DNA from: Candidatus Thermoflexus tengchongensis
GTDB lineage: Bacteria > Chloroflexota > Anaerolineae > Thermoflexales > Thermoflexaceae
Assembly: GCA_016842085.1 (NCBI GenBank)
Contig: JAEVEX010000040.1
Span: forward strand, 62,001-126,000
Direction of reading: 5' to 3'
DNA: 64,000 nucleotides
Shown: positions 1 to 64,000 of the stretch, piece by piece
Numbering within the stretch: the first letter of the stretch is position 1
Layout of the letters: every line of letters starts with the position of its first letter
Notes under the pieces: model-generated
What the model saw: the letters and a program-made list of their open reading frames with translations, nothing else
Told to the model about the DNA's origin: nothing
Database searches by the model: none
Translations under genes and position numbers: made by a program

Positions 1-156
1 GGCTGGCGAATGCATCAGGACCTCCCCCCGGACGAACTCCCAGATCTGATCCTCCGGCGCCTCGCGCAGATAGCGCTCCAGCGTCCACCCTCCCATCCGG
101 ATCACATAGGGCTCCCGCACCGGAACCATATGCTCATCCACCACCATCACGCCCAT
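1..156 (-). CDS. Uma2-family (DUF820) endonuclease-like protein, N-terminal part
   Basis: Fifty-two codons read leftward off the window edge from an ATG preceded by GAGGAGGTCCCG, a strong ribosome binding site. The visible protein contains WTLERYLREAPED followed by WEFVRGEVLMHSPA. This matches the start of Uma2/DUF820 proteins, where a short helix is followed by a Glu and a 'G-E-(L/V)-x-M-x-P' strand of the PD-(D/E)XK fold. The catalytic Asp and Glu-x-Lys lie beyond the edge, so nuclease activity cannot be judged. The family is greatly expanded in cyanobacteria and Chloroflexota and its cellular role is not settled. Confidence 0.7.
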   Translation of the reverse strand, partial: MGVMVVDEHMVPVREPYVIRMGGWTLERYLREAPEDQIWEFVRGEVLMHSPA

Positions 157-317
157 CGGGACCTCCTCATGATCCCAGCTCCGGCTCTCTGAGGCCGGCC
201 GTCGGGTTTCGCTATGGACGGGCCGGGCCCGAGGAGAGAACAGGCGGCCACGGATCCCCCTCCTGGGCCATCCAGCCCGGCCATTGGATCCCCCTGATCG
301 CCTTCAGAACGGCTCCC

Positions 318-734
318 TCACCGGCATCCGCATGCCTCCGGGGAAGGACAGTCGCACACCTCCGCCACCGCCTCGATCTCCACCCGGGCGCCCATGGGGA
401 GCGCGGCCACCCCCACCGCGGAGCGGGCCGGCGGCGCCTCGGGGAAGAATTCGGCATAGACGGCGTTCATACGGGGCCATTCGGCAAGATCCACCAGAAA
501 GACGGTGGTCTTGATCACATGACGCAGACAGGACCCCGCCGCCTCCAGGATCGCCCGCAGGTTCTCCAGGGCCTGCCGGGTCTGGCTCTCGATGTCCGGC
601 CCGGCCAGCTGGCGGGTGTCGGGGACCAGACCCAATTGCCCCGCCGTGAAGATGAGATTCCCAACCCGGATCGCCTGAGAGTAGGGGCCAACCGCCGCGG
701 GAGCTTTTTCCGCCACGATCACTTCACGGGCCAT
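318..734 (-). CDS. ridA: RidA family enamine/imine deaminase
   Basis: 138 residues, the usual size for RidA (YjgF/YER057c/UK114), a cytosolic trimer that hydrolyses reactive enamine/imine intermediates made by PLP enzymes. Family landmarks are GPYSQAIRVGNLIFTAGQ near residue 17, the MNAVYAEFF segment, and PPARSAVGVAALP with the conserved substrate-binding Arg. The ATG at 734 was chosen over an upstream in-frame start because GGGAGGGG sits at the right distance before it and the family begins here. The last twelve residues, CDCPSPEACGCR, form a four-cysteine tail that is not part of the usual RidA fold. Confidence 0.88.
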   Translation of the reverse strand: MAREVIVAEKAPAAVGPYSQAIRVGNLIFTAGQLGLVPDTRQLAGPDIESQTRQALENLRAILEAAGSCLRHVIKTTVFLVDLAEWPRMNAVYAEFFPEAPPARSAVGVAALPMGARVEIEAVAEVCDCPSPEACGCR

Positions 735-815
735 GCGAATCCCCTCCCTGAGGGTGGAAGATCTGTTTCTCACAGGGTGCAAGCGATCTGTGGAGGCCCG
801 GGCCATGCGAAAGCG

Positions 816-1649
816 TCACCCTGAAGGGCGGGATCCATACAGCACGTGCTGTCGGACCGCATGGCATAGCAGGCAAAGAGGATCCTCACAGAGCAGGGCC
901 ATCGGATCCCGACGCAGGAGATCCAGCAGGATCTGGACCATCCGCTCCAGCGGCAACCCCTGGACGGCCCAATCCCCCAGGTGAACCCGACGGGTGGCCG
1001 GTTCCAGCACCGGGGCGGCCGCCCCAAATCCCCGCCGGCAACCCGGAAAGCCCGGCAGTTCCACCACCCGCCGATCCATCAACGCCCAGCGCACAAAGGT
1101 CTTCCGCCCGGCCAGGGCTTCCACGTAATGAATGGCCACATTCATGGTGTGATCCGCCCCCACCAGGAGCACGTCCCCATCCTCCGCATGCAACCAGCGG
1201 ATGGGCCCCCATGGGTCCAGAATCGATTGCGCAGCGACCGCTGCCTCCGCCTGAGGGCCTACCGCAAGGAACGAGAGGACCGGATGCTCGCTGCGTCGCG
1301 CTTCGGGGAGTCGCCGAACCCCCTCTGGAAACGGCCCCCACTCCGGGTCCGCCGGCAGATCGCTCTGAAAGAATGTGGCCCGGGCGTTGGCCGCCTGCAT
1401 CGCCAGATAGACCACGCCGTTATCCGGCGGCCCCACCCGCGGGTAGACCATGGTCTGCGAGGTGAAGGCGGGGGTGATCCAGGTGCTCCCGCGCATCGCC
1501 GCCTGGATCGCGCCGAGGACCGTGGCGATGCCCCCCCGCACCCGATGCTCCACCTCCGGAGCCACCAGGATCATGGCGGGACCGCTCGAATTCCAGCGCA
1601 CCGCCTCCAGGGCCAGCGTCAGGGTTCGGAAACCGATCGGCGCGATCAC
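816..1649 (-). CDS. AAC(3)-family aminoglycoside N-acetyltransferase-like protein
   Basis: About 277 residues starting at GTG 1649, four bases after the enoyl-CoA hydratase stop, with GGAAAGGA upstream. The hallmarks of the AAC(3)/YokD fold are present: RGGIATVLGAI then TWITPAFT, the 'RRSEHPVLSFLAVG' block, 'LDPWGPIRWLHAEDGDVLLVG' in two pieces, and a later HYVEAL segment. These contribute the acetyl-CoA site and the catalytic His in known members. Many environmental members are not resistance enzymes, so the substrate is open. The N-terminus is somewhat shorter than in classical AAC(3). The tight spacing suggests translational coupling with the preceding gene. Confidence 0.75.
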   Translation of the reverse strand: MIAPIGFRTLTLALEAVRWNSSGPAMILVAPEVEHRVRGGIATVLGAIQAAMRGSTWITPAFTSQTMVYPRVGPPDNGVVYLAMQAANARATFFQSDLPADPEWGPFPEGVRRLPEARRSEHPVLSFLAVGPQAEAAVAAQSILDPWGPIRWLHAEDGDVLLVGADHTMNVAIHYVEALAGRKTFVRWALMDRRVVELPGFPGCRRGFGAAAPVLEPATRRVHLGDWAVQGLPLERMVQILLDLLRRDPMALLCEDPLCLLCHAVRQHVLYGSRPSG

Positions 1650-1653
1650 CGAC

Positions 1654-2430
1654 TCAGCGTCCTTTCCATTCGGGTTTGCGTTTCTCGATGAACGCTCGCA
1701 TGCCTTCCTTCTGATCTTCGGTGGCAAACAGGAAATAGAACAACCGCCGCTCGTATTCCAGGCCATCCCGCAGGCTGGTCTCGAAGGCTTTGTTCACCGC
1801 TTCTTTCGCCAGCCGGACGGCAATGGGCGGGCGGGCGGCGATCTCCTTCGCCAGGCGGAGCGCTTCCTCCAGGTAGGCCTCCACCGGGACCACGCGGGAG
1901 ACCAGCCCGGCCGCCTCCGCCTCCCGGGCGCTCATATAGCGCCCGGTGAGGATCATCTCCATGGCCTTCGATTTGCCGATGGCTCGGGTCAGACGCTGGG
2001 TTCCCCCAGCGCCCGGCATCACCCCGATGTTGATCTCCGGCTGGCCGAAGACGGCCGTCTCGGAGGCGATGATGATGTCACAGGCCATCGCCAGCTCGCA
2101 CCCCCCGCCCAGACACCAGCCGGACACCGCGGCGATGATCGGCTTACGGATCCGCTGGATCCGATCCCAGCGGGCGATGTTATCCCGGAGGAGCATCTCC
2201 ACCGCGCTGGCCTCCGCCATCTCCTTGATATCCGCCCCCGCCGCGAAGGCCCGTTCGTTGCCGGTGATCACGATGCATCGGATCTGATCGTCCCGGTCGA
2301 AGGCCTCCAGGGCGGTGGCCAGCTCCTCCATCAGGACGCTGTTGAGAGCGTTCAGCTGCTGGGGCCGATTCAGACGGATCAGCCCCACGTTCTCGATGGT
2401 CTCCACCAGAATCGATGTGTAGCTCGTCAT
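1654..2430 (-). CDS. Enoyl-CoA hydratase/isomerase family protein
   Basis: 258-residue crotonase-fold enzyme that adds water to trans-2-enoyl-CoA in fatty-acid or amino-acid breakdown. The oxyanion-hole segment GADIKEM is at about 65-71. Both glutamates used by classical hydratases are present: E112 in GGCELAMACD and E132 in FGQPEINIG, twenty residues apart as in the mammalian enzyme. The ATG at 2430 follows GAGGGGATCCG. An upstream in-frame ATG at 2451 would add seven residues and has a poorer site. The exact acyl-CoA substrate cannot be read from the sequence. Confidence 0.9.
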   Translation of the reverse strand: MTSYTSILVETIENVGLIRLNRPQQLNALNSVLMEELATALEAFDRDDQIRCIVITGNERAFAAGADIKEMAEASAVEMLLRDNIARWDRIQRIRKPIIAAVSGWCLGGGCELAMACDIIIASETAVFGQPEINIGVMPGAGGTQRLTRAIGKSKAMEMILTGRYMSAREAEAAGLVSRVVPVEAYLEEALRLAKEIAARPPIAVRLAKEAVNKAFETSLRDGLEYERRLFYFLFATEDQKEGMRAFIEKRKPEWKGR

Positions 2431-2540
2431 CGGATCCCCTCTCCCTGGCATGAATCTGGATGATGGAGCCCCGCGCTTTCGAAGGGGGGCTCAGGAAGGC
2501 GCTGAGGGCGTTCTCCCGGGTTTCCCAAAAAATCGACGGC

Positions 2541-3329
2541 TCACGCACGGAAATTCAGCAGGAAGATCGCCTCCACGGTCGCGTAGAGGTTCAACGTCAT
2601 ATGCATCACGATGGGGGGCCACAGCGAACGGGTGCGGGCCCGCAGGCCGGTCAGCGCCAGCCCCACCAGGAACGCCTGGGCGATCCAGAACCACTGGTCC
2701 ACCGTGCCCCCATAGGTGACAAGATGAAAGAGCGCGAAGATCAGGGAGACCAGATAAACGGAAAACATAGGGCCCACCCGCGCCGCGAGGGCGGGATACA
2801 GCAGGCCCCGGAAGAGCAGCTCCTCCGTAGGCGGCCCGACCACCACCGTGAGAAACCCCATCGCGGCCCATCCCAGCGGATCCCGCCCCCGGAACAGGGG
2901 CGCCAGGGTCTCCGGGATGACCGGGCGCCCCAGGGCCATCGTCACCGCATCCAGCGCAACTCCGAGGCCCAGGGCCAGGAACGGCGTCGCCCACAGAGGG
3001 ATCCGGACCGGGGGGACGAGGCGGAGGGCCGGGCCCAGAGGCCCGCGCACCCACAGGCGCAGGCCGGCCGTTACGGTGAGCAGGATGAAGAGATAGATCA
3101 GGCTGTTGGCCAGCCCCATAAAGCGCCCGCTGGCGGCCGCGCGCTGGAATGCGGCTTCAAAGGGCTGACCCGGTTCCAGCGCCACCCAATAGATCAGAAA
3201 GAAGAGGACGCCCAGCATGAACTGGACCATCAGGAAATACGCCAGGGACGTCAGAGCCAGGCCGATGCCCCAGGGCGGGGCTGGCTCCAGCTCTTCAGAG
3301 GAGGAACGTGGGGGCCGTGTCGCTGCCAT
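2541..3329 (-). CDS. CPBP family intramembrane glutamic protease
   Basis: 262 residues with about seven hydrophobic segments. The CPBP (CAAX protease/bacteriocin-processing, Rce1-like) motifs are in order: PPTEELLFRGLLYPAL with E169, E170 and R174, then IFALFHL with H202, and a late HMTLN with another His near 245. In Rce1 the paired Glu and the His residues form the active site inside the membrane. Bacterial members process peptides or have immunity roles; none is indicated here. The start has AAGGAG about ten bases upstream. Confidence 0.85.
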   Translation of the reverse strand: MAATRPPRSSSEELEPAPPWGIGLALTSLAYFLMVQFMLGVLFFLIYWVALEPGQPFEAAFQRAAASGRFMGLANSLIYLFILLTVTAGLRLWVRGPLGPALRLVPPVRIPLWATPFLALGLGVALDAVTMALGRPVIPETLAPLFRGRDPLGWAAMGFLTVVVGPPTEELLFRGLLYPALAARVGPMFSVYLVSLIFALFHLVTYGGTVDQWFWIAQAFLVGLALTGLRARTRSLWPPIVMHMTLNLYATVEAIFLLNFRA

Positions 3330-3461
3330 CGCCGGAACGCTCCTTAGGAAGAGGATGCGCCGATCGTGTGATCATGTCCGATCCCCCCTCCCCGCTGGCC
3401 AGCGAGAAGGGAGCAGGGAGGCCCAGGAGCCCGCCAGCCCGGAAGGACAGGCTGTCATCCA

Positions 3462-4637
3462 TCATCGAAACCAAAAGACCCATTCCATCGCGGACCACCT
3501 GCCGCGAGGGGGGTTCAGGGCCTGCTCATAAATCCGGGCGAACTCCGCCTCGAAGCGCGCCGCCATCGCCGGATCCGCCACAATCAGGAAGTTCTCGTCG
3601 TTATCCTGCTCGGCATTGCGGGAGAAATTGTAGGATCCGAAGATCACCACCCGCCGGTCGATGACGAAGACCTTGTGATGCATATTGTAAGGGTTGCCGT
3701 CTTTCAGCACGTCGATCCCCGCCCGCCGCAGACGGTCGAACTGGCTGACCGGCGCCTCCGCGCCGCTGCGCTCCATCACGCCGTGGATCTCGACCCCCGC
3801 CCGGGCCCGCTCCAGGAGCGCGTCGCCGATGCGGGGGTGGGTGAAGGAGAAGGCCATAAACACAATCCGCTCCCGGGCGTTTCGAAGCGCCGCCCGGATG
3901 GCTTCCACGGTCGGATCCTCAGGCGCGAAGTAATTTTCCACCGGGATCCCCTGGATGGTCAATCGGGGAACCGTGTCGCCGGAGGAGCGGGCCGGGCCGA
4001 AGGCCCGGCGCTCGAACATGGCTGCGAACTTGACGGCGTAGTTGCGGGCCAGCTCCGGCGATCGGAGGAGCGCCGCGTTGTTGTTGTTCTGATAGGCATC
4101 GTTGTCTGTGAAATTCATCGAGCCCGTCCACACCCGCTCGCCGTCGATGACCATGAACTTGTTGTGCATATAGCCGTTCCGCTCGTCCGTGACCACCGGG
4201 ATGCCCCCCGCCCGCAGGCGGGCGATGGCCTTCGTGTCCGCGTTGTCGGTCTCGGTGACCACCCGAACCCGAACCCCACGGTCGCGGGCCCGCAGCAGCG
4301 CATCCGCCACCGGCATCAGGTCGATGTCGTAAACCGCCACATCGAGGGTCTGGCGCGCGCCCTCAATGGCCGCGATCAACGAATCGACGACCCCTCCTCG
4401 ATGGAACTCCGGATCATCCGGGAAGCGCGGGGTGGTGAAGAACACCTCATACCAGCCCCCGGACGCCCCCGGGGAAGATGGTGGAGAAGGAGGAGCGCCC
4501 GGCCGGCCCAGGCAGTAAGAGGTGACCAGCACGATCAGGGCGAGCGCCATCAGGCCGATCAACCCGGCAAGGGAAGGCGTCCCCCGGGGCACAGGCAGCG
4601 CAGCTTTTCGCGTCCGCCGCGGGCGGGAGGTCGGCAT
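3462..4637 (-). CDS. Phospholipase D-like protein with two HKD motifs, membrane-anchored or secreted
   Basis: 391 residues. A basic N-terminus and one hydrophobic segment (about 24-44) act as signal or anchor, followed by a Pro/Ser spacer. Two PLD half-domains follow, each with a complete HxKxxxxD motif: H158, K160, D165 in MHNKFMVID and H320, K322, D327 in MHHKVFVID. Each is followed by a G-S-x-N-F segment. This arrangement is that of PLD-superfamily phosphodiesterases, including Nuc-like nucleases, phospholipases and cardiolipin synthases. An extracytoplasmic nuclease or lipase is the most that can be inferred. AGGAGGA lies nine bases before the ATG. Confidence 0.85.
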   Translation of the reverse strand: MPTSRPRRTRKAALPVPRGTPSLAGLIGLMALALIVLVTSYCLGRPGAPPSPPSSPGASGGWYEVFFTTPRFPDDPEFHRGGVVDSLIAAIEGARQTLDVAVYDIDLMPVADALLRARDRGVRVRVVTETDNADTKAIARLRAGGIPVVTDERNGYMHNKFMVIDGERVWTGSMNFTDNDAYQNNNNAALLRSPELARNYAVKFAAMFERRAFGPARSSGDTVPRLTIQGIPVENYFAPEDPTVEAIRAALRNARERIVFMAFSFTHPRIGDALLERARAGVEIHGVMERSGAEAPVSQFDRLRRAGIDVLKDGNPYNMHHKVFVIDRRVVIFGSYNFSRNAEQDNDENFLIVADPAMAARFEAEFARIYEQALNPPRGRWSAMEWVFWFR

Positions 4638-4681
4638 GGTTTCTCATCCTCCTGGATTCGGGATGGCCCCCAGCGAACCGG

Positions 4682-4993
4682 CTATGGCTGCCAGGAGGCC
4701 AGCGCTTCCAGCATCCATCCCAGGCGCTCCTCCACCGTCCAGCCTTCCCATCCGGACGGCACGAGAAGCCCCCATTCCGAAAGAAGCACCCGGGCCTCCT
4801 CTTCGGAAGCCTGAACCGCACGCCGGATCCGACGCATGGCCCGACGCAGGGTCTCCCCCGTTTCTTCGGGGCGCGGGCCGAGCCGGGCAAGCGCCCACCG
4901 AAGCAGGCGCTCCGCCTGGTCGTCCGTCAGGCCGCCCCGCCAGCTTTCATCCTCCAGCACCCGTTCCAGCCACTGATCCCAGGCAGACTCCAT
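4682..4993 (-). CDS. Small protein of unknown function
   Basis: 103 residues, mostly helical, acidic and basic, with five tryptophans (WDQWLERVLED, WRGGLTDDQAERLLRW, WTVEERLGWMLEALASW). There is no signal peptide, membrane segment or metal motif. ATG 4993 was chosen because GGTGGAGG lies about ten bases upstream. A longer reading from 5140 would add fifty residues of low-complexity sequence. It lies between the secreted peptidase and the PLD-like gene on the same strand. I do not recognise a family. Confidence 0.55.
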   Translation of the reverse strand: MESAWDQWLERVLEDESWRGGLTDDQAERLLRWALARLGPRPEETGETLRRAMRRIRRAVQASEEEARVLLSEWGLLVPSGWEGWTVEERLGWMLEALASWQP

Positions 4994-5182
4994 TTCAATG
5001 GGCCCTCCACCTGGAGCTGGGGATTCACGCCGCCGGGCTCCAATTCGGGGGGCCGGATCTCCCCTCCTCCCTCCATCGGCCTCCCCCAGGGAAAACGCAA
5101 CGGATTCCACGGCGTAGTGCCCGAGAAGATGATAAACCATGTTCCTGCCTGAGGATATGCGCCGGGCAAAGGACCTCCCGGC

Positions 5183-7093
5183 CTATGGTGGCTCCACGCC
5201 CAGGGCGTAGGGAGCGGGTTCTGTGGTGAACCGGGCCAGGGCCGAGAGGGCCAGGACCACGCGACGATCCGGGCCCGCTTCCAGGATCCATTCCCCGCTC
5301 GCGCCCCCCTCCAGGGGCAGCCGTTCGACTCGGACCGCGCCGTCTCGCCGGATCCGCAGGACCTGAAGGGCAAATCGGACCGGGACCTGGGGGGTGACGC
5401 GGGCCCAGCCTTCAGCGGTCCAGCCCGCGTCCTCCTCCGCGCCGTCGCGGAAGCCGATCTCCGGGATCTCGATGGCGTCCAGGGCGACCCCGGGGCGGTT
5501 CACGGCGTCATCGGTCACCACCTCAAAGCGAAGGAGAAGGGTTTTCCCCACATAAGGGGTGAGGTCCACGGTTTCCGTAATCCAGCGGGGGCCCCCGATG
5601 CCGCCGCTGACCCCCGTGTATCCCCAGCCCAGGTTGTTGTGATTGGGATCCGCATCGGTCCCGGATGGAGTTCGCAGGAGCGTCCACCGCCGCCCGCCAT
5701 CCGTGGAGACGCTGACATACGCGTAATCCCAGTCCTCCTCCAGGTCATACCAGATCCGGTAGCGCAGGGTGGCGCGATCCACCCCTCGCAGGTCGATCTC
5801 CCGGGTCAGGCGGGGGTTGCCCTCATCCCCCCGCACCGCATACCAGAAACGCCGTCCTTCGAAAGGCGTTGCGGCAACCAGGGGAAGGGTGGGAACTCCC
5901 TGAAAAACCAGCCGCATCGCCTGGCCGGCGGGGAGCTCGATGTAATCCGTCGCATAGGGGAAGACGGTATCGTGGATCTCATCCGGGAGGCCGCGAACGG
6001 TTGCCGCCCGTCGGGGTTCCGGAAGATGAAGCGCGCGGTAGCGGGGGCCCTCCGGGAGATCCAGATGATCCAGAAAATTGGCGGCCACCCATTCCAGAAA
6101 GAACGCATCCGCGTCCATCCCTGCCCCCAGCTCATGAAGCACATGATCCACCGCGTCCAGTCCGTTCTCCGGATGGGCGACCAGGCGCCGGGTCGCCTCC
6201 TCTCCGAAACGCTCCAGGAAATATTCCAGGAAAAGGAAAGCCGCCCCGTAATGCTCCGCGTTCCCCTCTTCATAAGGCGCCCATGTGTTCAGCTGGGTGT
6301 CCGGCTGAGCCAGGAACGCCATCTCAAACCCGCTCCCGTCGTAGCCGTTGAGAAACGCCGCCAGCTCTGAGGCCCCCTCGTTGAGCCATGTCTCCTCATT
6401 GCGATCGTTCCACCAGTGGATCATGTGCTGGAATTCGTGGGCAAGCACCCCCAGGTAGAACTCCGAGTTCACCTGAACGGCATCCAGATTGATGTAAAAC
6501 ATCTCCGCCTCGTTGGAATCGGCCCGCACGGCTTTGGGGAACTCATCTTTGCTGGCATAGTAACCGGCCACGCCTCCCATCCCGGTCGCGTGAAGCACCA
6601 GGAGATGGGGATCGCAATCCACGCCCGGCGTCCATTCGCTGCCGAAGAACGCCCGGGTGGTGGGATAGATCTGCCGTTCAAAGGTCTCCGCCGCAGCCTC
6701 CAGGCTCGCCCGATTCACCCGACGATCCTCCTCCACCCACATCGAAACATGGGGGGTCTTCGCCTGGAGAACCGCCGTCACCGTGAACGTTTCGTTCGTA
6801 TCGCTGTTGGAGACGAGGAACATCCGCCGGGTCCCGATGGGAGGATCCCCCCTGCCCGGGCACGCGGTCCCGGGGACCTCCGGCGACAGCCCGCGATAGC
6901 GCACCGCGAGGTCCCGGAGATCCCGGATAGGGAGATCGGTCTGAAGGAGGATCCGCAGGGTCTGGAACGCCTCCTCCGGCGCCGGGGAGGACAGGGGGGG
7001 AGATGGGGGAGGAAAGAAGAAAGGCCCCCGGCTGCAGATCCCTCCCAGAGCGATCAGAAGGCCGGTGGCGATCCCCACCAGGATCCGTTTCAT
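5183..7093 (-). CDS. Secreted zinc metallopeptidase, M6/immune-inhibitor-A-like
   Basis: 636 residues with a signal peptide (MKRILVG... to about C20). The lipobox is imperfect because Ile precedes the Cys. A Pro-rich spacer follows, then a propeptide-like part and a catalytic domain carrying HEFQH (H219, E220, H223), with NEGASE twenty residues downstream that could supply the third zinc ligand (E239 or E243). The C-terminal half (from about 370) is beta-rich and resembles the sandwich domains after M6-type peptidases (RYRIWYDLEEDWDYAYVSVS, then a second domain near 510-560). It probably degrades extracellular protein. GGGAGGAATTT precedes the ATG. Confidence 0.8.
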   Translation of the reverse strand: MKRILVGIATGLLIALGGICSRGPFFFPPPSPPLSSPAPEEAFQTLRILLQTDLPIRDLRDLAVRYRGLSPEVPGTACPGRGDPPIGTRRMFLVSNSDTNETFTVTAVLQAKTPHVSMWVEEDRRVNRASLEAAAETFERQIYPTTRAFFGSEWTPGVDCDPHLLVLHATGMGGVAGYYASKDEFPKAVRADSNEAEMFYINLDAVQVNSEFYLGVLAHEFQHMIHWWNDRNEETWLNEGASELAAFLNGYDGSGFEMAFLAQPDTQLNTWAPYEEGNAEHYGAAFLFLEYFLERFGEEATRRLVAHPENGLDAVDHVLHELGAGMDADAFFLEWVAANFLDHLDLPEGPRYRALHLPEPRRAATVRGLPDEIHDTVFPYATDYIELPAGQAMRLVFQGVPTLPLVAATPFEGRRFWYAVRGDEGNPRLTREIDLRGVDRATLRYRIWYDLEEDWDYAYVSVSTDGGRRWTLLRTPSGTDADPNHNNLGWGYTGVSGGIGGPRWITETVDLTPYVGKTLLLRFEVVTDDAVNRPGVALDAIEIPEIGFRDGAEEDAGWTAEGWARVTPQVPVRFALQVLRIRRDGAVRVERLPLEGGASGEWILEAGPDRRVVLALSALARFTTEPAPYALGVEPP

Positions 7094-7458
7094 AAATTCC
7101 TCCCGGGATCCGGAAGCCCACCCATCGCCGATCCTCCAGCCCCTTCCCCACCATCATAGCCCGGATCCCGAACCAGAGGGAGGAAAAGAGGTCTCCTCCA
7201 GGTCGATGGAGCCATCGAGGGCAGCCCGTCCTTCTGGAATCTGCGCCTGCCGTATCCCCTGGCGGACGCCCTGGCCATCCTCCATTCAGCCCGGATGCCC
7301 CGAGAGCAAAACCTCGTGGGGGAACCCCCGGGTGATGAAAAGCACTCTTTAATCCTGACGATCGCTATCCATGCTCCTGCACTCCTGGAGATATATTCAT
7401 GATGAACCTTCTCCGCCCCCAGGGGGCGGATGCGCTCCGGAACGGATGGAGGCTTCCC
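7094..7458. other. Divergent intergenic region between peptidase and nifJ
   Basis: 365 bases between two divergently read genes, so promoters for both are expected here. A TATATT hexamer at 7392-7397 could be a -10 box for nifJ, but no good -35 lies 17 bases upstream. No hairpin, riboswitch or additional gene is evident. Confidence 0.4.
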
Positions 7459-11046
<3,588 letters not shown>

Positions 11047-11093
11047 CGACGCTTCGGCCCCAAACGGAAATCGCCGGATCCGGAGGACTTCAA

Positions 11094-12113
11094 ATGGTCG
11101 ATCTCTCCACCCGCTATCTGGGCATGCACCTGAAAAACCCCCTCATCGCCTCCTCCTCCCCTATGACCGAGGATCTCGACACGCTCCGCCGGCTGGAGGA
11201 AGCGGGGATCGCCGCGGTGGTGCTGCCCTCGCTCTTCGAGGAGCAGATCACCCGGGAGAGCGAGATGCTGGATTATGGGCTCTCTTACGGCGAGGAGAGT
11301 TTCGCGGAGGCCCTGCGCTACTTCCCGGACCTGCAGGACTACAACATGGGGCCCCAGGGCTATCTGGAGCATATCCGCCAGGCGAAGGCGGCCCTCTCCA
11401 TCCCGGTCATCGCCAGCCTCAATGGCGTCACCACCGGCGGATGGATCCGCTACGCCCGTTTAATCGAGGAAGCGGGGGCGGACGCCCTGGAGCTCAACCT
11501 CTATTACCTGCCCACTTCCCCGGAGGAAACCAGCCAGGCGGTGGAGGAAGGCTATCTTCAGCTGGTGCGGGATGTGGTGGCCTCGGTGCGCATCCCGGTG
11601 GCCTTAAAGCTGAGCTCCTATTTCAGCTCCCTGCCCTATATGGCGAAACGGTTCGAAGAGGCCGGGGCGGCAGCGCTGGTGCTGTTCAACCGGTTCTATC
11701 AGCCGGATATCGACCTGGAGACACTGGAAGTGGTCCCCAGCCTGGTGCTCAGTACCTCCCATGAGCTCCGCGAGCGCCTGCGCTGGGTGGCCATCCTCTA
11801 TCCTCAGGTGCGGCTGGACCTGGCGATCACCGGCGGCGTCCACACGGCCGAGGATGTGCTGAAGGCGATGATGGTCGGGGCGAAGGCCGTGACCATGGCC
11901 TCCGCCCTGCTGCGTCACGGCCCCGAGTATGTGCGGCAGCTCCTGGAGGATATCCGCCGCTGGATGGAAGAACACGAATATGTTTCGATCGTGCAGATGC
12001 AGGGGAGCATGAGTCGCCAGCGGGTGGCCAACCCGGCCGCCTATGAGCGGGCGAATTATATGCGAGTGCTCAGCTCCTTCGAGTGGCAACCGTCCCGGAA
12101 ACTTCATGGGTAG
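11094..12113 (+). CDS. Dihydroorotate dehydrogenase-like flavoprotein
   Basis: 339 residues, a TIM barrel related to class 1 PyrD. Features are LGMHLKNPLIASSSPMTED at the start, IASLNGVTTGGW, ALELNLYY, PVALKLSSYFSS, and a phosphate-binding end (AITGGVHTAEDVLKAMMVGA). The class 1 active-site Cys region is not apparent. GGAGGACTTCAA precedes ATG 11094. It directly follows nifJ (47-base gap). This pairing of a PyrD-like protein with PFOR is common in bacteria and suggests an electron-transfer role with ferredoxin rather than pyrimidine synthesis. That last point is inference. Confidence 0.8.
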   Translation: MVDLSTRYLGMHLKNPLIASSSPMTEDLDTLRRLEEAGIAAVVLPSLFEEQITRESEMLDYGLSYGEESFAEALRYFPDLQDYNMGPQGYLEHIRQAKAALSIPVIASLNGVTTGGWIRYARLIEEAGADALELNLYYLPTSPEETSQAVEEGYLQLVRDVVASVRIPVALKLSSYFSSLPYMAKRFEEAGAAALVLFNRFYQPDIDLETLEVVPSLVLSTSHELRERLRWVAILYPQVRLDLAITGGVHTAEDVLKAMMVGAKAVTMASALLRHGPEYVRQLLEDIRRWMEEHEYVSIVQMQGSMSRQRVANPAAYERANYMRVLSSFEWQPSRKLHG

Positions 12114-12329
12114 CGGCCGGCGTGTCCGCCCCCCGAACTTCCGATCATCGAACCCGTCCGGGAGGACCACCGGGCAGATGATCCCACATTCCCCACCGAT
12201 GAGCGCCTGGCGTGATAACGCCCCGGAAGGCCGATGACCTGTCGGCACAAAAGGCGGCGGAGGAAACCGTCCGCTGAGGAGGCCGATGGGGGAGCCCCCA
12301 GGAAAACCAGATGACGGTGCGCCGTTGCC

Positions 12330-15164
12330 CTACACCGTGAGGCGCACGGTCAGGATCTCCTTCGGCCGCACTGAAACCCGGAGACAGGAGCCCTCCGGCC
12401 GGAGCGGCTCCCGCGGGGTTTCCATCAAATCGGCCCGCCAGGCCTCCCCGATCGAACGCCAGAAGGTCAGGCGGACCTCCAGGGGTTGCTCCGAGGCGTT
12501 GTAGCCGCGCACGATCAGCCCCTCCCCTTCTTCGGGGGCCTTGACCGCTGTCAGGATGAAAGCAGAAGGTTCCACTCCGATGAACGGCCGTTCCCGGAGC
12601 TGGCCGGACCCGGCCACCGCCAGAGGGGGCGCCAGGAACCGCTGAGCCTCCCGGATGGCCTCCCAGCGATCCAGGAACGGAATCAGGCTGTAACGGAAGG
12701 TCCATCGCCCGATCATCTGCGCGGAGGGCGTGGGCAGCGGCGGCCCGGCATGGCCCCGGCGGGAACGCAGATCCCCCCGCGACAGCCAGCCCACACACCG
12801 CAACAGGGTGAGGACCAGCTCCACCTGCCCTTCGGAATCTTTCCGCGCCTCGATCTCTGGAAGGCCCTCGTTCGCCACCAGGAACCCTCCCGACGCATCC
12901 TCCACAAAGGCAAAGGCCTGCTGGGGCGCCGTGGGAACCGGCTGCTCCACCCAGGTCTCATCCGGCGCGATCGCCAGACCCACCGGGCGAACCACGTGAT
13001 CGAAGGCGCTCTCCGTCACCCAGACCTCCGACCGGACCCCGGTGGGGAAGACCACGCGCAGCCGATGATCGGTAGCCAGGTTCTCTACAGTCGTCTCCAG
13101 ATCCACCCGGGGAACTCCCGGCCGGAGCCAGGCCCGCACCGTGATCGGCAGAGAACGGGTTTCCCCGGATCGCCCCTTCCGATCCGGGCGCAGGCCGGCC
13201 GGGATCTCATACCGCAGCTTCACCTCCAGACACTGCCCCCGCGGCCCCTCGTCCCACGCCCAGGCCTGCGGCGGCTCCGCCGGCCGGTCCACCCGCTGGT
13301 CCTCTGCCGGAGGCTCATCGTTGTAAACATCCCCCGCATCCCCTTCATCTTCCAGCCGATTCAGGCCGGACCAGCGCCGTCCGGTCCTCCGATCCTCCAG
13401 ATCGAAGGTCCCATCCTTCAGATTCACCGTCAGCCGGAAGAACTCGTTTTCGATGGCCGGCTCCTCCCGCGGGCGCCGCGGGATCTGTCGTGGCTCACCC
13501 GGGACGATCTGCAGCCGATACGGCTGGAAGCCCACCCCGGGAAGCTCCAGGGCCTCGAAAACCCAGCGGGAGGATCCTCCCATGACCGCGGATACCGACC
13601 ACGGCGTGGAGATCGCTGGCTGCGTTTCCTGGAGCCGGCGGCCGACCTCGAACACCGAGGAGATCATGCGGTGATCCATATCCGCGGAAGCATCCGCCCA
13701 CTCCACCCAGATCCGCCGTCCCGGCAGATCCACCCACACGCGCCTGGCGGCATATCGCCCGACATGGATCCAGAGCAACCGGCTCAGGAACTCCGGCCAC
13801 TCTCCGGGGCTCACCATCCACCGGGCGTGATCGCCCGTTTCGGACTCCAGCTCAAACAGGGGAATCTCCTCCCCCGCTTCGTCGAGGAGGCGATAGGTCA
13901 AACCCGGCGGGAGTGACGGGAGAACCACTTCCACAGGGCCCCGGGCAGGGCCGGGGATCGGGTTGTAAACCAGGAGGGTCTGGTCCATCGAGGCCGGATC
14001 CGAGGCCAGCCAGCCGGATGGGGGCTCCACCGGCACCGGCTGCAGGAGGCGACCCATGGCCTCCTGACTGATGAGGCGGGCGATTTGCTCGGCATGATCG
14101 AAACGCGGCTTCATGTCCTCATGGGCTTCATCCACCCCGGTTCCGCAGATCGAATCGTGGAAATGGTTCTGGAGGAGGAGCCGCCACGCTTCGACAAGGA
14201 AGGGGCGCCGGTCCAGGCCGCAGATCCCATAGGCGAAGGCGAGCAGCGGCTCCGCATAGCGCTCCAGCCAGGTCTGAACGATGGCGTTGCGCTGCTTGAT
14301 CCACATCCGGGTGGAAAGAACCCCGGGGAGGACCGGATGGCGTTTGCTGGAGCGCAGTTCCCCCCGGACCACCGGCAGGTCCTCCGCTTTCTCGCCCAGG
14401 GCCGATCGCACGGCGTTGATGTAATCCTCCAGAGAGGCATGACGCAGGCGCAGGTCCGGGAGATTCGCCTGGGCGGCATGGAGCCAGCGGCTCAGTTGAG
14501 GATGCGGGAAGAGATGATCCGTCCCGTTCATCAACAAAACCAGAGGAACAGGGGTATGGGGCGAGAGGGAAAGCGCTTGAACTTTCAGATAGACGGCGAG
14601 GGCCTCTGCGTCCTCCGGGATCCAGGCGACGTTCCCGTAGCCATCCCGGAGATACACCGTGAAAACGCGAGTGCCATCGGGGGCTTCCCACCAGAGCAGC
14701 GTCGGCTGATCGTCCAGGCCCCGCTGGAAGACCGCCGCCTCGATCCCGAACCCCCGCAGGATCTGCGGCAGCTGCCCCACGTGCCCGAATGGATCCGGTG
14801 TGTAGCCGATGGCCATCCACCCCCCGAAACGGCGGGCGATCCGGATCCCGATCATCAGGTTGCGGATGAGGGACTCGCCGCTCACGAGGAATTCATCCGG
14901 CAGGATATACCACGGCCCGATCCACAGCCGGCCCGCCTCTACCGCCTTCCGAATCCGGGGCTCCAGATCCGGGCGGATGGCCAGAACATCCTCCAGGATC
15001 ACGGACTGGCCGTCGAGCAGGAACCCGGCGAACGCCGGATCCCGCTCGATGATCCCCAGGACCTGCTCCAGCAGGTCCACCAGGCGATAGCGGAAAGCCT
15101 GGAAGGGGCGATACCATTCGCGATCCCAGTGGGTATGGGTGACGATGAAGGCTTCGAGATCCAT
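12330..15164 (-). CDS. GH38 family alpha-mannosidase
   Basis: 944 residues, the size of bacterial and lysosomal GH38 enzymes, which release mannose from alpha-mannosides. The zinc-binding THTHWDREWY motif is at about residues 9-18. YTPDPFGHVGQLPQIL holds the expected nucleophile Asp and a zinc ligand. The C-terminal half has the beta-sandwich domains of the family. There is no signal peptide, so it is probably cytoplasmic. ATG 15164 has GGAGG five bases upstream. It is the last gene of a same-strand cluster with a sugar ABC importer, consistent with hydrolysis of imported manno-oligosaccharides or glycan fragments. Confidence 0.9.
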   Translation of the reverse strand: MDLEAFIVTHTHWDREWYRPFQAFRYRLVDLLEQVLGIIERDPAFAGFLLDGQSVILEDVLAIRPDLEPRIRKAVEAGRLWIGPWYILPDEFLVSGESLIRNLMIGIRIARRFGGWMAIGYTPDPFGHVGQLPQILRGFGIEAAVFQRGLDDQPTLLWWEAPDGTRVFTVYLRDGYGNVAWIPEDAEALAVYLKVQALSLSPHTPVPLVLLMNGTDHLFPHPQLSRWLHAAQANLPDLRLRHASLEDYINAVRSALGEKAEDLPVVRGELRSSKRHPVLPGVLSTRMWIKQRNAIVQTWLERYAEPLLAFAYGICGLDRRPFLVEAWRLLLQNHFHDSICGTGVDEAHEDMKPRFDHAEQIARLISQEAMGRLLQPVPVEPPSGWLASDPASMDQTLLVYNPIPGPARGPVEVVLPSLPPGLTYRLLDEAGEEIPLFELESETGDHARWMVSPGEWPEFLSRLLWIHVGRYAARRVWVDLPGRRIWVEWADASADMDHRMISSVFEVGRRLQETQPAISTPWSVSAVMGGSSRWVFEALELPGVGFQPYRLQIVPGEPRQIPRRPREEPAIENEFFRLTVNLKDGTFDLEDRRTGRRWSGLNRLEDEGDAGDVYNDEPPAEDQRVDRPAEPPQAWAWDEGPRGQCLEVKLRYEIPAGLRPDRKGRSGETRSLPITVRAWLRPGVPRVDLETTVENLATDHRLRVVFPTGVRSEVWVTESAFDHVVRPVGLAIAPDETWVEQPVPTAPQQAFAFVEDASGGFLVANEGLPEIEARKDSEGQVELVLTLLRCVGWLSRGDLRSRRGHAGPPLPTPSAQMIGRWTFRYSLIPFLDRWEAIREAQRFLAPPLAVAGSGQLRERPFIGVEPSAFILTAVKAPEEGEGLIVRGYNASEQPLEVRLTFWRSIGEAWRADLMETPREPLRPEGSCLRVSVRPKEILTVRLTV

Positions 15165-15297
15165 TCGCACCTCCAGTTACAGATCCTTGCTTTTCCAGCG
15201 CAGAAGCCCGGAAGGTTGACCACCCGCATCCTGCGAAAAACAGCGGGCTGAGGAGGGGAAACGGGGCTGCGATCCCCGGCCCCTGCGCGATCCCCCT

Positions 15298-16719
15298 TCA
15301 ATCCACCCTGCCCGGTCCCCAGATGGGATTGGTCATCGCCACCATCGGCAGATCGTCCGGCGTCTCCTCCTCAAAATGCCGGACCCCCCGCAACTCCGCC
15401 CGCACATAGCCATGCTGCGCCAGGTCCAGCTCCATCATCCACTCAAACGGTGAGCGGTCAATGGCCAGGAAGGCCTGCTCGCCGAGCCGGGAGAGAAGCC
15501 GCAGATGCAGGCCCTTCCCCTCCCGCACCACGCAACGGATCCGGAGCGGGCCGGGCGGCACCTCGTCGCCCACCATCCAGCGGCGATCTCCTTTCTCCGC
15601 CGTGAGCTCCAGCCACGGCGCATCCACATCGGCGGTGATCACCACATGGCCGCAGCGGATGGCGGAGAGGATCGAGGGGATCGTCCGCGCCTCCGCGTAG
15701 ACCCAGGTCGTCGGATGGCCGACCTGATAGAAAGGCGTCCCCTCGCCGGGCCGGTCCTGATGCTTATCGCTGCCGCCCACGGCCGTCACCCGGTGCCCGG
15801 CTCGCAACAACCGATCCCAGAAGGCCAGCGACTCCCGGTTCCGCAGGGGCCACGGCCCCTGCCACGCCTCCACCGCATCCACCGGGAGATCCGGTGGATA
15901 TTCCCACGGCGGGCCGTCGGTCTTGGGATGGTTAATGGAGACCAGCGCCCCCATCGCGTGGGCGGCGTCGATCACCGCCCGCAGCTGCTCCGCGGTCCGA
16001 CACCGGAAATCCAGCCAGCGGGAGATCCCCCAGGCGTTCATATGGCCGTAATAGGTGGTCACCTCCTCCCCCGGGATCAGGAGGAGATCCGGCCTGCTCC
16101 AGGCATGAAGATACGGGAGATGACTGACCGTGTTATGCTCCGTCACCGCCAGGAAGTCCAGGCCGCGCCGGCGGGCCGCTTCGATCAGATCCTCCAGGGA
16201 ACCCGGGGCGTCGCTGTGGTGGCTGTGGCTCTGCAGATCCCCCCGCAGCCATTGGGCTTTCCCATCGTCAGCGGGTGCCGTTAGGGAGATCGATCCATCG
16301 GCATGCGGCGGCGGGGGATAGGGCAGCTCGCCTTCCTCCTCAGAGGCCTGCACAACCACCCGGCAGGCGCATCCTTGCGGCGCGATCCGATAAAGCCCCA
16401 GGATCACATGCCAGCGGCCCGGAAGGATCGGCCCGGGCAGGTAGCCTGGCGTGGCCGACCGGGGGGTGAGGATCGCCTCGCTGCGCGCGCTTCCGCTCCA
16501 TCCGCGGAAGCCCTCCGCCTGGAGAAAATCCGCTCCCCGCGGATCGAACAGACCCAGGTCGATCACGCTTGGGCTGTCCGGCCGGCCCTGGCCCTCGAAG
16601 ACGTAAGAGACCTCCAGGCGGGCGATGCCGGGCGGGACCTCGAAGGGGAGCAGCACATAATCCGAAGCCGCCTTATCGGCCGGTGTGAACCGGCCCTCCC
16701 AGTGCAGCAACGTCCTCAT
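15298..16719 (-). CDS. CehA/McbA-type PHP domain metallohydrolase
   Basis: 473 residues. A beta-rich N-terminal domain (1-about 150) is followed by a PHP phosphoesterase domain starting at LRGDLQSHSHHSDAPG, with the metal-binding His pair, then DFLAVTEHNT, LIPGEEVTTYYGHMNAWG, ISINHP, and GGSDKHQD. Together these supply the usual PHP metal ligands. CehA/McbA relatives include carbamate and phosphodiester hydrolases. In sugar clusters they may act on glycosylated phosphodiesters; no substrate is indicated. GAGGGAAGCGCCG precedes the start. It lies between the ABC ATPase gene and the alpha-mannosidase gene. Confidence 0.85.
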   Translation of the reverse strand: MRTLLHWEGRFTPADKAASDYVLLPFEVPPGIARLEVSYVFEGQGRPDSPSVIDLGLFDPRGADFLQAEGFRGWSGSARSEAILTPRSATPGYLPGPILPGRWHVILGLYRIAPQGCACRVVVQASEEEGELPYPPPPHADGSISLTAPADDGKAQWLRGDLQSHSHHSDAPGSLEDLIEAARRRGLDFLAVTEHNTVSHLPYLHAWSRPDLLLIPGEEVTTYYGHMNAWGISRWLDFRCRTAEQLRAVIDAAHAMGALVSINHPKTDGPPWEYPPDLPVDAVEAWQGPWPLRNRESLAFWDRLLRAGHRVTAVGGSDKHQDRPGEGTPFYQVGHPTTWVYAEARTIPSILSAIRCGHVVITADVDAPWLELTAEKGDRRWMVGDEVPPGPLRIRCVVREGKGLHLRLLSRLGEQAFLAIDRSPFEWMMELDLAQHGYVRAELRGVRHFEEETPDDLPMVAMTNPIWGPGRVD

Positions 16720-16755
16720 CGGCGCTTCCCTCGCGGCGGAGTATCCGGTCGACCC

Positions 16756-17841
16756 TTACACCGCCAGCTCCCCGCTCTCCCGGAAAAAGAGGGCCCGGGC
16801 CATGGGCACATGCACCCAGACCTGCTCCCGCAGAACCGGCGGTTCATCGGTGGAAAGGCGCAGGGCAATCCGCCCGGCATCTACCTGGACCGTGATCAGC
16901 GTTTCCACCCCCAGGGGCTCAACAGCGTAAACCCGGGCGGCGAGGTGGGTCGGCCCGGGCCCTTCCGCCAGGGAGAGATGTTCGGGCCGAATGCCCAGCC
17001 AGAGCTTCTCCCCATCCCGGAAAGCCTGCCGCAACGCTTCCGCCCGCTCCCCCAGGGCGAGGGCCTGCCCATCGCCCAGGATCAGCACCGCCTCCGCCTG
17101 CTGGAAGCGGCAGTGGAGCAGGTTCATCGGCGGGCTGCCGATGAAGGTGGCCACAAAGGTGTTGCGAGGCCGCCGGTAGATCTCAATGGGTGTTCCCACC
17201 TGCAGCAGGCGACCCCGATCCATCACCCCGATGCGATCGGCCAGCGCCATCGCCTCCGCCTGATCATGGGTCACGTAGATCGTGGTGATGCCCAGGGATT
17301 TCTGGAGATGCTTGAGGAAGCTCCGCGCCTCGAGACGGAGCTTGGCATCCAGATTGCTCAGCGGCTCGTCGAACAGGAAGGCCTGGGGCTGATAGACCAG
17401 GGCCCGGGCGACGGCGGCCCGCTGCTGCTGCCCGCCCGACAATTGCCCCGGCCGCCGATTCAGGAGGTCCGCGATCTGCAGCACCTCTGCCACCTCCCGA
17501 ACCCGGCGGTGGATTTCCGGCCTGGCGTAACGGCGCACCTTGAGCGGGTAGCCGATGTTTTCCAGGATCGTCATGTGCGGATAAAGCGCATAATCCTGAA
17601 AGACCATCGCAATATCCCGGGCCTGTGGAGGCAGATCGGTGACGTCCCGCTCGCCGATGAAGATCCGCCCGCGGGTGGGGCGCTCCAGACCGGCCACCAT
17701 ACGCAGCGTGGTGGTCTTCCCGCATCCGGAAGGCCCCAGCAGGGCGAAGAACTCCCCGTCCTCGATCGTCAGCGTCAGATCGTCCACCGCCACAACCGCC
17801 CCGAAAACCTTCGTCACACCTTCCAGCCGGATCCGCGCCAT
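16756..17841 (-). CDS. Sugar ABC transporter ATP-binding protein (MalK/UgpC type)
   Basis: 361 residues. Walker A is GPSGCGKTTT (about 36-45), the Q-loop and the LSGGQQQR signature follow, Walker B reaches FLFDEPLSNLDAKLR, and the H-loop is IYVTHDQAEAMALADR. A C-terminal OB/TOBE-type regulatory domain (about 240-361) is typical of the CUT1 family. It powers import by the two permeases encoded just upstream. ATG 17841 has GGAGG about twelve bases before it. A longer reading from 17901 would add twenty residues foreign to the family. Confidence 0.93.
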   Translation of the reverse strand: MARIRLEGVTKVFGAVVAVDDLTLTIEDGEFFALLGPSGCGKTTTLRMVAGLERPTRGRIFIGERDVTDLPPQARDIAMVFQDYALYPHMTILENIGYPLKVRRYARPEIHRRVREVAEVLQIADLLNRRPGQLSGGQQQRAAVARALVYQPQAFLFDEPLSNLDAKLRLEARSFLKHLQKSLGITTIYVTHDQAEAMALADRIGVMDRGRLLQVGTPIEIYRRPRNTFVATFIGSPPMNLLHCRFQQAEAVLILGDGQALALGERAEALRQAFRDGEKLWLGIRPEHLSLAEGPGPTHLAARVYAVEPLGVETLITVQVDAGRIALRLSTDEPPVLREQVWVHVPMARALFFRESGELAV

Positions 17842-17998
17842 TGTAGGCCTTGCCTCCTCGAAAATCTGCGCCCAGTCCCTCCGCCATAAATAGATTCCCA
17901 CCGGAATTGCTCGGGGAAGGGACCATCCCGCCTCCCGGAATGGGAGCCCCCCAGCGAATGCTGAAGTTCCATTCTACTGGATCCGCCTCATCGGATCC

Positions 17999-18826
17999 TT
18001 ATCGTTTGATCCCCCCGAAGAACCGGAAGCCATAGCGGGCGTTCACAAAGAGATACAGGCCCAGCACCGGCAGGGCGTAGAGCAGCGCGTAGGCCGAGGT
18101 AAGCGTGAGGATGGGCGTGCCGGCTTCGGTATAGAAAGAATAAATCGCGATCGCGGCGGGCATGCGCTCCGGGGTCCGCAACAGCACAAAGGGGATGAGG
18201 AAGGCCCCCCACACCTGCACGAAGGCCCAGATCCCCACCACCATCATCCCCGGCCGCAGGAGCGGCATCACCACATCCCGCACCATCTGCCACGGCGTGG
18301 CCCCGCACACCATCGCCGATTCCTCGTAAGAGCGCGGCAGCCCCTCCACGAAGTCCCGCAGGATAAAGATCGCTGTGGGCAATAGCCCCCCGGTGAACGC
18401 CAGGATCACCCCTGTATAGGTGTCCACCAGCCCCAGGGCGTTGGCCAGGAGAAAGATGGGGACCATGGCCGCTGTGCCGGTGACCACCGAGGAGAACAGG
18501 ATCAGCCCATAAGTCAGCAGATCGTAATAAGGCACCTCCGCGCGGGAGAGGGCGTAAGCGGCCAGGGTCGCGGTAAGGGTGACGGTGAGCATCGTCCCCC
18601 CAGCGAGGAGCATGCTGTTGAGCAACGCGCGCATCGCGAAGGCGTTGGCGAAAACGGCTTCGAAGTTCGCCAGGGTGAACGGGCGCGGCAGTTCCACCGC
18701 CAGCGTCCCCCGGGCGTTGAACGGCGCCAGCAGCAGCCAGAGCATGGGCAGGGCGAAGAAAGCCCCCACCAGCGCGGCGAACAGCGAAAACCCGATGCGC
18801 GAGAGCACACGGCGAACCACCTTCAT
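17999..18826 (-). CDS. Carbohydrate ABC transporter permease (MalG type)
   Basis: 275 residues with six predicted membrane spans. The cytoplasmic EAA loop is SYEESAMVCGATPWQMVRDV in sense, with the conserved Gly, and contacts the ATPase. The start ATG overlaps the stop of the upstream permease by four bases (ATGA), implying translational coupling. The open frame extends much further upstream, but that part is an out-of-frame shadow of the other permease. Confidence 0.92.
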   Translation of the reverse strand: MKVVRRVLSRIGFSLFAALVGAFFALPMLWLLLAPFNARGTLAVELPRPFTLANFEAVFANAFAMRALLNSMLLAGGTMLTVTLTATLAAYALSRAEVPYYDLLTYGLILFSSVVTGTAAMVPIFLLANALGLVDTYTGVILAFTGGLLPTAIFILRDFVEGLPRSYEESAMVCGATPWQMVRDVVMPLLRPGMMVVGIWAFVQVWGAFLIPFVLLRTPERMPAAIAIYSFYTEAGTPILTLTSAYALLYALPVLGLYLFVNARYGFRFFGGIKR

Positions 18827-19731
18827 CGGGCGCGGGCCTCCCGGCGCAGGGTGGAGAGATAGACCAGGGCGAGGGCCAGGTTGATCAGCATCATCACCAC
18901 CGCCACGGCCGCCCCCCGGCCGAACTCGAAATGCCGGAAGGCGATGCGGAAGGTGTAGATCGAGACCACCTCCGAGCGGAACGTCGGGCCGCCGGCGGTG
19001 ATCAGATAGGGCGTAAACGTATTGAACGTCCAGAGGGTGATCAGCACCAGATCGGTGATGATGTGGCTGCGGATGGAGGGCAGGATGATGTCTCGAAAGG
19101 CCTGCCATGGGCGGGCGCCCGCCACCGCCGCCGCCTCCAGATAAGAAGGCGGCAACGTGGCCAGCGCCGAGGAGAACAGGAGCATCGAGAAAGCCGCCCC
19201 CCGCCATGTGTTGAAAACGATGATCGAAAGCAACGGCCGCTCGATCAGCCAGTCGACCCGCCCCATCCCCAGCGCCGAAAGGATGGCGTTCAGGGTCCCC
19301 TGATCCCGATCCAGATAGGCGACCCACATGAAGGCCACCACCACATCGGGGATGATCCAGGCGAGGATCGCCAGGGTGTAAACCAGCTCCCGCAACAGCC
19401 CCCGCCGGCGATAGAAGGCCCAGGCGATGGCCAGCCCCAGCCCGGCCTGGCCGATCAGGGCCGAACCGATGACGAAGAGCACGCTGTTGCGCAGGGCGTT
19501 GCCGAAATAGCCCCGCACCATCCAGTTCTCGAAATCGAAGAGGGCCCGGAAATTCGCCAGGCCGACGAACTGGGGCCGCAGCGCGGCCTCGCCGGTCAGG
19601 GTCTGGTTGGTCAGGCTGATCCAGAGCACCCAGAAGGAAGGAAATACGAGGAAAACCGCCACGAAGAACATGGCGGGGAGCAGGAACAGCAGCCCGACCT
19701 GCATCGAGAGGATCGGACGGCGCTGGGTCAC
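18823..19731 (-). CDS. Carbohydrate ABC transporter permease (MalF/UgpA type)
   Basis: 302 residues with six membrane spans. The EAA loop YLEAAAVAGARPWQAFRDI is near residue 195 and the ending is typical of the family. It forms the transmembrane pore with the MalG-type partner. The proposed start is GTG 19731 with GGAGGTGATGG just before it. ATG at residue 10 (19704) is an alternative. It is separated from the binding-protein gene by 100 bases that contain a strong hairpin. Confidence 0.9.
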   Translation of the reverse strand: MTQRRPILSMQVGLLFLLPAMFFVAVFLVFPSFWVLWISLTNQTLTGEAALRPQFVGLANFRALFDFENWMVRGYFGNALRNSVLFVIGSALIGQAGLGLAIAWAFYRRRGLLRELVYTLAILAWIIPDVVVAFMWVAYLDRDQGTLNAILSALGMGRVDWLIERPLLSIIVFNTWRGAAFSMLLFSSALATLPPSYLEAAAVAGARPWQAFRDIILPSIRSHIITDLVLITLWTFNTFTPYLITAGGPTFRSEVVSIYTFRIAFRHFEFGRGAAVAVVMMLINLALALVYLSTLRREARAR

Positions 19732-19763
19732 CCATCACCTCCATCCGGGAAATCCGGCGAAGG

Positions 19764-19792
19764 GGAGCGGGGCGCCCGGGGCGCCCCGCTCC
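19764..19792 (-). terminator. GC-rich hairpin between binding-protein and permease genes
   Basis: Perfect 13-bp stem (GGAGCGGGGCGCC pairing with GGCGCCCCGCTCC) with a three-base loop, just downstream of the binding-protein stop. No U-run follows, so it is more likely an RNA-stabilising or attenuating hairpin than a full terminator. Confidence 0.55.
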
Positions 19793-19831
19793 AGACAGCC
19801 CTCCCAACGGCCCCACGCGGATCAGAGATCC

Positions 19832-21292
19832 TCACCGCGGCATCAGATCCAGGACGTTGTCCGGGCCCACCAGGTCGGTGACCTCACGGGCGTAAGCGTC
19901 CATCGCCCGCTCGGGGGTCATCTCGCCGGAGACCACCCGTTCGGTGGCCAGCTGCGCCGCCTGGGAGACCTTCGGGTAGACCGGGAGCATGGGTCGCACC
20001 GTGGTCAGCGGCAACAGCTTCACCAGCTCCGTCATCACCGGGTCGCCCGTCACCGGCACGTCGTCCCGGGCCCGGATCCGCGGCTCGATCTTCTGGAACT
20101 CCATCAGCATCTCCTTGCTGAACATAAACGAGAGGAAGGCCCAGGCCTCCTTCGGGTGCTTGGTGTTGGGGTTGAGGATGAAGCCGGTGCCGCCGGAGAT
20201 GGTCACGAAGTCCTGCCCCCGGTAGCCCTTGCCGGGCTCCTTGGCGGGGATCTTCGCCCAGCCCACCACCTCGTCCCGGTTGGGGATCGCCCATTCGGAC
20301 TTGGCAGCCGGGTTGAGCACCGAGCGCCAGAAGAAATCCCCCTCCCACAGCATGGCGATCTTGCCGTCCCGGAACAGGGCGAAGGACTGGTTGCGGCCCT
20401 CCTTGATCAGCTGGAGGCGCGCATCGCCCAGCTTCTCATCGATGTAAACCCGCTTGTAGAAGTTCAGGGCGTCCAGCATCGCCGGACTGCGCACGATCCA
20501 CTTGTTTTTGTCCCAATCGTAGATGAAGGAGCCGGCGGAGAGCAGCACGGGGTAAAAGCCCTGCATGGTGGTCGCCTCGCCCATGGCGGTGCCGGCGTTG
20601 ACCTGCATGGGGGTCACGCCGGGGAGGGCCTTCCGGATCTGCCGGGCGGCGGCGAAGATATCCTCCCACGAGGTCGGCTGCCAGTTCTCCGGCAGTCCGG
20701 CCTGCTTGAAGAGGTCCTTACGATACCAGATCACCCGGACGTCGGTGCCGGTGGGGATGCCGTAGCGCTTGCCCTGATACATCAGCAGGGCCTGCACGGT
20801 TTCCGGGATATGGGACCAGCCCTCCCACTGGTTGACCTCGGGGCCGGCGATCTCATCCAGCGGCTTGATCAGGCCGCCGGCGACAAACTCGGCCGTCCAG
20901 AAGCCGTCGAAAGCCATCACATCGTGGCCCTTGCCGGCCTTGAGGTCCAGGGCGTATTGCGCCTTCAGCTCCTCGTCGCTGCCCCCGAACTCCACCAGCC
21001 GGACCTTCACCGGGGTCCCTTTGGCGGCCATCTGCTGCTCGAAGGTGGGGATGACGATCTCAGTGAGCCACTTCACAGTGTTGGCGTTGACCCCGCCCTT
21101 GACACAGCGGCAGGTGATGGAGATCTCGACCGGGGCCGGCGTGGGGGAGGGCGCGGGAGTGGGGCTGGGAGCCGGCGTGGGCGGTGGGGCGGCGGTGGGG
21201 GTCGGGGTCGGCGTGGCCACCGGCGCGCACGCCGCGAGCAGGAGGACGAAAACGGCCATCCAGGACAGGGCGGAACCGATCGCGCGTTTCAT
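19832..21292 (-). CDS. Sugar ABC transporter substrate-binding lipoprotein (family 1)
   Basis: 486 residues. The signal peptide ends in LLLAAC with lipobox Cys22, followed by a Pro/Thr-rich tether (about 24-55) that spaces the domain from the membrane. The family 1 extracellular binding-protein fold is evident from the 'AQYALDLKAGKGHDVMAFDG' type segment, YGIPTGTDVRVIWYRKDLF, and FALFRDGKIAMLWEGDFFW. It would capture an oligosaccharide for the adjacent MalF/MalG-type permeases. ATG 21292 follows GAAGGAGGTCGCC. The neighbouring GH38 enzyme suggests a mannose-containing ligand, but this is inference. Confidence 0.92.
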   Translation of the reverse strand: MKRAIGSALSWMAVFVLLLAACAPVATPTPTPTAAPPPTPAPSPTPAPSPTPAPVEISITCRCVKGGVNANTVKWLTEIVIPTFEQQMAAKGTPVKVRLVEFGGSDEELKAQYALDLKAGKGHDVMAFDGFWTAEFVAGGLIKPLDEIAGPEVNQWEGWSHIPETVQALLMYQGKRYGIPTGTDVRVIWYRKDLFKQAGLPENWQPTSWEDIFAAARQIRKALPGVTPMQVNAGTAMGEATTMQGFYPVLLSAGSFIYDWDKNKWIVRSPAMLDALNFYKRVYIDEKLGDARLQLIKEGRNQSFALFRDGKIAMLWEGDFFWRSVLNPAAKSEWAIPNRDEVVGWAKIPAKEPGKGYRGQDFVTISGGTGFILNPNTKHPKEAWAFLSFMFSKEMLMEFQKIEPRIRARDDVPVTGDPVMTELVKLLPLTTVRPMLPVYPKVSQAAQLATERVVSGEMTPERAMDAYAREVTDLVGPDNVLDLMPR

Positions 21293-21448
21293 GGCGACCT
21301 CCTTCGCACAGGGTTTCTCTCCCATGAATGCCCGGGAGAGATGAAATGCGCGTGAGATATGCTTTCCGGTAAGGGGAAAGGATTTTGAAATCTTTTTAAC
21401 GCCCGCGATCCTCCTCCCGATTCAGCCCGGCCACATGAGCCCCAGGGT

Positions 21449-22450
21449 TCAACCGGGCGGCCCGCAGGACTCTCGTTCGATCAGCGTTCCCTGGAGCAGG
21501 ATATGCTTTGGGGAAGGTCGGCCCTCCAGGATCTCCAGAAGCATCTCCGCGGCCAGCCGACCCAGCTGCCGGCGGGGCTGGGCTACCGTGGTCAGCATGG
21601 GGGTCACGTAGGTTCCTTCCTCCAGCCCATCGAAACCGATGATGGAGAGATCCAGGGGAACCCGCAGGCCGGCCCGGAGGGCGGCCTTCAGGGCGCCAAT
21701 GGCCGTGAGGTCGTTGTAACAGAACACGGCCGTGGGCCGGGGATCAGCCTCCAGCAGCCGGCGCATGGCCGCCTCGCCGCCCTCCACCCGACCGTCTCCC
21801 TTCACCACCCACTCCGGGCGAAGGGGCAGCCCCGCCTCCCGCAACGCCTGCCGGTAGCCGCGGTAGCGGTCCTGGTTGCTGCGCCCACCCCGACGGCTGC
21901 CGATATAGGCGATCGCCCGATGGCCCAGGCCGATCAGATAGCGGGTGGCGAGGTATCCGCCGTGCACGTTATCCGTGGCCACCGAATAGACATAAGGTCC
22001 CGTCTGGTGGCTGTTAATCAGCACGATGGGGATCTGCAGGGCTTCCAGCATAGGGAGGTAACGGCTTCCGAGGCGGGAGGCGGCCACAATGATGCCGTCC
22101 ACCTGTTTGGCGGCCAGGAGCTCCACGATAGCGCGCTCCTTCTCCGGATCCTCGTGGGACAGGCTGAGGAGGATCCCATAGCCGCGGGCCTGGGCGACCA
22201 TCTCGATGCCCTGGACCACCTCGGTGTGAAAGGGGTCGCTGAGGCGGGTGACCACCACGCCCAGTGTCTGGGTGCGACGGCCCTGGAGGGCCCGGGCCAC
22301 CGGGTTCGGCCGGTAACCCAGGGCCTCCGCGATGGCCCGGATCCGCGCCCGCGTCTCCGGGCGGATCTCCTCGCTATCCCGCAACGCCCGGGAGACCGTG
22401 GTGTGGCTCACCCCCGCCGCCCGGGCGATGTCCTTGATCGTCACGCGCAT
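21449..22450 (-). CDS. LacI family transcriptional regulator of the sugar-uptake cluster
   Basis: 333 residues. The N-terminal helix-turn-helix reads IKDIARAAGVSHTTVSRAL. The hinge helix contains NPVARALQ, and a periplasmic-binding-protein-like sensor domain follows (TQTLGVVVTRL to the end). It is transcribed toward the binding-protein gene 156 bases away, so it probably controls this cluster and itself. Its promoter and a palindromic candidate operator lie immediately upstream. There is no clear Shine-Dalgarno site before the ATG. Confidence 0.93.
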   Translation of the reverse strand: MRVTIKDIARAAGVSHTTVSRALRDSEEIRPETRARIRAIAEALGYRPNPVARALQGRRTQTLGVVVTRLSDPFHTEVVQGIEMVAQARGYGILLSLSHEDPEKERAIVELLAAKQVDGIIVAASRLGSRYLPMLEALQIPIVLINSHQTGPYVYSVATDNVHGGYLATRYLIGLGHRAIAYIGSRRGGRSNQDRYRGYRQALREAGLPLRPEWVVKGDGRVEGGEAAMRRLLEADPRPTAVFCYNDLTAIGALKAALRAGLRVPLDLSIIGFDGLEEGTYVTPMLTTVAQPRRQLGRLAAEMLLEILEGRPSPKHILLQGTLIERESCGPPG

Positions 22451-22457
22451 GAAGGGT

Positions 22458-22469
22458 GCACACGTGTGC
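22458..22469. promoter_or_regulatory. Candidate LacI-type operator upstream of lacI
   Basis: Perfect 12-bp palindrome GCACACGTGTGC with a central CG, as LacI-family operators have. It starts eight bases before the regulator's ATG and lies about ten bases downstream of the expected transcription start, a position suited to autorepression. Confidence 0.55.
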
Positions 22470-22483
22470 GAAAATTTGGCCCA

Positions 22484-22512
22484 ATTATACGGATATCGTG
22501 TTCACCTGTCAA
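22484..22512 (-). promoter_or_regulatory. Consensus sigma-70-type promoter of the lacI gene
   Basis: On the minus strand TTGACA (22512-22507), a 17-base spacer and TATAAT (22489-22484) match the vegetative consensus exactly. Transcription would start near 22476, giving a leader of about 25 bases. Confidence 0.8.
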
Positions 22513-22673
22513 GGGGGACACCCGGGGCTGTTCGAAAAACGGGTTTTTGATTTCGCGGGCGGGGGATACCATAGGATAAGGTTAGGGGAATTCCTATCCC
22601 ACCCCGACCCGGGAGAGAGAGAGAGGCGATGTGTCGGTCCCGGCTCCCCCTCCCCACGATCTCTTTTGGATTT

Positions 22674-22880
22674 TTGGAGTGCGGTGCCTGGGCACCGCTT
22701 TGTTGTTGAGTGCCTGGGCACCGCCTTGTTGGAGTGCGGCGCCTAAGCGCCGCATTCCAATCGGGTGGAAGGCTTCTCTGGGATGATGAAGCTCAAGATG
22801 GGGGTGGTCTTCCCCCGGGTGCGGGAAGACCTGGCGCTGCGGCGGGCGCCTGGAGTGCGGCGCCTAGGCACCGCACTCCA
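22674..22880. repeat. Cluster of four short palindromic (REP-like) repeats
   Basis: Four related units share GGAGTGCGG(T/C)GCC and its reverse: 22674-22698, 22708-22725 (truncated), 22729-22760 and 22851-22880. The third folds as a 14-bp stem with one G-T pair around CTAA. The fourth folds as a 13-bp stem with one mismatch around TA. Their form is that of extragenic palindromic elements. Confidence 0.7.
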
Positions 22881-23201
22881 ACCCGGATCACCTGGTGGCT
22901 TTTTTGTGTCTCTTCTCCCTTCCCCCGAAGACCTCCCGCGGGCTGGCCTCCCTCCTGATTTTTCGAACCGCCCCAGAGGCTTCTGCGTTTTGGTCTTCCA
23001 AATCGGGGGACTTGAGGGGGCGAAATGCGGCACAGTTCCCAAAGGGCACCGCTTGGGGGTGGATTCTCTGCCCCGGCCTTCCCCAATCGACTGCGGGGTT
23101 CGAATGGGGGGATGAAGGATTTGAGAGGATTGTCGGATCGCGGTAGGGTTCGGTGTCCCAACCGACATCGAAGCTTAAGGCCTCGACCCTTCCCGGGCGA
23201 A

Positions 23202-23232
23202 GGCAGGGGGCCACGGAAGGCGGCCCCCTGCC
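23202..23232. other. Hairpin downstream of GH116 gene
   Basis: Perfect 11-bp inverted repeat GGCAGGGGGCC / GGCCCCCTGCC with a nine-base loop, about 85 bases beyond the GH116 stop. No T-run follows on either strand. It may be a factor-dependent end point or a transcript-stabilising structure. Confidence 0.45.
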
Positions 23233-23317
23233 TCTAAGGATCCCTCGCGTGGATAGGATCCCCATCGCCCAAGGAAGGACTCGGGGACCTGGAATCGAAC
23301 GGGATCCATCTGCCCCA

Positions 23318-25639
23318 TCAGAGGGATGTAGAGGCAGCCCGCCGGCGACGGACCCATTCGATGGCCCAGATGGCACCCGGGCGCAGATACATGCTGGCTC
23401 GGAAGTCCCCATACTCGTCCCACGCTTCCGGTGTGCGGAACCAGTAGCCTTTCGCCTCATAAGTCACATGGTAAACACCCCAGGCCGTGTGCCACGCTTC
23501 TTCCACCAATCCCCGGGCCAGCATGGCAGAGGCCAGGGCATAGGTCACCCCAGTCCACACCTCCGCCGACTGATTGCTGCAGCGATCCACCGTCCCATCC
23601 GGCCGCATCCCGTTCACTGCCCCCATCCGGCCACTCGCAAAGCGACAAACATTATATTTATAAATCGTGCGGAATGTCTCCAGGATATGCGGCTCTGGGA
23701 CGATGGGTGGGAGCCCCGTGAGATCGGCATACCACTGGCCAGCGAGCTGATCGGCCATGATGCTATCCCGATGGGGGCTCAGCGCATCATACCGATAATA
23801 GCGACCGTTCCACAACAGCGCCTCGAAGGATTCCTGAGCCCGCCGCAGCCAGCCCTCGTATCGCGATCGAGCCTCTGCATCGCCCACGAGATCGGCCATC
23901 CGCGTGGCAGCCTCCAACGCCGCCAGCCACAGTCCTCCACAATAGGCACTCGGCCCCCGCATCGACCACGTGTCATAGGTCTGATCCGGAATCCCCTCGT
24001 TCTCCGGTAATCCATCGGCATCCCGATCGAAGAGCTTCAGGTATTCTAGTGCCATCCGGACCGATGGCCATCCCATCTCGATCAGCTCTCGATCCTCCGT
24101 GAAGACGTAATCCCGATAAAGCAATAAGACGAACTTGCTGTTCAGATCCTTCCAGACGTTTGGATCCTGAAAACGATAGGCATTCGGCATACGCCACGGA
24201 GCCTCAAGGGGAGAGCCTAGATCATGAGGGGCTGCTCCGGAAAGCTTGCGGGGCGCCTGGCTGCTGTTCGATTCGATGGTACGAAGAGTGAGATCGACCT
24301 GAGGGATCGTCGCGATGAAATCCCGCATCACCGCCTTCTCAAGCTCGGGCCAAAGCATGAGCAGCGGGAACGAGCCGTAGAATCGAACATCCAGGGTCTC
24401 ATAGAACGGATAATCATAACACTCGATCTGAGCGAAATGACCCATCCCATCCGCATCCTCCGGATCCACTACCCAGGCGGTGGCCCCATCGGTGATGAAA
24501 TACAGCTCATTAAACAGCGCGGTGAAATACCAGTCCGGCGCGGTAGGATCCGAGAGGACAGCGTGCTGCCAGGATCGGATTTGATCCCGCCAGGTGGCAT
24601 AATGCTCCAGTGCCTCCCGGGCGATCCCCCAGGCGTTGCGCCCGGAGGTCCCGAAGAAACGGGTATAGCGGCGATACCACCGATCCCCGGCTCCGAACTC
24701 CACCATTGGCAGATCCCAGGCCAGGACGATGGGCACCACCTGTCGCTCGCCCGGCTCCAGGCGGAGGGTAATCGCCAGCCCCGCTCCGACCCGCTCGCCT
24801 TCCGGAATCCGGAGGGCGCCGGGGTCACCCTCCAAGCGTCCATCCGTGGCGAAATCCTCCCAGATCTCCGCTCCATCCCCATCGACTCGAAACCGGGCCC
24901 GGTAACTGACCTCAACCCCGGGGATCTCCAGGGCTGCCAGCGCCCAGGATCCATCCCATGGTTCCCGCACCGACCCCTCGCCGCCGAGCATCTCTACCCC
25001 GACCATCCGGCCACCGGCCAGCCGGTCTTCCCGGGGTCGATGGATCCCGCCGCCCGTCGTCCGATGATCCCATCCGTATCCGAGGAGGTTCTGCCAGGTG
25101 AATAGAATCGCGACTGTAAGAGGCTGCACAGTTGGGTTCTCCACAAACCACAAGAACACCGCCACCGGGTAACTGCTTTCCCGGTAATTGTGGGGGATCA
25201 CTGGGGAGAACTGCTCCACCGCCAACCGCACCGGGAGCTGTTCCCACTCGTAGACGAACCACGATCGAGGATATAGGGCGGCATAGAACCCGGCGCCCAC
25301 TGGATACCGCCATTGCCATGCGGACAGCTCGCGCGCCGGTGCCCCCGTCCACAGCGCCTGGGCCAGGCGTCCATCCGGGCTCTCCACAAAGATCGAGAAC
25401 ATGCACGCTGGGAGCGGCTCATAGCGATGACGACCGGGATCCAGATGCCAGCGGGCGAAGTCCCCTCGATAGGTGCGACCGATTGTCCCGGCCCCGATCC
25501 CCCCCAGCGGGGCACCCTGCCAGTACCCATCGTCGATGCTGACGTGCGGTTGCCGAAGCGAGCGCCCGGCGCTCTCCAGCGGCAAGCCGATCGGACGACG
25601 CCATGCTCCCCGTGGGATCTCCAGCACGATGGATGCCAT
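23318..25639 (-). CDS. GH116 family beta-glucosidase/glucosylceramidase-like enzyme
   Basis: 773 residues, similar in plan to the thermophilic GH116 beta-glucosidase family and human GBA2. An N-terminal beta-sandwich opens with LGGIGAGTIGRTYRGDFARW. An (alpha/alpha)6 barrel follows with ITDGATAWV, a mid-domain 'LLYRDYVFTED' stretch, and DQTYDTWSMRGPSAYCGGLW, which carries the acid/base Asp region. It releases glucose from beta-linked substrates. There is no signal peptide, so a cytoplasmic cellobiase or cellodextrinase fits the locus. ATG 25639 has CAGGAGGCAGAC before it. The longer reading from 25813 adds 58 residues overlapping the regulator gene. Confidence 0.88.
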   Translation of the reverse strand: MASIVLEIPRGAWRRPIGLPLESAGRSLRQPHVSIDDGYWQGAPLGGIGAGTIGRTYRGDFARWHLDPGRHRYEPLPACMFSIFVESPDGRLAQALWTGAPARELSAWQWRYPVGAGFYAALYPRSWFVYEWEQLPVRLAVEQFSPVIPHNYRESSYPVAVFLWFVENPTVQPLTVAILFTWQNLLGYGWDHRTTGGGIHRPREDRLAGGRMVGVEMLGGEGSVREPWDGSWALAALEIPGVEVSYRARFRVDGDGAEIWEDFATDGRLEGDPGALRIPEGERVGAGLAITLRLEPGERQVVPIVLAWDLPMVEFGAGDRWYRRYTRFFGTSGRNAWGIAREALEHYATWRDQIRSWQHAVLSDPTAPDWYFTALFNELYFITDGATAWVVDPEDADGMGHFAQIECYDYPFYETLDVRFYGSFPLLMLWPELEKAVMRDFIATIPQVDLTLRTIESNSSQAPRKLSGAAPHDLGSPLEAPWRMPNAYRFQDPNVWKDLNSKFVLLLYRDYVFTEDRELIEMGWPSVRMALEYLKLFDRDADGLPENEGIPDQTYDTWSMRGPSAYCGGLWLAALEAATRMADLVGDAEARSRYEGWLRRAQESFEALLWNGRYYRYDALSPHRDSIMADQLAGQWYADLTGLPPIVPEPHILETFRTIYKYNVCRFASGRMGAVNGMRPDGTVDRCSNQSAEVWTGVTYALASAMLARGLVEEAWHTAWGVYHVTYEAKGYWFRTPEAWDEYGDFRASMYLRPGAIWAIEWVRRRRAASTSL

Positions 25640-25758
25640 GTCTGCCTCCTGATCGATGGATGCGATGATCGGCAGCCCCTCTTCCCCCCATTCGGCGACC
25701 CTGGGAAGGCGCCACCAGCCCGTGGGCCGCGGGAAACCGACGGAACTTATTCTTCGCA

Positions 25759-26838
25759 CTAATAAGGAAATCCAGGCTCGCCCGAATTCCTGGAGGCAAG
25801 ATCGCCGCGCCACTCCGGCATGCCTATCTGCCGCAGCGCTCCGCAGGAGGCGCGGATCACCAGCTCAGTGGGCAGGATCACCCGCTGAGGCTCTCGAACA
25901 TCCTCCTCCAGCTGGTGGAGGAGGAGCTGGACCGCCACACGGCCCAGCTCATAAATCGGCTGGCGCACGGTGGTTAGCGGTGGATCCGTGAACTGGGCCA
26001 GCTCGACATCATCGTAGCCCACGATGGCCATATCCTCAGGGACCCGCAATCCAGCCTCTCGAAGGGCCTTCAGCGCCCCCATCGCCATCAGATCGCTGGC
26101 CACGAACACCGCATCGGGGCGGGCGGAGAGCAAGCGGCGCATCGCCATATAGCCTCCCGCCTCCGTGAAATCTCCTTCCGCAATCCAATCCGGTGATGGG
26201 CGGATTCCCCATGCCTGAAGGGCCGCCCGATAGCCCTCCAGGCGATCAATCCCTGGAGCCATTGTCTGAGGGCCTGCAATGGTAGCCACCCGACGCCACC
26301 CCAGACGCAGGAGATGTTCGGTGGCCATTCGCCCTCCTCCTACATTGTCCGCATCCACATAGCTGACACCCGGCTCTTGAGGATAACGGCCAATACTGAC
26401 TACGGGGAGACCCTCCTCATACGCTCGACGGATCAAGGGATCCGTGACCTGGGCGGAAAGCACAATGATCCCATCCACGACACGCCCGCGGAGGGCGCGT
26501 TGATAGAAATCCTCCTCCTGAGGAGGAGAGAGGAGGGAGAGCATCAGGTGATACCCCCGCTCCATCAGTGCATCGAAGATCCCTCGCAACACAGCGGGGA
26601 AATACGGATCGCTGAAGACCTTCGGGATGGTTTCAGGGATCACGACACCCACAATCTGACTGCGCCGCGTGACCAGATTGCGGGCCGCCGCATGGGGTTG
26701 ATAGCCCACCTCTCGGATGATCCGCCAGACCCGCTCCCGCACTTCCGGGCGCACATTCGGATGATGGTTGATCACCCGGGAGACTGTCGATCGGGATACC
26801 CCCGCCAGTCGAGCAATTTCTTCCAACGTGTAGTTCAT
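25759..26838 (-). CDS. LacI family regulator of the cellulose locus (CebR-like)
   Basis: 359 residues. The helix-turn-helix is LEEIARLAGVSRSTVSRVI, the hinge region has PHAAARNLV, and a sugar-sensor domain follows. CebR of actinomycetes is a LacI-family repressor that releases TGGGAGCGCTCCCA when cellobiose or cellodextrins bind. The same 14-mer occurs at 27155 in front of the importer gene, and a related palindrome lies upstream of this gene. GH116 follows 119 bases downstream on the same strand, so both may share a transcript. The assignment to a CebR-like function is inferred from operators and neighbours, not from overall similarity. Confidence 0.88.
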   Translation of the reverse strand: MNYTLEEIARLAGVSRSTVSRVINHHPNVRPEVRERVWRIIREVGYQPHAAARNLVTRRSQIVGVVIPETIPKVFSDPYFPAVLRGIFDALMERGYHLMLSLLSPPQEEDFYQRALRGRVVDGIIVLSAQVTDPLIRRAYEEGLPVVSIGRYPQEPGVSYVDADNVGGGRMATEHLLRLGWRRVATIAGPQTMAPGIDRLEGYRAALQAWGIRPSPDWIAEGDFTEAGGYMAMRRLLSARPDAVFVASDLMAMGALKALREAGLRVPEDMAIVGYDDVELAQFTDPPLTTVRQPIYELGRVAVQLLLHQLEEDVREPQRVILPTELVIRASCGALRQIGMPEWRGDLASRNSGEPGFPY

Positions 26839-26853
26839 TCGCCTTCCTCCATG

Positions 26854-26869
26854 ATGAGAGCGCTCTCAT
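26854..26869. promoter_or_regulatory. Palindromic operator upstream of the cellulose-locus regulator
   Basis: Perfect 16-bp palindrome ATGAGAGCGCTCTCAT, 15 bases before the regulator's ATG. It shares the core GAGCGCTC with the operator at 27155-27168. Binding here would block or stall transcription of the regulator and GH116. Confidence 0.75.
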
Positions 26870-26972
26870 ACATGATCTCAAAATCCAATCGACCGTGCGC
26901 TTCAGCCTAAGCCACCCATCAATCAGACCATTTCCCAGAACATCCCCATCTGAAATGTTTAGTGCTCCCCTA

Positions 26973-27001
26973 ATTCTAATCGGATTAACAAATCGCGTCA
27001 A
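26973..27001 (-). promoter_or_regulatory. Promoter of the cellulose-locus regulator
   Basis: On the minus strand TTGACG (27001-26996), 17 bases and TAGAAT (26978-26973). This predicts a start near 26966 and a leader of about 130 bases that includes the operator at 26854-26869. Confidence 0.55.
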
Positions 27002-27118
27002 GGATCCCCCCAAGATATGGCCTAATCCACCCGAATGGGGGCGATCCGAGGATACGGTCCTATGGGCCAGCCTCCCACGGTCGAAACAGTATGACCAACG
27101 GGGAATTTCGGGGATCTC

Positions 27119-27147
27119 TTGACAAAATACCCCATTTATGCTATAAA
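27119..27147 (+). promoter_or_regulatory. Promoter of the cellodextrin importer/cellulase genes
   Basis: TTGACA (27119-27124), a 17-base spacer and TATAAA (27142-27147), one base from the vegetative consensus. The expected transcription start, about 27154-27155, coincides with the first base of the CebR-type operator. Confidence 0.8.
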
Positions 27148-27154
27148 CCTGTTC

Positions 27155-27168
27155 TGGGAGCGCTCCCA
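27155..27168. promoter_or_regulatory. CebR-type operator TGGGAGCGCTCCCA
   Basis: Perfect 14-bp palindrome identical to the operator described for CebR, the cellulose-utilisation repressor of Streptomyces and relatives. It spans the predicted +1 to +14 of the importer promoter, where bound repressor would block initiation. Confidence 0.85.
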
Positions 27169-27176
27169 AAACGCCC

Positions 27177-27246
27177 CGCTGGGTTGGCCGGGATGGGGGA
27201 CGGAAACTACCACGCCGGGTTGGCCCGGATGGGGGATGGAACTGCC
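27177..27246. repeat. Two-copy direct repeat in the 5' leader of the binding-protein mRNA
   Basis: Two similar segments begin at 27177 and 27213 (36-base spacing) and share GGGTTGGCC(C)GGATGGGGGA plus the following (C/T)GGAA. They lie between the operator and the ribosome binding site AGGAGGAACAGCC. Function unknown. Confidence 0.5.
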
Positions 27247-27303
27247 CGCTTTGGGGATTCAATAGACCACCCATCCTAACAAACCTGTTCAGGAGGAACA
27301 GCC

Positions 27304-29103
27304 ATGAAGCGCCTGAGCCTGCTGCTCGCTTACCTGGTTGTCATCGCAGGGATGCTGTTGACCGCCTGTCAAGCGGCACCCTCACCCACCCCCTCGCCCA
27401 CCGCCGCGCCTGCTACCCCGCCGCCGGGGCCTACGCCAACCGCCGCCCCTCCTCCAGCCACCCCGACGCCCGCTGCAGTCGTCTATTCGCGTGAGGAGAC
27501 GCTTTACACCAGCGGCACCCAGTGGGGCCCCCCCTCCAACTGGAACCCGCTCCAAACCGGCACGTATGCGATGGGAACCATCGGCCTCTGCTATGAAACC
27601 CTCTTCCTCTACGATCCATTGAAGAACGAATACATCCCATGGCTGGCCGAGAAGGGCAACTGGACCAGCGACAACGTCTATGAGGTGAAGCTCCGCCAGG
27701 GGATCACCTGGGCGGATGGACAACCTATGACTGCCGAGGACATCGTCTACACATTTGAGTTGGGCAAGCTGGAGGGCGTCTACTACAAGCCGCTTTGGGA
27801 TTACTTGGAGAAGGTGGAGGCCGTGGACAACCTCACGGTCCGCTTCACCTTCAAGGAAGTGCACCATCAGGCATGGAGCAACCTGTTGTATTCAGTAGCC
27901 ATCGTCCCCAAGCATGCTTGGCAGGGGCGCTCCCAGCAGGAGATCGTCAACGGTCAGAACCTGCCTCCGCTGTGCTCTGGTCCCTATGTCTACGAGACCC
28001 ACTCCGAGGATCGGGTGGTCTGGAAGCGCAACGATAACTGGTGGGGGACCAAGCTCCTGGGCAAATCGGTAGCGCCACGCTACATCGTGGATGTGGTCAA
28101 CCCCAGCAACAACGTGGCGCTGGGCTTGGTGCTCAAGGGCGAGGTGGACCTGAGCAACAACTTCCTGCCAGGGATCGCCACGCTGGTCCAGGGCGGCTAT
28201 GGTGTCAAGACCTGGTATGACAAGCCGCCTTACATGCTCGCGGCGAACACTGCCTTCCTGTTCGTGAACCACAACAAGAAGCCCTTGAACGATGCCAATT
28301 TCCGAAAAGCCCTCGCCTATGCCATCAACGTGGATGAAATTGTGAACCGGGTCTACGGCAACATCGTTCAGAAGGCGAACCCGACCGGCCTGCTCCCGGT
28401 CTGGGAGCGCTTCGTGGATCAGAACGTCGCCCAGTCGCTGGGCTTCTCCTATGACCCCAACCGGGCCAAGCAGATCCTGGCCCAGGCCGGGTATCGGGAT
28501 ACCAATGGGGATGGCTTTGTGGAAGCGCCAGACGGGTCCCCGATCCAGCTGAAGATTATCGTCCCGAACGGTTGGACGGACTGGATGGAGGCGGCCAAGG
28601 TGATCGCCAGCAGCGCCCAGGCGGTGGGGATCAATCTCCAGGCGGACTTCCCGGACTTCGGCGCCTACTGGGATCAGCTGACGGGCGGCACCTTCGATAC
28701 GGCCATCAACAACTTTGGCTCCCAGATGAGCAACACGCCGTGGACCTTCTACCTGTGGCTGTTCCGGCACCCCATCACCGACAAGATGAACGATGGCAAC
28801 TATGGCCGCTATAACAATCCCCAGGTGTTCGACCTGGTGGATCAGCTGGATCGGACACCTGTGACGGATGAGGCGCGGATGAAGCAGATTATCAGCCAGA
28901 TCCAACGGATCCAGCTCCAGGAGATGCCGGCCATCCCGCTCTGGTATAACGGCCTGTGGGCTCAGTGGAACGAGACCTACTGGACCAACTGGCCATCCGC
29001 GGCAGAGGGCGCGCCCAAGTATCTGCCGTGCACCTGGCGGGGTTACTGGAATATGACGGCTATCTTGATGCTGACGGAACTGAAGCCCAAGCCGAAGCGG
29101 TAG
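27304..29103 (+). CDS. Oligosaccharide/peptide ABC transporter substrate-binding lipoprotein (family 5)
   Basis: 599 residues. The signal peptide ends LLTAC with lipobox Cys22, followed by a Pro/Ala/Thr tether (about 24-55). The family 5 (DppA/OppA-type) fold is seen in SNWNPLQ, the YDPLKNEYIPWLAEKG region, VKLRQGITWADGQPMTAED, and FRKALAYAINVDEIV. Family 5 proteins of thermophiles such as Thermotoga bind cellobiose and other beta-glucans, and the surrounding cellulases suggest the same here. It is the first gene behind the operator-controlled promoter. Its permeases and ATPases are encoded 7.5 kb downstream, after the cellulases. Confidence 0.92.
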   Translation: MKRLSLLLAYLVVIAGMLLTACQAAPSPTPSPTAAPATPPPGPTPTAAPPPATPTPAAVVYSREETLYTSGTQWGPPSNWNPLQTGTYAMGTIGLCYETLFLYDPLKNEYIPWLAEKGNWTSDNVYEVKLRQGITWADGQPMTAEDIVYTFELGKLEGVYYKPLWDYLEKVEAVDNLTVRFTFKEVHHQAWSNLLYSVAIVPKHAWQGRSQQEIVNGQNLPPLCSGPYVYETHSEDRVVWKRNDNWWGTKLLGKSVAPRYIVDVVNPSNNVALGLVLKGEVDLSNNFLPGIATLVQGGYGVKTWYDKPPYMLAANTAFLFVNHNKKPLNDANFRKALAYAINVDEIVNRVYGNIVQKANPTGLLPVWERFVDQNVAQSLGFSYDPNRAKQILAQAGYRDTNGDGFVEAPDGSPIQLKIIVPNGWTDWMEAAKVIASSAQAVGINLQADFPDFGAYWDQLTGGTFDTAINNFGSQMSNTPWTFYLWLFRHPITDKMNDGNYGRYNNPQVFDLVDQLDRTPVTDEARMKQIISQIQRIQLQEMPAIPLWYNGLWAQWNETYWTNWPSAAEGAPKYLPCTWRGYWNMTAILMLTELKPKPKR

Positions 29104-29122
29104 ACCCCCATGCCCCCGATTC

Positions 29123-29173
29123 GTTCCCCCTGGGGGCCTGAGCGAGGGGCCCCCAGGGGGAACCAGTGTTTTT
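29123..29173 (+). terminator. Rho-independent terminator or attenuator after the binding-protein gene
   Basis: Perfect 16-bp stem (29123-29138 with 29148-29163) and a nine-base loop, then five T's at 29169-29173. Placed directly after the binding-protein stop, it would make that transcript far more abundant than the downstream genes. Confidence 0.8.
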
Positions 29174-29223
29174 CAGGACGAGGGAAGCCTGAAATAGGTC
29201 TAACCGGTCCCGCGGAGAAAGGG

Positions 29224-30408
29224 ATGATCACCCTGGAATGTGCTGTGATCGACCGAGGCCCTCTTTTCCGGGAAGCCTTAGAACGATCGCTGGAGTCCAT
29301 TCCGAAGCGGGAGCATGTGGAGATCCGCTGGACCTGGCTCAGCTGGCCTGCTGCTTGGTCTGAGTTCGTGCAGCGCATTGTTCATCGCACAGCCCCCGAT
29401 GTGATGGAGCTGGGATCCACGTGGGTGCCCACCTTCCGCGCAATGAACGCCTTGCGACCGTTCTCCCCCTCCGAAATCCGTATGCTGGGAGGAGTGGATC
29501 GATTCCTGCTGCCGCTATGGCGATCAGCCCGCAGTGAGGAGATGACATGGGGGATCCCATGGCTCGCAGATCTCCGGCTTGTCTTTTACCGCAAGGATGC
29601 CCTTGAGAGAGCTGGGGTAGACGAGCGTGCTTTCCGAATGTTCAAGGATCCGACAGAGTTTGAACGCATGTTGCGCGACTTGTCCGCCCGGCAATCGCTA
29701 CGCCCATGGGTGGTCCCTACCACGCCGGAACGAAACACGCTTCACCATATCGCCAGCTGGGTCTGGTACTACGGTGGTGATTTCGTGAAGCCCGATGGAA
29801 CCCTGGCTTTCGCTGAGGAACCGGCCCTGCGGGGCATCTGCGCCTACTTCCGCTTGGGACCCCTCATGGGATGCCCGATCCCTCGACTCCATGCGGAGCA
29901 AGCGGACCAGATGTTCTGGGAGGGACACGCTGCTGCGACCATCGGGGGATGGTGGATCTGGGACTACGCCGGGGATGCCCTGCGCCCTTACATCGGCTTG
30001 GCCCTTCCTCCAGGCCCACCCTTCCTCGGCGGATCGCTGTTAGGGATGTGGCGGGAAACGCGAGTTCCTAACGAGATCCTGATCGCTGTGCTGGCCCGTA
30101 TGGTTCATCCGGATACGCTCTTGAGGATCACCCGTATCCCCGGTACACCGCTGCCCGCCCAGCCCGATCTCCTCATCGAACGGGTAGCGAATCTGCCACA
30201 GCCAGACTTGGAAATCATGCGAACCGGGATGTATTACTCGAACACCTTCCCATCATTCTCATTATTCGGGGTAATAGAAGACCGATTAACAGACACACTT
30301 GGAAAGATATGGGCGGAGATTATGAATTGCCCGGAGGATATTGAGTCGATTGTTCGATCTCATTTGAGGCATGCTTACTCTGCGATCCGCCGCGCAATTT
30401 CCTCGTAA
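29224..30408 (+). CDS. Family 1 solute-binding-protein-like protein without signal peptide
   Basis: 394 residues that look like a periplasmic sugar-binding protein: RTAPDVMELGSTWVPTF, WGIPWLADLRLVFYRKDALERAG, ASWVWYYGGDFV, FWEGHAAATIGGWW and a C-terminal helical end. Yet it begins MITLECAVIDRGPLF, with no hydrophobic leader and no lipobox Cys. Reading further upstream does not add one either. GGAGAAAGGG precedes ATG 29224. It could be a cytoplasmic sugar sensor or chaperone-like partner of the locus, or a binding protein that lost its export signal. It lies between the importer binding protein and the cellulases. The function is not known to me. Confidence 0.75.
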   Translation: MITLECAVIDRGPLFREALERSLESIPKREHVEIRWTWLSWPAAWSEFVQRIVHRTAPDVMELGSTWVPTFRAMNALRPFSPSEIRMLGGVDRFLLPLWRSARSEEMTWGIPWLADLRLVFYRKDALERAGVDERAFRMFKDPTEFERMLRDLSARQSLRPWVVPTTPERNTLHHIASWVWYYGGDFVKPDGTLAFAEEPALRGICAYFRLGPLMGCPIPRLHAEQADQMFWEGHAAATIGGWWIWDYAGDALRPYIGLALPPGPPFLGGSLLGMWRETRVPNEILIAVLARMVHPDTLLRITRIPGTPLPAQPDLLIERVANLPQPDLEIMRTGMYYSNTFPSFSLFGVIEDRLTDTLGKIWAEIMNCPEDIESIVRSHLRHAYSAIRRAISS

Positions 30409-30442
30409 GCTCTTCCTTAGCAATCCGCTAAAGGAGGTGGCC

Positions 30443-33130
30443 ATGAACGCAGATAAGATCCGAAATGGAGTGGCGGTGTTCGGGGCCTTCTTCGGGCTGG
30501 TCTTGGCAACGGTGTTGCTTTTAAGCCGATCCCAACCAGCGGAAGGTGCGATCATTCAGATTTGCGATAAGTGGGGAGCCACTTATGTAGCTGGTGGAGC
30601 ATACTGGGTGCAAAACAACATCTGGGGAGCTGATACCGCTCAATGTATCCAGGTGGATGACACCAACGGGAACTTCACCGTGGTGCAATCCGCCCATAAC
30701 AACACCGGCGGCACCCCCGCTGCCTATCCCTCCATTGTGAAGGGATGCCACTGGGGCACCTGCACCCAAAACAGCAGTCTTTCGGTGTCTGTGAGCCAGC
30801 TGAACAGCGTCACCAGCAATTGGACCATCACGCCTATCAGCGGCGGGGCATGGAACGCCGCCTACGATATCTGGCTGAGCCCCAATCTGGATACAACGAA
30901 CGGCTATAACGGTGGGGCTGAGATCATGATCTGGCTGAACTGGAACGGGAACATTCAGCCTGCGGGCTCCCGCATCGCCACCGTAGCTATCGCTGGGGCA
31001 ACATGGGAGGTATGGTATGCCCAGATGAATTGGAATTACATCGCCTATCGGCGAACGACCCCCACGAATGGCGTAAGCAACCTGGACATTCTGGCCTTCA
31101 TTAATGATGCGATCAGTCGAGGATATGTGCAACAGAGCTGGTATCTCCACGCCGTGGAAGCAGGATTTGAGATCTGGCAGGGCGGCACCGGGCTGGCCAG
31201 CAGTGGATTCTCAGTCACAGTGAACGCGGCAGCTCCACCTTCACCAGGGTCGCCCACCCCCACGCCGGTGGCGCCCACCGCCACGCCCACCCCGAGCAGT
31301 GGCAGCGCCTGCCAGGTCGCCTACACCGTGACCAACCAGTGGCCCGGCGGCGCCACCGTGAACGTGACAATTACCAACACCACCAGCAGCCCCATCAACG
31401 GCTGGACGCTGGAATGGGACTTCCCCAACCCCAGCCAGCAAATCACCAACCTCTGGAACGGCTCCTACTCCCAAACCGGACAGCACGTGACAGTGACCAA
31501 TGCCGCCTGGAACGGAACAATCCCAGCCGGCAGCTCCGTAACCTTCGGATTCAACATGAGCTGGAGCGGATCGAACCCGGCGCCCAGCAGCTTCACCCTG
31601 AACGGACAACCGTGCGGCGGCACCGCCGGCGGTGGCCCCCAGCCCACCCCCACCCCCACGCGCACCCCCACGCCGGCGGCACCTACCGCCACCCCCACGC
31701 GCACGCCCACGCCGGTGGCGCCTACCGCCACGCCCACCCGCACGCCCACGCCGGTGGCGCCCACCGCCACCCCCACCCGCACGCCCACACCGACACTCAC
31801 CTCTACGCCGGGGCCTACACCAACGCCACCCCCTTCAGGAACCCATTTGGACAATCCATTCATCGGAGCCATCGGCTACGTGAATCCGGACTGGGCAACC
31901 AATGTGATCAGCCAAGCGAACCAAACGGCCGATCCAACCTTGGCGGCTCAAATGCGTAAGGTGGCCACCTACTCCACAGCTGTCTGGTTGGATCGTATCG
32001 CCGCCATCACCGCTGGCCGCGGATTGCGCGGGCATTTGGATGAAGCGCTACGCCAAATGCAGCAAGCTGGCCAGCCGGTTGTGATCACCCTTGTGATCTA
32101 TGATCTGCCAAATCGAGATTGCTCTGCTGCTGCCTCCAATGGCGAATTACTGGTCGCCCAGAATGGACTGGCCCGCTACAAAGCGGAGTTCATCGATCCC
32201 ATCGTAGCCATTCTCTCAGATCCCCGATATGCCGGGCTACGCATCGTCACCATCATCGAACCGGACTCCTTACCCAACCTGGTCACGAACCTCAGCATCC
32301 CGGCATGCGCAGAAGCTCAGAATGCATATATCGAAGGGATCCGCTATGCGGTGAACCGGCTGCGGACAATTCCCAACGTCTACATCTATCTGGATATCGC
32401 CCACTCAGGCTGGTTGGGCTGGGATAATAACTTTAATGGGGCAGTAAATCTATACACCCAAGTTGTGCAAGGAATGGATCAAGGGTTTAACAGTATCGAT
32501 GGATTCATCACCAACGTTGCCAACTATACCCCCCTCGAAGAACCCTATTTGCCCGATCCCAACCTGACCATCGCTGGGCAACCCGTTCGCTCTGCCAGCT
32601 TCTACGAATGGAACCCCTACTTTGATGAGCTGGATTACGCTCTGGCTCTGCGCAACGCTTTTATCGGACGAGGCTTCCCCAGCACCATTGGGATGCTCAT
32701 CGATACCAGCCGAAACGGGTGGGGCGGATGCAGCTATGGGCGATGCAGGCCCACGGGTCCCAGTTCAGATACCAGCAGCGTGAATGCCTACGTGGACGGC
32801 TCGCGAGTAGACCGACGCTATCATCGGGGCAACTGGTGTAACCAGGCGGGTGGGATCGGCGAGCGCCCTCAGGCCGCACCGCGGTCCGGTATCGACGCCT
32901 ACGTGTGGGTGAAACCACCTGGGGAGTCCGATGGGGTCAGCCAACCCGGGATCGTCGATCCCGACGATCCCAACAAGAAGTTCGATCCTATGTGTGATCC
33001 CAACGGACAGAGCCGGTATAACTCCGCATACCCAACTGGGGCTCTGCCCAACGCGCCCCACGCTGGGCGGTGGTTCCCGCAGCAGTTCGAAATCCTGGTG
33101 CGGAACGCCTATCCGCCGATCCAACCCTAA
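30443..33130 (+). CDS. Secreted trimodular cellulase GH12-CBM2-GH6
   Basis: 895 residues with a Sec signal peptide (about 1-35). The GH12 endoglucanase domain (about 37-262) has nucleophile E160 in GGAEIMIWL and acid/base E243 in FEIWQGGTG. A short Pro/Thr linker leads to a family 2 cellulose-binding module (about 290-391) bounded by C290 and C391 with exposed Trp residues. A long TPTRTPTP linker (393-466) leads to a GH6 domain (about 468-890) with YDLPNRDC (D559 is the expected proton donor) and IEPDSLPNLVTN (D608). Thus one chain joins an endoglucanase with a GH6 enzyme that may attack chain ends. AAAGGAGGTGG precedes ATG 30443. The gene starts 34 bases after its upstream neighbour. Confidence 0.93.
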   Translation: MNADKIRNGVAVFGAFFGLVLATVLLLSRSQPAEGAIIQICDKWGATYVAGGAYWVQNNIWGADTAQCIQVDDTNGNFTVVQSAHNNTGGTPAAYPSIVKGCHWGTCTQNSSLSVSVSQLNSVTSNWTITPISGGAWNAAYDIWLSPNLDTTNGYNGGAEIMIWLNWNGNIQPAGSRIATVAIAGATWEVWYAQMNWNYIAYRRTTPTNGVSNLDILAFINDAISRGYVQQSWYLHAVEAGFEIWQGGTGLASSGFSVTVNAAAPPSPGSPTPTPVAPTATPTPSSGSACQVAYTVTNQWPGGATVNVTITNTTSSPINGWTLEWDFPNPSQQITNLWNGSYSQTGQHVTVTNAAWNGTIPAGSSVTFGFNMSWSGSNPAPSSFTLNGQPCGGTAGGGPQPTPTPTRTPTPAAPTATPTRTPTPVAPTATPTRTPTPVAPTATPTRTPTPTLTSTPGPTPTPPPSGTHLDNPFIGAIGYVNPDWATNVISQANQTADPTLAAQMRKVATYSTAVWLDRIAAITAGRGLRGHLDEALRQMQQAGQPVVITLVIYDLPNRDCSAAASNGELLVAQNGLARYKAEFIDPIVAILSDPRYAGLRIVTIIEPDSLPNLVTNLSIPACAEAQNAYIEGIRYAVNRLRTIPNVYIYLDIAHSGWLGWDNNFNGAVNLYTQVVQGMDQGFNSIDGFITNVANYTPLEEPYLPDPNLTIAGQPVRSASFYEWNPYFDELDYALALRNAFIGRGFPSTIGMLIDTSRNGWGGCSYGRCRPTGPSSDTSSVNAYVDGSRVDRRYHRGNWCNQAGGIGERPQAAPRSGIDAYVWVKPPGESDGVSQPGIVDPDDPNKKFDPMCDPNGQSRYNSAYPTGALPNAPHAGRWFPQQFEILVRNAYPPIQP
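31261..31700. repeat. CBM2-linker DNA repeat, copy A
   Basis: About 440 bases covering the linker and CBM2 of the GH12/GH6 gene. By eye they differ at about eight positions from 35436-35875 in the GH48 gene. Identity includes synonymous sites, so the copies are recent or kept alike by gene conversion. Confidence 0.9.
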
Positions 33131-33157
33131 CAGATTTTGGGAAACCAAGGTCCTTGC

Positions 33158-33184
33158 GGGAGGGGCAGGAGGGCTGCCCCTCCC
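33158..33184 (+). terminator. Hairpin terminator after the GH12-CBM2-GH6 gene
   Basis: Perfect 11-bp stem GGGAGGGGCAG / CTGCCCCTCCC with a five-base loop, followed by a pyrimidine-rich CCTTTCCTC. It lies 27 bases after the stop codon; termination is probably partial. Confidence 0.6.
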
Positions 33185-33360
33185 CTTTCCTCACGATTTA
33201 ACCGTATCCTGAGCGGTTGATTTATAGCACAATTTGTGCCCTTGGGAACTTCAGGCTACTTGGGTGCTCTCCGGAGGATTTTTTAATTCGCTTGAGATCA
33301 GGAACCCCTTCCCTCGGCCCTTAAGGAGCACTCAATCTGCGATCCATTAGGGAGGTGGCC

Positions 33361-35961
33361 ATGACCTCAAATCAGATCCGACGCGGAATACTCGTATTGG
33401 TGGCCTTTCTCGGGTTGACGATTGCTATAGCGCTGCTTCTGACCCCATCCCAACCAGCGAAAGGAAACACTAATATCTACATTAATCGATTTATTGAACT
33501 ATGGAATGAGCTACATGATCCAACTAATGGATATTTCAGTCCACAAGGGATTCCTTATCATTCGGTTGAAACCCTAATTGTTGAAGCGCCTGACTATGGG
33601 CATGAAACCACCAGCGAAGCCTACAGTTATTGGGTCTGGCTAGAAGCGATGTATGGACATCTCACAGGCGATTGGTCTTATTTACAAAATGCATGGAACA
33701 GCATGGAAACTTATATCATACCCACACATGCTGATCAACCAAACAACAATTGCTCCTACAAAGCCACCTATGCACCAGAAGGCGATTTTCCCAGCGATTA
33801 TCCGGTCGCATTGGATCCGAATGTGAGCGTAGGAAACGATCCGATTTGCAATGAATTGGCCCAAACCTATGAGACCTCGGATATTTATGGTATGCACTGG
33901 CTGCTGGATGTAGACAACTGGTATGGTTACGGGCAGCGAGGTGATGGGGCCAGTAAACCCTCTTATATTAACACCTTCCAGCGAGGTCCTGAGGAATCGG
34001 TATGGGAAACGGTGCCCCACCCTTCTTGGGAAGCCTTTCGATGGGGTGGAGCCAATGGTTTTCTGGATCTCTTCATCCGGCAGCCATCGGGATGGCAATA
34101 CGCCCAGCAATATCGTTACACCGATGCTCCCGATGCGGATGCTCGGGCAATTCAGGCTATATATTGGGCTAAGCGGTGGGCAGATGCCCAAGGCGGCTCG
34201 CCTGTTGTCGATAGCTTGACACGCAAAGCCGCCAAGCTGGGAGACTACTTACGCTACGCTTTCTTTGATAAATATTTCAAAGTCATCGGGTGTAATAGCC
34301 CCTCCTGTCCCGCTGGCACTGGATACGACAGCGCTCACTATCTGCTTTCTTGGTATTATGCTTGGGGCGGCCCGACGAGCGGCGGTGGATGGGCCTGGCG
34401 CATTGGCTCAAGCCATGTGCACTTCGGTTATCAGAACCCAGTAGCAGCCTGGGCGCTGAGTCAGATATCGGCCCTCCGCCCATCCTCCCCACGGGGTGCT
34501 GCCGATTGGGCCACGAGCTTGAACCGCCAGCTTGAGTTTTATCGTTGGCTTCAATCGACAGAAGGGGCTATTGCTGGCGGCGCCACCAACTCCTGGAATG
34601 GTCGCTATGACCCGCGACCCGCTGGCGTCTCTACGTTCTATGGCCTCGCCTATGTCGAACATCCAGTCTATCACGATCCCGGTAGTAACACATGGTTCGG
34701 ATGGCAAGCCTGGTCCATGGAGCGAGTGGCTGAATATTATTACCTGACCGGCGATCAGCGGGCTGGTGAGATACTTAACAAGTGGGTGGCCTGGGTGAAG
34801 AGCGTGGTTCGATTGCTGCCTAATGGCGATTATGAAATTCCGGCCACGCTGGCCTGGAGCGGACAACCAGACCCATGGAATCCCAACAACCCCGGCCCAA
34901 ACAGCAATCTCCATGTCACGGTTGTGGCCTATAACAAAGATGTGGGGATTACCGCGTCTCTGGCCAGGGCACTCACGTATTATGCAGCTGCCACGGGCGA
35001 TACTGGTTCCCAGCAGCTGGCCAAAGAGCTGTTAGATCGAATGTGGAACCTTTATCGTGATGAGAAGGGTGTATCTGCACCCGAGGTACGTGAGGACTAT
35101 CGTCGTTTCAACGATGAAGTTTACATCCCTGCAGGATGGATGGGCACAAACGCGCAGGGTGCTATTATCCAGCCAGGCATCACTTTTATCGGAATACGAC
35201 CGAAGTACTTGCAAGATCCGGATTGGCCTAAGGTGCAGGCTTATCTCAACGGCGGCCCAGCGCCTGAATTCCGCTACCATCGTTTCTGGGCCCAAGTTGA
35301 AGTGGCCTTGGCCAATGCTGTCTATGGGGAGCTTTTGGGCGGTGGTGTGACCCCAGCACCGACCTCCACGCCGGCCACCCCTGTTGCCACATCGACACCG
35401 CCGGCCCAGCCTACCGCCACCCCCACGCGCACGCCCACGCCGGTGGCGCCCACCGCCACCCCCACCCCGAGCAGTGGCAGCGTCTGCCAGGTCGCCTACA
35501 CCGTGACCAACCAGTGGCCCGGCGGCGCCACCGTGAACGTGACAATTACCAACACCACCAGCAGCCCCATCAACGGCTGGACGCTGGAATGGGACTTCCC
35601 CAACCCCAGCCAGCAAATCACCAACCTCTGGAACGGCTCCTACTCCCAAACCGGACAGCACGTGACAGTGACCAATGCCGCCTGGAACGGAACAATCCCA
35701 GCCGGCAGCTCCGTAACCTTCGGATTCAACATGAGCTGGAACGGATCGAACCCGGCGCCCAGCAGCTTCACCCTGAACGGACAACCGTGCGGCGGCACCG
35801 CCAGCGGCGGCCCCCAGCCCACCCCCACGCCCACGCGCACGCCCACACCGGCGGCACCTACCGCCACCCCCACGCCAACACCGGGCAGTGGTCCGAACCT
35901 GAGGATCAACCCACAAGGTTTCGCAGGCGCGGGCGCTCGGTTATCGGGCGGCCGTTCTTGA
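33361..35961 (+). CDS. Secreted GH48-CBM2 cellobiohydrolase with truncated C-terminal extension
   Basis: 866 residues with a signal peptide (about 1-35) closely resembling that of the GH12/GH6 enzyme. The GH48 catalytic domain runs from about 37 to 655 and opens with [17 protein letters not shown]. In [18 protein letters not shown]86 matches the proton donor and E75 the second conserved Glu. GH48 enzymes release cellobiose from reducing ends and are the hallmark of true cellulolytic bacteria. A Pro/Thr linker, CBM2 (about 709-810) and a second linker follow. The frame then runs for about 15 residues into sequence belonging to a GH5 domain and stops. ATG 33361 follows GGGAGGTGGCC. Confidence 0.93.
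35436..35875. repeat. CBM2-linker DNA repeat, copy B
   Basis: Partner of 31261-31700 in the same orientation. Recombination between the two would delete or duplicate 4175 bases and reshuffle the catalytic domains. Confidence 0.9.
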
Positions 35962-36607
35962 AGTTCACGACACGACCGGCTACGGAGAAGACGCAGCAGC
36001 GTGTTCGATGACGACGGCGGTCAATTATTGGATTGAACTGAAGAGCGTGCTGGCGGGTCAGGAGAATTTCGTGATCGTCAATATCGGCAATGAACCGTAC
36101 GGGAACAACAATTATCAGAACTGGGTGACGGACACGCGGAACGCGATACAGGCGCTGCGGAACGCGGGGATCAACAACACGATCATGGTGGACGCTCCGA
36201 ACTGGGGTCAGGACTGGTCGTTCACGATGCGGGACAATGCACCGACGATTTTCAACGCGGACCCGCAGAGGAACCTGGTGTTTTCGATCCACATGTACGG
36301 GGTGTACGACACGGCGGCGGAAGTGCAGAGCTATATTCAATCGTTTGTAAACCGCGGTTTGCCGCTGGTGATCGGGGAATTCGGCTATATGCATACTGAC
36401 GGGGATCCGGACGAACAGGCGATCGTGCAGTATGCGAAGCAGTATAACATTGGGCTGTTCGGCTGGTCGTGGAGCGGTAACGGAGGCGGCGTGGAATATT
36501 TGGATATGGTAGTGAACTTTGATGCGAACCGCCCGACGCCGTGGGGGACATGGTTCCGGGCGAACGCGATCGGGACATCGATGGTCAACATGGGCGGCAG
36601 CCCTTGA
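35921..36607 (+). pseudogene. GH5 (beta-mannanase type, GH5_8-like) catalytic domain remnant
   Basis: In a different frame from the GH48 reading, the sequence continues [20 protein letters not shown], then NIGNEPYGN (acid/base Glu) and VIGEFGY (nucleophile Glu), to a normal end PWGTWFRANAIG. The HDTTGYGE segment is characteristic of bacterial GH5 subfamily 8 mannanases. The first strands of the barrel, roughly 70-90 residues, are missing, and the junction with the GH48-CBM2 linker is out of frame. An ATG at 36008 could start a 199-residue fragment, but it would lack the first part of the barrel. Probably a former third catalytic module or neighbouring gene joined by deletion. Confidence 0.75.
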
Positions 36608-36684
36608 TCGCAGAGGGAAGGGATCGCGGATTGCCCTGGACGGATCGCCACCCTTGTGCCATCCTATGAGAAGGAGAGAGAGCC

Positions 36685-37671
36685 TTGGCACGGTATCTGA
36701 GCCGTAAATTGATGATCTATATCTTCACCTTTTTCGTGGCGGTCACGATCGACTGGTTGATTCCTCGCCTGATGCCTGGGAATCCAGTGGACATCATGGT
36801 CTCCCGGATGGCTTTGCGTGCGGATGTGGCGGAAGTGATGCGAAGCTACTACTTGCGAGCATTTCAGCTGGATCTTCCCCTTTGGCAACAATATCTCAAT
36901 TTCTGGGCTGCCCTGCTCCGAGGCGATCTGGGGATCAGCATCTGGCTGTTCCCTCAGCCTGTCCTCTCCGTGATTGCCCGGGCCGTTCCTTATGATCTTT
37001 TTCTTCTTGTTCCAGCGATCCTGCTGAGCTGGATTCTCGGAAATCAGATTGGGGCCATGGCCGCGCGCGTTCGCTGGCTGGATAATACCATCCTCCCTCT
37101 CGGCTATATCCTGACGGCTACACCTTATATGTGGTTGGCCCTCTTGCTGGCCTGGGCCTTGGGGCACGTCGTCAAGATCTTCCCCATCGCTGGGGCCTAT
37201 AGCTTCAACATACGGCCCCATCTTTCATGGCTCTTCATCAAAGACCTCTTGTGGCACTGGTTCCTCCCCTTTCTCTCTTTATTTCTGGTCATGTTTGGCG
37301 GCTGGGCCATCGGCATGCGAAACATGATCATCTACGAATTGGAAGCGGAGTATTCACGATACCTGGGCTCTCTTGGCGCCTCCCAACGTCTCATCCGACG
37401 CTATGCGTTCCGGAACGCCATACTGCCTCAGATCACCGGGCTCGCCTTACAGCTGGGCGCAATTGTCGCTGGGGCCGTCGCAACTGAAATCGCCTTCGCT
37501 TATCCAGGAACCGGATATCTGATCCTGCAGGCTGTCCAAAACCAAGATTACTTCCTGTTGCAGGGGTGCTTTCTGTTCATTATCACGGGTGTTTTGCTTG
37601 CCAATTTCGTGATCGATATCATCTACACGCTGGTAGATCCCCGAACCCGCCTCGGCATGGTAGGGGAATGA
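36685..37671 (+). CDS. Oligosaccharide/peptide ABC transporter permease (DppB/OppB type)
   Basis: 328 residues with six membrane spans and the DppB-type order: an N-terminal span (DWLIPRLMPGNPVD), a periplasmic helix region (LDLPLWQQYLNFW, LLRGDLGIS), and a conserved loop YLGSLGASQRLIRRYAFRNAILP that contacts the ATPase. The start is TTG 36685 with AAGGAGAGAGAGCC before it; no ATG is better placed. It overlaps the next permease region closely. A decayed paralogue is at 43415-45231. Confidence 0.92.
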   Translation: MARYLSRKLMIYIFTFFVAVTIDWLIPRLMPGNPVDIMVSRMALRADVAEVMRSYYLRAFQLDLPLWQQYLNFWAALLRGDLGISIWLFPQPVLSVIARAVPYDLFLLVPAILLSWILGNQIGAMAARVRWLDNTILPLGYILTATPYMWLALLLAWALGHVVKIFPIAGAYSFNIRPHLSWLFIKDLLWHWFLPFLSLFLVMFGGWAIGMRNMIIYELEAEYSRYLGSLGASQRLIRRYAFRNAILPQITGLALQLGAIVAGAVATEIAFAYPGTGYLILQAVQNQDYFLLQGCFLFIITGVLLANFVIDIIYTLVDPRTRLGMVGE

Positions 37672-37694
37672 TCACTACCGTAGGGGGGGAAGCA

Positions 37695-38543
37695 ATGGGA
37701 AGCCGTTCGGAGCTCCTCTATTTCGCGTGGCGCAATGTGAAATTGCGCATCGGCCTGGGGATCCTGCTGGTGTTCACCTTGGCCGCTTTGATCGGCCCGT
37801 ATTTCGCTCACCACGACCCGAATGCATATGTGGGACCGCCAGGATATCCCCCCTCCGCGGAATACTGGTTGGGGACCACCACCTTCGGCCAGGATGTCTA
37901 TTCTCAGTTCGTGCATGGGCTTCGCTCAACGTTTGTTGTGGGCCTTCTGGGAGGTGGAATTGGTACCATATTAGGTGTGTGTATCGGGCTGCTGGCGGGT
38001 TATCGGGGAGGATGGGTGGATGAGATCTTGAACATGTTCACGAACATCATCTTGATCCTGCCCACCCTGGCGGTCCTGATCATCATCGCCGCTTATCTGA
38101 CCGTGCGCGGGATTGTGGTTGAGAGCATCTTTATTGGCTGCACTTCATGGCCATGGGCCGCCCGAGCCATTCGGGCCCAGACGTTCTCCCTGCGCGTTCG
38201 TGAGTTCGTGGATCTGGCTCGGATGAGCGGACGGGGGACGTTGAAGATCATGCTCACCGAGATCGCTCCCAACATGATGTCTTATCTCTTCATGGTGTTC
38301 ATTCTCCAGTTCGGCGGTGCGATCCTGAACGCGGCCACGCTGGATTTCATCGGACTAGGCCCCACCCAGGGGGTCTCCTTGGGGTTAATGCTGAACAATG
38401 CGGTGCTCTGGGCTGCTCTCCAGCTGGGGATGTGGTGGTGGCTGATCCCACCTGGAGCCGCTATCACCGCCATCGTCGGCGCTTTATATGTGATGAATGT
38501 GGGCCTCGATGAGATCTTCAACCCCAAGCTCCGCGAATTGTGA
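37695..38543 (+). CDS. Oligosaccharide/peptide ABC transporter permease (DppC/OppC type)
   Basis: 282 residues. DppC-like features are the N-terminal span, the FAHHDPNAYVGPPGYPPSAEYWLGT segment (in two parts), TTFGQDVYSQFVHGLR, six spans and an EAA-type loop (VDLARMSGRGTLKIMLTEI). ATG 37695 has GGGGGGAAGC before it. An alternative ATG at 37668 overlaps the upstream stop by four bases and would add nine residues. It pairs with the DppB-type permease. Confidence 0.92.
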   Translation: MGSRSELLYFAWRNVKLRIGLGILLVFTLAALIGPYFAHHDPNAYVGPPGYPPSAEYWLGTTTFGQDVYSQFVHGLRSTFVVGLLGGGIGTILGVCIGLLAGYRGGWVDEILNMFTNIILILPTLAVLIIIAAYLTVRGIVVESIFIGCTSWPWAARAIRAQTFSLRVREFVDLARMSGRGTLKIMLTEIAPNMMSYLFMVFILQFGGAILNAATLDFIGLGPTQGVSLGLMLNNAVLWAALQLGMWWWLIPPGAAITAIVGALYVMNVGLDEIFNPKLREL

Positions 38544-38552
38544 GGGAAAGCC

Positions 38553-39503
38553 ATGGCGCTCCGAGTGGAGAATCTGCGTATCTACTATCGCACTCTTCAT
38601 GGATACGTCCACGCCGTGGAAGGGGCTACCTTCTCCGTCCGCGATGGTGAAATTATGGGGCTGGCCGGGGAATCCGGCTGCGGGAAGACAACCCTGGGCC
38701 ATAGCCTGGTCTATATGAAGCCTCCAATGATTTATATGGAAGGGAAAGTCTTCCTGGATGGGCAAGAGCTTCCCATCTGGGATATGCGACGCATGAACGA
38801 GTTCCGCTGGCGCCTTGTCTCGATTATCCCCCAGTATGCGATGAATGCGCTGAATCCCACCCGTCGTATCGGACATCTCATCGCAGATCTGTTGGCCGAG
38901 CGAGGCTTGAGCTACAAGCATGTCCTACCTGAGCTGAAGCGAAGGCTGGATCTGGTTCAGCTTTCACCAGAGGTTCTAGATCGATATCCCTTCGAGCTAT
39001 CCGGAGGGATGCGTCAGCGAATGGTCATGGTGATCTCAACGCTGTTAAATCCGTCGCTGCTCATCGCCGATGAGATCACTTCCGCCCTGGATGTTTCTAC
39101 CCAGAAAGCAGTATGCGAAATGATTATCGAGTTCCGCAATCGCGGGTTTGTTCGCAGCACTATTTTCATTACTCACGATATGTCCATCCTTTATCAGATC
39201 GCCGATACGGTTCTGGTGATGTATGCTGGGCAGCTCGTCGAGAAGGCTCCGGTCGAGGAGATCTTCCGGTCTCCACGCCATCCATACACGCGTATGCTCA
39301 TCGCGGCTCTCCCACGAGTCGGGGCGCGGCAGCGAACGGAGCGCCTGCGGGGGATTCCGGGATCCCCGCCCCGGTTATTGGATCCGCCGCCCGGATGCCG
39401 CTTTCGGGACCGCTGCCCGGTCGCTTTCGAGCGTTGCACAGAGACTCCCCCGTTCGTTGAGGTAGAGCCGGGCCATTTCGTAGCCTGCTGGCGGGAGATC
39501 TGA
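38553..39503 (+). CDS. Oligosaccharide/peptide ABC transporter ATP-binding protein (OppD type)
   Basis: 316 residues. Walker A is GESGCGKTT (39-47), the signature is ELSGGMRQRM, Walker B is LLIADEITSALDV, and the H-loop is IFITHDMS. The C-terminal oligopeptide-transporter domain has the cysteine pattern PGCRFRDRCPVAFERCTE, which binds an Fe-S cluster in some homologues. Ten bases separate it from the permease gene, and three from the next ATPase gene. Confidence 0.93.
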   Translation: MALRVENLRIYYRTLHGYVHAVEGATFSVRDGEIMGLAGESGCGKTTLGHSLVYMKPPMIYMEGKVFLDGQELPIWDMRRMNEFRWRLVSIIPQYAMNALNPTRRIGHLIADLLAERGLSYKHVLPELKRRLDLVQLSPEVLDRYPFELSGGMRQRMVMVISTLLNPSLLIADEITSALDVSTQKAVCEMIIEFRNRGFVRSTIFITHDMSILYQIADTVLVMYAGQLVEKAPVEEIFRSPRHPYTRMLIAALPRVGARQRTERLRGIPGSPPRLLDPPPGCRFRDRCPVAFERCTETPPFVEVEPGHFVACWREI

Positions 39504-39506
39504 ACA

Positions 39507-40445
39507 ATGCTCGCCCTGGAGAATGTGACTAAGATCTATCGGACCGGTGCCCTGGGCCTCCGTAGGCTCACCGCAGTCTCAGAGGTCAGCTTCGAGATCG
39601 GTGAGCGGGAGATCGTCGCCCTGATCGGAGAGAGCGGAAGCGGCAAAAGCACGATCGGCAAGATGATCCTCCGGCTCCTGCGCCCCACCTCGGGGACCAT
39701 CCGCTTCGAGGGCCAGGACATCTTCGCCTTGAACGGCCGAGCGGTCAAGGATTACTACCGTAAGGTTCAGGGGGTCTTCCAGGATCCCTTCGCCTCTTAT
39801 AACCCGATCTTCAAGGCCGATCGGATCTTCGCGCTGATCCGCGAGGAGTTCTTCCCCCATCTCAGCCGAGCTCAGTGGGAGCAGAAAGTGGAGGAGGCAT
39901 TAAGGGCCGTTGGCCTGAACCCGCCCGATGTCCTGGGCAAATACCCCCACCAATTGAGTGGCGGGCAGCTCCAGCGCTTCCTGATCGCCCGCGCCTTGCT
40001 ACTGGATATCCGGCTGCTGGTGGCCGATGAAATCATCAGCATGCTGGATGCCTCCACCCGCGTGGATGTGCTGAATCTGTTGGGGGACCTGCGGGAGCGA
40101 GGGCTCTCGATCCTCTTCATCACCCACGATCTCTCGCTCGGGCACTATATCAGCGATCGGGCCATCGTCCTCTACCGGGGGCGCATTGTGGAGATGGGAC
40201 CGACGGAGCGCGTGTATGCCCGGCCTCTCCACCCATACACTGAGATGCTGATGGCTTCCGTTCCGCGGATCGATCAGAAGTGGGCTCGCCAGCCAGCCCG
40301 TATGGAGCAGTCCGTTACCCCGGGACCGACCGGATGTGTCTACTACGGGCGGTGTCCCATCGCCCAGGAGATTTGCAGCCGGCGCATGCCGGAACTGGTG
40401 GAGGTGGAAGCCGGCCACTATGTCGCATGCTTTATGCGATCTTGA
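39507..40445 (+). CDS. Oligosaccharide/peptide ABC transporter ATP-binding protein (OppF type)
   Basis: 312 residues. Walker A is GESGSGKST (41-49), the signature is QLSGGQLQRF, Walker B is LLVADEIISMLDA, and the H-loop is LFITHDLSLG. The C-terminal cysteine segment is GCVYYGRCPIAQEIC. The OppD signature motif of the partner and this one are both intact, so both nucleotide sites should work. It ends the importer set that begins with the binding protein at 27304. Confidence 0.93.
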   Translation: MLALENVTKIYRTGALGLRRLTAVSEVSFEIGEREIVALIGESGSGKSTIGKMILRLLRPTSGTIRFEGQDIFALNGRAVKDYYRKVQGVFQDPFASYNPIFKADRIFALIREEFFPHLSRAQWEQKVEEALRAVGLNPPDVLGKYPHQLSGGQLQRFLIARALLLDIRLLVADEIISMLDASTRVDVLNLLGDLRERGLSILFITHDLSLGHYISDRAIVLYRGRIVEMGPTERVYARPLHPYTEMLMASVPRIDQKWARQPARMEQSVTPGPTGCVYYGRCPIAQEICSRRMPELVEVEAGHYVACFMRS

Positions 40446-40736
40446 GGCTCGAAGACCACTCTCTGGTAAATCGAGTGCGTCCCCAACGGATTCAGAGCTA
40501 CCCCTGAGACGGGGGATGGCGATCGGTCGGGCGCAGGGGCCCAGCCTGGGATTGCCACGGGCACCGTGGGTCTTCCAAGGCACTGTGAGGGAAACCGGTG
40601 GCCCGTGACGACATCGGCCATTACCCCAGAACCCTGACTATCCCGACCTCTGGAAGGCTGCGCGTGTTCGCTAACGCCCAAGCCATGAGAGACAGGATCT
40701 CCCAGACCCCACCTCGGAGGATTTCGGAGGGGAACG

Positions 40737-41372
40737 ATGGGAAAGGCCCAGGCGTTCTACACGGCATGCCTCGACCTCATCCAGCGTTGCCGGATGCATC
40801 CCTTCGTGCAGGGAATCGCCTCAGGGGATCTGCCGCGGGAGCGCTTTGTGTTCTATGTGGAGCAGGATGCGTTCTTCCTGGAGGCCTTCGCCCGGGCTTA
40901 CGCCCTCGGTCTGGCGAAGGCTCCGGATCGGGAGACGATGGACGCCTTCCGGGAGCTTCTCCATGGCGTTTTCGAGGAGCTCCGGCTCCACGAGGGCTAC
41001 GCGGCGCGCTGGGGAGCAAACCTCCGCCCGGAGCCCGCGCCAGCCACCCAGGCCTATACGGATTTTCTGCTGCGGGTGGCGGCCCTGGAGCCGGTGGGGC
41101 ATCTGGTGGCGGCGATGACGCCGTGTATGCGCCTGTATGCCGACCTGGGGGCCTTCCTCCAGCCGCAGGTGAACCCGGCCAGCCCCTACCGGGAGTGGGT
41201 GGAGACGTATTCGAGTGCGGATTTCGAAGCCCTGGCCCGACGACTGGAGAGGCTGCTGGACCAGCTGCCCGGGGATGAGCGGGTCCAAGAGGCCCTCTAT
41301 CGGACGGCTATGCGGTTGGAGCTGGCCTTCTTCGAGGCAGCATGGCGACTGGAAAAAACGCAATTCGCTTAA
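40737..41372 (+). CDS. tenA: TenA family thiaminase II-like protein
   Basis: 211 residues, all helical. TenA salvages the aminopyrimidine part of thiamine. HPFVQGIASGDLPRERFVFYV and the EQDAFFLEAFARAYA region with Asp44 match the family. AAMTPCMRLY places Cys130 where the nucleophilic cysteine of the Cys-type (TenA_C) group sits. GGAGGGGAACG precedes the ATG. The 291-base leader holds no convincing TPP riboswitch. It is not obviously linked to the cellulose genes upstream. Confidence 0.85.
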   Translation: MGKAQAFYTACLDLIQRCRMHPFVQGIASGDLPRERFVFYVEQDAFFLEAFARAYALGLAKAPDRETMDAFRELLHGVFEELRLHEGYAARWGANLRPEPAPATQAYTDFLLRVAALEPVGHLVAAMTPCMRLYADLGAFLQPQVNPASPYREWVETYSSADFEALARRLERLLDQLPGDERVQEALYRTAMRLELAFFEAAWRLEKTQFA

Positions 41373-41589
41373 ACGAAGATAGTGTAAGGATGACTGGGTC
41401 GCTTCCATTTCTCTGGAGAGGAGGGGGATCCGTGGATCAATGCCTGATAACCCAGAGGGGATAAGCATTCACCTGGGAGGAAAGTCGGGGGATCGCCCCC
41501 AGAACTTTCCAGTTTCCTCTGAGAATTCAGTATTCTCCCTCAAGCGTGTTGATGTATATCTACTGCATCGAGACGGTTGAGAGAGCAAA

Positions 41590-42673
41590 ATGGCACATCC
41601 ACGATTGGTTTCACCCGGTTCCTTCTGCTGGAACCCAGATTGTCCGGATTACGGCAAGGTCGATCCTGGCCATATCGTCAAGTTCGGTTACACCAAGAAG
41701 GGCGCGTAACGCTACCGCGGTAAGACGTGTGGCAAGACGTTTGTGGGAACGAAAGATACCGGGTTCTACGGTCGCTATCATCCTCCGGAGACCATTTCGG
41801 AGTGCCTGGCGCTGTTAGCCGAACGCAACCGTCTGGTGGCCATTCACCGCGTCAAAGGGGTCCAGGAAGAGATGGTTTTGGACTGGCTGATAGAGGCCGC
41901 CAGGCATGGGAAAGCGATCGAAGCCCCCCTGTTGGCCCATTACTACCTGACGCGTGCGCAGCTGGATGCTCTGTGGACGTATGCGGGTCACAAAAGGGAA
42001 AAGGGGGCATCCAGAACAGGACGACCGGGGCACCTTCCGGCGAGGGACCGTCATCGACATGGACACGCGCCTGCGGGTCGGGCGAGCCATTGGGAAGGAC
42101 GAAGGGGAAGTGGCCGCCGCTTTGATGGCCCAACGGAAGGCCCGCGGGCATCCCGATGCTCCGCCCGCCGTCGCTACCGATGGCAAGGGGAGCGATCGAG
42201 AAGCGCTGGTGGAGACCTGGGGGCAGGCACCCGAATACCCAGGGCCAGGGCGACCACCGACGCGCCGGCGAGCCCAACCAGATGGGCCCTCCCTCCAGGG
42301 GATCCCGCATCGTTCTGGGAACCGGTGAACAGGCGTCATCATCAAAGTCCTCTATGGCGACCCGGAAGAGGTGTGGGAGCAGCTGGGTGAGCATACGGCC
42401 TATGTCGAGCGCACCCCTCTGACGTCCCGGCCGATGAACGGGTGCCTGGTGCCCAAGACCTTGTCCTTTTCCAAGGAACGGGAGATGCTCGAGGTTTCTT
42501 GCACATGGAAAGATAGGGTATACAACCTGACCCGCCCGGTCAAAACCTTGCGCATCGAGGTCAACGACGGGCAACGCCGCTGGCAGCCTCGCTCGCCAGC
42601 GATGGCCGCCCGCTTGACCGATCATATCTGGACTGTTAAAGAGCTCCTGATGACCGTTGTGGCCCTGAAATAG
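41590..42673 (+). pseudogene. IS1-like transposase, inactivated
   Basis: The remnant starts MAHPRLVSPGSFCWNPDC, a zinc ribbon with a second half RYRGKTCGKTF in which one expected Cys is Gly. An in-frame TAA at 41707 stands where a Gln codon would be expected. The frame shifts near 42000 after GHKREKG and continues GTVIDMDTRLRVGRAIG. A TGA at 42326 interrupts it before [19 protein letters not shown], and it ends with [20 protein letters not shown] and WTVKELL. Possible short terminal repeats GTGTTGA (41546) and TCAACAC (42674) bound about 1.1 kb, weakly supported. Confidence 0.75.
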
Positions 42674-42739
42674 TCAACACAAATAGGGAGACTACCATAG
42701 GAGATCGGATCATAAAGATTCTACGCACAGGAGAGACCG

Positions 42740-43345
42740 ATGCAATTCCGATGGGGAGTAATCCCGACAGATCCCGATGTGCAATCTAATCCACAGGAAT
42801 GGCGGGCGATCCAGGGGCCCAACTTCCCGGGTCTGTTTGTTTATCTTTTTCCCACAGCCTTTGGAGTTCTGATATGTTTGAACATCCTCTGGCTTCTGGC
42901 CGGTGCTGGCCTTCTTTTTCCACTGCAGAGGCCATGGAATCATATTTTCACCCATGTTGTTCTGTTTCTGACAATTATCATAATCCATGAGCTGATCCAC
43001 GCCATTGGATATCCGGATCGTGGTCTTTCCAGGAAAACAATCATAGGCTTCCGCCCGGACCTGTTGATGGCCTATGCCCATCACTATTCTCCCATCTCAC
43101 GCAACCGCTTGCTGTTCGTTACGATTCTCCCATTCTTTATTCTATCGCTTCTTCCACTTGTGATCTTCGTTATATTCGGATCGGGCTTTCTGGGCCAGAT
43201 ATTAAGCACCGGACTGCTTTTTGTTTCGCTGATGAACGGAGTGCTTTCTGCGGGAGACCTTCTGGGTGCAATCATGGTGTTCCGTCAGATCCCCCCATCT
43301 GCTGTCATCCGCTTCTCGGGAGGAAAAGTCTACTGGAAGTTGTGA
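42740..43345 (+). CDS. DUF3267-family putative membrane zinc metallopeptidase
   Basis: 201 residues with four or five hydrophobic segments. HELIH at 83-87 (IIIHELIHAIGYP) is followed by a long central part and a C-terminal SLMNGVLSAGDLLGA, the usual layout of DUF3267 proteins, in which the HExxH and a later Asp are thought to bind zinc. CAGGAGAGACCG precedes the ATG. The gene is intact although both neighbours are inactivated. Role unknown. Confidence 0.7.
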   Translation: MQFRWGVIPTDPDVQSNPQEWRAIQGPNFPGLFVYLFPTAFGVLICLNILWLLAGAGLLFPLQRPWNHIFTHVVLFLTIIIIHELIHAIGYPDRGLSRKTIIGFRPDLLMAYAHHYSPISRNRLLFVTILPFFILSLLPLVIFVIFGSGFLGQILSTGLLFVSLMNGVLSAGDLLGAIMVFRQIPPSAVIRFSGGKVYWKL

Positions 43346-43670
43346 TCCACTGTGATCCACAATGCAGCCTTTTCGTCTCCAGGGACCAGCCAGCAAAGAC
43401 GGAGGGGAAGGGTCATGGCCCGCTACCTCGGGCGAAAGATCGGGATCTATTTGCTCACCTTCTTCTTCGCAGTATCGATTGGCTGATTCCCCGTCTGACG
43501 CCCGGCAACCCGGTGGACGCGATGGTAGTCCGGATGGCTCTGCGAGCGGATGCGAGAGAGGTCCTGCGCAGCTATTACATACGGGCCTTTCAGCTGGACC
43601 TTTCCCTCTGGCAACAATATTTGAATCTCTGGAACGCCCTGCTGCGGAGCGATCTGGAGATCAGCACCTA

Positions 43671-44785
43671 AGTAGGACTTCATAGAGAATTCTGGCAAAA
43701 GGGGTGAAGCCATGATTCCCCGGGGGGAACTACGCAGAGTTTATCGACACTTGCAGGCTGAGGCGAAGCGGGCGCGGGATGCACGGGTGGCGCGGCGGCT
43801 GCTGGCGCTGATGTGGCTGGCCGAGGGGATGTCGGCACGGGAGGTGGCGCAGCGGCTGGGGGTGGGACGGTGGACGGTGTATCGATGGGTGCAATGGTGG
43901 CAGGAACGGCAGCGGGAGCCGCTGGGCGTGCGGATGCGGGACCGCAAACGTTCGGGGCGACCGGCATGCTTGCGGGAAGCGGTGGCGCAGCGGTTGCCGG
44001 CGCTGCTGGTGCAGGACCCTCGCACGCTGGGTTATCGGCATACGACCTGGACGGTGCCCTTGCGGGCGCGCCATCTGGCCGCGCGCGAGGGCATCCACGC
44101 CAGCGAGATGACGGTGCGCAGGGTGCTGCACGCGTTGGGCTACCGGTGGAAGCGACCGCGGTTTGTGCGGAGCCGACAGGCCACCGCACTGGCGTCAAGC
44201 AAAAGGGAGCTGCAACGCCATTTGCATAAAAACGGCAGGTGATGATGTTTGTGGACGAAACGATCGTTACCGAGACGCCCCCCCTTGCGGGCAGCATGGG
44301 CACGGCGTGGCGCGCCGGCGCGGGTGCCGATAACGGGCGAGCGGGCCAGACGGGCGGTGTGGGGCGTGATGGCCATTCGCACAGGTCGCGCGGTCCTGCA
44401 GGTCACCGAACGATGGAACCAGGAAGGGTTCCAGGCGCTGTTGCGGGCCATTCGCCGCTGGCGGGGCTGGCGCGTGGTGGTGCTTCTGGACCGGGGTTCG
44501 CCCCACCGCAACCGCCGGAGTCGAGAACGGGCCCGTCGGTTAGGCATCGACCTGCGGTTTTTGCCCGTTGCCTGTCCGCACATGAATCCGATGGAATCCC
44601 TCTGGCGCTGGGGCAAGGCACGGCTTCTGGCCAATTGTGCAATGCCCATTGATGCGGCAGCCGATATGTTCTGTCGTGGCATTCTGGAACTGCCACCCCT
44701 TGAGCGCCTCAAAACGGCCGGCGTCCTCTCCGACGGTTTCTGGCTGCGGAGGCACATTATGTCACCAAACTTATGTAGACCTACT
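43671..44785 (+). mobile_element. IS630-family insertion sequence
   Basis: 1115 bases bounded by imperfect inverted repeats: left AGTAGGACTTCATA, right (reverse complement) AGTAGGTCTACATA. Both ends are flanked by TA (43669-43670 and 44786-44787), the target duplication expected for IS630/Tc1-like elements. It carries one disrupted transposase gene. Confidence 0.85.
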
Positions 44786-44788
44786 TAG
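43712..44788 (+). pseudogene. IS630-family transposase, frame-disrupted
   Basis: The N-terminal helix-turn-helix domain (LALMWLAEGMSAREVAQRLG) reads to a stop at 44240-44242. The DDE domain begins in the -1 frame (MMFVDET, first Asp) around an AAAAAC run. It returns to the original frame after a seven-C run (44279-44285), continuing with LLDRGSPH (second Asp) and NPMESLWR (Glu). The first shift could be programmed, as in some IS630 members. The extra C looks like a mutation or sequencing error. The final stop TAG uses the flanking target TA. Confidence 0.75.
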
Positions 44789-45253
44789 CTGTTTCCCCAG
44801 CCGGTCAGCGCAATCCTCATACGCGCGCCTCCTTAACGATCTGTTACTCCTCCTCCCGGTCATTCTGCTGAGCTGGATTGTGGGGAACCAGATGGAGGCG
44901 ATGGCCGCCCGCATCCGCTGGCTGGATCATGCGCTCCTTCTCCTGGGTTATGTCCAGACTGCCACTCCCTACATGTGGCTTGCTCTGCTACTCGCCTGGG
45001 CCCTGGGCCACGCAGCCGGGCTATTCCCCGTTGCGGGTGCTTACAGCTTTGGCATGTGACCCCATCACTCCCGGACCTTCATCAGGGATCTCCTCTGGTA
45101 CTGGTTCCTCCCTTTCCTCTCGGTTTCTGGTGCCGCTCGGAGGATGAGCCTTCGGCATGCGTAATATGATCATCTATGAGCTGGAGGCCGATTACATCCG
45201 CTACCTGGAGGCTATTGGGGCGCCGCAGCGGAAGCCGGCCGCTTCTTGGTGTG

Positions 45254-46936
45254 TCACCTGCGATCCTGAAACCGGGAGCCAGTGCCCCGGCGGACGGCCC
45301 ATCCGATCAGCAGGGCGAGCCATCCCAGGACGAGGGCCGACGGCATCGCCTCCTCACCCCGCCCCACCCGGATGCGCGCGAGGGCCACTGGCCCGGCCTC
45401 CACCGTCACCCGGGCGGAATGCACCCCGACCGCCAGGGGGAGCTCCACCGTCCAGCCCCCGGCGGATAGGGAGAAGAAACGGGGTAGGCCACCGTCGATC
45501 TCCACCCGAAGGCGAGCCGGCCCCTCGCTGGTTCCCTCCAGACGCAACCGGCCTCCGTAGAACGTCCATGCCACCTGGGCTCCCGGCAGGCCCCGGCGAA
45601 CCCCTTCCTCACCCTCCGTCCATGGGCCCTCCCAATGGAGCGCCCAGTGGGCCGCTGTGTGAACCCCCGGGTCCATCCGCGGGGGCTGGCGGAGATAGGC
45701 CTTCAGGGCCTCATAGGCGGGGAGGGGCGTGAAATCCGGCTGCACGATACTGAAGTAGTAAAACGATTGATCCCGCTCCCGATCGGAGGCCCGCTTGAAA
45801 AACCATACGCTGGCCACCGCCACCCACGGCCACTCCCGCCGGATCCGCTCGAAGGCCTCCACCAGATACCGGGCCTTCTGCTCCTCCGTCACCTGGCCGA
45901 ATCGCTTGTCTCCCACCCCATCCGGCACGGCGTTCCAGCCCATCTCCGCGATGTAGATCGGCTTGTGGGCATCCCCATGGCGCACCATGACATCCCGGAT
46001 ATAGAGGGCCCGGTTGATGTTGATGACATAGGGCCGGAGACGGCGATCCGTAGGACCGGACCAGAGGCCGTAACCCTGGACGGAGAGGGCATCGAAGCAG
46101 GCCCCGGCCCCCGCCCGATACATCCGCTCCAGGAAGACCACATCGTTGATCCCGTTGGGCGGATAGGGGTTCAGGGAAAGGGTGGGCGCCAGCGCCCCTG
46201 CGATGACCACGATACGGGGATCCACCGCCTTCAATCGTCGATAGACCCGACAGAGTAAATCCGTGTAAGCTTCCGGATCCACCGCGCATGTGGGGCAGGA
46301 GCCCCACTCGGGGGCGATGTTGGGCTCGTTCCAGATTTGATAGTGGAACACCCGCCCGCGATAGCGCCGGGCCACCGCCTCGGCGAAATCGGCGAAATCC
46401 TCGGGGTTGTCCGGAGGAGCGAAAGCGCCCCGGGCTTCCCCATCGCGACGCGACCAGGCCGGCGGGCTGGTCAGCCGCACGATCAACCGCAGGCCGTAGC
46501 GCTCCGCCAGATCCACGATGTGGTCATATTTCTCCCACGCCGAGCGATAGGGGATGTGACGGCGGTCCTCGAAATCCCCTTTCCCATGGATCTCGATGTC
46601 CGCCCACGGGAACTCCTGGCGGATCCAGCGGAAGCCCGCCTCCGCGATCATGCGCACCGTCCGCTCCCGTTTCTCTGGCTCCGCCTCCTGTTCCAGGAAG
46701 GTGTTCACTCCAAACGGGGGATCATCCGTGGAGGCGATGGGCACGTCGGGGGCCAGCTGGGGAGCCGGACGCAAAGGGTTCGTAAGATAATGGAGAACCC
46801 CGCGAAGACGGGCCAGAGGGTTTTCCTCCCCGGTCACCTCATAGGCCCAGGACATGCCAGCCGATGAAGCCCATCGGGCTCCTGAGGGGATCAATAGTAG
46901 AAGGATCCAGAAGATGAGGAAACGGCGTCGATGCAT
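45254..46936 (-). CDS. Clan GH-A glycoside hydrolase-like protein, membrane-anchored
   Basis: 560 residues with a signal or anchor segment (MHRRRFLIFWILLLLIPSGA). A TIM-barrel domain (about 75-420) has YQIWNEPNI (acid/base Glu after Asn) and IYIAEMGWNA (candidate nucleophile Glu), the pattern of GH39/GH5-type enzymes. A beta-rich domain (about 430-520) follows, with one final hydrophobic span (SALVLGWLALLIGWAV) and a basic tail that would hold it at the membrane. GGAGGGGATCCCCGG precedes ATG 46936. The substrate is not evident. Confidence 0.78.
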   Translation of the reverse strand: MHRRRFLIFWILLLLIPSGARWASSAGMSWAYEVTGEENPLARLRGVLHYLTNPLRPAPQLAPDVPIASTDDPPFGVNTFLEQEAEPEKRERTVRMIAEAGFRWIRQEFPWADIEIHGKGDFEDRRHIPYRSAWEKYDHIVDLAERYGLRLIVRLTSPPAWSRRDGEARGAFAPPDNPEDFADFAEAVARRYRGRVFHYQIWNEPNIAPEWGSCPTCAVDPEAYTDLLCRVYRRLKAVDPRIVVIAGALAPTLSLNPYPPNGINDVVFLERMYRAGAGACFDALSVQGYGLWSGPTDRRLRPYVININRALYIRDVMVRHGDAHKPIYIAEMGWNAVPDGVGDKRFGQVTEEQKARYLVEAFERIRREWPWVAVASVWFFKRASDRERDQSFYYFSIVQPDFTPLPAYEALKAYLRQPPRMDPGVHTAAHWALHWEGPWTEGEEGVRRGLPGAQVAWTFYGGRLRLEGTSEGPARLRVEIDGGLPRFFSLSAGGWTVELPLAVGVHSARVTVEAGPVALARIRVGRGEEAMPSALVLGWLALLIGWAVRRGTGSRFQDRR

Positions 46937-47010
46937 CCGGGGATCCCCTCCGGCAGGATTGGCAGCGCATCGGCAGGAAACTCCAGGACATCCGCTCTGG
47001 AAGGCCGAAT

Positions 47011-47044
47011 CGCCTTCCCCCGGGGTGAGCCCCGGGGGAAGGCG
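47011..47044. terminator. Strong GC hairpin between two minus-strand genes
   Basis: Perfect 15-bp stem CGCCTTCCCCCGGGG / CCCCGGGGGAAGGCG with a four-base loop, 47 bases past the stop of the gene at 47091. There is no following U-run on the minus strand, so it is a probable but non-classical transcript end. Confidence 0.5.
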
Positions 47045-47090
47045 CAAAAATCCGTTTGAGGCCCCCAGGAGGAGGCGAAGGGTATAGCTT

Positions 47091-47513
47091 CTATCGCTTC
47101 CTGGAGGTGCCAGACGATTTGGCGGCCTTCGGGGAGGACGTGGCCCTGGAAGCCCGGGCCTTGCGGGAAGCCGCCTTCCGCCTGGCCGGGAGAGGTGTTC
47201 CCTGGTTCAGATAGGCCTCGATCTCCTCCCGGGCCTCCTCGAAACGATGGATCAGCTGCTCATCGGTACCCTTGAACCCGGCCACCGCGCGCTGGGAGCA
47301 CGCAGCGCAACCCAGGGAAGCCCGATAACTGTCCATATCACAGGTCAGACAACCCGCCAGCCGGATCACCGTTAAAGACAGCGCCAGAGTGTCCGGATGA
47401 TCCTCCGGCAATCGGGCCACCCGGCGCACCAGCGCCTTCCAGGCCTTCCCCCGGGTCTCCGCCAGCAACGGGATACAGCGCGGCGGGAACAGGATCTCAC
47501 TGTCTGGATACAT
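47091..47513 (-). CDS. Small cysteine-motif protein of unknown function
   Basis: 140 residues. The core has GCLTCDMDSYRASLGCAAC and a later acidic helix (HRFEEAREEIEAYL). The four cysteines in CxxCx(10)CxxC spacing suggest a small metal site. The tail (about 113-140) is very basic with Lys/Arg/Ala/Ser repeats resembling nucleic-acid-binding tails. ATG 47513 has GGGAGGCCTGG before it. An in-frame ATG at 47540 lacks such a site. I do not recognise a named family. Confidence 0.6.
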   Translation of the reverse strand: MYPDSEILFPPRCIPLLAETRGKAWKALVRRVARLPEDHPDTLALSLTVIRLAGCLTCDMDSYRASLGCAACSQRAVAGFKGTDEQLIHRFEEAREEIEAYLNQGTPLPARRKAASRKARASRATSSPKAAKSSGTSRKR

Positions 47514-47944
47514 CCAGGCCTCCCAGAATGGCGGATGCATTCCGAATAGGGGCCACCCGTATCCTCCAAGAAGGCGAATGACCCCGCTTTTCCCCCCACA
47601 GCCCCAGGGCTACAGGAGCTGATGCAACGTTATTCTACTTCGGCGATCCCCTACGATGACAACCCCCATCTACTCGTCAAATCAAACTAATAACTGCACA
47701 AAATGGATACATATCAACTTTATAGTTCAACAGGAAAATGCAATTATTGGGCATATTGATTTTTCATTAGAATGAGAATGAATTCCTATCTTCCCGAAAC
47801 AGCATCGAATGGGGGCCAACCCTGGACCCGGGCTGATGGGGCGGAACCCTGATCCGACAACCTCTGTTCCCCGTAGGGCAACTGCTTGCAGTTGCCATAG
47901 AGGCCCGTTCATCGCGCCCACCCGACCCCAAGGATACCATCCCA
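47514..47944. other. Intergenic region with AT-rich island and short palindrome
   Basis: No gene is seen. About 47680-47790 is strikingly AT-rich compared with the flanks. A 20-base hairpin GGCAACTGCTTGCAGTTGCC lies at 47877-47896 and resembles extragenic palindromes. The region separates divergent genes and holds the start of the DUF971-fmt promoter region. Confidence 0.5.
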
Positions 47945-47972
47945 TTGAATTCGCTGCGCAGGATGCTATAAT
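47945..47972 (+). promoter_or_regulatory. Promoter of the DUF971-fmt genes
   Basis: TTGAAT (47945-47950), a 16-base spacer and TATAAT (47967-47972), followed about 105 bases later by the DUF971 start codon. Confidence 0.6.
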
Positions 47973-48076
47973 TCCAGACAGCAACCTTTCGGGGCAGATC
48001 GCAGCCCCTTCGGCTCCCGGATTGGCTCCGGAAGCTTCCAGGGAAACCGGCTGCATAACGTCTGTGGAAAGACGCC

Positions 48077-48370
48077 ATGCCCGCTCGGGTTCGGATCGAT
48101 TCGGAAACCCGGACCGTCATCGTGGAGTGGCCGGACGGCTTCCGGCGGACCTTCTCCTGGTCCCGATTGCGGGCCGCCTGTCCGTGTGCGTTGTGCCGCG
48201 CGGAGGCCCAGCATGCCCGGGAGGATCCCCTCTTTCTGCGTCCCCAGCCGGATGATACGCTGGTGGATTTCGCCTACGTGGGAAATTACGCGGTGCGCTT
48301 CTTCTGGGGGGATGGCCACTCCTCCGGCCTGTATACCTGGCGCTACCTGCGCGATCTGGATTCGGAGTAG
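48077..48370 (+). CDS. DUF971 (gamma-butyrobetaine hydroxylase-like N-terminal) domain protein
   Basis: 97 residues consisting of a single DUF971 domain: VEWPDGFRRTFSWSRLRAACPCALC, with the CxC..C cluster that binds zinc in the N-terminal part of eukaryotic gamma-butyrobetaine hydroxylase, then FAYVGNYAVRFFWGDGHSSGLYTWRYLR. Free-standing bacterial copies are often near Fe-S or Mrp/ApbC genes. Here fmt follows 71 bases downstream on the same strand. Molecular role unknown. Confidence 0.82.
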   Translation: MPARVRIDSETRTVIVEWPDGFRRTFSWSRLRAACPCALCRAEAQHAREDPLFLRPQPDDTLVDFAYVGNYAVRFFWGDGHSSGLYTWRYLRDLDSE

Positions 48371-48441
48371 AAGAACCTGTCCTCCCCTCTCCTGTGGCCC
48401 TTGAGGCCGCGGGAAGAAATGGAAAGGAGCCCGCTCCCTTT

Positions 48442-49377
48442 ATGGCCCGTCTGGTCCTGATGGGATCTCCCGCCTTCGCATTGCCGACCTTCCAGGCCCT
48501 GGCGGAAGAGCATGAGATCGCCGCGGTCTTCACGCAACCGGATAAGCCGGCCGGCCGTGGCTTACGCCCTACCCCACCCCCGGTGAAGATCTGGGCCGAG
48601 GCTCAGGGGTTCCCGGTGTTCCAGCCCCGTTCCCTCCGCCGGGATCCGGAGGCCGTGGCCCGGCTACGGGATCTCCGGCCGGATGTGATCGTCGTGGTGG
48701 CTTACGGCCTGATCCTGCCCCCGGAGGTCCTGCAGCTTCCCCCCTATGGATGTCTGAACCTCCACGCCTCCTTGCTCCCTCGTTATCGAGGCCCGGCGCC
48801 GATCCAGGCCGCCATTCTGAACGGCGATCCCGAGACCGGGGTGACCGTGATGCTGATGACGGAGGAAGTCGATGCCGGGCCGATCCTGGCCATGGAACGG
48901 GAACCGATTTACCCGGAAGATACGGCGGAAACGCTGGGGGAGCGCCTGGCCCAGCGTGGGGCCCGTTTGATGCGCGAGATCCTCCCCCGCTGGCTGGCCG
49001 GGGAGATCACGCCCCAACCCCAGGATCCCTCCCAGGCCACCTATTGCCTACGGATCACCAAGGCCGATGGAGAGATCGACTGGCGGCGGCCCGCTGTGGA
49101 GATCGAGCGTCGGATCCGCGCCTTCACTCCGTGGCCCGGAACGTATACATTCTGGAAGGGCCGTTTGCTGAAGATCGGCCGCGCCCGGGTTCGCCTCGAT
49201 CTCCAGGCCCCTCCCGGCCGGGTGATACCGGTCGATCGGGGAGCTGCGGTGGGCACCGGGGAAGGCACCCTGATGCTCCTGGAAGTCCAGCCGGAGGGCA
49301 AACGGATGATGCCCATCGAGGCCTTCCTGAACGGGCATCCGGACTTCCTGGGGGCGACGCTGGGGCGGGAGGCGTAG
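48442..49377 (+). CDS. fmt: Methionyl-tRNA formyltransferase
   Basis: 311 residues, standard length. It transfers formyl from 10-formyl-THF to initiator Met-tRNA. MGSPAFALPTFQAL opens the Rossmann domain, and FTQPDKPAGRG precedes the active site. LNLHASLLPRYRGPAPIQAAI contains the catalytic Asn and His, and EEVDAGPIL the catalytic Asp. The C-terminal tRNA-binding barrel runs from about 205. ATG 48442 matches the family start. A weakly spaced AAGGAG lies upstream and may be brought closer by the GGAGCCCGCTCC inverted repeat. Confidence 0.95.
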   Translation: MARLVLMGSPAFALPTFQALAEEHEIAAVFTQPDKPAGRGLRPTPPPVKIWAEAQGFPVFQPRSLRRDPEAVARLRDLRPDVIVVVAYGLILPPEVLQLPPYGCLNLHASLLPRYRGPAPIQAAILNGDPETGVTVMLMTEEVDAGPILAMEREPIYPEDTAETLGERLAQRGARLMREILPRWLAGEITPQPQDPSQATYCLRITKADGEIDWRRPAVEIERRIRAFTPWPGTYTFWKGRLLKIGRARVRLDLQAPPGRVIPVDRGAAVGTGEGTLMLLEVQPEGKRMMPIEAFLNGHPDFLGATLGREA

Positions 49378-49378
49378 C

Positions 49379-50131
49379 ATGGATCCGGCGGCCGCCCTGG
49401 AAACCCTCCTGGTCTTCCTGACCACCGGCATCCTGCTTTATATCGTCCAGCGGGCGCTGCATCGACACCTTCAGATCGCCCTGCACCGCCTCACGGGCCA
49501 TCCCGACGCGGCCGTGATGCTTTACTGGGCCCTTCTGTTCCCGGGGGTTTTCCTCCACGAGCTGAGCCACTGGCTCGCCGCCATGCTTCTGGGTGTCCGC
49601 CGCTATCGCTTCGCGATATGGCCTCAGCGGGCCGGCGGGCAGATCCGCCTGGGGGCAGTGCAGCTGGCGGAGGCCGATCCCCTCCGGATGAGCCTGATCG
49701 GCGCCGCGCCGCTGGTGGCGGGGCTGATCGTCATCGCCCTCATCGGCGGTCGATGGCCGGATACCCCCGCTTCCGGCATCGCGCTATGGAGCTCTGCATG
49801 GCGGATGCTGCAATCGCTCCCTCAGCGAGGATGGGGATGGGCGGGGTTCTATCTGATTTTCACCGTGGGCAATGCCATGTGGCCCAGCCCTTCGGATCGG
49901 GCGGCATGGCCGGCGATCGGGGTCGCCGGAGGTCTCCTCGCCCTTCTCTTCCTGTTCGCCGGCCCGATCTCGCTTCACCAGGCCCTCGTGGCACTGGCGA
50001 TGGAAAGCCTCGCCCGGCTCATCCCCCTGCTCACAGCCGTGCTCCTGGTGAACCTCCCCATCCTGGCGGGGCTGATCGGGCTCAACGTGCTGCTCCAGAT
50101 GACCCGCGGGAAGCCGGACGCTGTCCGGTAA
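49379..50131 (+). CDS. Multi-pass membrane protein with HELSH metallopeptidase motif
   Basis: 250 residues with about six hydrophobic spans. FLHELSHWLAAMLLG (HExxH near 60-64) resembles the first active-site helix of M50/site-2-type membrane peptidases. The second motif (a conserved Asp in an NPDG-like segment) is not clear; VGNAMWPSPSD near 160 is the nearest candidate. The start lies two bases after the fmt stop, so it is translated together with fmt. Function unknown. Confidence 0.6.
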   Translation: MDPAAALETLLVFLTTGILLYIVQRALHRHLQIALHRLTGHPDAAVMLYWALLFPGVFLHELSHWLAAMLLGVRRYRFAIWPQRAGGQIRLGAVQLAEADPLRMSLIGAAPLVAGLIVIALIGGRWPDTPASGIALWSSAWRMLQSLPQRGWGWAGFYLIFTVGNAMWPSPSDRAAWPAIGVAGGLLALLFLFAGPISLHQALVALAMESLARLIPLLTAVLLVNLPILAGLIGLNVLLQMTRGKPDAVR

Positions 50132-50404
50132 TGCCCCGGGCTCTTCCCCTCCCCTCCGCCGGCGCGGCAGACCCGGAGCGGATGACCGCTGGACCCCCCA
50201 CGGCATCCTGGATGGGCTATGGACCGGGTGTAGATGGCCGGACATGCCCTGCCCCTGCCTTCCGAGGCGGAGGAACTGGAGGAGTCGGGGGAGGGAAAGC
50301 GGGCCTGGAGCCGTATCGGTTGCGGAAGCGACATCCCATGCGGCTCAGTGGCGCACAGGGAGGGAACGAAGCGACCGAGCGGCACGTGTCGGCTGCAGCC
50401 GATA

Positions 50405-50893
50405 TCACGCAGTTTCTCCGGCCAATCGCAGGATACGATGCCGAAGGTCTTCCGACACCCACATACCTGCCTGGACCAGCTTATCTACATGAGGTGCTAC
50501 CTTTGGAATTATGCCCCGTTTCTTGGATTCAAGAAGCACACGAAGCGTTCCCCACACTTGCAACCCAGCGGCTTGGGCTATCCGGCGGGCCAAGAGATCA
50601 TCCAGCAGAACAACCTGCTCCCGGTGTTCGAAGGCCAGGGTCAACACGGCCAATTCTCCAGGACCCAAGTCCAGGGCCAGCCACTCTTCAGGCACATGAC
50701 GAGGATTCACGCGTTTGATCCATGGGCATTGTTCAATCACCGGCACGTCGTATCCCCGTTGCCGTCCGGCTTCAATCTCTACTATCACGGCATCAGGAAC
50801 CCATACTTCGGCAAAAAGTCGTGCTAACCACGCCAGCCCACCGATCCGATACAAATAAAGCAGCGGCGAGGTATTACTGATCGCGATGCCCAC
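50405..50893 (-). CDS. DUF3368 PIN-like toxin of a toxin-antitoxin pair
   Basis: About 162 residues from GTG 50893. ISNTSPLLYL (first acidic region in PIN-like folds, with Asn replacing Asp as in DUF3368), VPDAVIVEIEAGR, LGPGELAVLTLA and VLLDDLLARRIA follow the PIN-domain order with conserved acids. Members are predicted RNases acting as toxins. GGAGGCAGCCC precedes the start, inside the end of the antitoxin-like gene, with which it overlaps by twenty bases. Confidence 0.78.
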   Translation of the reverse strand: MGIAISNTSPLLYLYRIGGLAWLARLFAEVWVPDAVIVEIEAGRQRGYDVPVIEQCPWIKRVNPRHVPEEWLALDLGPGELAVLTLAFEHREQVVLLDDLLARRIAQAAGLQVWGTLRVLLESKKRGIIPKVAPHVDKLVQAGMWVSEDLRHRILRLAGETA

Positions 50894-51137
50894 GGGCTGC
50901 CTCCAGGTCCTCCAACTCGGCCGCAAGGGGAAACACCCGGTAGCGATGCAAGTTTAAAAGGAACTCTACCCGGGGCACCCCCGCCAGTTCAGCCGCGCGG
51001 CCCGAGGAAAGACGCCCCATTTCATAGAGCTTTACGGCAGCCAGCATGCGCAGTTCCCGCGCGAAGGTTTCCGGATCACTCTTTTCGGCCAGAAGCACCT
51101 TCTCCGGGATCGTCAGGACCACCTTTAATTCGCTCAT
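50874..51137 (-). CDS. UPF0175 family antitoxin-like protein
   Basis: 87 residues. LAAVKLYEMGRLSSGRAAELAGVPRVEFLLNLHRY is the UPF0175 core, a small helix-turn-helix-like protein encoded in front of DUF3368 genes. ATG 51137 has GAGAGGACGGC upstream. Overlap with the downstream gene supports coupled expression. It is driven by the promoter at 51186-51214. Confidence 0.82.
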   Translation of the reverse strand: MSELKVVLTIPEKVLLAEKSDPETFARELRMLAAVKLYEMGRLSSGRAAELAGVPRVEFLLNLHRYRVFPLAAELEDLEAARGHRDQ

Positions 51138-51185
51138 AGCTTGCCGTCCTCTCATGCAATGGTCCCATACTCAACCTTCAGCATC

Positions 51186-51214
51186 AGTATACCCCATGCC
51201 ACCCAACGGGGCAA
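51186..51214 (-). promoter_or_regulatory. Promoter of the UPF0175/DUF3368 pair
   Basis: On the minus strand TTGCCC (51214-51209), 17 bases, TATACT (51191-51186). The expected start is about 40 bases before the antitoxin ATG. Confidence 0.55.
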
Positions 51215-51478
51215 TGAATGAGCGGCATGGCCCGGGGTTTCCAAAGCCCTTACAAAGGGGTGATGAGCAGAGCCACGCCTTCATCCGGCGTAGTCGCCGC
51301 GAGGCGCTGGGCATCCGGGATATCAGGTGCTGGCGCGGATAAACGAGCTTCGCCAAAGATCACTACTGCTCCTCCCATTGCGGGCTGTACCGGCAGCGGA
51401 AGCAATAAACTCCGCACCAGCCCCGCTCCCTAACGGGGATGCTCCCGTTTCCAGGCCAACGCCTGACGGTAGATTGCT

Positions 51479-51604
51479 TCACAGAAGGCGGAGTCCGGTG
51501 ACGGCTTCCATTTCGTCCAGAAGGGCTGAGCGCTTGCTGGAGGAAGCTTTCTGGTAGCACCTATACATCAAGGCCAGATACTTGCGACGTTCGGTGAAGC
51601 TCAT
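51479..51604 (-). pseudogene. N-terminal remnant of an integrase-type transposase
   Basis: Forty-one residues, MSFTERRKYLALMYRCYQ then a Lys/Ser segment and LLDEMEAVTG, resemble the first helices of integrase-core transposases that begin with a 'RKYL...RY..A...K..ILDE...VTG' pattern. GGAGGAAGAA precedes the ATG. A TGA follows at once and the catalytic core is absent. Confidence 0.5.
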
Positions 51605-51612
51605 TTCTTCCT

Positions 51613-51667
51613 CCGGGTGCATACTAACCCCTGGTAACATTATCATTTGGCGACAGTATGCACCCGG
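51613..51667. repeat. Inverted repeat next to the transposase remnant (possible element end)
   Basis: Perfect 13-bp inverted repeat CCGGGTGCATACT / AGTATGCACCCGG separated by 29 bases. Around it are two direct GGTAAC(A/G)TT motifs (51633 and 51666), the kind of tandem sites found at transposon ends. Confidence 0.5.
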
Positions 51668-52040
51668 TAACGTTTTGCATGAATGAACGCGGAATATAGC
51701 CAGGCAGCGGCATTCGTGATATACTGAAAACGCCACCGACCCGGAATGGGCGGTGAGCCTGTGGGAGGGCATCGACCCCCATGATTCTCCTGCAACCGCC
51801 TGGATTGCCATGGGGTGACCGGGACGGTGAGGTCAGGGATCCACGCCCAGCGGTTTCTTCATCTCCACTCACCGCATCCGGGGATTCCCCTCTGGCCCGG
51901 GAAACGGGCGCAACCATCCGATGGCGATCCACGGCGTCCGCTCGGCTCCGGGAAAGCCGCTGGAGGCTCTCCCACTTATGGCGATCCTTCTCACCCCGTC
52001 TGCATCCCCAGGAACTGCTCAAACCATCGGGAGGGGACCA

Positions 52041-52925
52041 ATGGCCCGCAAAAAGGTGACGATCCACACCCTTCATGCGCGGAAGGCCGCCCGCGAGCCC
52101 ATCACGATGATCACCGCTTATGATTACCCCACCGCCCTCGCCGTGGATCAGGCGGGCGTCGATGTGATCCTGGTGGGAGACTCCCTGGGCATGGTCGTCC
52201 TCGGTTACCCCAACACACTCCCGGTGACGATGGAGGAAATGCTCCATCACGCGAAAGCGGTCGCCCGGGCGAACCCCTCGGCGCTGCTGGTGGGGGATCT
52301 CCCCTTTATGGCCTATCAGGCGGATATCGCGGAGGCCGTTCGGAATGCTGGCCGGTTCCTGAAGGAGGCCGGCATGGACGCCGTCAAGCTGGAGGGGGGA
52401 CGGGAGATGGTTCCCACCATCGAAGCCATTGTGCGCGCGGGGATCCCGGTGATGGGCCATATCGGCCTCACCCCCCAATCTCTTCACAAGCTGGGGGGCT
52501 ACCGCCTCCAGGGGCGCACGGCGGCCGATGCCCGACGCCTGCTGGAGGACGCCCTGGCCCTGGAAGCCGCCGGCTGCTTCGCCATCGTCCTGGAGATGGT
52601 CCCCGAGCCGGTGGCCGCGGCCATCACCCACCGCCTGCGGATCCCCACCATCGGCATCGGGGCAGGGGCCGGCTGCGATGGGCAGGTGCTGGTCCTCCAC
52701 GATCTCCTGGGCCTGTTCGACCGCTTCACGCCGCGGTTCGTGAAGAAATATGCTGACCTCCACAGCGAGATCGTGCGCGCGGTTCAGGCCTACTGTGAGG
52801 ACGTGCGAAGCCGCCGCTTCCCCGCTCCGGAGCATACCTTCTCTATGGATCCGGAAGAGCTGGCGGCCTTTCAGGCGATGCTGGAAACCTTCCCTGCTCC
52901 CGCGCCGGTGGAGGAACCCCGATGA
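52041..52925 (+). CDS. panB: 3-methyl-2-oxobutanoate hydroxymethyltransferase
   Basis: 294 residues. PanB makes ketopantoate from 2-oxoisovalerate with 5,10-methylene-THF, the first step to pantothenate. MITAYDYPTA, the metal/substrate segment VGDSLGMVVLGYPNTLPVT, AVKLEGG, MGHIGLTPQ and IGIGAGAGCDGQVLV are all diagnostic. ATG 52041 follows GGGAGGGGACCA; longer in-frame starts lack family sequence. Its stop overlaps the start of panE by four bases. Confidence 0.96.
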   Translation: MARKKVTIHTLHARKAAREPITMITAYDYPTALAVDQAGVDVILVGDSLGMVVLGYPNTLPVTMEEMLHHAKAVARANPSALLVGDLPFMAYQADIAEAVRNAGRFLKEAGMDAVKLEGGREMVPTIEAIVRAGIPVMGHIGLTPQSLHKLGGYRLQGRTAADARRLLEDALALEAAGCFAIVLEMVPEPVAAAITHRLRIPTIGIGAGAGCDGQVLVLHDLLGLFDRFTPRFVKKYADLHSEIVRAVQAYCEDVRSRRFPAPEHTFSMDPEELAAFQAMLETFPAPAPVEEPR

Positions 52926-53896
52926 TGCGGATCGCCCTGCTGGGCACCGGGGCCATGGGGACCCTCTTTGGGGTCCGCCTGGCCCCCGTCGCGGAGGTCT
53001 GGATGCTGGGCACATGGGCGGAGGCCCTGCAAGCCGCCCGGGTGCATGGCCTGCGCTTAACGACCCATCAGGGGGAAGAGACCGCCCGCGTGGCCGTCGC
53101 GGCGGATCCGGCAGAAGTGCCCCCGTGCGATCTCGCCCTGATCCTGGTCAAGGCCTATCAGACTGAACGGGCGGCCCGCTGGGCGGAGCTGGTGCTCCGT
53201 TCCGATGGCGTCGCCCTGACGCTTCAAAACGGCCTGGGGCCTTTCGAGACCCTTCGGGAACGCCTGGGCCCCGCGAGGGCTTTCCAGGGGGTCACCACGA
53301 TGGGGGCGACGCTCCTGGCCCCCGGCCACGCCCGGCTGGGCGGCGAGGGTCCGATCTGGCTGGGCGCCGCATCTCCAAACCGACGGCAGATTCAGAAGAT
53401 CATCGATCTCCTGGAGCGAGCCGGGTTCCAGGTGGAGCTTCAGGAGGACCTGCAGGGGGTGATCTGGGGGAAACTGGTGGCCAACACGGCCATCAACCCC
53501 ATTACGGCCCTCTTCGATGTTCCGAATGGGGCCCTTCTCGCGCGACCGGATCTCTGGCGCCTGGCCCGCGGGGTTGCACGGGAAACTGCGGCGGTGGCCC
53601 GGGCCCAGGGCATCTCCCTGCCTTTCGAAGACCCGGAGGGTTTTGTCGCGGAGGTCTGCCGGCGGACAGCGGAGAACTCTTCCTCCATGCGCCAGGATCT
53701 CCGTCGGGGGCGTCCGACGGAGATCGACGCGCTGAACGGCGCGGTGGCCACCGTCGGGCGGCGAATCGGGGTCCCGACCCCACTGAACGAGGCGCTCTGG
53801 CGATGGGTCAAAGCGGCGGAGGAACGGCGGGGCCGGGCCATGCGCCCGATGGACCTGGAACGGTGGTGGTCGCCCGCCATCGCGGATCACGGGTAG
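52922..53896 (+). CDS. panE: 2-dehydropantoate 2-reductase
   Basis: 324 residues. It reduces ketopantoate to pantoate with NADPH. The N-terminal Rossmann motif is LLGTGAMGTLFG. LVKAYQT and LTLQNGLGPFE follow, and GKLVANTAINPITALFDVPNG contains the catalytic Lys and substrate-binding Asn. SSMRQDLRRGRPTEIDALNG is the C-terminal signature. The ATGA overlap with panB shows translational coupling. Confidence 0.94.
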   Translation: MMRIALLGTGAMGTLFGVRLAPVAEVWMLGTWAEALQAARVHGLRLTTHQGEETARVAVAADPAEVPPCDLALILVKAYQTERAARWAELVLRSDGVALTLQNGLGPFETLRERLGPARAFQGVTTMGATLLAPGHARLGGEGPIWLGAASPNRRQIQKIIDLLERAGFQVELQEDLQGVIWGKLVANTAINPITALFDVPNGALLARPDLWRLARGVARETAAVARAQGISLPFEDPEGFVAEVCRRTAENSSSMRQDLRRGRPTEIDALNGAVATVGRRIGVPTPLNEALWRWVKAAEERRGRAMRPMDLERWWSPAIADHG

Positions 53897-54073
53897 AAGC
53901 AGCGCCGCCGGTCTTCTCGTGGAGGCCTGGGCGACCGGATCGGCCGCCTTCGACGGCCGGCCCGGCCCCGATGAAGATCATGCGCTTTCCTGTTCAAAGG
54001 AACGCCGGGGAGGCTGGGCGGCGTGCCAGCGGCGACCGCCCCGCCTCCTCCCAAAACCCTGGGGAGGTAGACC

Positions 54074-54910
54074 ATGCAGGTAGCCCGCACGATTACGGAA
54101 GCCCGCGCCATCCGGCGGGCTCTTCCCGGCACATGGGGATTTGTGCCGACCATGGGGTATCTCCACGAGGGGCACCTCTCCCTGGTCCGTCGGGCCCGGG
54201 CGGAGAACGACCACGTGGCCGTCAGCATCTTCGTGAATCCCACGCAGTTCGGGCCCCATGAGGACTACAACCGCTACCCCCGCGATCTGGAGCGGGATCT
54301 CCGGCTATTAGAGCCCCTGGGGGTGGATCTCGTTTTCGCACCTCCGGTGGAGGAGATGTATCCACCCGGTTTTCAGACCTGGGTGGTGGTGGAGGAGGTC
54401 ACCCGGCCGTTAGAGGGCGCGGCCCGGCCCGGCCACTTCCGGGGTGTGGCCACCGTCGTCACCAAGCTCTTTAACATCATCCAGCCGGACCGGGCGTATT
54501 TCGGCCAGAAGGATGCGCAGCAGGCCGTGGTGATCCGGCGAATGGTCCAGGACCTCAACATCCCGGTGGAGATCGTGGTCTGCCCAACAGTTCGGGAGCC
54601 GGATGGCCTGGCGATGAGCAGCCGGAACACCTACCTGAGCCCGGAGGAACGGCGGGCAGCTACGGTGCTGTTCCGGGCCCTTCAGGCCGCCAAAGCGCGC
54701 TATGAGCAGGGGGAACGGGATGCGGAGCGCCTGCGAGCGATTATGCGGGAAGTGATCCAGGCCGAGCCGCTGGCCCGCCTGGATTATGTGAGTGTGGCGG
54801 ATCCGGAAACCCTGCAGGAATTGAGCCGGGTGGAGGATCGAGCGCTTCTCTCGCTGGCGGTCTACATCGGGAAGACCCGGTTGATCGACAACATCCTCCT
54901 CCCGGATTAA
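54074..54910 (+). CDS. panC: Pantoate--beta-alanine ligase
   Basis: 278 residues. It joins pantoate and beta-alanine with ATP. The HIGH-type motif is in PTMGYLHEGHLSLVRRA. VSIFVNPTQFGPHEDYNRYPR and DRAYFGQKDAQQ bind substrates, and GLAMSSRNTYL is the KMSKS-like loop. GGGGAGGTAGACC precedes the ATG. It lies 177 bases after panE on the same strand, completing pantothenate synthesis except for panD, which is not in the window. Confidence 0.96.
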   Translation: MQVARTITEARAIRRALPGTWGFVPTMGYLHEGHLSLVRRARAENDHVAVSIFVNPTQFGPHEDYNRYPRDLERDLRLLEPLGVDLVFAPPVEEMYPPGFQTWVVVEEVTRPLEGAARPGHFRGVATVVTKLFNIIQPDRAYFGQKDAQQAVVIRRMVQDLNIPVEIVVCPTVREPDGLAMSSRNTYLSPEERRAATVLFRALQAAKARYEQGERDAERLRAIMREVIQAEPLARLDYVSVADPETLQELSRVEDRALLSLAVYIGKTRLIDNILLPD

Positions 54911-54937
54911 AGGGAGCATCCGAGGGCTCCGCTTATG

Positions 54938-55500
54938 CGTCGAAGGAATTCGACCCCATAGGCCTCCGGCCAGTGGCCGGCCTCCGCCGGCCGAAAGGCT
55001 TCTCGCGTCGGCGCAGGCCGATTGTGGCGCGAAAGGGCGTCGAATGAATTCGACCCCACAGGCCTTCGGCCAGTGGCCGGCCTCCGCCGGCCGAAAGGCT
55101 TCTCGCGTCGGCGCAGGCCGACGCCGGGCGCGTTAGCGCCTCGGAAGGCCGATTTCAATCGGCGCGAAAGGCCACGCAAGGCGCGCGAGGCGTGTCGAAG
55201 GAATTCGACCCCACAGGCCTCCGGCCAGTGGCCGGCCTTCGCCGGCCGAAAGGCTTCTCGCGTCGGCGCAGGCCGACGCCGGGCGCGTTAGCGCCTCGGA
55301 AGGCCGATTTCAATCGGCGCGAAAGGCCACGCAAGGCGCGCGAGGCGTGTCAAAGGAATTCGACCCCACAGGCCTCCGGCCAGTGGCCGGCCTCCGCCGG
55401 CCGAAAGGCTTTCCCGTCGGCGCAGGCCGATTGTGGCGCGAAGCGCCTCGGAAGGCCGATTTCAATCGGCACGATCGGCCGATGGCCGGTGCGAAACGGT
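54938..55500. repeat. Tandem array of GC-rich structured repeats
   Basis: Four units each begin near GAATTCGACCCCA (GAATT at 54946, 55046, 55201 and 55356), giving spacings of 100, 155 and 155 bases. Each contains GGCCAGTGGCCGGCC, GCCGGCCGAAAGGC and a small palindrome (GCCGATTTCAATCGGC in the longer units), so RNA or single strands would fold strongly. All frames stay open on both strands, which produces many overlapping apparent ORFs. None has an independent coding signal. The array fills most of the 738-base gap between panC and coaX. Confidence 0.85.
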
Positions 55501-55648
55501 GCGCGAGGCCGATTGCCATCGACGCACCGCTTCACATAGGGCGCGAGCGGCGACGGAAGGTTGGAGCTGAAGCATCGGGGCGAAAGCCCATCCGGCCAAT
55601 GGAGAGCGATGCGCCACGCGGAGGGCAGCCGTTCCAGGAGGGATTCGA

Positions 55649-56422
55649 ATGCTGCTCTGTCTGGACATCGGAAACACGAACATCAAGGCAGGGGTTTTCG
55701 ACGGGGAATCCCTGATCGCCCACTGGCGGTTCTCTACCCAGCGCCACCGCCTGGCCGATGAATACGCCGCTCTTTTCATGAACCTCTTCGCCCTTCACGA
55801 TATCCGGCCGCGCGAGATTCGGGGTTGCGCCATCGCCTGTGTGGTGCCTCCCCTTCGGGCTGTGTTCGAGGAGATGATCCGGCATTACCTGGGCGTTGAA
55901 CCCCTTATGGTCGGGCCCGGGATCAAAACCGGGATCCGGTTGATGGTGGAGAACCCACGGGAGGTCGGCGCGGATCGGGTGGCGAACGCGGTGGCGACCT
56001 TCCGGCTGTATGGAGGACCGGCGATTGCGATCGCCTTCGGGACCGCCACGGTGTTCGATGTGATCTCGAGGGAAGGAGAATACCTGGGCGGGGCGATCGC
56101 CCCGGGGATCCTGGTGGCCGCGGAAGCGCTGGTCACCTCGGCCGCTCAGCTCTATCAGGTGGAGCTCATCCGTCCTCCCCGGGCCATCGGTCGCAATACG
56201 ATCCAGGCCATGCAATCCGGCCTGATCCTGGGGTTCGCCAGCATGGTGGAGGGAATGATCCAGCGGATTCAGGCGGAACTGGAAGAGCCCGCGCGCGTGA
56301 TCGCCACTGGCGGCCTGGCCGATATCATCGCTCGAGAGGTTCGGGCCATCCAGGTGGTGGATCCCCACCTCACGCTACACGGACTCCGATTCCTGTTTGA
56401 GCTAAACCGCCGGGGGAAATAG
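55649..56422 (+). CDS. coaX: Type III pantothenate kinase
   Basis: 257 residues, an ASKHA-fold kinase that phosphorylates pantothenate as the first step of CoA synthesis. LCLDIGNTNIKAGVFDG carries the phosphate-binding Asp6. NPREVGADRVANAV has the catalytic Asp109 region, and ATGGLA is near the end. In the usual VDFGTATTFD motif this protein has IAFGTATVFD, with Ala129 replacing the Asp that binds the monovalent cation in studied enzymes. It completes the panB-panE-panC set functionally, although the repeat array separates it. Confidence 0.92.
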   Translation: MLLCLDIGNTNIKAGVFDGESLIAHWRFSTQRHRLADEYAALFMNLFALHDIRPREIRGCAIACVVPPLRAVFEEMIRHYLGVEPLMVGPGIKTGIRLMVENPREVGADRVANAVATFRLYGGPAIAIAFGTATVFDVISREGEYLGGAIAPGILVAAEALVTSAAQLYQVELIRPPRAIGRNTIQAMQSGLILGFASMVEGMIQRIQAELEEPARVIATGGLADIIAREVRAIQVVDPHLTLHGLRFLFELNRRGK

Positions 56423-56441
56423 AGAGCGGGAACAGGGAGGG

Positions 56442-56488
56442 TTTGGGGGCTGGGCGGGTCACCGGAGGGGATCCGCTCAGCCCCCAAA
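56442..56488. terminator. Bidirectional hairpin between convergent coaX and LPQTG genes
   Basis: A 16-bp stem with one wobble pair: TTTGGGGGCTGGGCGG (56442-56457) against CCGCTCAGCCCCCAAA (56473-56488). Placed between two convergent stop codons, it would serve both transcripts. Confidence 0.6.
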
Positions 56489-56498
56489 GCTCCCGCGC

Positions 56499-56966
56499 TC
56501 ATGAAGCCCGGGGGCGCAAACGGAGCCATCGGGCCAGTAAGGCGAGCAGCAACACCCCCATCGCGCCGAACCCCCACCCGATGGTGCTCCCCCCGGTTTG
56601 AGGTAGCCCGCCCGGTCGTGGGGTGGGCGTGGGACGAACCGGGGTGACGGTGATGGGGGAAGTCGGGGTGGCAGTGGGCTGGCCGGCCACACCAATGGGC
56701 GGAGTTGGCGTGGCAATCGGGACAGGGGTGGGACGCGGCGTGGGCGTATACGTTGGCGGCAGCGGGCTCGGCGAGGGAAGGGGTGTTCGAGTCGGCGCCC
56801 CCGCAGGCGCGGCCGGTCGCCCCCGAGCCGGTCCGCTCAGGGCCAGATACAGGCCGATCGCGAACAGGAGTGCCACAAAAATCCCTCCCAGGACCAGCAC
56901 GCCCAGCAGGAACGTCCGGTTCTGACCTTCCTCCGGGGGCAGCTCCTCCAGATCGATGTCGGCCAT
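56499..56966 (-). CDS. Membrane protein with Pro/Thr-rich stalk and LPQTG tail
   Basis: 155 residues. A short acidic N-terminus (ADIDLEELPPEEG), one membrane span (about 19-44), and a Pro/Thr/Ala-rich region (about 45-118) are followed by GGLPQTGG, a second hydrophobic span and RWLRLRPRAS. The end has the layout of a sortase sorting signal, yet with two spans and no sortase gene in the window. ATG 56966 has AGGAGG eight bases before it; the ATG at 56972 is too close to that site. The function is unknown. Confidence 0.7.
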   Translation of the reverse strand: MADIDLEELPPEEGQNRTFLLGVLVLGGIFVALLFAIGLYLALSGPARGRPAAPAGAPTRTPLPSPSPLPPTYTPTPRPTPVPIATPTPPIGVAGQPTATPTSPITVTPVRPTPTPRPGGLPQTGGSTIGWGFGAMGVLLLALLARWLRLRPRAS

Positions 56967-57103
56967 GGGCATTGCCTCCTGATCAGAATCTCCAGCCTCC
57001 CATTTACAGGCTGGACGTTGCAGGCGTTCCCCCTTCCCCTTTATGAGGAGAGCGCCAGCCGCGTAACTCCGGTGCTTTTAGCGCTCCCCCTCTCAGCACG
57101 TTC

Positions 57104-58195
57104 TCAGGGGCGGAGGATTTCCACATTATAAACCGGAACCCAGATCTTATCCGTCTCTCCATCCAGCTGAATCTCTGCGCACCAGCTCCGCAAACCGCTA
57201 TCCAGCGTCCATGGGTAAGGAGAGATCCTTGATACGGTTCCGGTGCGCCCCCGATAGGGTTCCCGCAACAGGCGCACCCGGACGCCGGGATGGAGATCGG
57301 CATCCCCCGTCGGCTCGGGGGGAGGCGGGTTCTCCGCAGGGACAGGGATCAGGATCTCCGGACGGCCGGGCCGGCCGTCCGGACCGGCGAACGGCCGCAC
57401 CACAAAGGCTTCCCGCCCCTGATAGATGGAAAGGATCCGGAAGATCCCGGGATGCATCGGAAGACGGCCGAACCCCTCGGTTAAAACAACCGGGAAGGAA
57501 AGCTCGCGCAACATCGGCAGGAGGGAAGCCTCCATGCTCCCGGCGATAATCCCCCGAACCTGGAGCCGCTCTGCCTGCTCCAGGGCGCCGGGTTCGATCC
57601 ATGCTCCTCCCACCACGATCGTGCCCTGAGCGACCGGGTCGATCGCCCGGGCCCGCAAAGGCTCCGCCCCGCTGGTGACGATCCGGATCATCCCGTTGAA
57701 ATCCACGCCGCTGGACCAGAAGGCCTGGATCAGGGCACCGGTGGTTTCGATCACCGCACCATAGTCAGGAATAACCTCCACCACCTTCCCCGGGAACCCG
57801 GCCCGGAGCTCCAGGGAACGTGTCCCGGCCCGGATCAGGACTTTCCCTCCTGCTGCTATGACGATCTCCCCATCTACCGGTGAACGCACCCGCAAGGTGC
57901 GCAGGCCCAGCCAGATCCGCCGCCTCGCCAGGACCTCCTGCGCTCGCACGGAAGCGCCGGTCTTCCGCTGCAAATATGCGGCGGCCCGCTGAGGCGAGAC
58001 CTTCAGCGCCCGGGCGATATCCACGATCACCACCCCGGCCGGTTGCTCTGCCACGGCGAGAACGGTGGTCGCATCCACTACATCCCCGCGCTGAACCCGC
58101 ACCTTCCCGGGGATGGGCAGTCGACGCTCTCGACGGATCGTCGCCAGAGGCATAAACGTAACGGCTTCCGGGTAAAAACGCAGTGCTTCCATCAT
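57104..58195 (-). CDS. Conserved Chloroflexota-type protein with barrel-sandwich and KOW-like segments
   Basis: 363 residues without a signal peptide. RVRSPVDGEIVIAAGGKVLIR (about 102-122) looks like a biotinyl/lipoyl-type barrel-sandwich hybrid. A middle alpha/beta part (GTIVVGGAWIEPGALEQAER, VRGIIAGSMEASLLP) could be a nucleotide- or ligand-binding fold. VRVRLLREPYRGRTGTV near 310 resembles a KOW motif. It sits directly downstream of the MutL-like gene on the same strand. The biochemical function is unknown. Confidence 0.65.
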   Translation of the reverse strand: MMEALRFYPEAVTFMPLATIRRERRLPIPGKVRVQRGDVVDATTVLAVAEQPAGVVIVDIARALKVSPQRAAAYLQRKTGASVRAQEVLARRRIWLGLRTLRVRSPVDGEIVIAAGGKVLIRAGTRSLELRAGFPGKVVEVIPDYGAVIETTGALIQAFWSSGVDFNGMIRIVTSGAEPLRARAIDPVAQGTIVVGGAWIEPGALEQAERLQVRGIIAGSMEASLLPMLRELSFPVVLTEGFGRLPMHPGIFRILSIYQGREAFVVRPFAGPDGRPGRPEILIPVPAENPPPPEPTGDADLHPGVRVRLLREPYRGRTGTVSRISPYPWTLDSGLRSWCAEIQLDGETDKIWVPVYNVEILRP

Positions 58196-58361
58196 GGGTC
58201 AGGCTCGAGAGCAGAGATTATTCCCGCGTTTCTCTGTTCATCGCTTACACAGTTGGGCTCCGATTGGGAGCCTTCTCTTGCAGCCCGAAGGGCCGTGAGA
58301 AAGGGGAAAATATCCTTTTGAGGCCGGGCTGGCCCCAGAAAGTCCTGGGAGGAAAGCCGTA

Positions 58362-60131
58362 TCAAAGGCCCCCGCCCAGGGCGCCGATATCCCAGAGCCA
58401 GCGCTGGATTTGCTCCCGGCGCGCCTTGGGATCTTCCGCCAGTCGTAGCGGGCGACCCCGCCCATCCACGATGAGCCCCAGCAACCCGCCCACAATCCGG
58501 ATCCGCCGGGGGGCCCGTCGAGGCCCCCAACCCAGATCCACCGGGCGCCGCATCCGGAACCGCCTCAGTTCGGTTTCCCCCACCCCCAGGATGGGGACCA
58601 CCTCCAGCCGTCCCCCCCGCGCCTCAATTTCATATACGGACTCGGAGCCGTCCGGCCCGCGATGATGCACTTCAACGGTGAACAGCAACTCATCCGGAGC
58701 CACCGGGCCATCCAGAGCGGGAGCCAGAACGGTGGCCAGGGGGGTCCACGGCCGGCTGTGCACGACCTCCACCGCCAGCAGGGCATCCACGGCCGCTAGA
58801 GCCCCTAACCCCGGGGTAAGCCCAACTGGATCCCAGAGCAGGGTCGTGATGCCCACCGGCTGCAGCGCATCCAGGGCGACCAGAGCCAGCGCGCCCGGAC
58901 GAGCATGGGAGGCAAAGGCCCCACCGGTTAGAAGAATGGGCTCGAAGGCCCAGGGGGATCGCCCCAGTTCCGGCCAGAGCGTTCGCAGCTGTTCCCAGGC
59001 CTCCGCCAGGGCCTCCCGGGCGAACGCCAGCTCGATCCACAGCTCTTCCATCGTTTGAGGGATGGAGAGCGGATGCATCGCCTTCGTCCAGACGAAGGCT
59101 TCCAGGGTTTCCGGGCGGACCTCCTGGGGGAGCCATCGGGTGATGCGCTCATATCCCCGACGTTGATACAGGCTCAGGATCCCCTGGCCGATTCCACTTT
59201 CCGATTGCACGACCTGGGCCAGCAGCCCGCCGTGGGCGGCTGTGACCACGGTATGATTCCCCCCCACGTCCACCACCAGCGTCCCCCGATCCGGGGTCTC
59301 CAGGCTCAGGTAACGGGCCACATGGCTCAGCGCCCGGGCCGTCGGCAGAACCTCTCCCCGGGCCCAGCTCTGTAAAAGAGAGAGACCGGGAAGGCTCGCC
59401 AGCGCCCGCTCCACATATCGCTGATCCATCCTCTCCACCACCGGGCCAATGTGCTCCACATCCGGCCGGGGGCGGACATTTTGTAACACCTGGAGGGGAA
59501 GCTCTCGACCGGCCAGGGCCACGGCTTCCTCCCGCAGGACCGCGTTTCCGGCGAAGAGGATCCATGGGCGTTCTCCTTCTGGACGTAATCGGGCCGCCAG
59601 GGCCGCCGTTTCCAGGAGCGCCTGAACCGGCCGGGCCGCCCCGCCATCCATGCCTCCCGCGATCACCACCAGATGGGGCTCGGCAGCGATCAGGGCCTGC
59701 AGCCACTCCTCCTCTGTCTGACGCCGCCCATCGATGGGAACCACCGAAAGGACCTCCACGATCTGCGTATAGGCGCTGGCTGCTGCCCGTCGGAGGCTGC
59801 CGAGGCTCCATTCCGGCGAAAGACCTCCCAGGGCCACCCGGATCGGAGGGGCCGCGCTGAGGGTCATCAGACACGCATCCACGCCCGCCCCGGTGGAGAG
59901 CTCAGGTGCGATAAGGATCCCTTGAGGATCCAGAAGAAGGCGCCCGGAGATCGCGCTCAGATACTCCAGCGCCCGGATCCCCCCCAGGGCCAGGTCGGGG
60001 TGGGCCGCATGCAGATGGGTAGGAGCGCTGGCGGCGGCCACAAAGCGAAAGCGATCCTCCACCCGGGCAAACAGAAGCGCACGGGTCTGTGTGCTCCCCA
60101 CATCGATCGTCACCAGGCTTTTCCAGCTCAT
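58362..60131 (-). CDS. Glutamate mutase MutL-like actin-fold ATPase family protein
   Basis: 589 residues. LVTIDVGSTQTRALLF at the start is the phosphate-1 motif of the ASKHA (actin/Hsp70/sugar kinase) fold. VVIAGGMDGG, LFAGNAVLREE, TLVVDVGGNHTVVTAA (phosphate-2) and ILLTGGAFASHA (adenosine motif) follow. This is the order in MutL, the reactivase-like protein encoded with glutamate mutase. No mutase gene is present here, so a different role is likely. ATG 60131 follows GGAGTGGAG; GTG 60137 is an alternative. Confidence 0.8.
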   Translation of the reverse strand: MSWKSLVTIDVGSTQTRALLFARVEDRFRFVAAASAPTHLHAAHPDLALGGIRALEYLSAISGRLLLDPQGILIAPELSTGAGVDACLMTLSAAPPIRVALGGLSPEWSLGSLRRAAASAYTQIVEVLSVVPIDGRRQTEEEWLQALIAAEPHLVVIAGGMDGGAARPVQALLETAALAARLRPEGERPWILFAGNAVLREEAVALAGRELPLQVLQNVRPRPDVEHIGPVVERMDQRYVERALASLPGLSLLQSWARGEVLPTARALSHVARYLSLETPDRGTLVVDVGGNHTVVTAAHGGLLAQVVQSESGIGQGILSLYQRRGYERITRWLPQEVRPETLEAFVWTKAMHPLSIPQTMEELWIELAFAREALAEAWEQLRTLWPELGRSPWAFEPILLTGGAFASHARPGALALVALDALQPVGITTLLWDPVGLTPGLGALAAVDALLAVEVVHSRPWTPLATVLAPALDGPVAPDELLFTVEVHHRGPDGSESVYEIEARGGRLEVVPILGVGETELRRFRMRRPVDLGWGPRRAPRRIRIVGGLLGLIVDGRGRPLRLAEDPKARREQIQRWLWDIGALGGGL

Positions 60132-60231
60132 CTCCACTCCATCCCGGGGATCCGGGGAGATATGAATTCCTCCCCAGGGCTTTAGGGGCTGGGCGGAGCG
60201 CCCTCGGGGCCCTGCCCGGCCCCCGAACGGC

Positions 60232-60846
60232 CTAACGCCACCACTGGCTCAATGCCTGAATCAGGAATTCCGCGCGACCGATCAGGAGGGAGATCCCGGT
60301 GATCAGGGCGCTACCGAACAGCGTGCCGAGCGCGAAGGCCCATACCGCGCGCCCCAGAGCCTGAATCCCTGTCCAGATGGGGTTCAGGATGCGGCCCCGG
60401 GCCGGGGGACGATAGAACTGAGCCGTTAGCAATGCCAGCAGAGTCGCCACCAGTCCCAGGGTGATCCCCTGCCCCGCCCCGGCCATCAGTTGAGGTCCCA
60501 GGGTGCCCCACAATGCCCCTGCTCCTGCCGTTCCCAAACCGATCCCCAGGGCGACGGCCAGTCCGAGATCTCCCACCAGCCCCAGTCGAGGCACCCCCCT
60601 GGCCAGGATCAGAACGCCCAGCCCCACCTCCAGAAACAGCAGGCCTCGCCGCAGGGAATCGGTCGTGGTCATGAGCTCCCGCCACTGGGGGATCAGGACG
60701 TTCCAGAGCATCACGGCCATGAAGTAGCCCACGCTGAGCCCGACCAGCGCGCTGGCGGCCAGGCGATAGATGGCCGTGTCATCGATCAGGTAGCTCAGGA
60801 TCATCAGGGTCAGGAGCAAAGCCACCGTCATTCCCACAGATTCCAT
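60232..60846 (-). CDS. Multi-pass membrane protein of unknown function
   Basis: 204 residues with six or seven hydrophobic segments (for example VALLLTLMILSYLI, SALVGLSVGYFMAVMLW, ITLGLVATLLALLTAQF, AFALGTLFGSALITGISLLI). The loops are short, with no metal or catalytic motif. GGAGAAGCGCG precedes ATG 60846. It lies 26 bases after the zinc-ribbon gene and 100 bases before the MutL-like gene, forming one probable transcript. Confidence 0.7.
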   Translation of the reverse strand: MESVGMTVALLLTLMILSYLIDDTAIYRLAASALVGLSVGYFMAVMLWNVLIPQWRELMTTTDSLRRGLLFLEVGLGVLILARGVPRLGLVGDLGLAVALGIGLGTAGAGALWGTLGPQLMAGAGQGITLGLVATLLALLTAQFYRPPARGRILNPIWTGIQALGRAVWAFALGTLFGSALITGISLLIGRAEFLIQALSQWWR

Positions 60847-60872
60847 CGCGCTTCTCCAGACGCACCGCCTGG

Positions 60873-63074
60873 TTATTCGTGAACCTCTATTGGCCTTCGA
60901 AAGAGACGGAGCGCCAGCCCTACGCCAATGAGCGCAATGACCAGCACCTGAAGGACCGTCTGCGCCTGAAGGTCGAAGAAGGCCGGGCTGCCTTCCGGAA
61001 CCGGTCCGTTCAGCAGCAACGCGTCCCGGAGGCCGATCGCGATCGCACGCAGCTGCCCACTCTCCCGATAAGGAGCCACGTAGGGGGCCAGGTTCGCGCC
61101 GATCGCGGCGATCACCGGCACTTCCGGGGGAAGAACCCCCTGCGCCTGCTGAACCCATCCCCGCAAGACATCCGGCGATCCGGTGATCAGAACCACCAGA
61201 TTTACCCGGGCGGCCAGGGGATCATCCCCGAAATCCCGGGCCACCGGGAGCCCCTGGAATGGCTGCCCCCGATAATCCATCCCCAGCTGGCGGAGGGAAC
61301 GGGTGAGGAGACGGGCCACTCCCACTTCCTGACCCGGATAGTATCCCAGATGGACCACTCGCTCGCCGTAATCCGGGCGCGCCTGAATCACCTGAGCTGC
61401 CTGAGCGGCACCCCATGGGGAGAGGCTTACCGTTAACACGCGAACGCCCCGGGCAGCGAGCCGCTCGATGATCCACTGGAGATAGAGCTCCAGCTCCGCC
61501 GCGCGATCCGGCCCGTAATCCACCGCGACCAGGGCGATGCCTCCCGAAGGCACCTGATCCAGACGGGCCAGGAAATCCGCGGGAGGCGTCAGGAGGACAG
61601 GCTGGAAGAACGGCAGCGGCCAGTAGAGCCCCAGGATCAACGCGCCGATGAGAAGGGCGAAAAGCAGCCAGCGCTCCAGCGTAGCCGCCAGACCCGCAGG
61701 GGCCCGCTCCATCGCCCGTTCCCCGGGCATGAAGTTCAGGCCCTGATCCAGCATGCTCTGCCACGCCTGGGCCCGGGTGAGAAGCTCAGGAGCCGGCTCG
61801 GATCGAAGCCGGGCCGCGGGTCCATGGACCTCCGCCAGCCGCCAGTTCAAAGGCAGCACATCCACCAGACCTGCCAGCGGCCCCCGGGTCTCCACAGCCG
61901 CCGGTTCGATCGCCGGGATCGCTTCCGCGGGAGCCTGAGCTTCTTCTTCGGGAACCGGCTGAAGGGTCTGCAGCCACTCCGGCATTTCGGCGAGCACCGC
62001 CTCCAGATCCGTGAAGGGAGGAACTTCGGCAGGCGCCGGAGGCGCTTCCACAGGAAACTCTTCCTGAACCAGGAAAACGCTCGCCTGTGCCGACAGTTCT
62101 TCTTCTAAAGGAATCTCCTTCGCTGTTAGAGGGCTTTCCTCTGGCTTCCATGCCTCAAAAGGCTCATGGGGCGCTTCCGCGATGGCTTCCTTCGATTCCC
62201 CTGGCCATCCTGGAATTTCCTCCGCTTCCGGCCCAAACGGCAACACCGCCCCGGTTTCCTCCTCCAGTTCTGGAGGAACCTCGACAACCTGGGAAGGCAT
62301 CAGGGCCTCCCCTTCCCGTTCCAGAGGCCATTCGATAAACGGCGCAGTCCCCAACGGGGAAGCCTCGGGGCCCTGTTCCGGGGCCTCGCCAGGCGTCTCC
62401 AGCCATGGGAAAGGAGGCTCCTCGCCTTCCTGAATGGGCGGGATGCCTGGGAATGGAAAAGATCCGGATTCCTCCTCCGTGGGCTCTGTCACAGGCCATG
62501 GCTCCGGGATCTCCGGTGGGACGCCTTCAAAAGAAGGAGGAATGGAAAGCTCTTCCGGGGAACCCTCCGGTTCGAACACGGGGAGGATCTCCTCCATCGC
62601 TGGCGTCCATGGGATGGGCTCCGGCGCTGGTGAGGCCGGTTTCTCTTCCTCCAGCCATTCCCACGGCGCGGGAGCAGGAGCTTCCACGCTGGGTGGTTTC
62701 TCTTCCTCAGCAAGAGAGGGAGGAGCCCCCTCCTCTTCCAGGATGGCCTCGGCGGGCCTGGCCTCTGGGGTGGGAGGCTGGGCCTCCAGTGGGAGCTCCG
62801 GGAAAAGCTCCTCCAGCGCCGCGACCCAATCCATCCCCACCCCTACGGTTTCGGGAGCCTCTTCCCCCGAAGGCCCCTCCACCCCCTCTATCGCTTCGGA
62901 CTCCAGGCGGGCGCCGCATTGCTCACAGAAGATCGTCCCGGTGGGATTCCGATAGCCGCAGACGGGGCACAGGACTCCCCCCTCTACGGAGACAGGAGTC
63001 AGGCTGGCTCCGCACTGCTCGCAGGCTGCCTGATCATCCGGATTGGAAGCCCCACAAACTGGACAGGATTTCAT
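60873..63074 (-). CDS. Zinc-ribbon, Glu/Pro-rich membrane protein
   Basis: 733 residues. Two N-terminal zinc ribbons (CPVCGASNPDDQAACEQCG at about 4-22, and CPVCGYRNPTGTIFCEQCG soon after) precede a long Glu/Pro-rich low-complexity region (about 60-430). A membrane span (about 466-488, LLFALLIGALILGLYW) leads to an alpha/beta domain of about 200 residues (GGIALVAVDYGPDRAAELELYL; GVRVLTVSLSP), and a second span near the end (VLQVLVIALIGVGLAL). The middle domain would be outside and the zinc ribbons inside. GGGGAGG precedes ATG 63074. Function unknown; it may tether cytoplasmic partners to the membrane. Confidence 0.7.
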   Translation of the reverse strand: MKSCPVCGASNPDDQAACEQCGASLTPVSVEGGVLCPVCGYRNPTGTIFCEQCGARLESEAIEGVEGPSGEEAPETVGVGMDWVAALEELFPELPLEAQPPTPEARPAEAILEEEGAPPSLAEEEKPPSVEAPAPAPWEWLEEEKPASPAPEPIPWTPAMEEILPVFEPEGSPEELSIPPSFEGVPPEIPEPWPVTEPTEEESGSFPFPGIPPIQEGEEPPFPWLETPGEAPEQGPEASPLGTAPFIEWPLEREGEALMPSQVVEVPPELEEETGAVLPFGPEAEEIPGWPGESKEAIAEAPHEPFEAWKPEESPLTAKEIPLEEELSAQASVFLVQEEFPVEAPPAPAEVPPFTDLEAVLAEMPEWLQTLQPVPEEEAQAPAEAIPAIEPAAVETRGPLAGLVDVLPLNWRLAEVHGPAARLRSEPAPELLTRAQAWQSMLDQGLNFMPGERAMERAPAGLAATLERWLLFALLIGALILGLYWPLPFFQPVLLTPPADFLARLDQVPSGGIALVAVDYGPDRAAELELYLQWIIERLAARGVRVLTVSLSPWGAAQAAQVIQARPDYGERVVHLGYYPGQEVGVARLLTRSLRQLGMDYRGQPFQGLPVARDFGDDPLAARVNLVVLITGSPDVLRGWVQQAQGVLPPEVPVIAAIGANLAPYVAPYRESGQLRAIAIGLRDALLLNGPVPEGSPAFFDLQAQTVLQVLVIALIGVGLALRLFRRPIEVHE

Positions 63075-63221
63075 TCCAAAACCTCCCCAGATTCTGCCAG
63101 GGAATCCCCCACCCTCCTTATGCTGCTCCGCGGCGTGGGGAGGAGGGAAAGATCCTTTTGCTGGGAATGGGCATCCCTTCGGCGTGCCCATCCCCAGCAA
63201 CCGCTCGAACAGGATTTCGCT

Positions 63222-63845
63222 TTATCGACCCAGCGGCCGGTCCAGCCACAGAAAGACCCGCACCATAAACACCACCACGCCGATGGCGACCCCCATCAGG
63301 ATCCCCCGGATCCCACCGGTGGCCAGTGGAGATAACAGCGTCTCATAAAAGGAACCGAACAGGGTGGGGAGAAGGGTTCCGCCTGAATGGATGATGAGCA
63401 TGGTGAGGACACCGGCGACGAAGAGCAAAACGTAAGCGGAGCGGCGGGTGCGCAACAGGCGCCAGAGGGCCAGAACCATAAAGAAAGGCAGCAGGGCGCC
63501 TATGGAGGCCTCTAACGGCAACAATCCATATCGATAAATCCAGCCGGTCCAGGGCCCGGCGAGGCCGTTTCCTCTGAGGGCGCCTTCCGCAAGAGAAAGC
63601 AGCAGAAACGCCAGAGCTGTGAGCGCGGCCACCAGACTATACGGCCAGCCTTCGGCGCGCGCTCCCACCCGGTGAAAATGGGCTTCCAGAAACGAGAAGA
63701 AGCCGACCACCGCCGCATAGGCCAGAAGGGTGGAGCCCAGCTCGGTCAGGCTCTGACGGAGAATCGGCTGAGGCCACACATAGGGCGACAGGGTCAGGGC
63801 AATGATCAGGCTCAAAAGGCCCGCCGACAACACGCGTCGAAACAT
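63222..63845 (-). CDS. Multi-pass membrane protein of unknown function
   Basis: 207 residues with about six hydrophobic spans (LLSLIIALTLSPYVW, LVAALTALAFLLLSLAEGAL, LLPFFMVLALWRLL, AYVLLFVAGVLTMLII, GVAIGVVVFMVRVFLWL). GGAGGGATCCGA precedes ATG 63845. It is read in the same direction as the zinc-ribbon gene 147 bases downstream and probably belongs with it. Confidence 0.7.
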   Translation of the reverse strand: MFRRVLSAGLLSLIIALTLSPYVWPQPILRQSLTELGSTLLAYAAVVGFFSFLEAHFHRVGARAEGWPYSLVAALTALAFLLLSLAEGALRGNGLAGPWTGWIYRYGLLPLEASIGALLPFFMVLALWRLLRTRRSAYVLLFVAGVLTMLIIHSGGTLLPTLFGSFYETLLSPLATGGIRGILMGVAIGVVVFMVRVFLWLDRPLGR

Positions 63846-63880
63846 TCGGATCCCTCCTTTCCCCATCCCCGCGGGGAAGA

Positions 63881-64000
63881 TCAACGCAACGCAAATCCCA
63901 GCGCCACCAGCATCAGGAGCGCGATCAACAACCAGCGGATCAGATCATGGGTCAGGAGGAGGGCCGACAGATGTCCAGAGATCTCTTCAGGGGAAGGGGC
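63881..64000 (-). CDS. C-terminal end of a membrane protein, cut by the window edge
   Basis: Thirty-nine codons and a TGA read in from the right edge: APSPEEISGHLSALLL, then THDLIRWLLIALLMLVALG and a short FALR end. One hydrophobic span closes the protein. Its stop is 35 bases before the next gene's ATG on the same strand, so it belongs to the membrane-protein cluster. Identity unknown. Confidence 0.55.
   Translation of the reverse strand, partial: APSPEEISGHLSALLLTHDLIRWLLIALLMLVALGFALR

Follow-up and report, generated by a model that had tools for sequence, protein, structure and literature searches.

In Streptomyces scabies, CebR boxes precede GH12, GH48, and GH6 cellulase genes as well as a cello-oligosaccharide importer (PMC5332605). 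Systems of this kind, CebR/CebEFG/BglC and CelR (PMC5332605, PMC3377646), combine a LacI-family regulator with cellulases of these families, a CUT1 importer, and an intracellular beta-glucosidase (GH1 in the case of BglC), and the operator is repeated before each cellulase gene. In Acidothermus cellulolyticus, one gene of Acel_0614-0619 codes for both GH6 and GH12 domains, and the cluster also contains a GH48 gene; the passages on this region describe a glycosyl hydrolase cluster and do not mention importer genes (PMC3377646). Family-5 importers are known from Thermotoga, including that of the binding protein tmCBP (PMC3850815). HmCel6A, a thermostable and experimentally active GH6 cellobiohydrolase from hot-spring metagenomic DNA, has been published only as its separate catalytic domain, with no genome of origin assigned (PMC8940973).

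Here, we analyzed a stretch of 64,000 nucleotides (the window) from the hot-spring bacterium Candidatus Thermoflexus tengchongensis, whose 3.89-Mb genome is a draft MAG of 100 contigs, with the locus on a 179-kb contig. A sequence-only reading had placed in this window a cellulose-utilization locus of a probable Chloroflexota genome, with two secreted multidomain cellulases. Pfam recovered all of the genes named there at the same coordinates (LacI, GH116, SBP5, OppBCDF, GH12-CBM2-GH6, and GH48-CBM2), and the assignment to Chloroflexota and to cellulose or beta-glucan utilization, with secreted cellulases from complementary families, was upheld, the GH6 part carrying the sequence of an active cellobiohydrolase (PMC8940973). 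An SBP_bac_1 gene, here termed cytSBP, and a GH5 remnant had been overlooked (Table 1).

Similar to the CebR and CelR systems, the locus combines a LacI-family regulator and an identical 14-bp operator with GH12, GH48, and GH6 cellulases, an importer, and an intracellular beta-glucosidase-type enzyme. In contrast to these systems, a family-5 binding protein with OppBCDF and a GH116 enzyme replace CebEFG and BglC behind the CebR-type operator, as had been proposed, and this operator serves one promoter region. The fusion of GH6 and GH12 domains in one gene close to a GH48 gene resembles the Acidothermus cluster as described, but is joined here by an importer. Compared to the Thermotoga family-5 importers, regulator, GH116 partner, and cellulases differ. 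Very probably, this locus serves uptake and hydrolysis of beta-1,4-oligosaccharides in a thermophilic member of the Anaerolineae and received its two genes for secreted cellulases by insertion in this lineage.

Table 1. Features of the locus, in order of position within the window.
Feature	Coordinates	Strand	Basis and remarks
GH116 beta-glucosidase-type enzyme	23318..25639	-	ORF opens 25813; no signal peptide, cytosolic
LacI-family regulator	25759..26838	-	Pfam LacI and Peripla_BP_3; orthologue beside SBP5 in congeners and three further families
Operator TGAGAGCGCTCTCA, palindrome, LacI/GH116 side	26855..26868	.	Identical and at same place in G001, G004, G005
Promoter TTGACA-17-TATAAA, reading into SBP5	27119..27147	+	Sequence; spacing conserved in relatives
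Operator TGGGAGCGCTCCCA, equal to CebR consensus (PMC5332605)	27155..27168	.	7 bp past -10
SBP5, lipoprotein family-5 oligosaccharide-binding protein	27304..29103	+	Pfam SBP_bac_5, E 3e-70
Terminator/attenuator-like hairpin, 17-bp stem, 3' of SBP5	29123..29163	+	Sequence
cytSBP, family-1 sugar-binding protein without signal peptide	29224..30408	+	Pfam SBP_bac_1; ORF 29110-30408
Secreted GH12-CBM2-GH6 cellulase	30443..33130	+	Pfam: GH12 30599-31225, CBM2 31310-31615, GH6 31847-33127
Secreted GH48-CBM2 cellulase	33361..35961	+	Pfam: GH48 33478-35334, CBM2 35485-35790
GH5 beta-mannanase remnant	35918..36607	+	Pfam Cellulase from profile position 107; N-terminal part missing
OppB-type permease	36685..37671	+	Pfam; 85-88% identical in congeners
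OppC-type permease	37566..38543	+	Pfam, congener orthologues; start probably internal to ORF
OppD-type ATPase	38553..39503	+	Pfam, congener orthologues
OppF-type ATPase	39507..40445	+	Pfam, congener orthologues

The regulator matched no NCBIfam equivalog above its cutoff. The perfect 14-mer TGGGAGCGCTCCCA occurs only once in the 3.89-Mb genome. Both operators are kept in four congeners (G001, G002, G004, and G005; one base of the LacI-side site is changed in G002), at the intergenic region orthologous to this one, and because they recur there, they are more than chance matches. Equal -35/-10 spacing immediately ahead of the operator was found in the same four genomes and in G009 and G020. Thus, the "shared operator sites" claimed for the locus are real, but they are confined to this single intergenic region upstream of SBP5: between positions 29104 and 40445, which include the cellulase genes, no match with fewer than two mismatches was detected, and a two-mismatch match falls within oppC. 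Allowing up to two mismatches, the genome contains 41 forward matches, compared to 9 for the reversed control. Since the sole other one-mismatch site (C75:2725) lies within a predicted coding gene, we do not claim a wider regulon.

The importer comprises two BPD_transp_1 permeases, two ABC_tran/oligo_HPY ATPases, and the lipoprotein SBP5. SBP5 shares 46% identity with mannoside-type binding proteins of Thermotoga (PDB 4pft, 1vr5, and 4pfu), which by their entry names correspond to the mannoside binders TM1223/TM1226, versus 34% with tmCBP (2o7i). Five of the six sugar-stacking tryptophans of tmCBP are present in SBP5 (W15, W380, W383, W510, and W535), and W426 aligns with an asparagine. In GH116, the catalytic domain (DUF608, E 9e-148) and the N-terminal domain (Glyco_hydr_116N, E 8.5e-96) are both present, no export signal is apparent from the translated N terminus, and TxGH116 (PDB 5bvu) aligns over 764 residues (E 5e-271). 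The enzymes of five congeners are 79 to 85% identical and begin at about residue 47 to 59 of the window ORF; position 25639 is the likely start, rather than 25813.

All three catalytic domains of the secreted cellulases were clearly assigned by Pfam (GH12, E 1.7e-34; GH6, E 9e-103; GH48, E 0), and ribosome-binding site and start are intact in both genes. The GH6 domain is identical to HmCel6A (PDB 6k52) at all 427 of 427 aligned residues and forms the C-terminal part of GH12-CBM2-GH6 within an importer operon. HmCel6A is thereby given its likely genome, its native architecture, and a partner enzyme, GH48-CBM2, so that the native pair can now be tested. The GH48 domain is full (profile positions 1 to 618 of 619, no internal stop), with 4l0g as its best PDB match (E 1e-288).

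Comparison with related genomes argues against the single designed unit previously assumed and in favor of an older uptake and GH116 locus with cellulases gained in this lineage. GH116, LacI with operators, and SBP5-OppBCDF occur in five of eight congeners, on one contig in G001, G004, G005, and G007 and on two contigs in G002; LacI-SBP5-OppBCDF without cellulases was also found in G009, G020, and G028, which represent three further families. Both cellulase genes, located between SBP5 and OppB, were detected in this genome alone when compared with the eight congeners, in none of which GH6 or GH48 was found, and GH48 was found in 7 of 396 genomes of the class. The flanks of GH48 sampled in G040, G052, G345, and G362 revealed no complete importer (contigs of G153 and G302 were too short to judge). 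Because the flanking genes on both sides are collinear with those of the congeners, a binning error is argued against. From this distribution, we infer that GH116-LacI-SBP5-OppBCDF probably is the ancestral unit to which the cellulases were added. If so, secreted enzymes acquired within a regulated uptake operon already in place would have turned an oligosaccharide scavenger into a cellulose degrader.

In the absence of sugar, LacI would occupy the operator just past the promoter and the second operator near its own start, until an imported cello- (or gluco-/manno-) oligosaccharide, the presumed inducer, releases it from both. SBP5 and OppBCDF would then take up oligosaccharides, to be cut down to the monosaccharide by cytosolic GH116. 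Outside the cell, GH12-CBM2-GH6 and GH48-CBM2 may attack cellulose at internal sites and at both chain ends, thereby supplying the importer, while signal-less cytSBP may hold oligosaccharide inside the cell. Because the hairpin 3' of SBP5 precedes the cellulases, which have no operator of their own, operator control of these genes would require read-through of a strong hairpin. The cellulases may therefore be cotranscribed by such read-through or be served by a separate promoter. By eye, G002 and G004 exhibit G/C-rich inverted repeats at the equivalent place. The hairpin and the missing cellulase operator count against the mechanism as a whole, as does the greater similarity of SBP5 to mannoside binders than to tmCBP.

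This similarity of SBP5, together with the mannanase sequence close by, makes cellulose, the substrate originally proposed, less certain. Importer and regulator might mainly serve beta-manno- or mixed glucomanno-oligosaccharides, with the cellulases as a recent side addition and cellulose not the main substrate. Besides the binding-protein identities, this is favored by a beta-mannanase-type GH5 gene that G002 and G007 carry close to the locus and a broken copy of which follows GH48 here, and by a LacI/CUT1/GH38-type operon adjoining the locus. The copy in the window is frameshifted, lies out of frame with GH48-CBM2 at its end, and is 62 to 71% identical to the full GH5 genes of G002 and G007, the latter having beta-mannanase 1bqc as its closest PDB entry. 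However, the intracellular partner is a GH116 enzyme closest to the beta-glucosidase TxGH116, the operon contains neither a mannoside phosphorylase nor a mannosidase, the operator is the cello-oligosaccharide CebR box, and both intact inserted enzymes are cellulases. We consider beta-manno- or mixed glucomanno-oligosaccharides unlikely to be the main substrates of importer and regulator. The same GH5 frameshift could also hint at faulty assembly, with cellulase genes from elsewhere joined via the CBM2-linker repeat common to both genes: at 450 bp and 97.8% DNA identity, this repeat is a possible place for a short-read misjoin in a draft MAG of 100 contigs. Yet the repeat is internal to the cellulase genes and away from the joints with cytSBP and OppB, the collinear flanks lie on the 179-kb contig, and both genes retain ribosome-binding site and start, which makes such an artifact highly improbable.

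The most novel part of the beta-1,4-oligosaccharide locus is the family of cytSBP, even though its function is deduced and the window copy is divergent. Its AlphaFold model (pLDDT 93.4) has the same predicted fold as the Thermus thermophilus beta-glycosides-binding protein (7c63 series) and Clostridium thermocellum CbpB (7x0i), with VIA Z scores of 43 to 44 and rmsd of 2.3 to 2.9 Å over ~380 residues. Mapped on 7c6f, the sugar-site residues Trp41 and Trp67 are conserved in 42/45 and 45/45 family members, respectively, and both are kept in the window copy (Trp177 of the Thermus protein did not map, probably because the residue marked X is missing from the 7c6f sequence). In contrast to these likenesses, no signal peptide or lipobox was recognizable in any of 46 Chloroflexota members, whereas each of the 11 actinobacterial relatives is a lipoprotein carrying a signal peptide. 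Moreover, the Thermus protein is by its title part of an ABC importer, but no CUT1 permease genes for cytSBP are present in the window operon, and a panel scan found none beside most relatives. Instead, a codirectional CAZyme gene, coding for a glycosidase or phosphorylase and most commonly GH94, adjoins 29 of the 46 members. GH94 is not present in the window locus; a GH94 of 797 aa is encoded in another Opp/CUT1 locus of the same genome.

These proteins thus appear to be widespread sugar binders that never leave the cell, and a search of PMC literature, which cannot prove absence, returned neither a description nor a function for any such solute-binding protein that is cytosolic or lacks a signal peptide. 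Tentatively, we propose that Anaerolineae possess cytosolic oligosaccharide-binding proteins, descended from the binding proteins of importers through loss of the signal peptide, which may hold imported oligosaccharides beside the cleaving enzyme (GH94, GH1, GH3, GH116, GH4, GH13, or GH130) as sensor, buffer, or means of substrate delivery, the cellulose locus carrying a divergent member. In the family tree, Chloroflexota members are separate from actinobacterial ones, and the window copy forms the longest branch without firm placement (partner-label statistics were left aside, duplicate loci being unlabeled). This branch, the loss of two near-invariant residues, a pseudogene in G004, and failure to find the gene in the other congeners examined would also fit a decaying, functionless relic, originally a normal binding protein of an importer before it lost its signal peptide; we regard this as possible but somewhat doubtful. 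Because most of the 46 Chloroflexota members are full-length ORFs, the signal peptide is uniformly absent, Trp41 and Trp67 are conserved, and CAZyme genes are frequent neighbors, the family as such does not represent decay, although the window copy might.

Every gene of the compact cellulose-utilisation locus proposed at 23318-40445 by the sequence-only reading was recovered with Pfam, together with one that it had overlooked, cytSBP, a signal-less family-1 sugar-binding protein.

Features of the locus and its surroundings in the window
Feature	Position	Strand	Remarks
Neighbouring operon	12330-22450	-	Own LacI, secreted family-1 binding protein, permease-type gene, ATPase, CehA/McbA-type metallohydrolase, GH38-type enzyme (mannosylglycerate hydrolase-like)
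GH116, LacI regulator		-	Pfam
Operator TGAGAGCGCTCTCA	26855		Palindromic; between divergent halves
Operator TGGGAGCGCTCCCA	27155		Palindromic; between divergent halves
SBP5, family-5 oligosaccharide-binding lipoprotein	27304-29103	+	Pfam
cytSBP, family-1 sugar-binding protein	29224-30408	+	No signal peptide or lipobox
GH12-CBM2-GH6, GH48-CBM2, OppB, C, D, F		+	Pfam
CBM2-linker block	31251-31700 and 35426-35875		450 bp; 97.8% DNA identity between the two cellulase genes
597-aa protein	45254-47047	-	Weak GH5/GH1-like TIM-barrel similarity; kept beside Opp genes in congeners

The locus is probably a cellulose-utilisation regulon of known type that arose by gene gain, its importer and beta-glucosidase differing from those of the described systems. 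The operator and two intact secreted cellulases supported the proposed cellulose function; the idea of shared operator sites held only in part, since a search of the locus revealed no operator of their own for the cellulases or OppB. The CebR consensus of Streptomyces is TGGGAGCGCTCCCA (PMC5332605), which in the window follows TTGACA-17-TATAAA by 7 bp, where a bound repressor would stop transcription. This promoter-operator block was retained in four congeners (G001, G002, G004, and G005) amid otherwise dissimilar DNA, and preceded the lacI gene in two other families of the class (G009 and G020). Immediately 3' of SBP5 lies a hairpin whose 17-bp stem is followed by a T-rich tail; G/C-rich inverted repeats, judged by eye, occupied the equivalent place in G002 and G004. 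Given the hairpin and the missing operators, cellulases and permeases would be transcribed either by read-through from the controlled promoter or from a second promoter.

The arrangement GH116-LacI//SBP5-OppBCDF was present in 5 of 8 congeners, mostly at 77-90% identity; in G002 it is split over two contigs, and G007 has a broken lacI. Three further families of the class share LacI-SBP5-OppBCDF, at 51-75% identity. In all compared congeners and other families, SBP5 was followed after ∼0.1-0.7 kb by OppB. GH6 and GH48 were found in none of the 8 congeners, and GH48 in 7 of 396 sampled class genomes. By this gene distribution, the importer/GH116 unit appears old and the cellulases an addition in this lineage, which is favored over loss elsewhere because one event suffices where loss would take many. 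Mis-binning is unlikely, since the genes flanking the insert on either side were collinear with congeners. Low G+C is not peculiar to the insert, as the Opp genes were also low (57%, versus 59-64% in two congeners). In G005 and G001, a small predicted membrane protein (∼70 aa) replaces cytSBP and the cellulases between SBP5 and OppB (L074:5464-6123 and L077:7698-8362).

The window GH6 domain was identical at 427/427 aligned residues to HmCel6A (PDB 6k52), a thermostable cellobiohydrolase with an optimum of 75°C cloned from Japanese hot-spring sediment DNA. Its authors named no genome of origin and mentioned a similarity of only 76% to a GH6 domain of Ardenticatena maritima (PMC8940973). The window is thus likely the native context of HmCel6A, in which this domain shares a polypeptide with a GH12 endoglucanase-type domain and CBM2, the GH48-CBM2 enzyme being encoded by the next gene. 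Acidothermus likewise has GH6 and GH12 domains in one gene clustered with GH48 (PMC3377646). The CBM2-linker repeat, to judge from its identity, is probably a recent duplication or gene conversion; it is also a hazard for short-read assembly.

As to substrate, the window GH116 was closest to the beta-glucosidase TxGH116. SBP5 shared 46% identity with a Thermotoga mannoside-type binder and 34% with the Thermotoga cellobiose binder tmCBP, retaining 5 of the 6 Trp that stack on sugar in the latter (PMC3850815). After GH48-CBM2 lies a GH5 domain lacking its N-terminal part and out of frame, 62-71% identical to full-length genes of G002 and G007; the nearest relatives of the G007 protein were beta-mannanases. 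The mannoside-binder likeness and the mannanase-type remnant therefore make a mixed cello-/manno-oligosaccharide diet possible, but cellulose is favored by the operator together with the two secreted cellulases, both intact. In class genome G362, a 1666-aa multidomain GH48 gene is directly followed by a GH5 gene akin to the window remnant, with a CBM2-type domain (L139:7368-14369); GH48 and this GH5 type thus travel together elsewhere too. A second importer locus of this genome (L143, G000:C30:12000-27000) combines SBP5/Opp genes, CUT1-type permeases, and a 797-aa GH94 phosphorylase also present in congener G001.

The part of the locus most likely to be new is the cytosolic binding-protein family: no NCBIfam model matched the window cytSBP, and a literature search of PMC articles found no paper on such a family. 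With the window copy counted, a scan of class genomes and GTDB contigs yielded 46 unique members; Chloroflexota MAGs supplied nearly all of them, and one contig was binned as Bacteroidetes. None of the 46 had a signal peptide; in most, the start lay no more than a few residues from the mature domain, and the highest 14-residue hydropathy among all members was 1.67, versus 1.91-2.48 in actinobacterial relatives, 11/11 of which carried lipoprotein signals. AlphaFold predicted a complete binding-protein fold for cytSBP (pLDDT 93.4), nearest to a Thermus beta-glycosides-binding protein and C. thermocellum CbpB. Trp41 and Trp67, positions mutated by the depositors of the Thermus protein, were kept in 42/45 and 45/45 members, respectively, and both in the window copy, where Glu117 is Asp. 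This copy forms a long branch in the family tree and has lost two near-invariant residues; the gene is a pseudogene in G004, and no copy turned up in the remaining congeners examined. cytSBP may be decaying in this genus; the family-level claim is independent of the window copy.

In 29 of the 46 members, a panel glycosidase or phosphorylase gene lay ≤1.2 kb away (GH94, 15; GH3, 4; GH13, 4; GH1, 3; single cases of GH4, GH5, GH16, GH20, GH116, and GH130), every one on the same strand; the family assignments were checked. Since CAZyme matches also occurred farther out (33 near versus 12 far), co-orientation and immediate adjacency are the sharper signals. A panel scan of the flanks detected no adjacent permease genes for most copies. 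On this gene order, the simplest reading would be that a cytosolic protein binds an oligosaccharide beside the enzyme cleaving it, and sensing, buffering, or substrate delivery may be its role. A well-supported clade of signal-less binding proteins (L108, L111, L113, and L114) lies downstream of GH13 alpha-glucosidase-type genes, which suggests that the family extends to alpha-glucosides. At L109:90-7125, OppD/OppF-type ATPase genes, GH130, a signal-less binding protein, and a 600-aa lipoprotein-like gene stand in a row, resembling the window arrangement but with a mannoside phosphorylase.

Follow-up and report, generated by a model that had tools for sequence, protein, structure and literature searches.

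A LacI-family protein, P0001, encoded in the 64,000-nucleotide stretch of Candidatus Thermoflexus tengchongensis DNA analyzed here (the window), is very probably a CebR/CelR-type repressor that acts on two operators, O1 and O2, is released by cello-oligosaccharides, and controls an operon for oligosaccharide import and cellulose degradation. What the sequence shows directly, and what this assignment draws on, is the presence and conservation of the sites, the protein-site pairing, and the gene content of the operon. In the mechanism we propose, a P0001 dimer would occupy O1 (about +1 to +14) when inducer is absent, blocking initiation of a unit encoding the SBP_5 binding protein, the SBP_1-like protein, GH12-CBM2-GH6, GH48-CBM2, and OppBCDF. 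P0001 would also occupy O2 in its own leader as a roadblock, tuning expression of lacI and the GH116 gene. A cello-oligosaccharide, most likely cellobiose, would enter via the importer and release P0001. P0001 binding, the inducer, the initiation block, the O2 roadblock, and transcription of the operon as one unit are the parts of this model that we infer. The features of the locus, in window coordinates, are as follows.

23318 to 25708, minus strand: gene of GH116 beta-glucosidase type, downstream of the regulator gene (its start is uncertain, the longest ORF running from 25813)
25759 to 26838, minus strand: putative CebR/CelR-type LacI-family repressor P0001, recognition helix SRSTVSR
26855 to 26868, no strand assigned: operator O2, TGAGAGCGCTCTCA, located in the lacI leader and abutting the Shine-Dalgarno sequence
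26973 to 27001, minus strand: predicted promoter of the lacI-family gene, TTGACG-N17-TAGAAT, with a comparable promoter in relatives
27119 to 27147, plus strand: promoter of sigma-70 type for the cellulase/importer operon (TTGACA-N17-TATAAA; extended -10, TGC)
27155 to 27168, no strand assigned: operator O1, TGGGAGCGCTCCCA, spanning the predicted transcription start
27304 to 29103, plus strand: SBP_bac_5 oligosaccharide-binding lipoprotein, closest to the Thermotoga-type sugar binders 4pft, 1vr5, and 4pfu
29110 to 30408, plus strand: SBP_bac_1/8-like protein without apparent signal peptide (ORF and domain match)
29123 to 29163, plus strand: G+C-rich hairpin of 17 pairs, directly after the binding-protein stop codon
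30371 to 33130, plus strand: GH12-CBM2-GH6 cellulase (domain matches)
33355 to 35961, plus strand: GH48-CBM2 cellobiohydrolase-type cellulase (domain matches)
36008 to 36607, plus strand: C-terminal remnant of a GH5 cellulase (domain match)
36685 to 40445, plus strand: Opp-type permeases and ATPases (OppB, 36685 to 37671; OppC, to 38543; OppD, 38553 to 39503; OppF, 39507 to 40445)

A CebR/CelR operator at the start of the importer/cellulase operon

The -35 element TTGACA (27119 to 27124) and the -10 element TATAAA (27142 to 27147) are separated by a 17-nt spacer ending in TGC, and 7 nt (CCTGTTC) lie between TATAAA and TGGGAGCGCTCCCA, which spans roughly positions +1 to +14 of the predicted operon transcript. 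An automatic promoter scan skipped this promoter because its rule demands T as the last -10 base. The original prediction had placed the palindrome seven bases after this promoter and equated it with the actinobacterial CebR site. Both statements were borne out: promoter and operator are conserved in the five genus members that encode the regulator, and the sequence matches the published CebR/CelR box exactly, the 14-bp operator TGGGAGCGCTCCCA of the LacI-family repressor CebR of Streptomyces (S. scabies and SirexAA-E) being identical (PMC5332605, PMC4898821) and lying here at the controlled promoter.

The suggested genome-wide search for the 14-mer returned, rather than many unrelated loci, a single exact copy in the 3.9-Mb genome, at O1 (∼0.04 expected from base composition). 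TGRGAGCGCTCYCA has two exact matches genome-wide, at the O1 and O2 loci. We inspected the surroundings of eight other genomic matches with two or fewer mismatches; these lay mostly within ORFs, and no evident promoter was found beside any of the eight. A wider regulon in this genome was therefore rejected, and whereas Streptomyces CebR governs a dispersed regulon with many sites, here a single locus is involved.

Among nine genomes of the genus, including that of the window, five encode a regulator orthologue and four do not. Both operators were present in the lacI/binding-protein intergenic region of 5/5 genomes with the orthologue and 0/4 without it. In the alignment of this region across the five genomes, the operon promoter, both operators, and the Shine-Dalgarno sequence are kept, and little else.

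O2 is a leader operator of the regulator gene

The variant palindrome that had been predicted just before the regulator is present at 26855 to 26868, with 16 nt separating it from the ATG start codon of the minus-strand gene. It does not, however, lie at the promoter, but ∼104 nt downstream of it in the window. Since the conserved lacI promoter, which scores 10 to 11 of 12 in each of the five genus genomes, is located 57 to 136 nt upstream across these genomes, and O2 abuts the Shine-Dalgarno sequence, O2 is a leader site and not a promoter site. Among the loci compared, perfect sites outnumber TGAGAGCGCTCTCA by 30 to 3 at promoter starts and by 14 to 10 elsewhere (P = 0.009, phylogeny ignored). 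This bias, which is not an affinity measure, is compatible with TGAGAGCGCTCTCA being a weaker autoregulatory site. Imperfect boxes in Streptomyces are described as bound more weakly (PMC5332605), and in Catenulispora TGAGAGCGCTCTCA itself is the main site (PMC3377646). Graded control by two site strengths, as originally proposed, is plausible, with the site bias the one observation that suggests it.

Leaders of lacI genes in other families (L126 to L154) have the order promoter, operator, ∼59 nt with a T-run, second operator, Shine-Dalgarno sequence, and lacI, with the operators often 70 to 76 bp apart. Of 24 two-site leaders, 15 had a T-run between the operators, where 2.7 were expected. As an explanation for related leaders, terminator-based attenuation was weak (7/45 versus 2.9 expected) and was set aside. 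Control by a riboswitch or other Rfam element was likewise rejected: no Rfam element or riboswitch was detected in the window, and the sampled related loci yielded just one tRNA and one CRISPR repeat.

The same repressor and sites could instead trap both divergent promoters in a DNA loop between O1 and O2, in the style of gal or lac, with O2 serving as an auxiliary operator. The two operators do flank both promoters in 5/5 genus members, and the 70- to 76-bp spacing common in other families corresponds to about seven helical turns. However, the O1-O2 distance is exactly 300 bp in the window and 265, 265, 251, and 192 bp in the other four genomes, with no common helical phase, and by eye the C-terminal tail of P0001 has no leucine-repeat tetramerization helix of the LacI type. 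We consider looping improbable; a roadblock at O2 would fit better because the distances share no helical phase.

Content of the operon and identity of the inducer

The cellulase genes are placed between the binding-protein gene and the permease genes. By gene content alone, the operon fits CebR/CelR control of cellulases and/or a cello-oligosaccharide importer: in Streptomyces, CebR controls GH6, GH48, GH12, and GH5 cellulases together with the importer (PMC5332605, PMC4898821), and the content here is similar. The importer differs, as Streptomyces uses CebEFG. In place of a CUT1-type importer with SBP_bac_1, as in CebEFG-MsiK, the window encodes an SBP_bac_5 protein and an Opp-type OppBCDF. 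OppF was called from its ORF translation and used as a tblastn query; OppB, OppC, and OppD were also called from domain searches. The original division of the locus into importer versus regulator plus GH116 holds insofar as the importer is present, but it overlooked the GH12-CBM2-GH6 and GH48-CBM2 cellulases on the importer side.

The cellulases are not part of the regulon common to the genus. In three relatives (G122, G159, and G010) OppBCDF comes after the binding-protein gene and cellulases are missing; G010 also has an SBP_1-like remnant. GH48 occurs in 4/298 genomes of the class and, within the genus, in this genome alone; no operators were found within the fetched flanks of the other GH48 genes of the class. 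Because the genus relatives have no GH48, the common genus regulon is import plus GH116, not cellulose breakdown. Either this genome acquired the cellulase block or the relatives lost it; in both cases the block lies downstream of the importer's operator.

These observations bear on the inducer. The best solved relatives of the SBP_bac_5 protein, which we take to be Thermotoga proteins, are sugar and oligopeptide-type binders, and beta-mannobiose is also conceivable as the inducer because one of these chains is named as mannoside binding. P0001 might accordingly sense a beta-mannan or mixed-glucan oligosaccharide, with the cellulases as passengers under its operator, a reading with which the importer and GH116 without GH48 in regulator-bearing relatives would agree. 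It is nevertheless unlikely, as the operon also encodes GH6, GH48, GH12, and CBM2, families directed at cellulose, and the nearest solved homologue of P0001 is taken here to be a cellobiose-responsive CelR. We thus retain a cello-oligosaccharide as the probable signal.

Several further features of the operon were noted. The hairpin at 29123 to 29163 overlaps the longest-ORF start of the following SBP_1-like gene, whose true start is probably downstream of it. The hairpin is a possible partial terminator or processing signal that could determine how much binding protein is made relative to the other products and could separate expression of the cellulases from that of the first operon gene. Homologues of the SBP_1-like protein are encoded near lacI in several families (L127, L129, L132, and L155); a cytoplasmic or accessory role is suggested for the protein. 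At 35900 to 36607 in the window, what is left of the GH5 cellulase is a C-terminal piece that follows the GH48-CBM2 ORF in a different reading frame. A recombination event or an assembly join is possible, because the operon's two CBM2 coding stretches are 97.8% identical over 450 bp.

P0001 and its relatives across the class

P0001 contains a LacI-type helix-turn-helix (PF00356) and a periplasmic-binding-protein-like sensor domain (PF13377), both above cut-offs. Its closest PDB chain is 5ysz (E = 6.5e-85; next chain, 2.6e-60), which we take to be Thermobifida fusca CelR, presumably cellobiose responsive, although the search tool names it merely as a LacI-family regulator. This closest solved sequence has the TVSR recognition helix and the palindrome in common with P0001. 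Cellobiose dissociates T. fusca CelR from DNA (PMC3377646), and a corresponding response is inferred for P0001, whose Chloroflexota orthologues form their own clade. In a tree of 126 sequences, this clade is sister to actinobacterial CebR/CelR and apart from the other LacI paralogues of the genome, although the joint Chloroflexota/Actinomycetota clade came from a quick tree search and has an SH-aLRT value of 87, under the starred level. By sequence and by tree, P0001 is thus closest to characterized CelR/CebR.

Recent transfer from Actinomycetota is not favored, given the sister-clade position of the Chloroflexota orthologues, with just two Acidimicrobiia sequences nested inside. These two actinomycete (Acidimicrobiia-type) regulators, L043 and L044, are accompanied by one-mismatch operator forms, pointing to putative inter-phylum transfer. 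As originally proposed, the operator code is common across phyla, since the pairing of CebR/CelR-type protein and site occurs in both Chloroflexota and Actinomycetota. CelR-like sites are also known in other Actinobacteria: in Catenulispora acidiphila, TGAGAGCGCTCTCA precedes the genes of a putative importer of cellobiose (PMC3377646), being the main site there but the secondary site (O2) here.

Across 298 genomes of the class, TGGGAGCGCTCCCA occurred in 94 copies in 53 genomes, and its reversed control in none. The 14-mer was present in 36/48 genomes with a P0001 orthologue and 17/250 without (Fisher P = 3e-23, with no phylogenetic correction). Outside one 9.8-Mb Chloroflexota genome (G199), 52/72 listed sites were within 600 bp of a LacI gene of the clade. 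At 49/68 loci, a promoter scoring 10 to 12 of 12 ended 0 to 12 nt upstream of the operator, whereas 0/810 shuffles reached a score of 10. The recurrence of this pairing across the class indicates, at the level of genome comparison, that it is real and functionally informative. A G+C-rich inverted repeat arising by chance and lacking any regulatory role, which the chance-level frequency of three-mismatch near-matches in the window might hint at, is for practical purposes ruled out as an explanation of the palindrome by the uniqueness of the exact site, its conservation in relatives at a promoter start, and the class-wide control of 0. In G199 (L233 to L247), 17 exact 14-mers lie near assorted genes, one of them inside a polyketide-synthase-like ORF; given these surroundings, they are not supported as a cellulose regulon.

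A broader reading, which we offer as a tentative and rather doubtful one, is that Chloroflexota and Actinomycetota share an ancient cassette made up of the CebR/CelR repressor and its operator, and that in Chloroflexota the leader of the regulator gene adds another operator, tuned differently and adjoining the ribosome-binding site, to form a two-operator autoregulatory device. A T-run, sometimes terminator-like, is found between the operators in several families, and such a device for actinobacterial CebR is not described in the literature examined.

The regulon offers a handle on cellulose regulation in a Chloroflexota group where GH48 is rare (4/298 genomes), and the CebR box can serve to mark cello-oligosaccharide regulons outside Actinomycetota. 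No published Chloroflexota CebR regulon was found in the literature searched, which mostly excluded subscription papers. The occurrence of CebR/CelR control here in Chloroflexota is well supported, and this type of switch is already known; its mechanism is unsurprising, and its use lies in annotation and in a specificity series.

Recognition helices and operators vary together

Within one clade, recognition-helix switches and the operators that match them form a natural series. Helix RS (RS..R, with TVSR) occurs with TGRGAGCGCTCYCA, RA with TGAGAGCGCTCTCA, RT (TASR) with TGGAAGCGCTTCCA, PA with TGAAAGCGCTTTCA-like sites, and KA with TGAAACCGGTTTCA. Most actinobacterial helices have RG or RA, whereas that of P0001 has RS. 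Camas et al. (2010) described a LacI recognition code in which residues 15 and 16 (their numbering) in the TVSR helix set operator bases irrespective of evolutionary distance (PMC2978694). The local series RS, RA, RT, PA, and KA is consistent with such a code, and the sharing of operators between phyla follows from common ancestry together with it. The other LacI paralogues of this genome have other helices, and their palindromes, where found, differ (e.g., TGCACACGTGTGCA and CTAACACGTGTTAG). A second LacI-family gene in the window (21449 to 22450), beside a sugar ABC transporter, has the palindrome CGCACACGTGTGCA just before its start; because this palindrome differs, we predict no cross-talk between its product and P0001. 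Upstream sites were not detected for L182, L196, and L200, although the RSR helix is kept. Relative to the RSR clade, the helix of L159 and L160 has changed from RS to PA, and L159 has TGAAAACGCTTTCA/TGAAAGCGCTTTCG in place of TGGGAGCGCTCCCA, making it a putative natural specificity swap.
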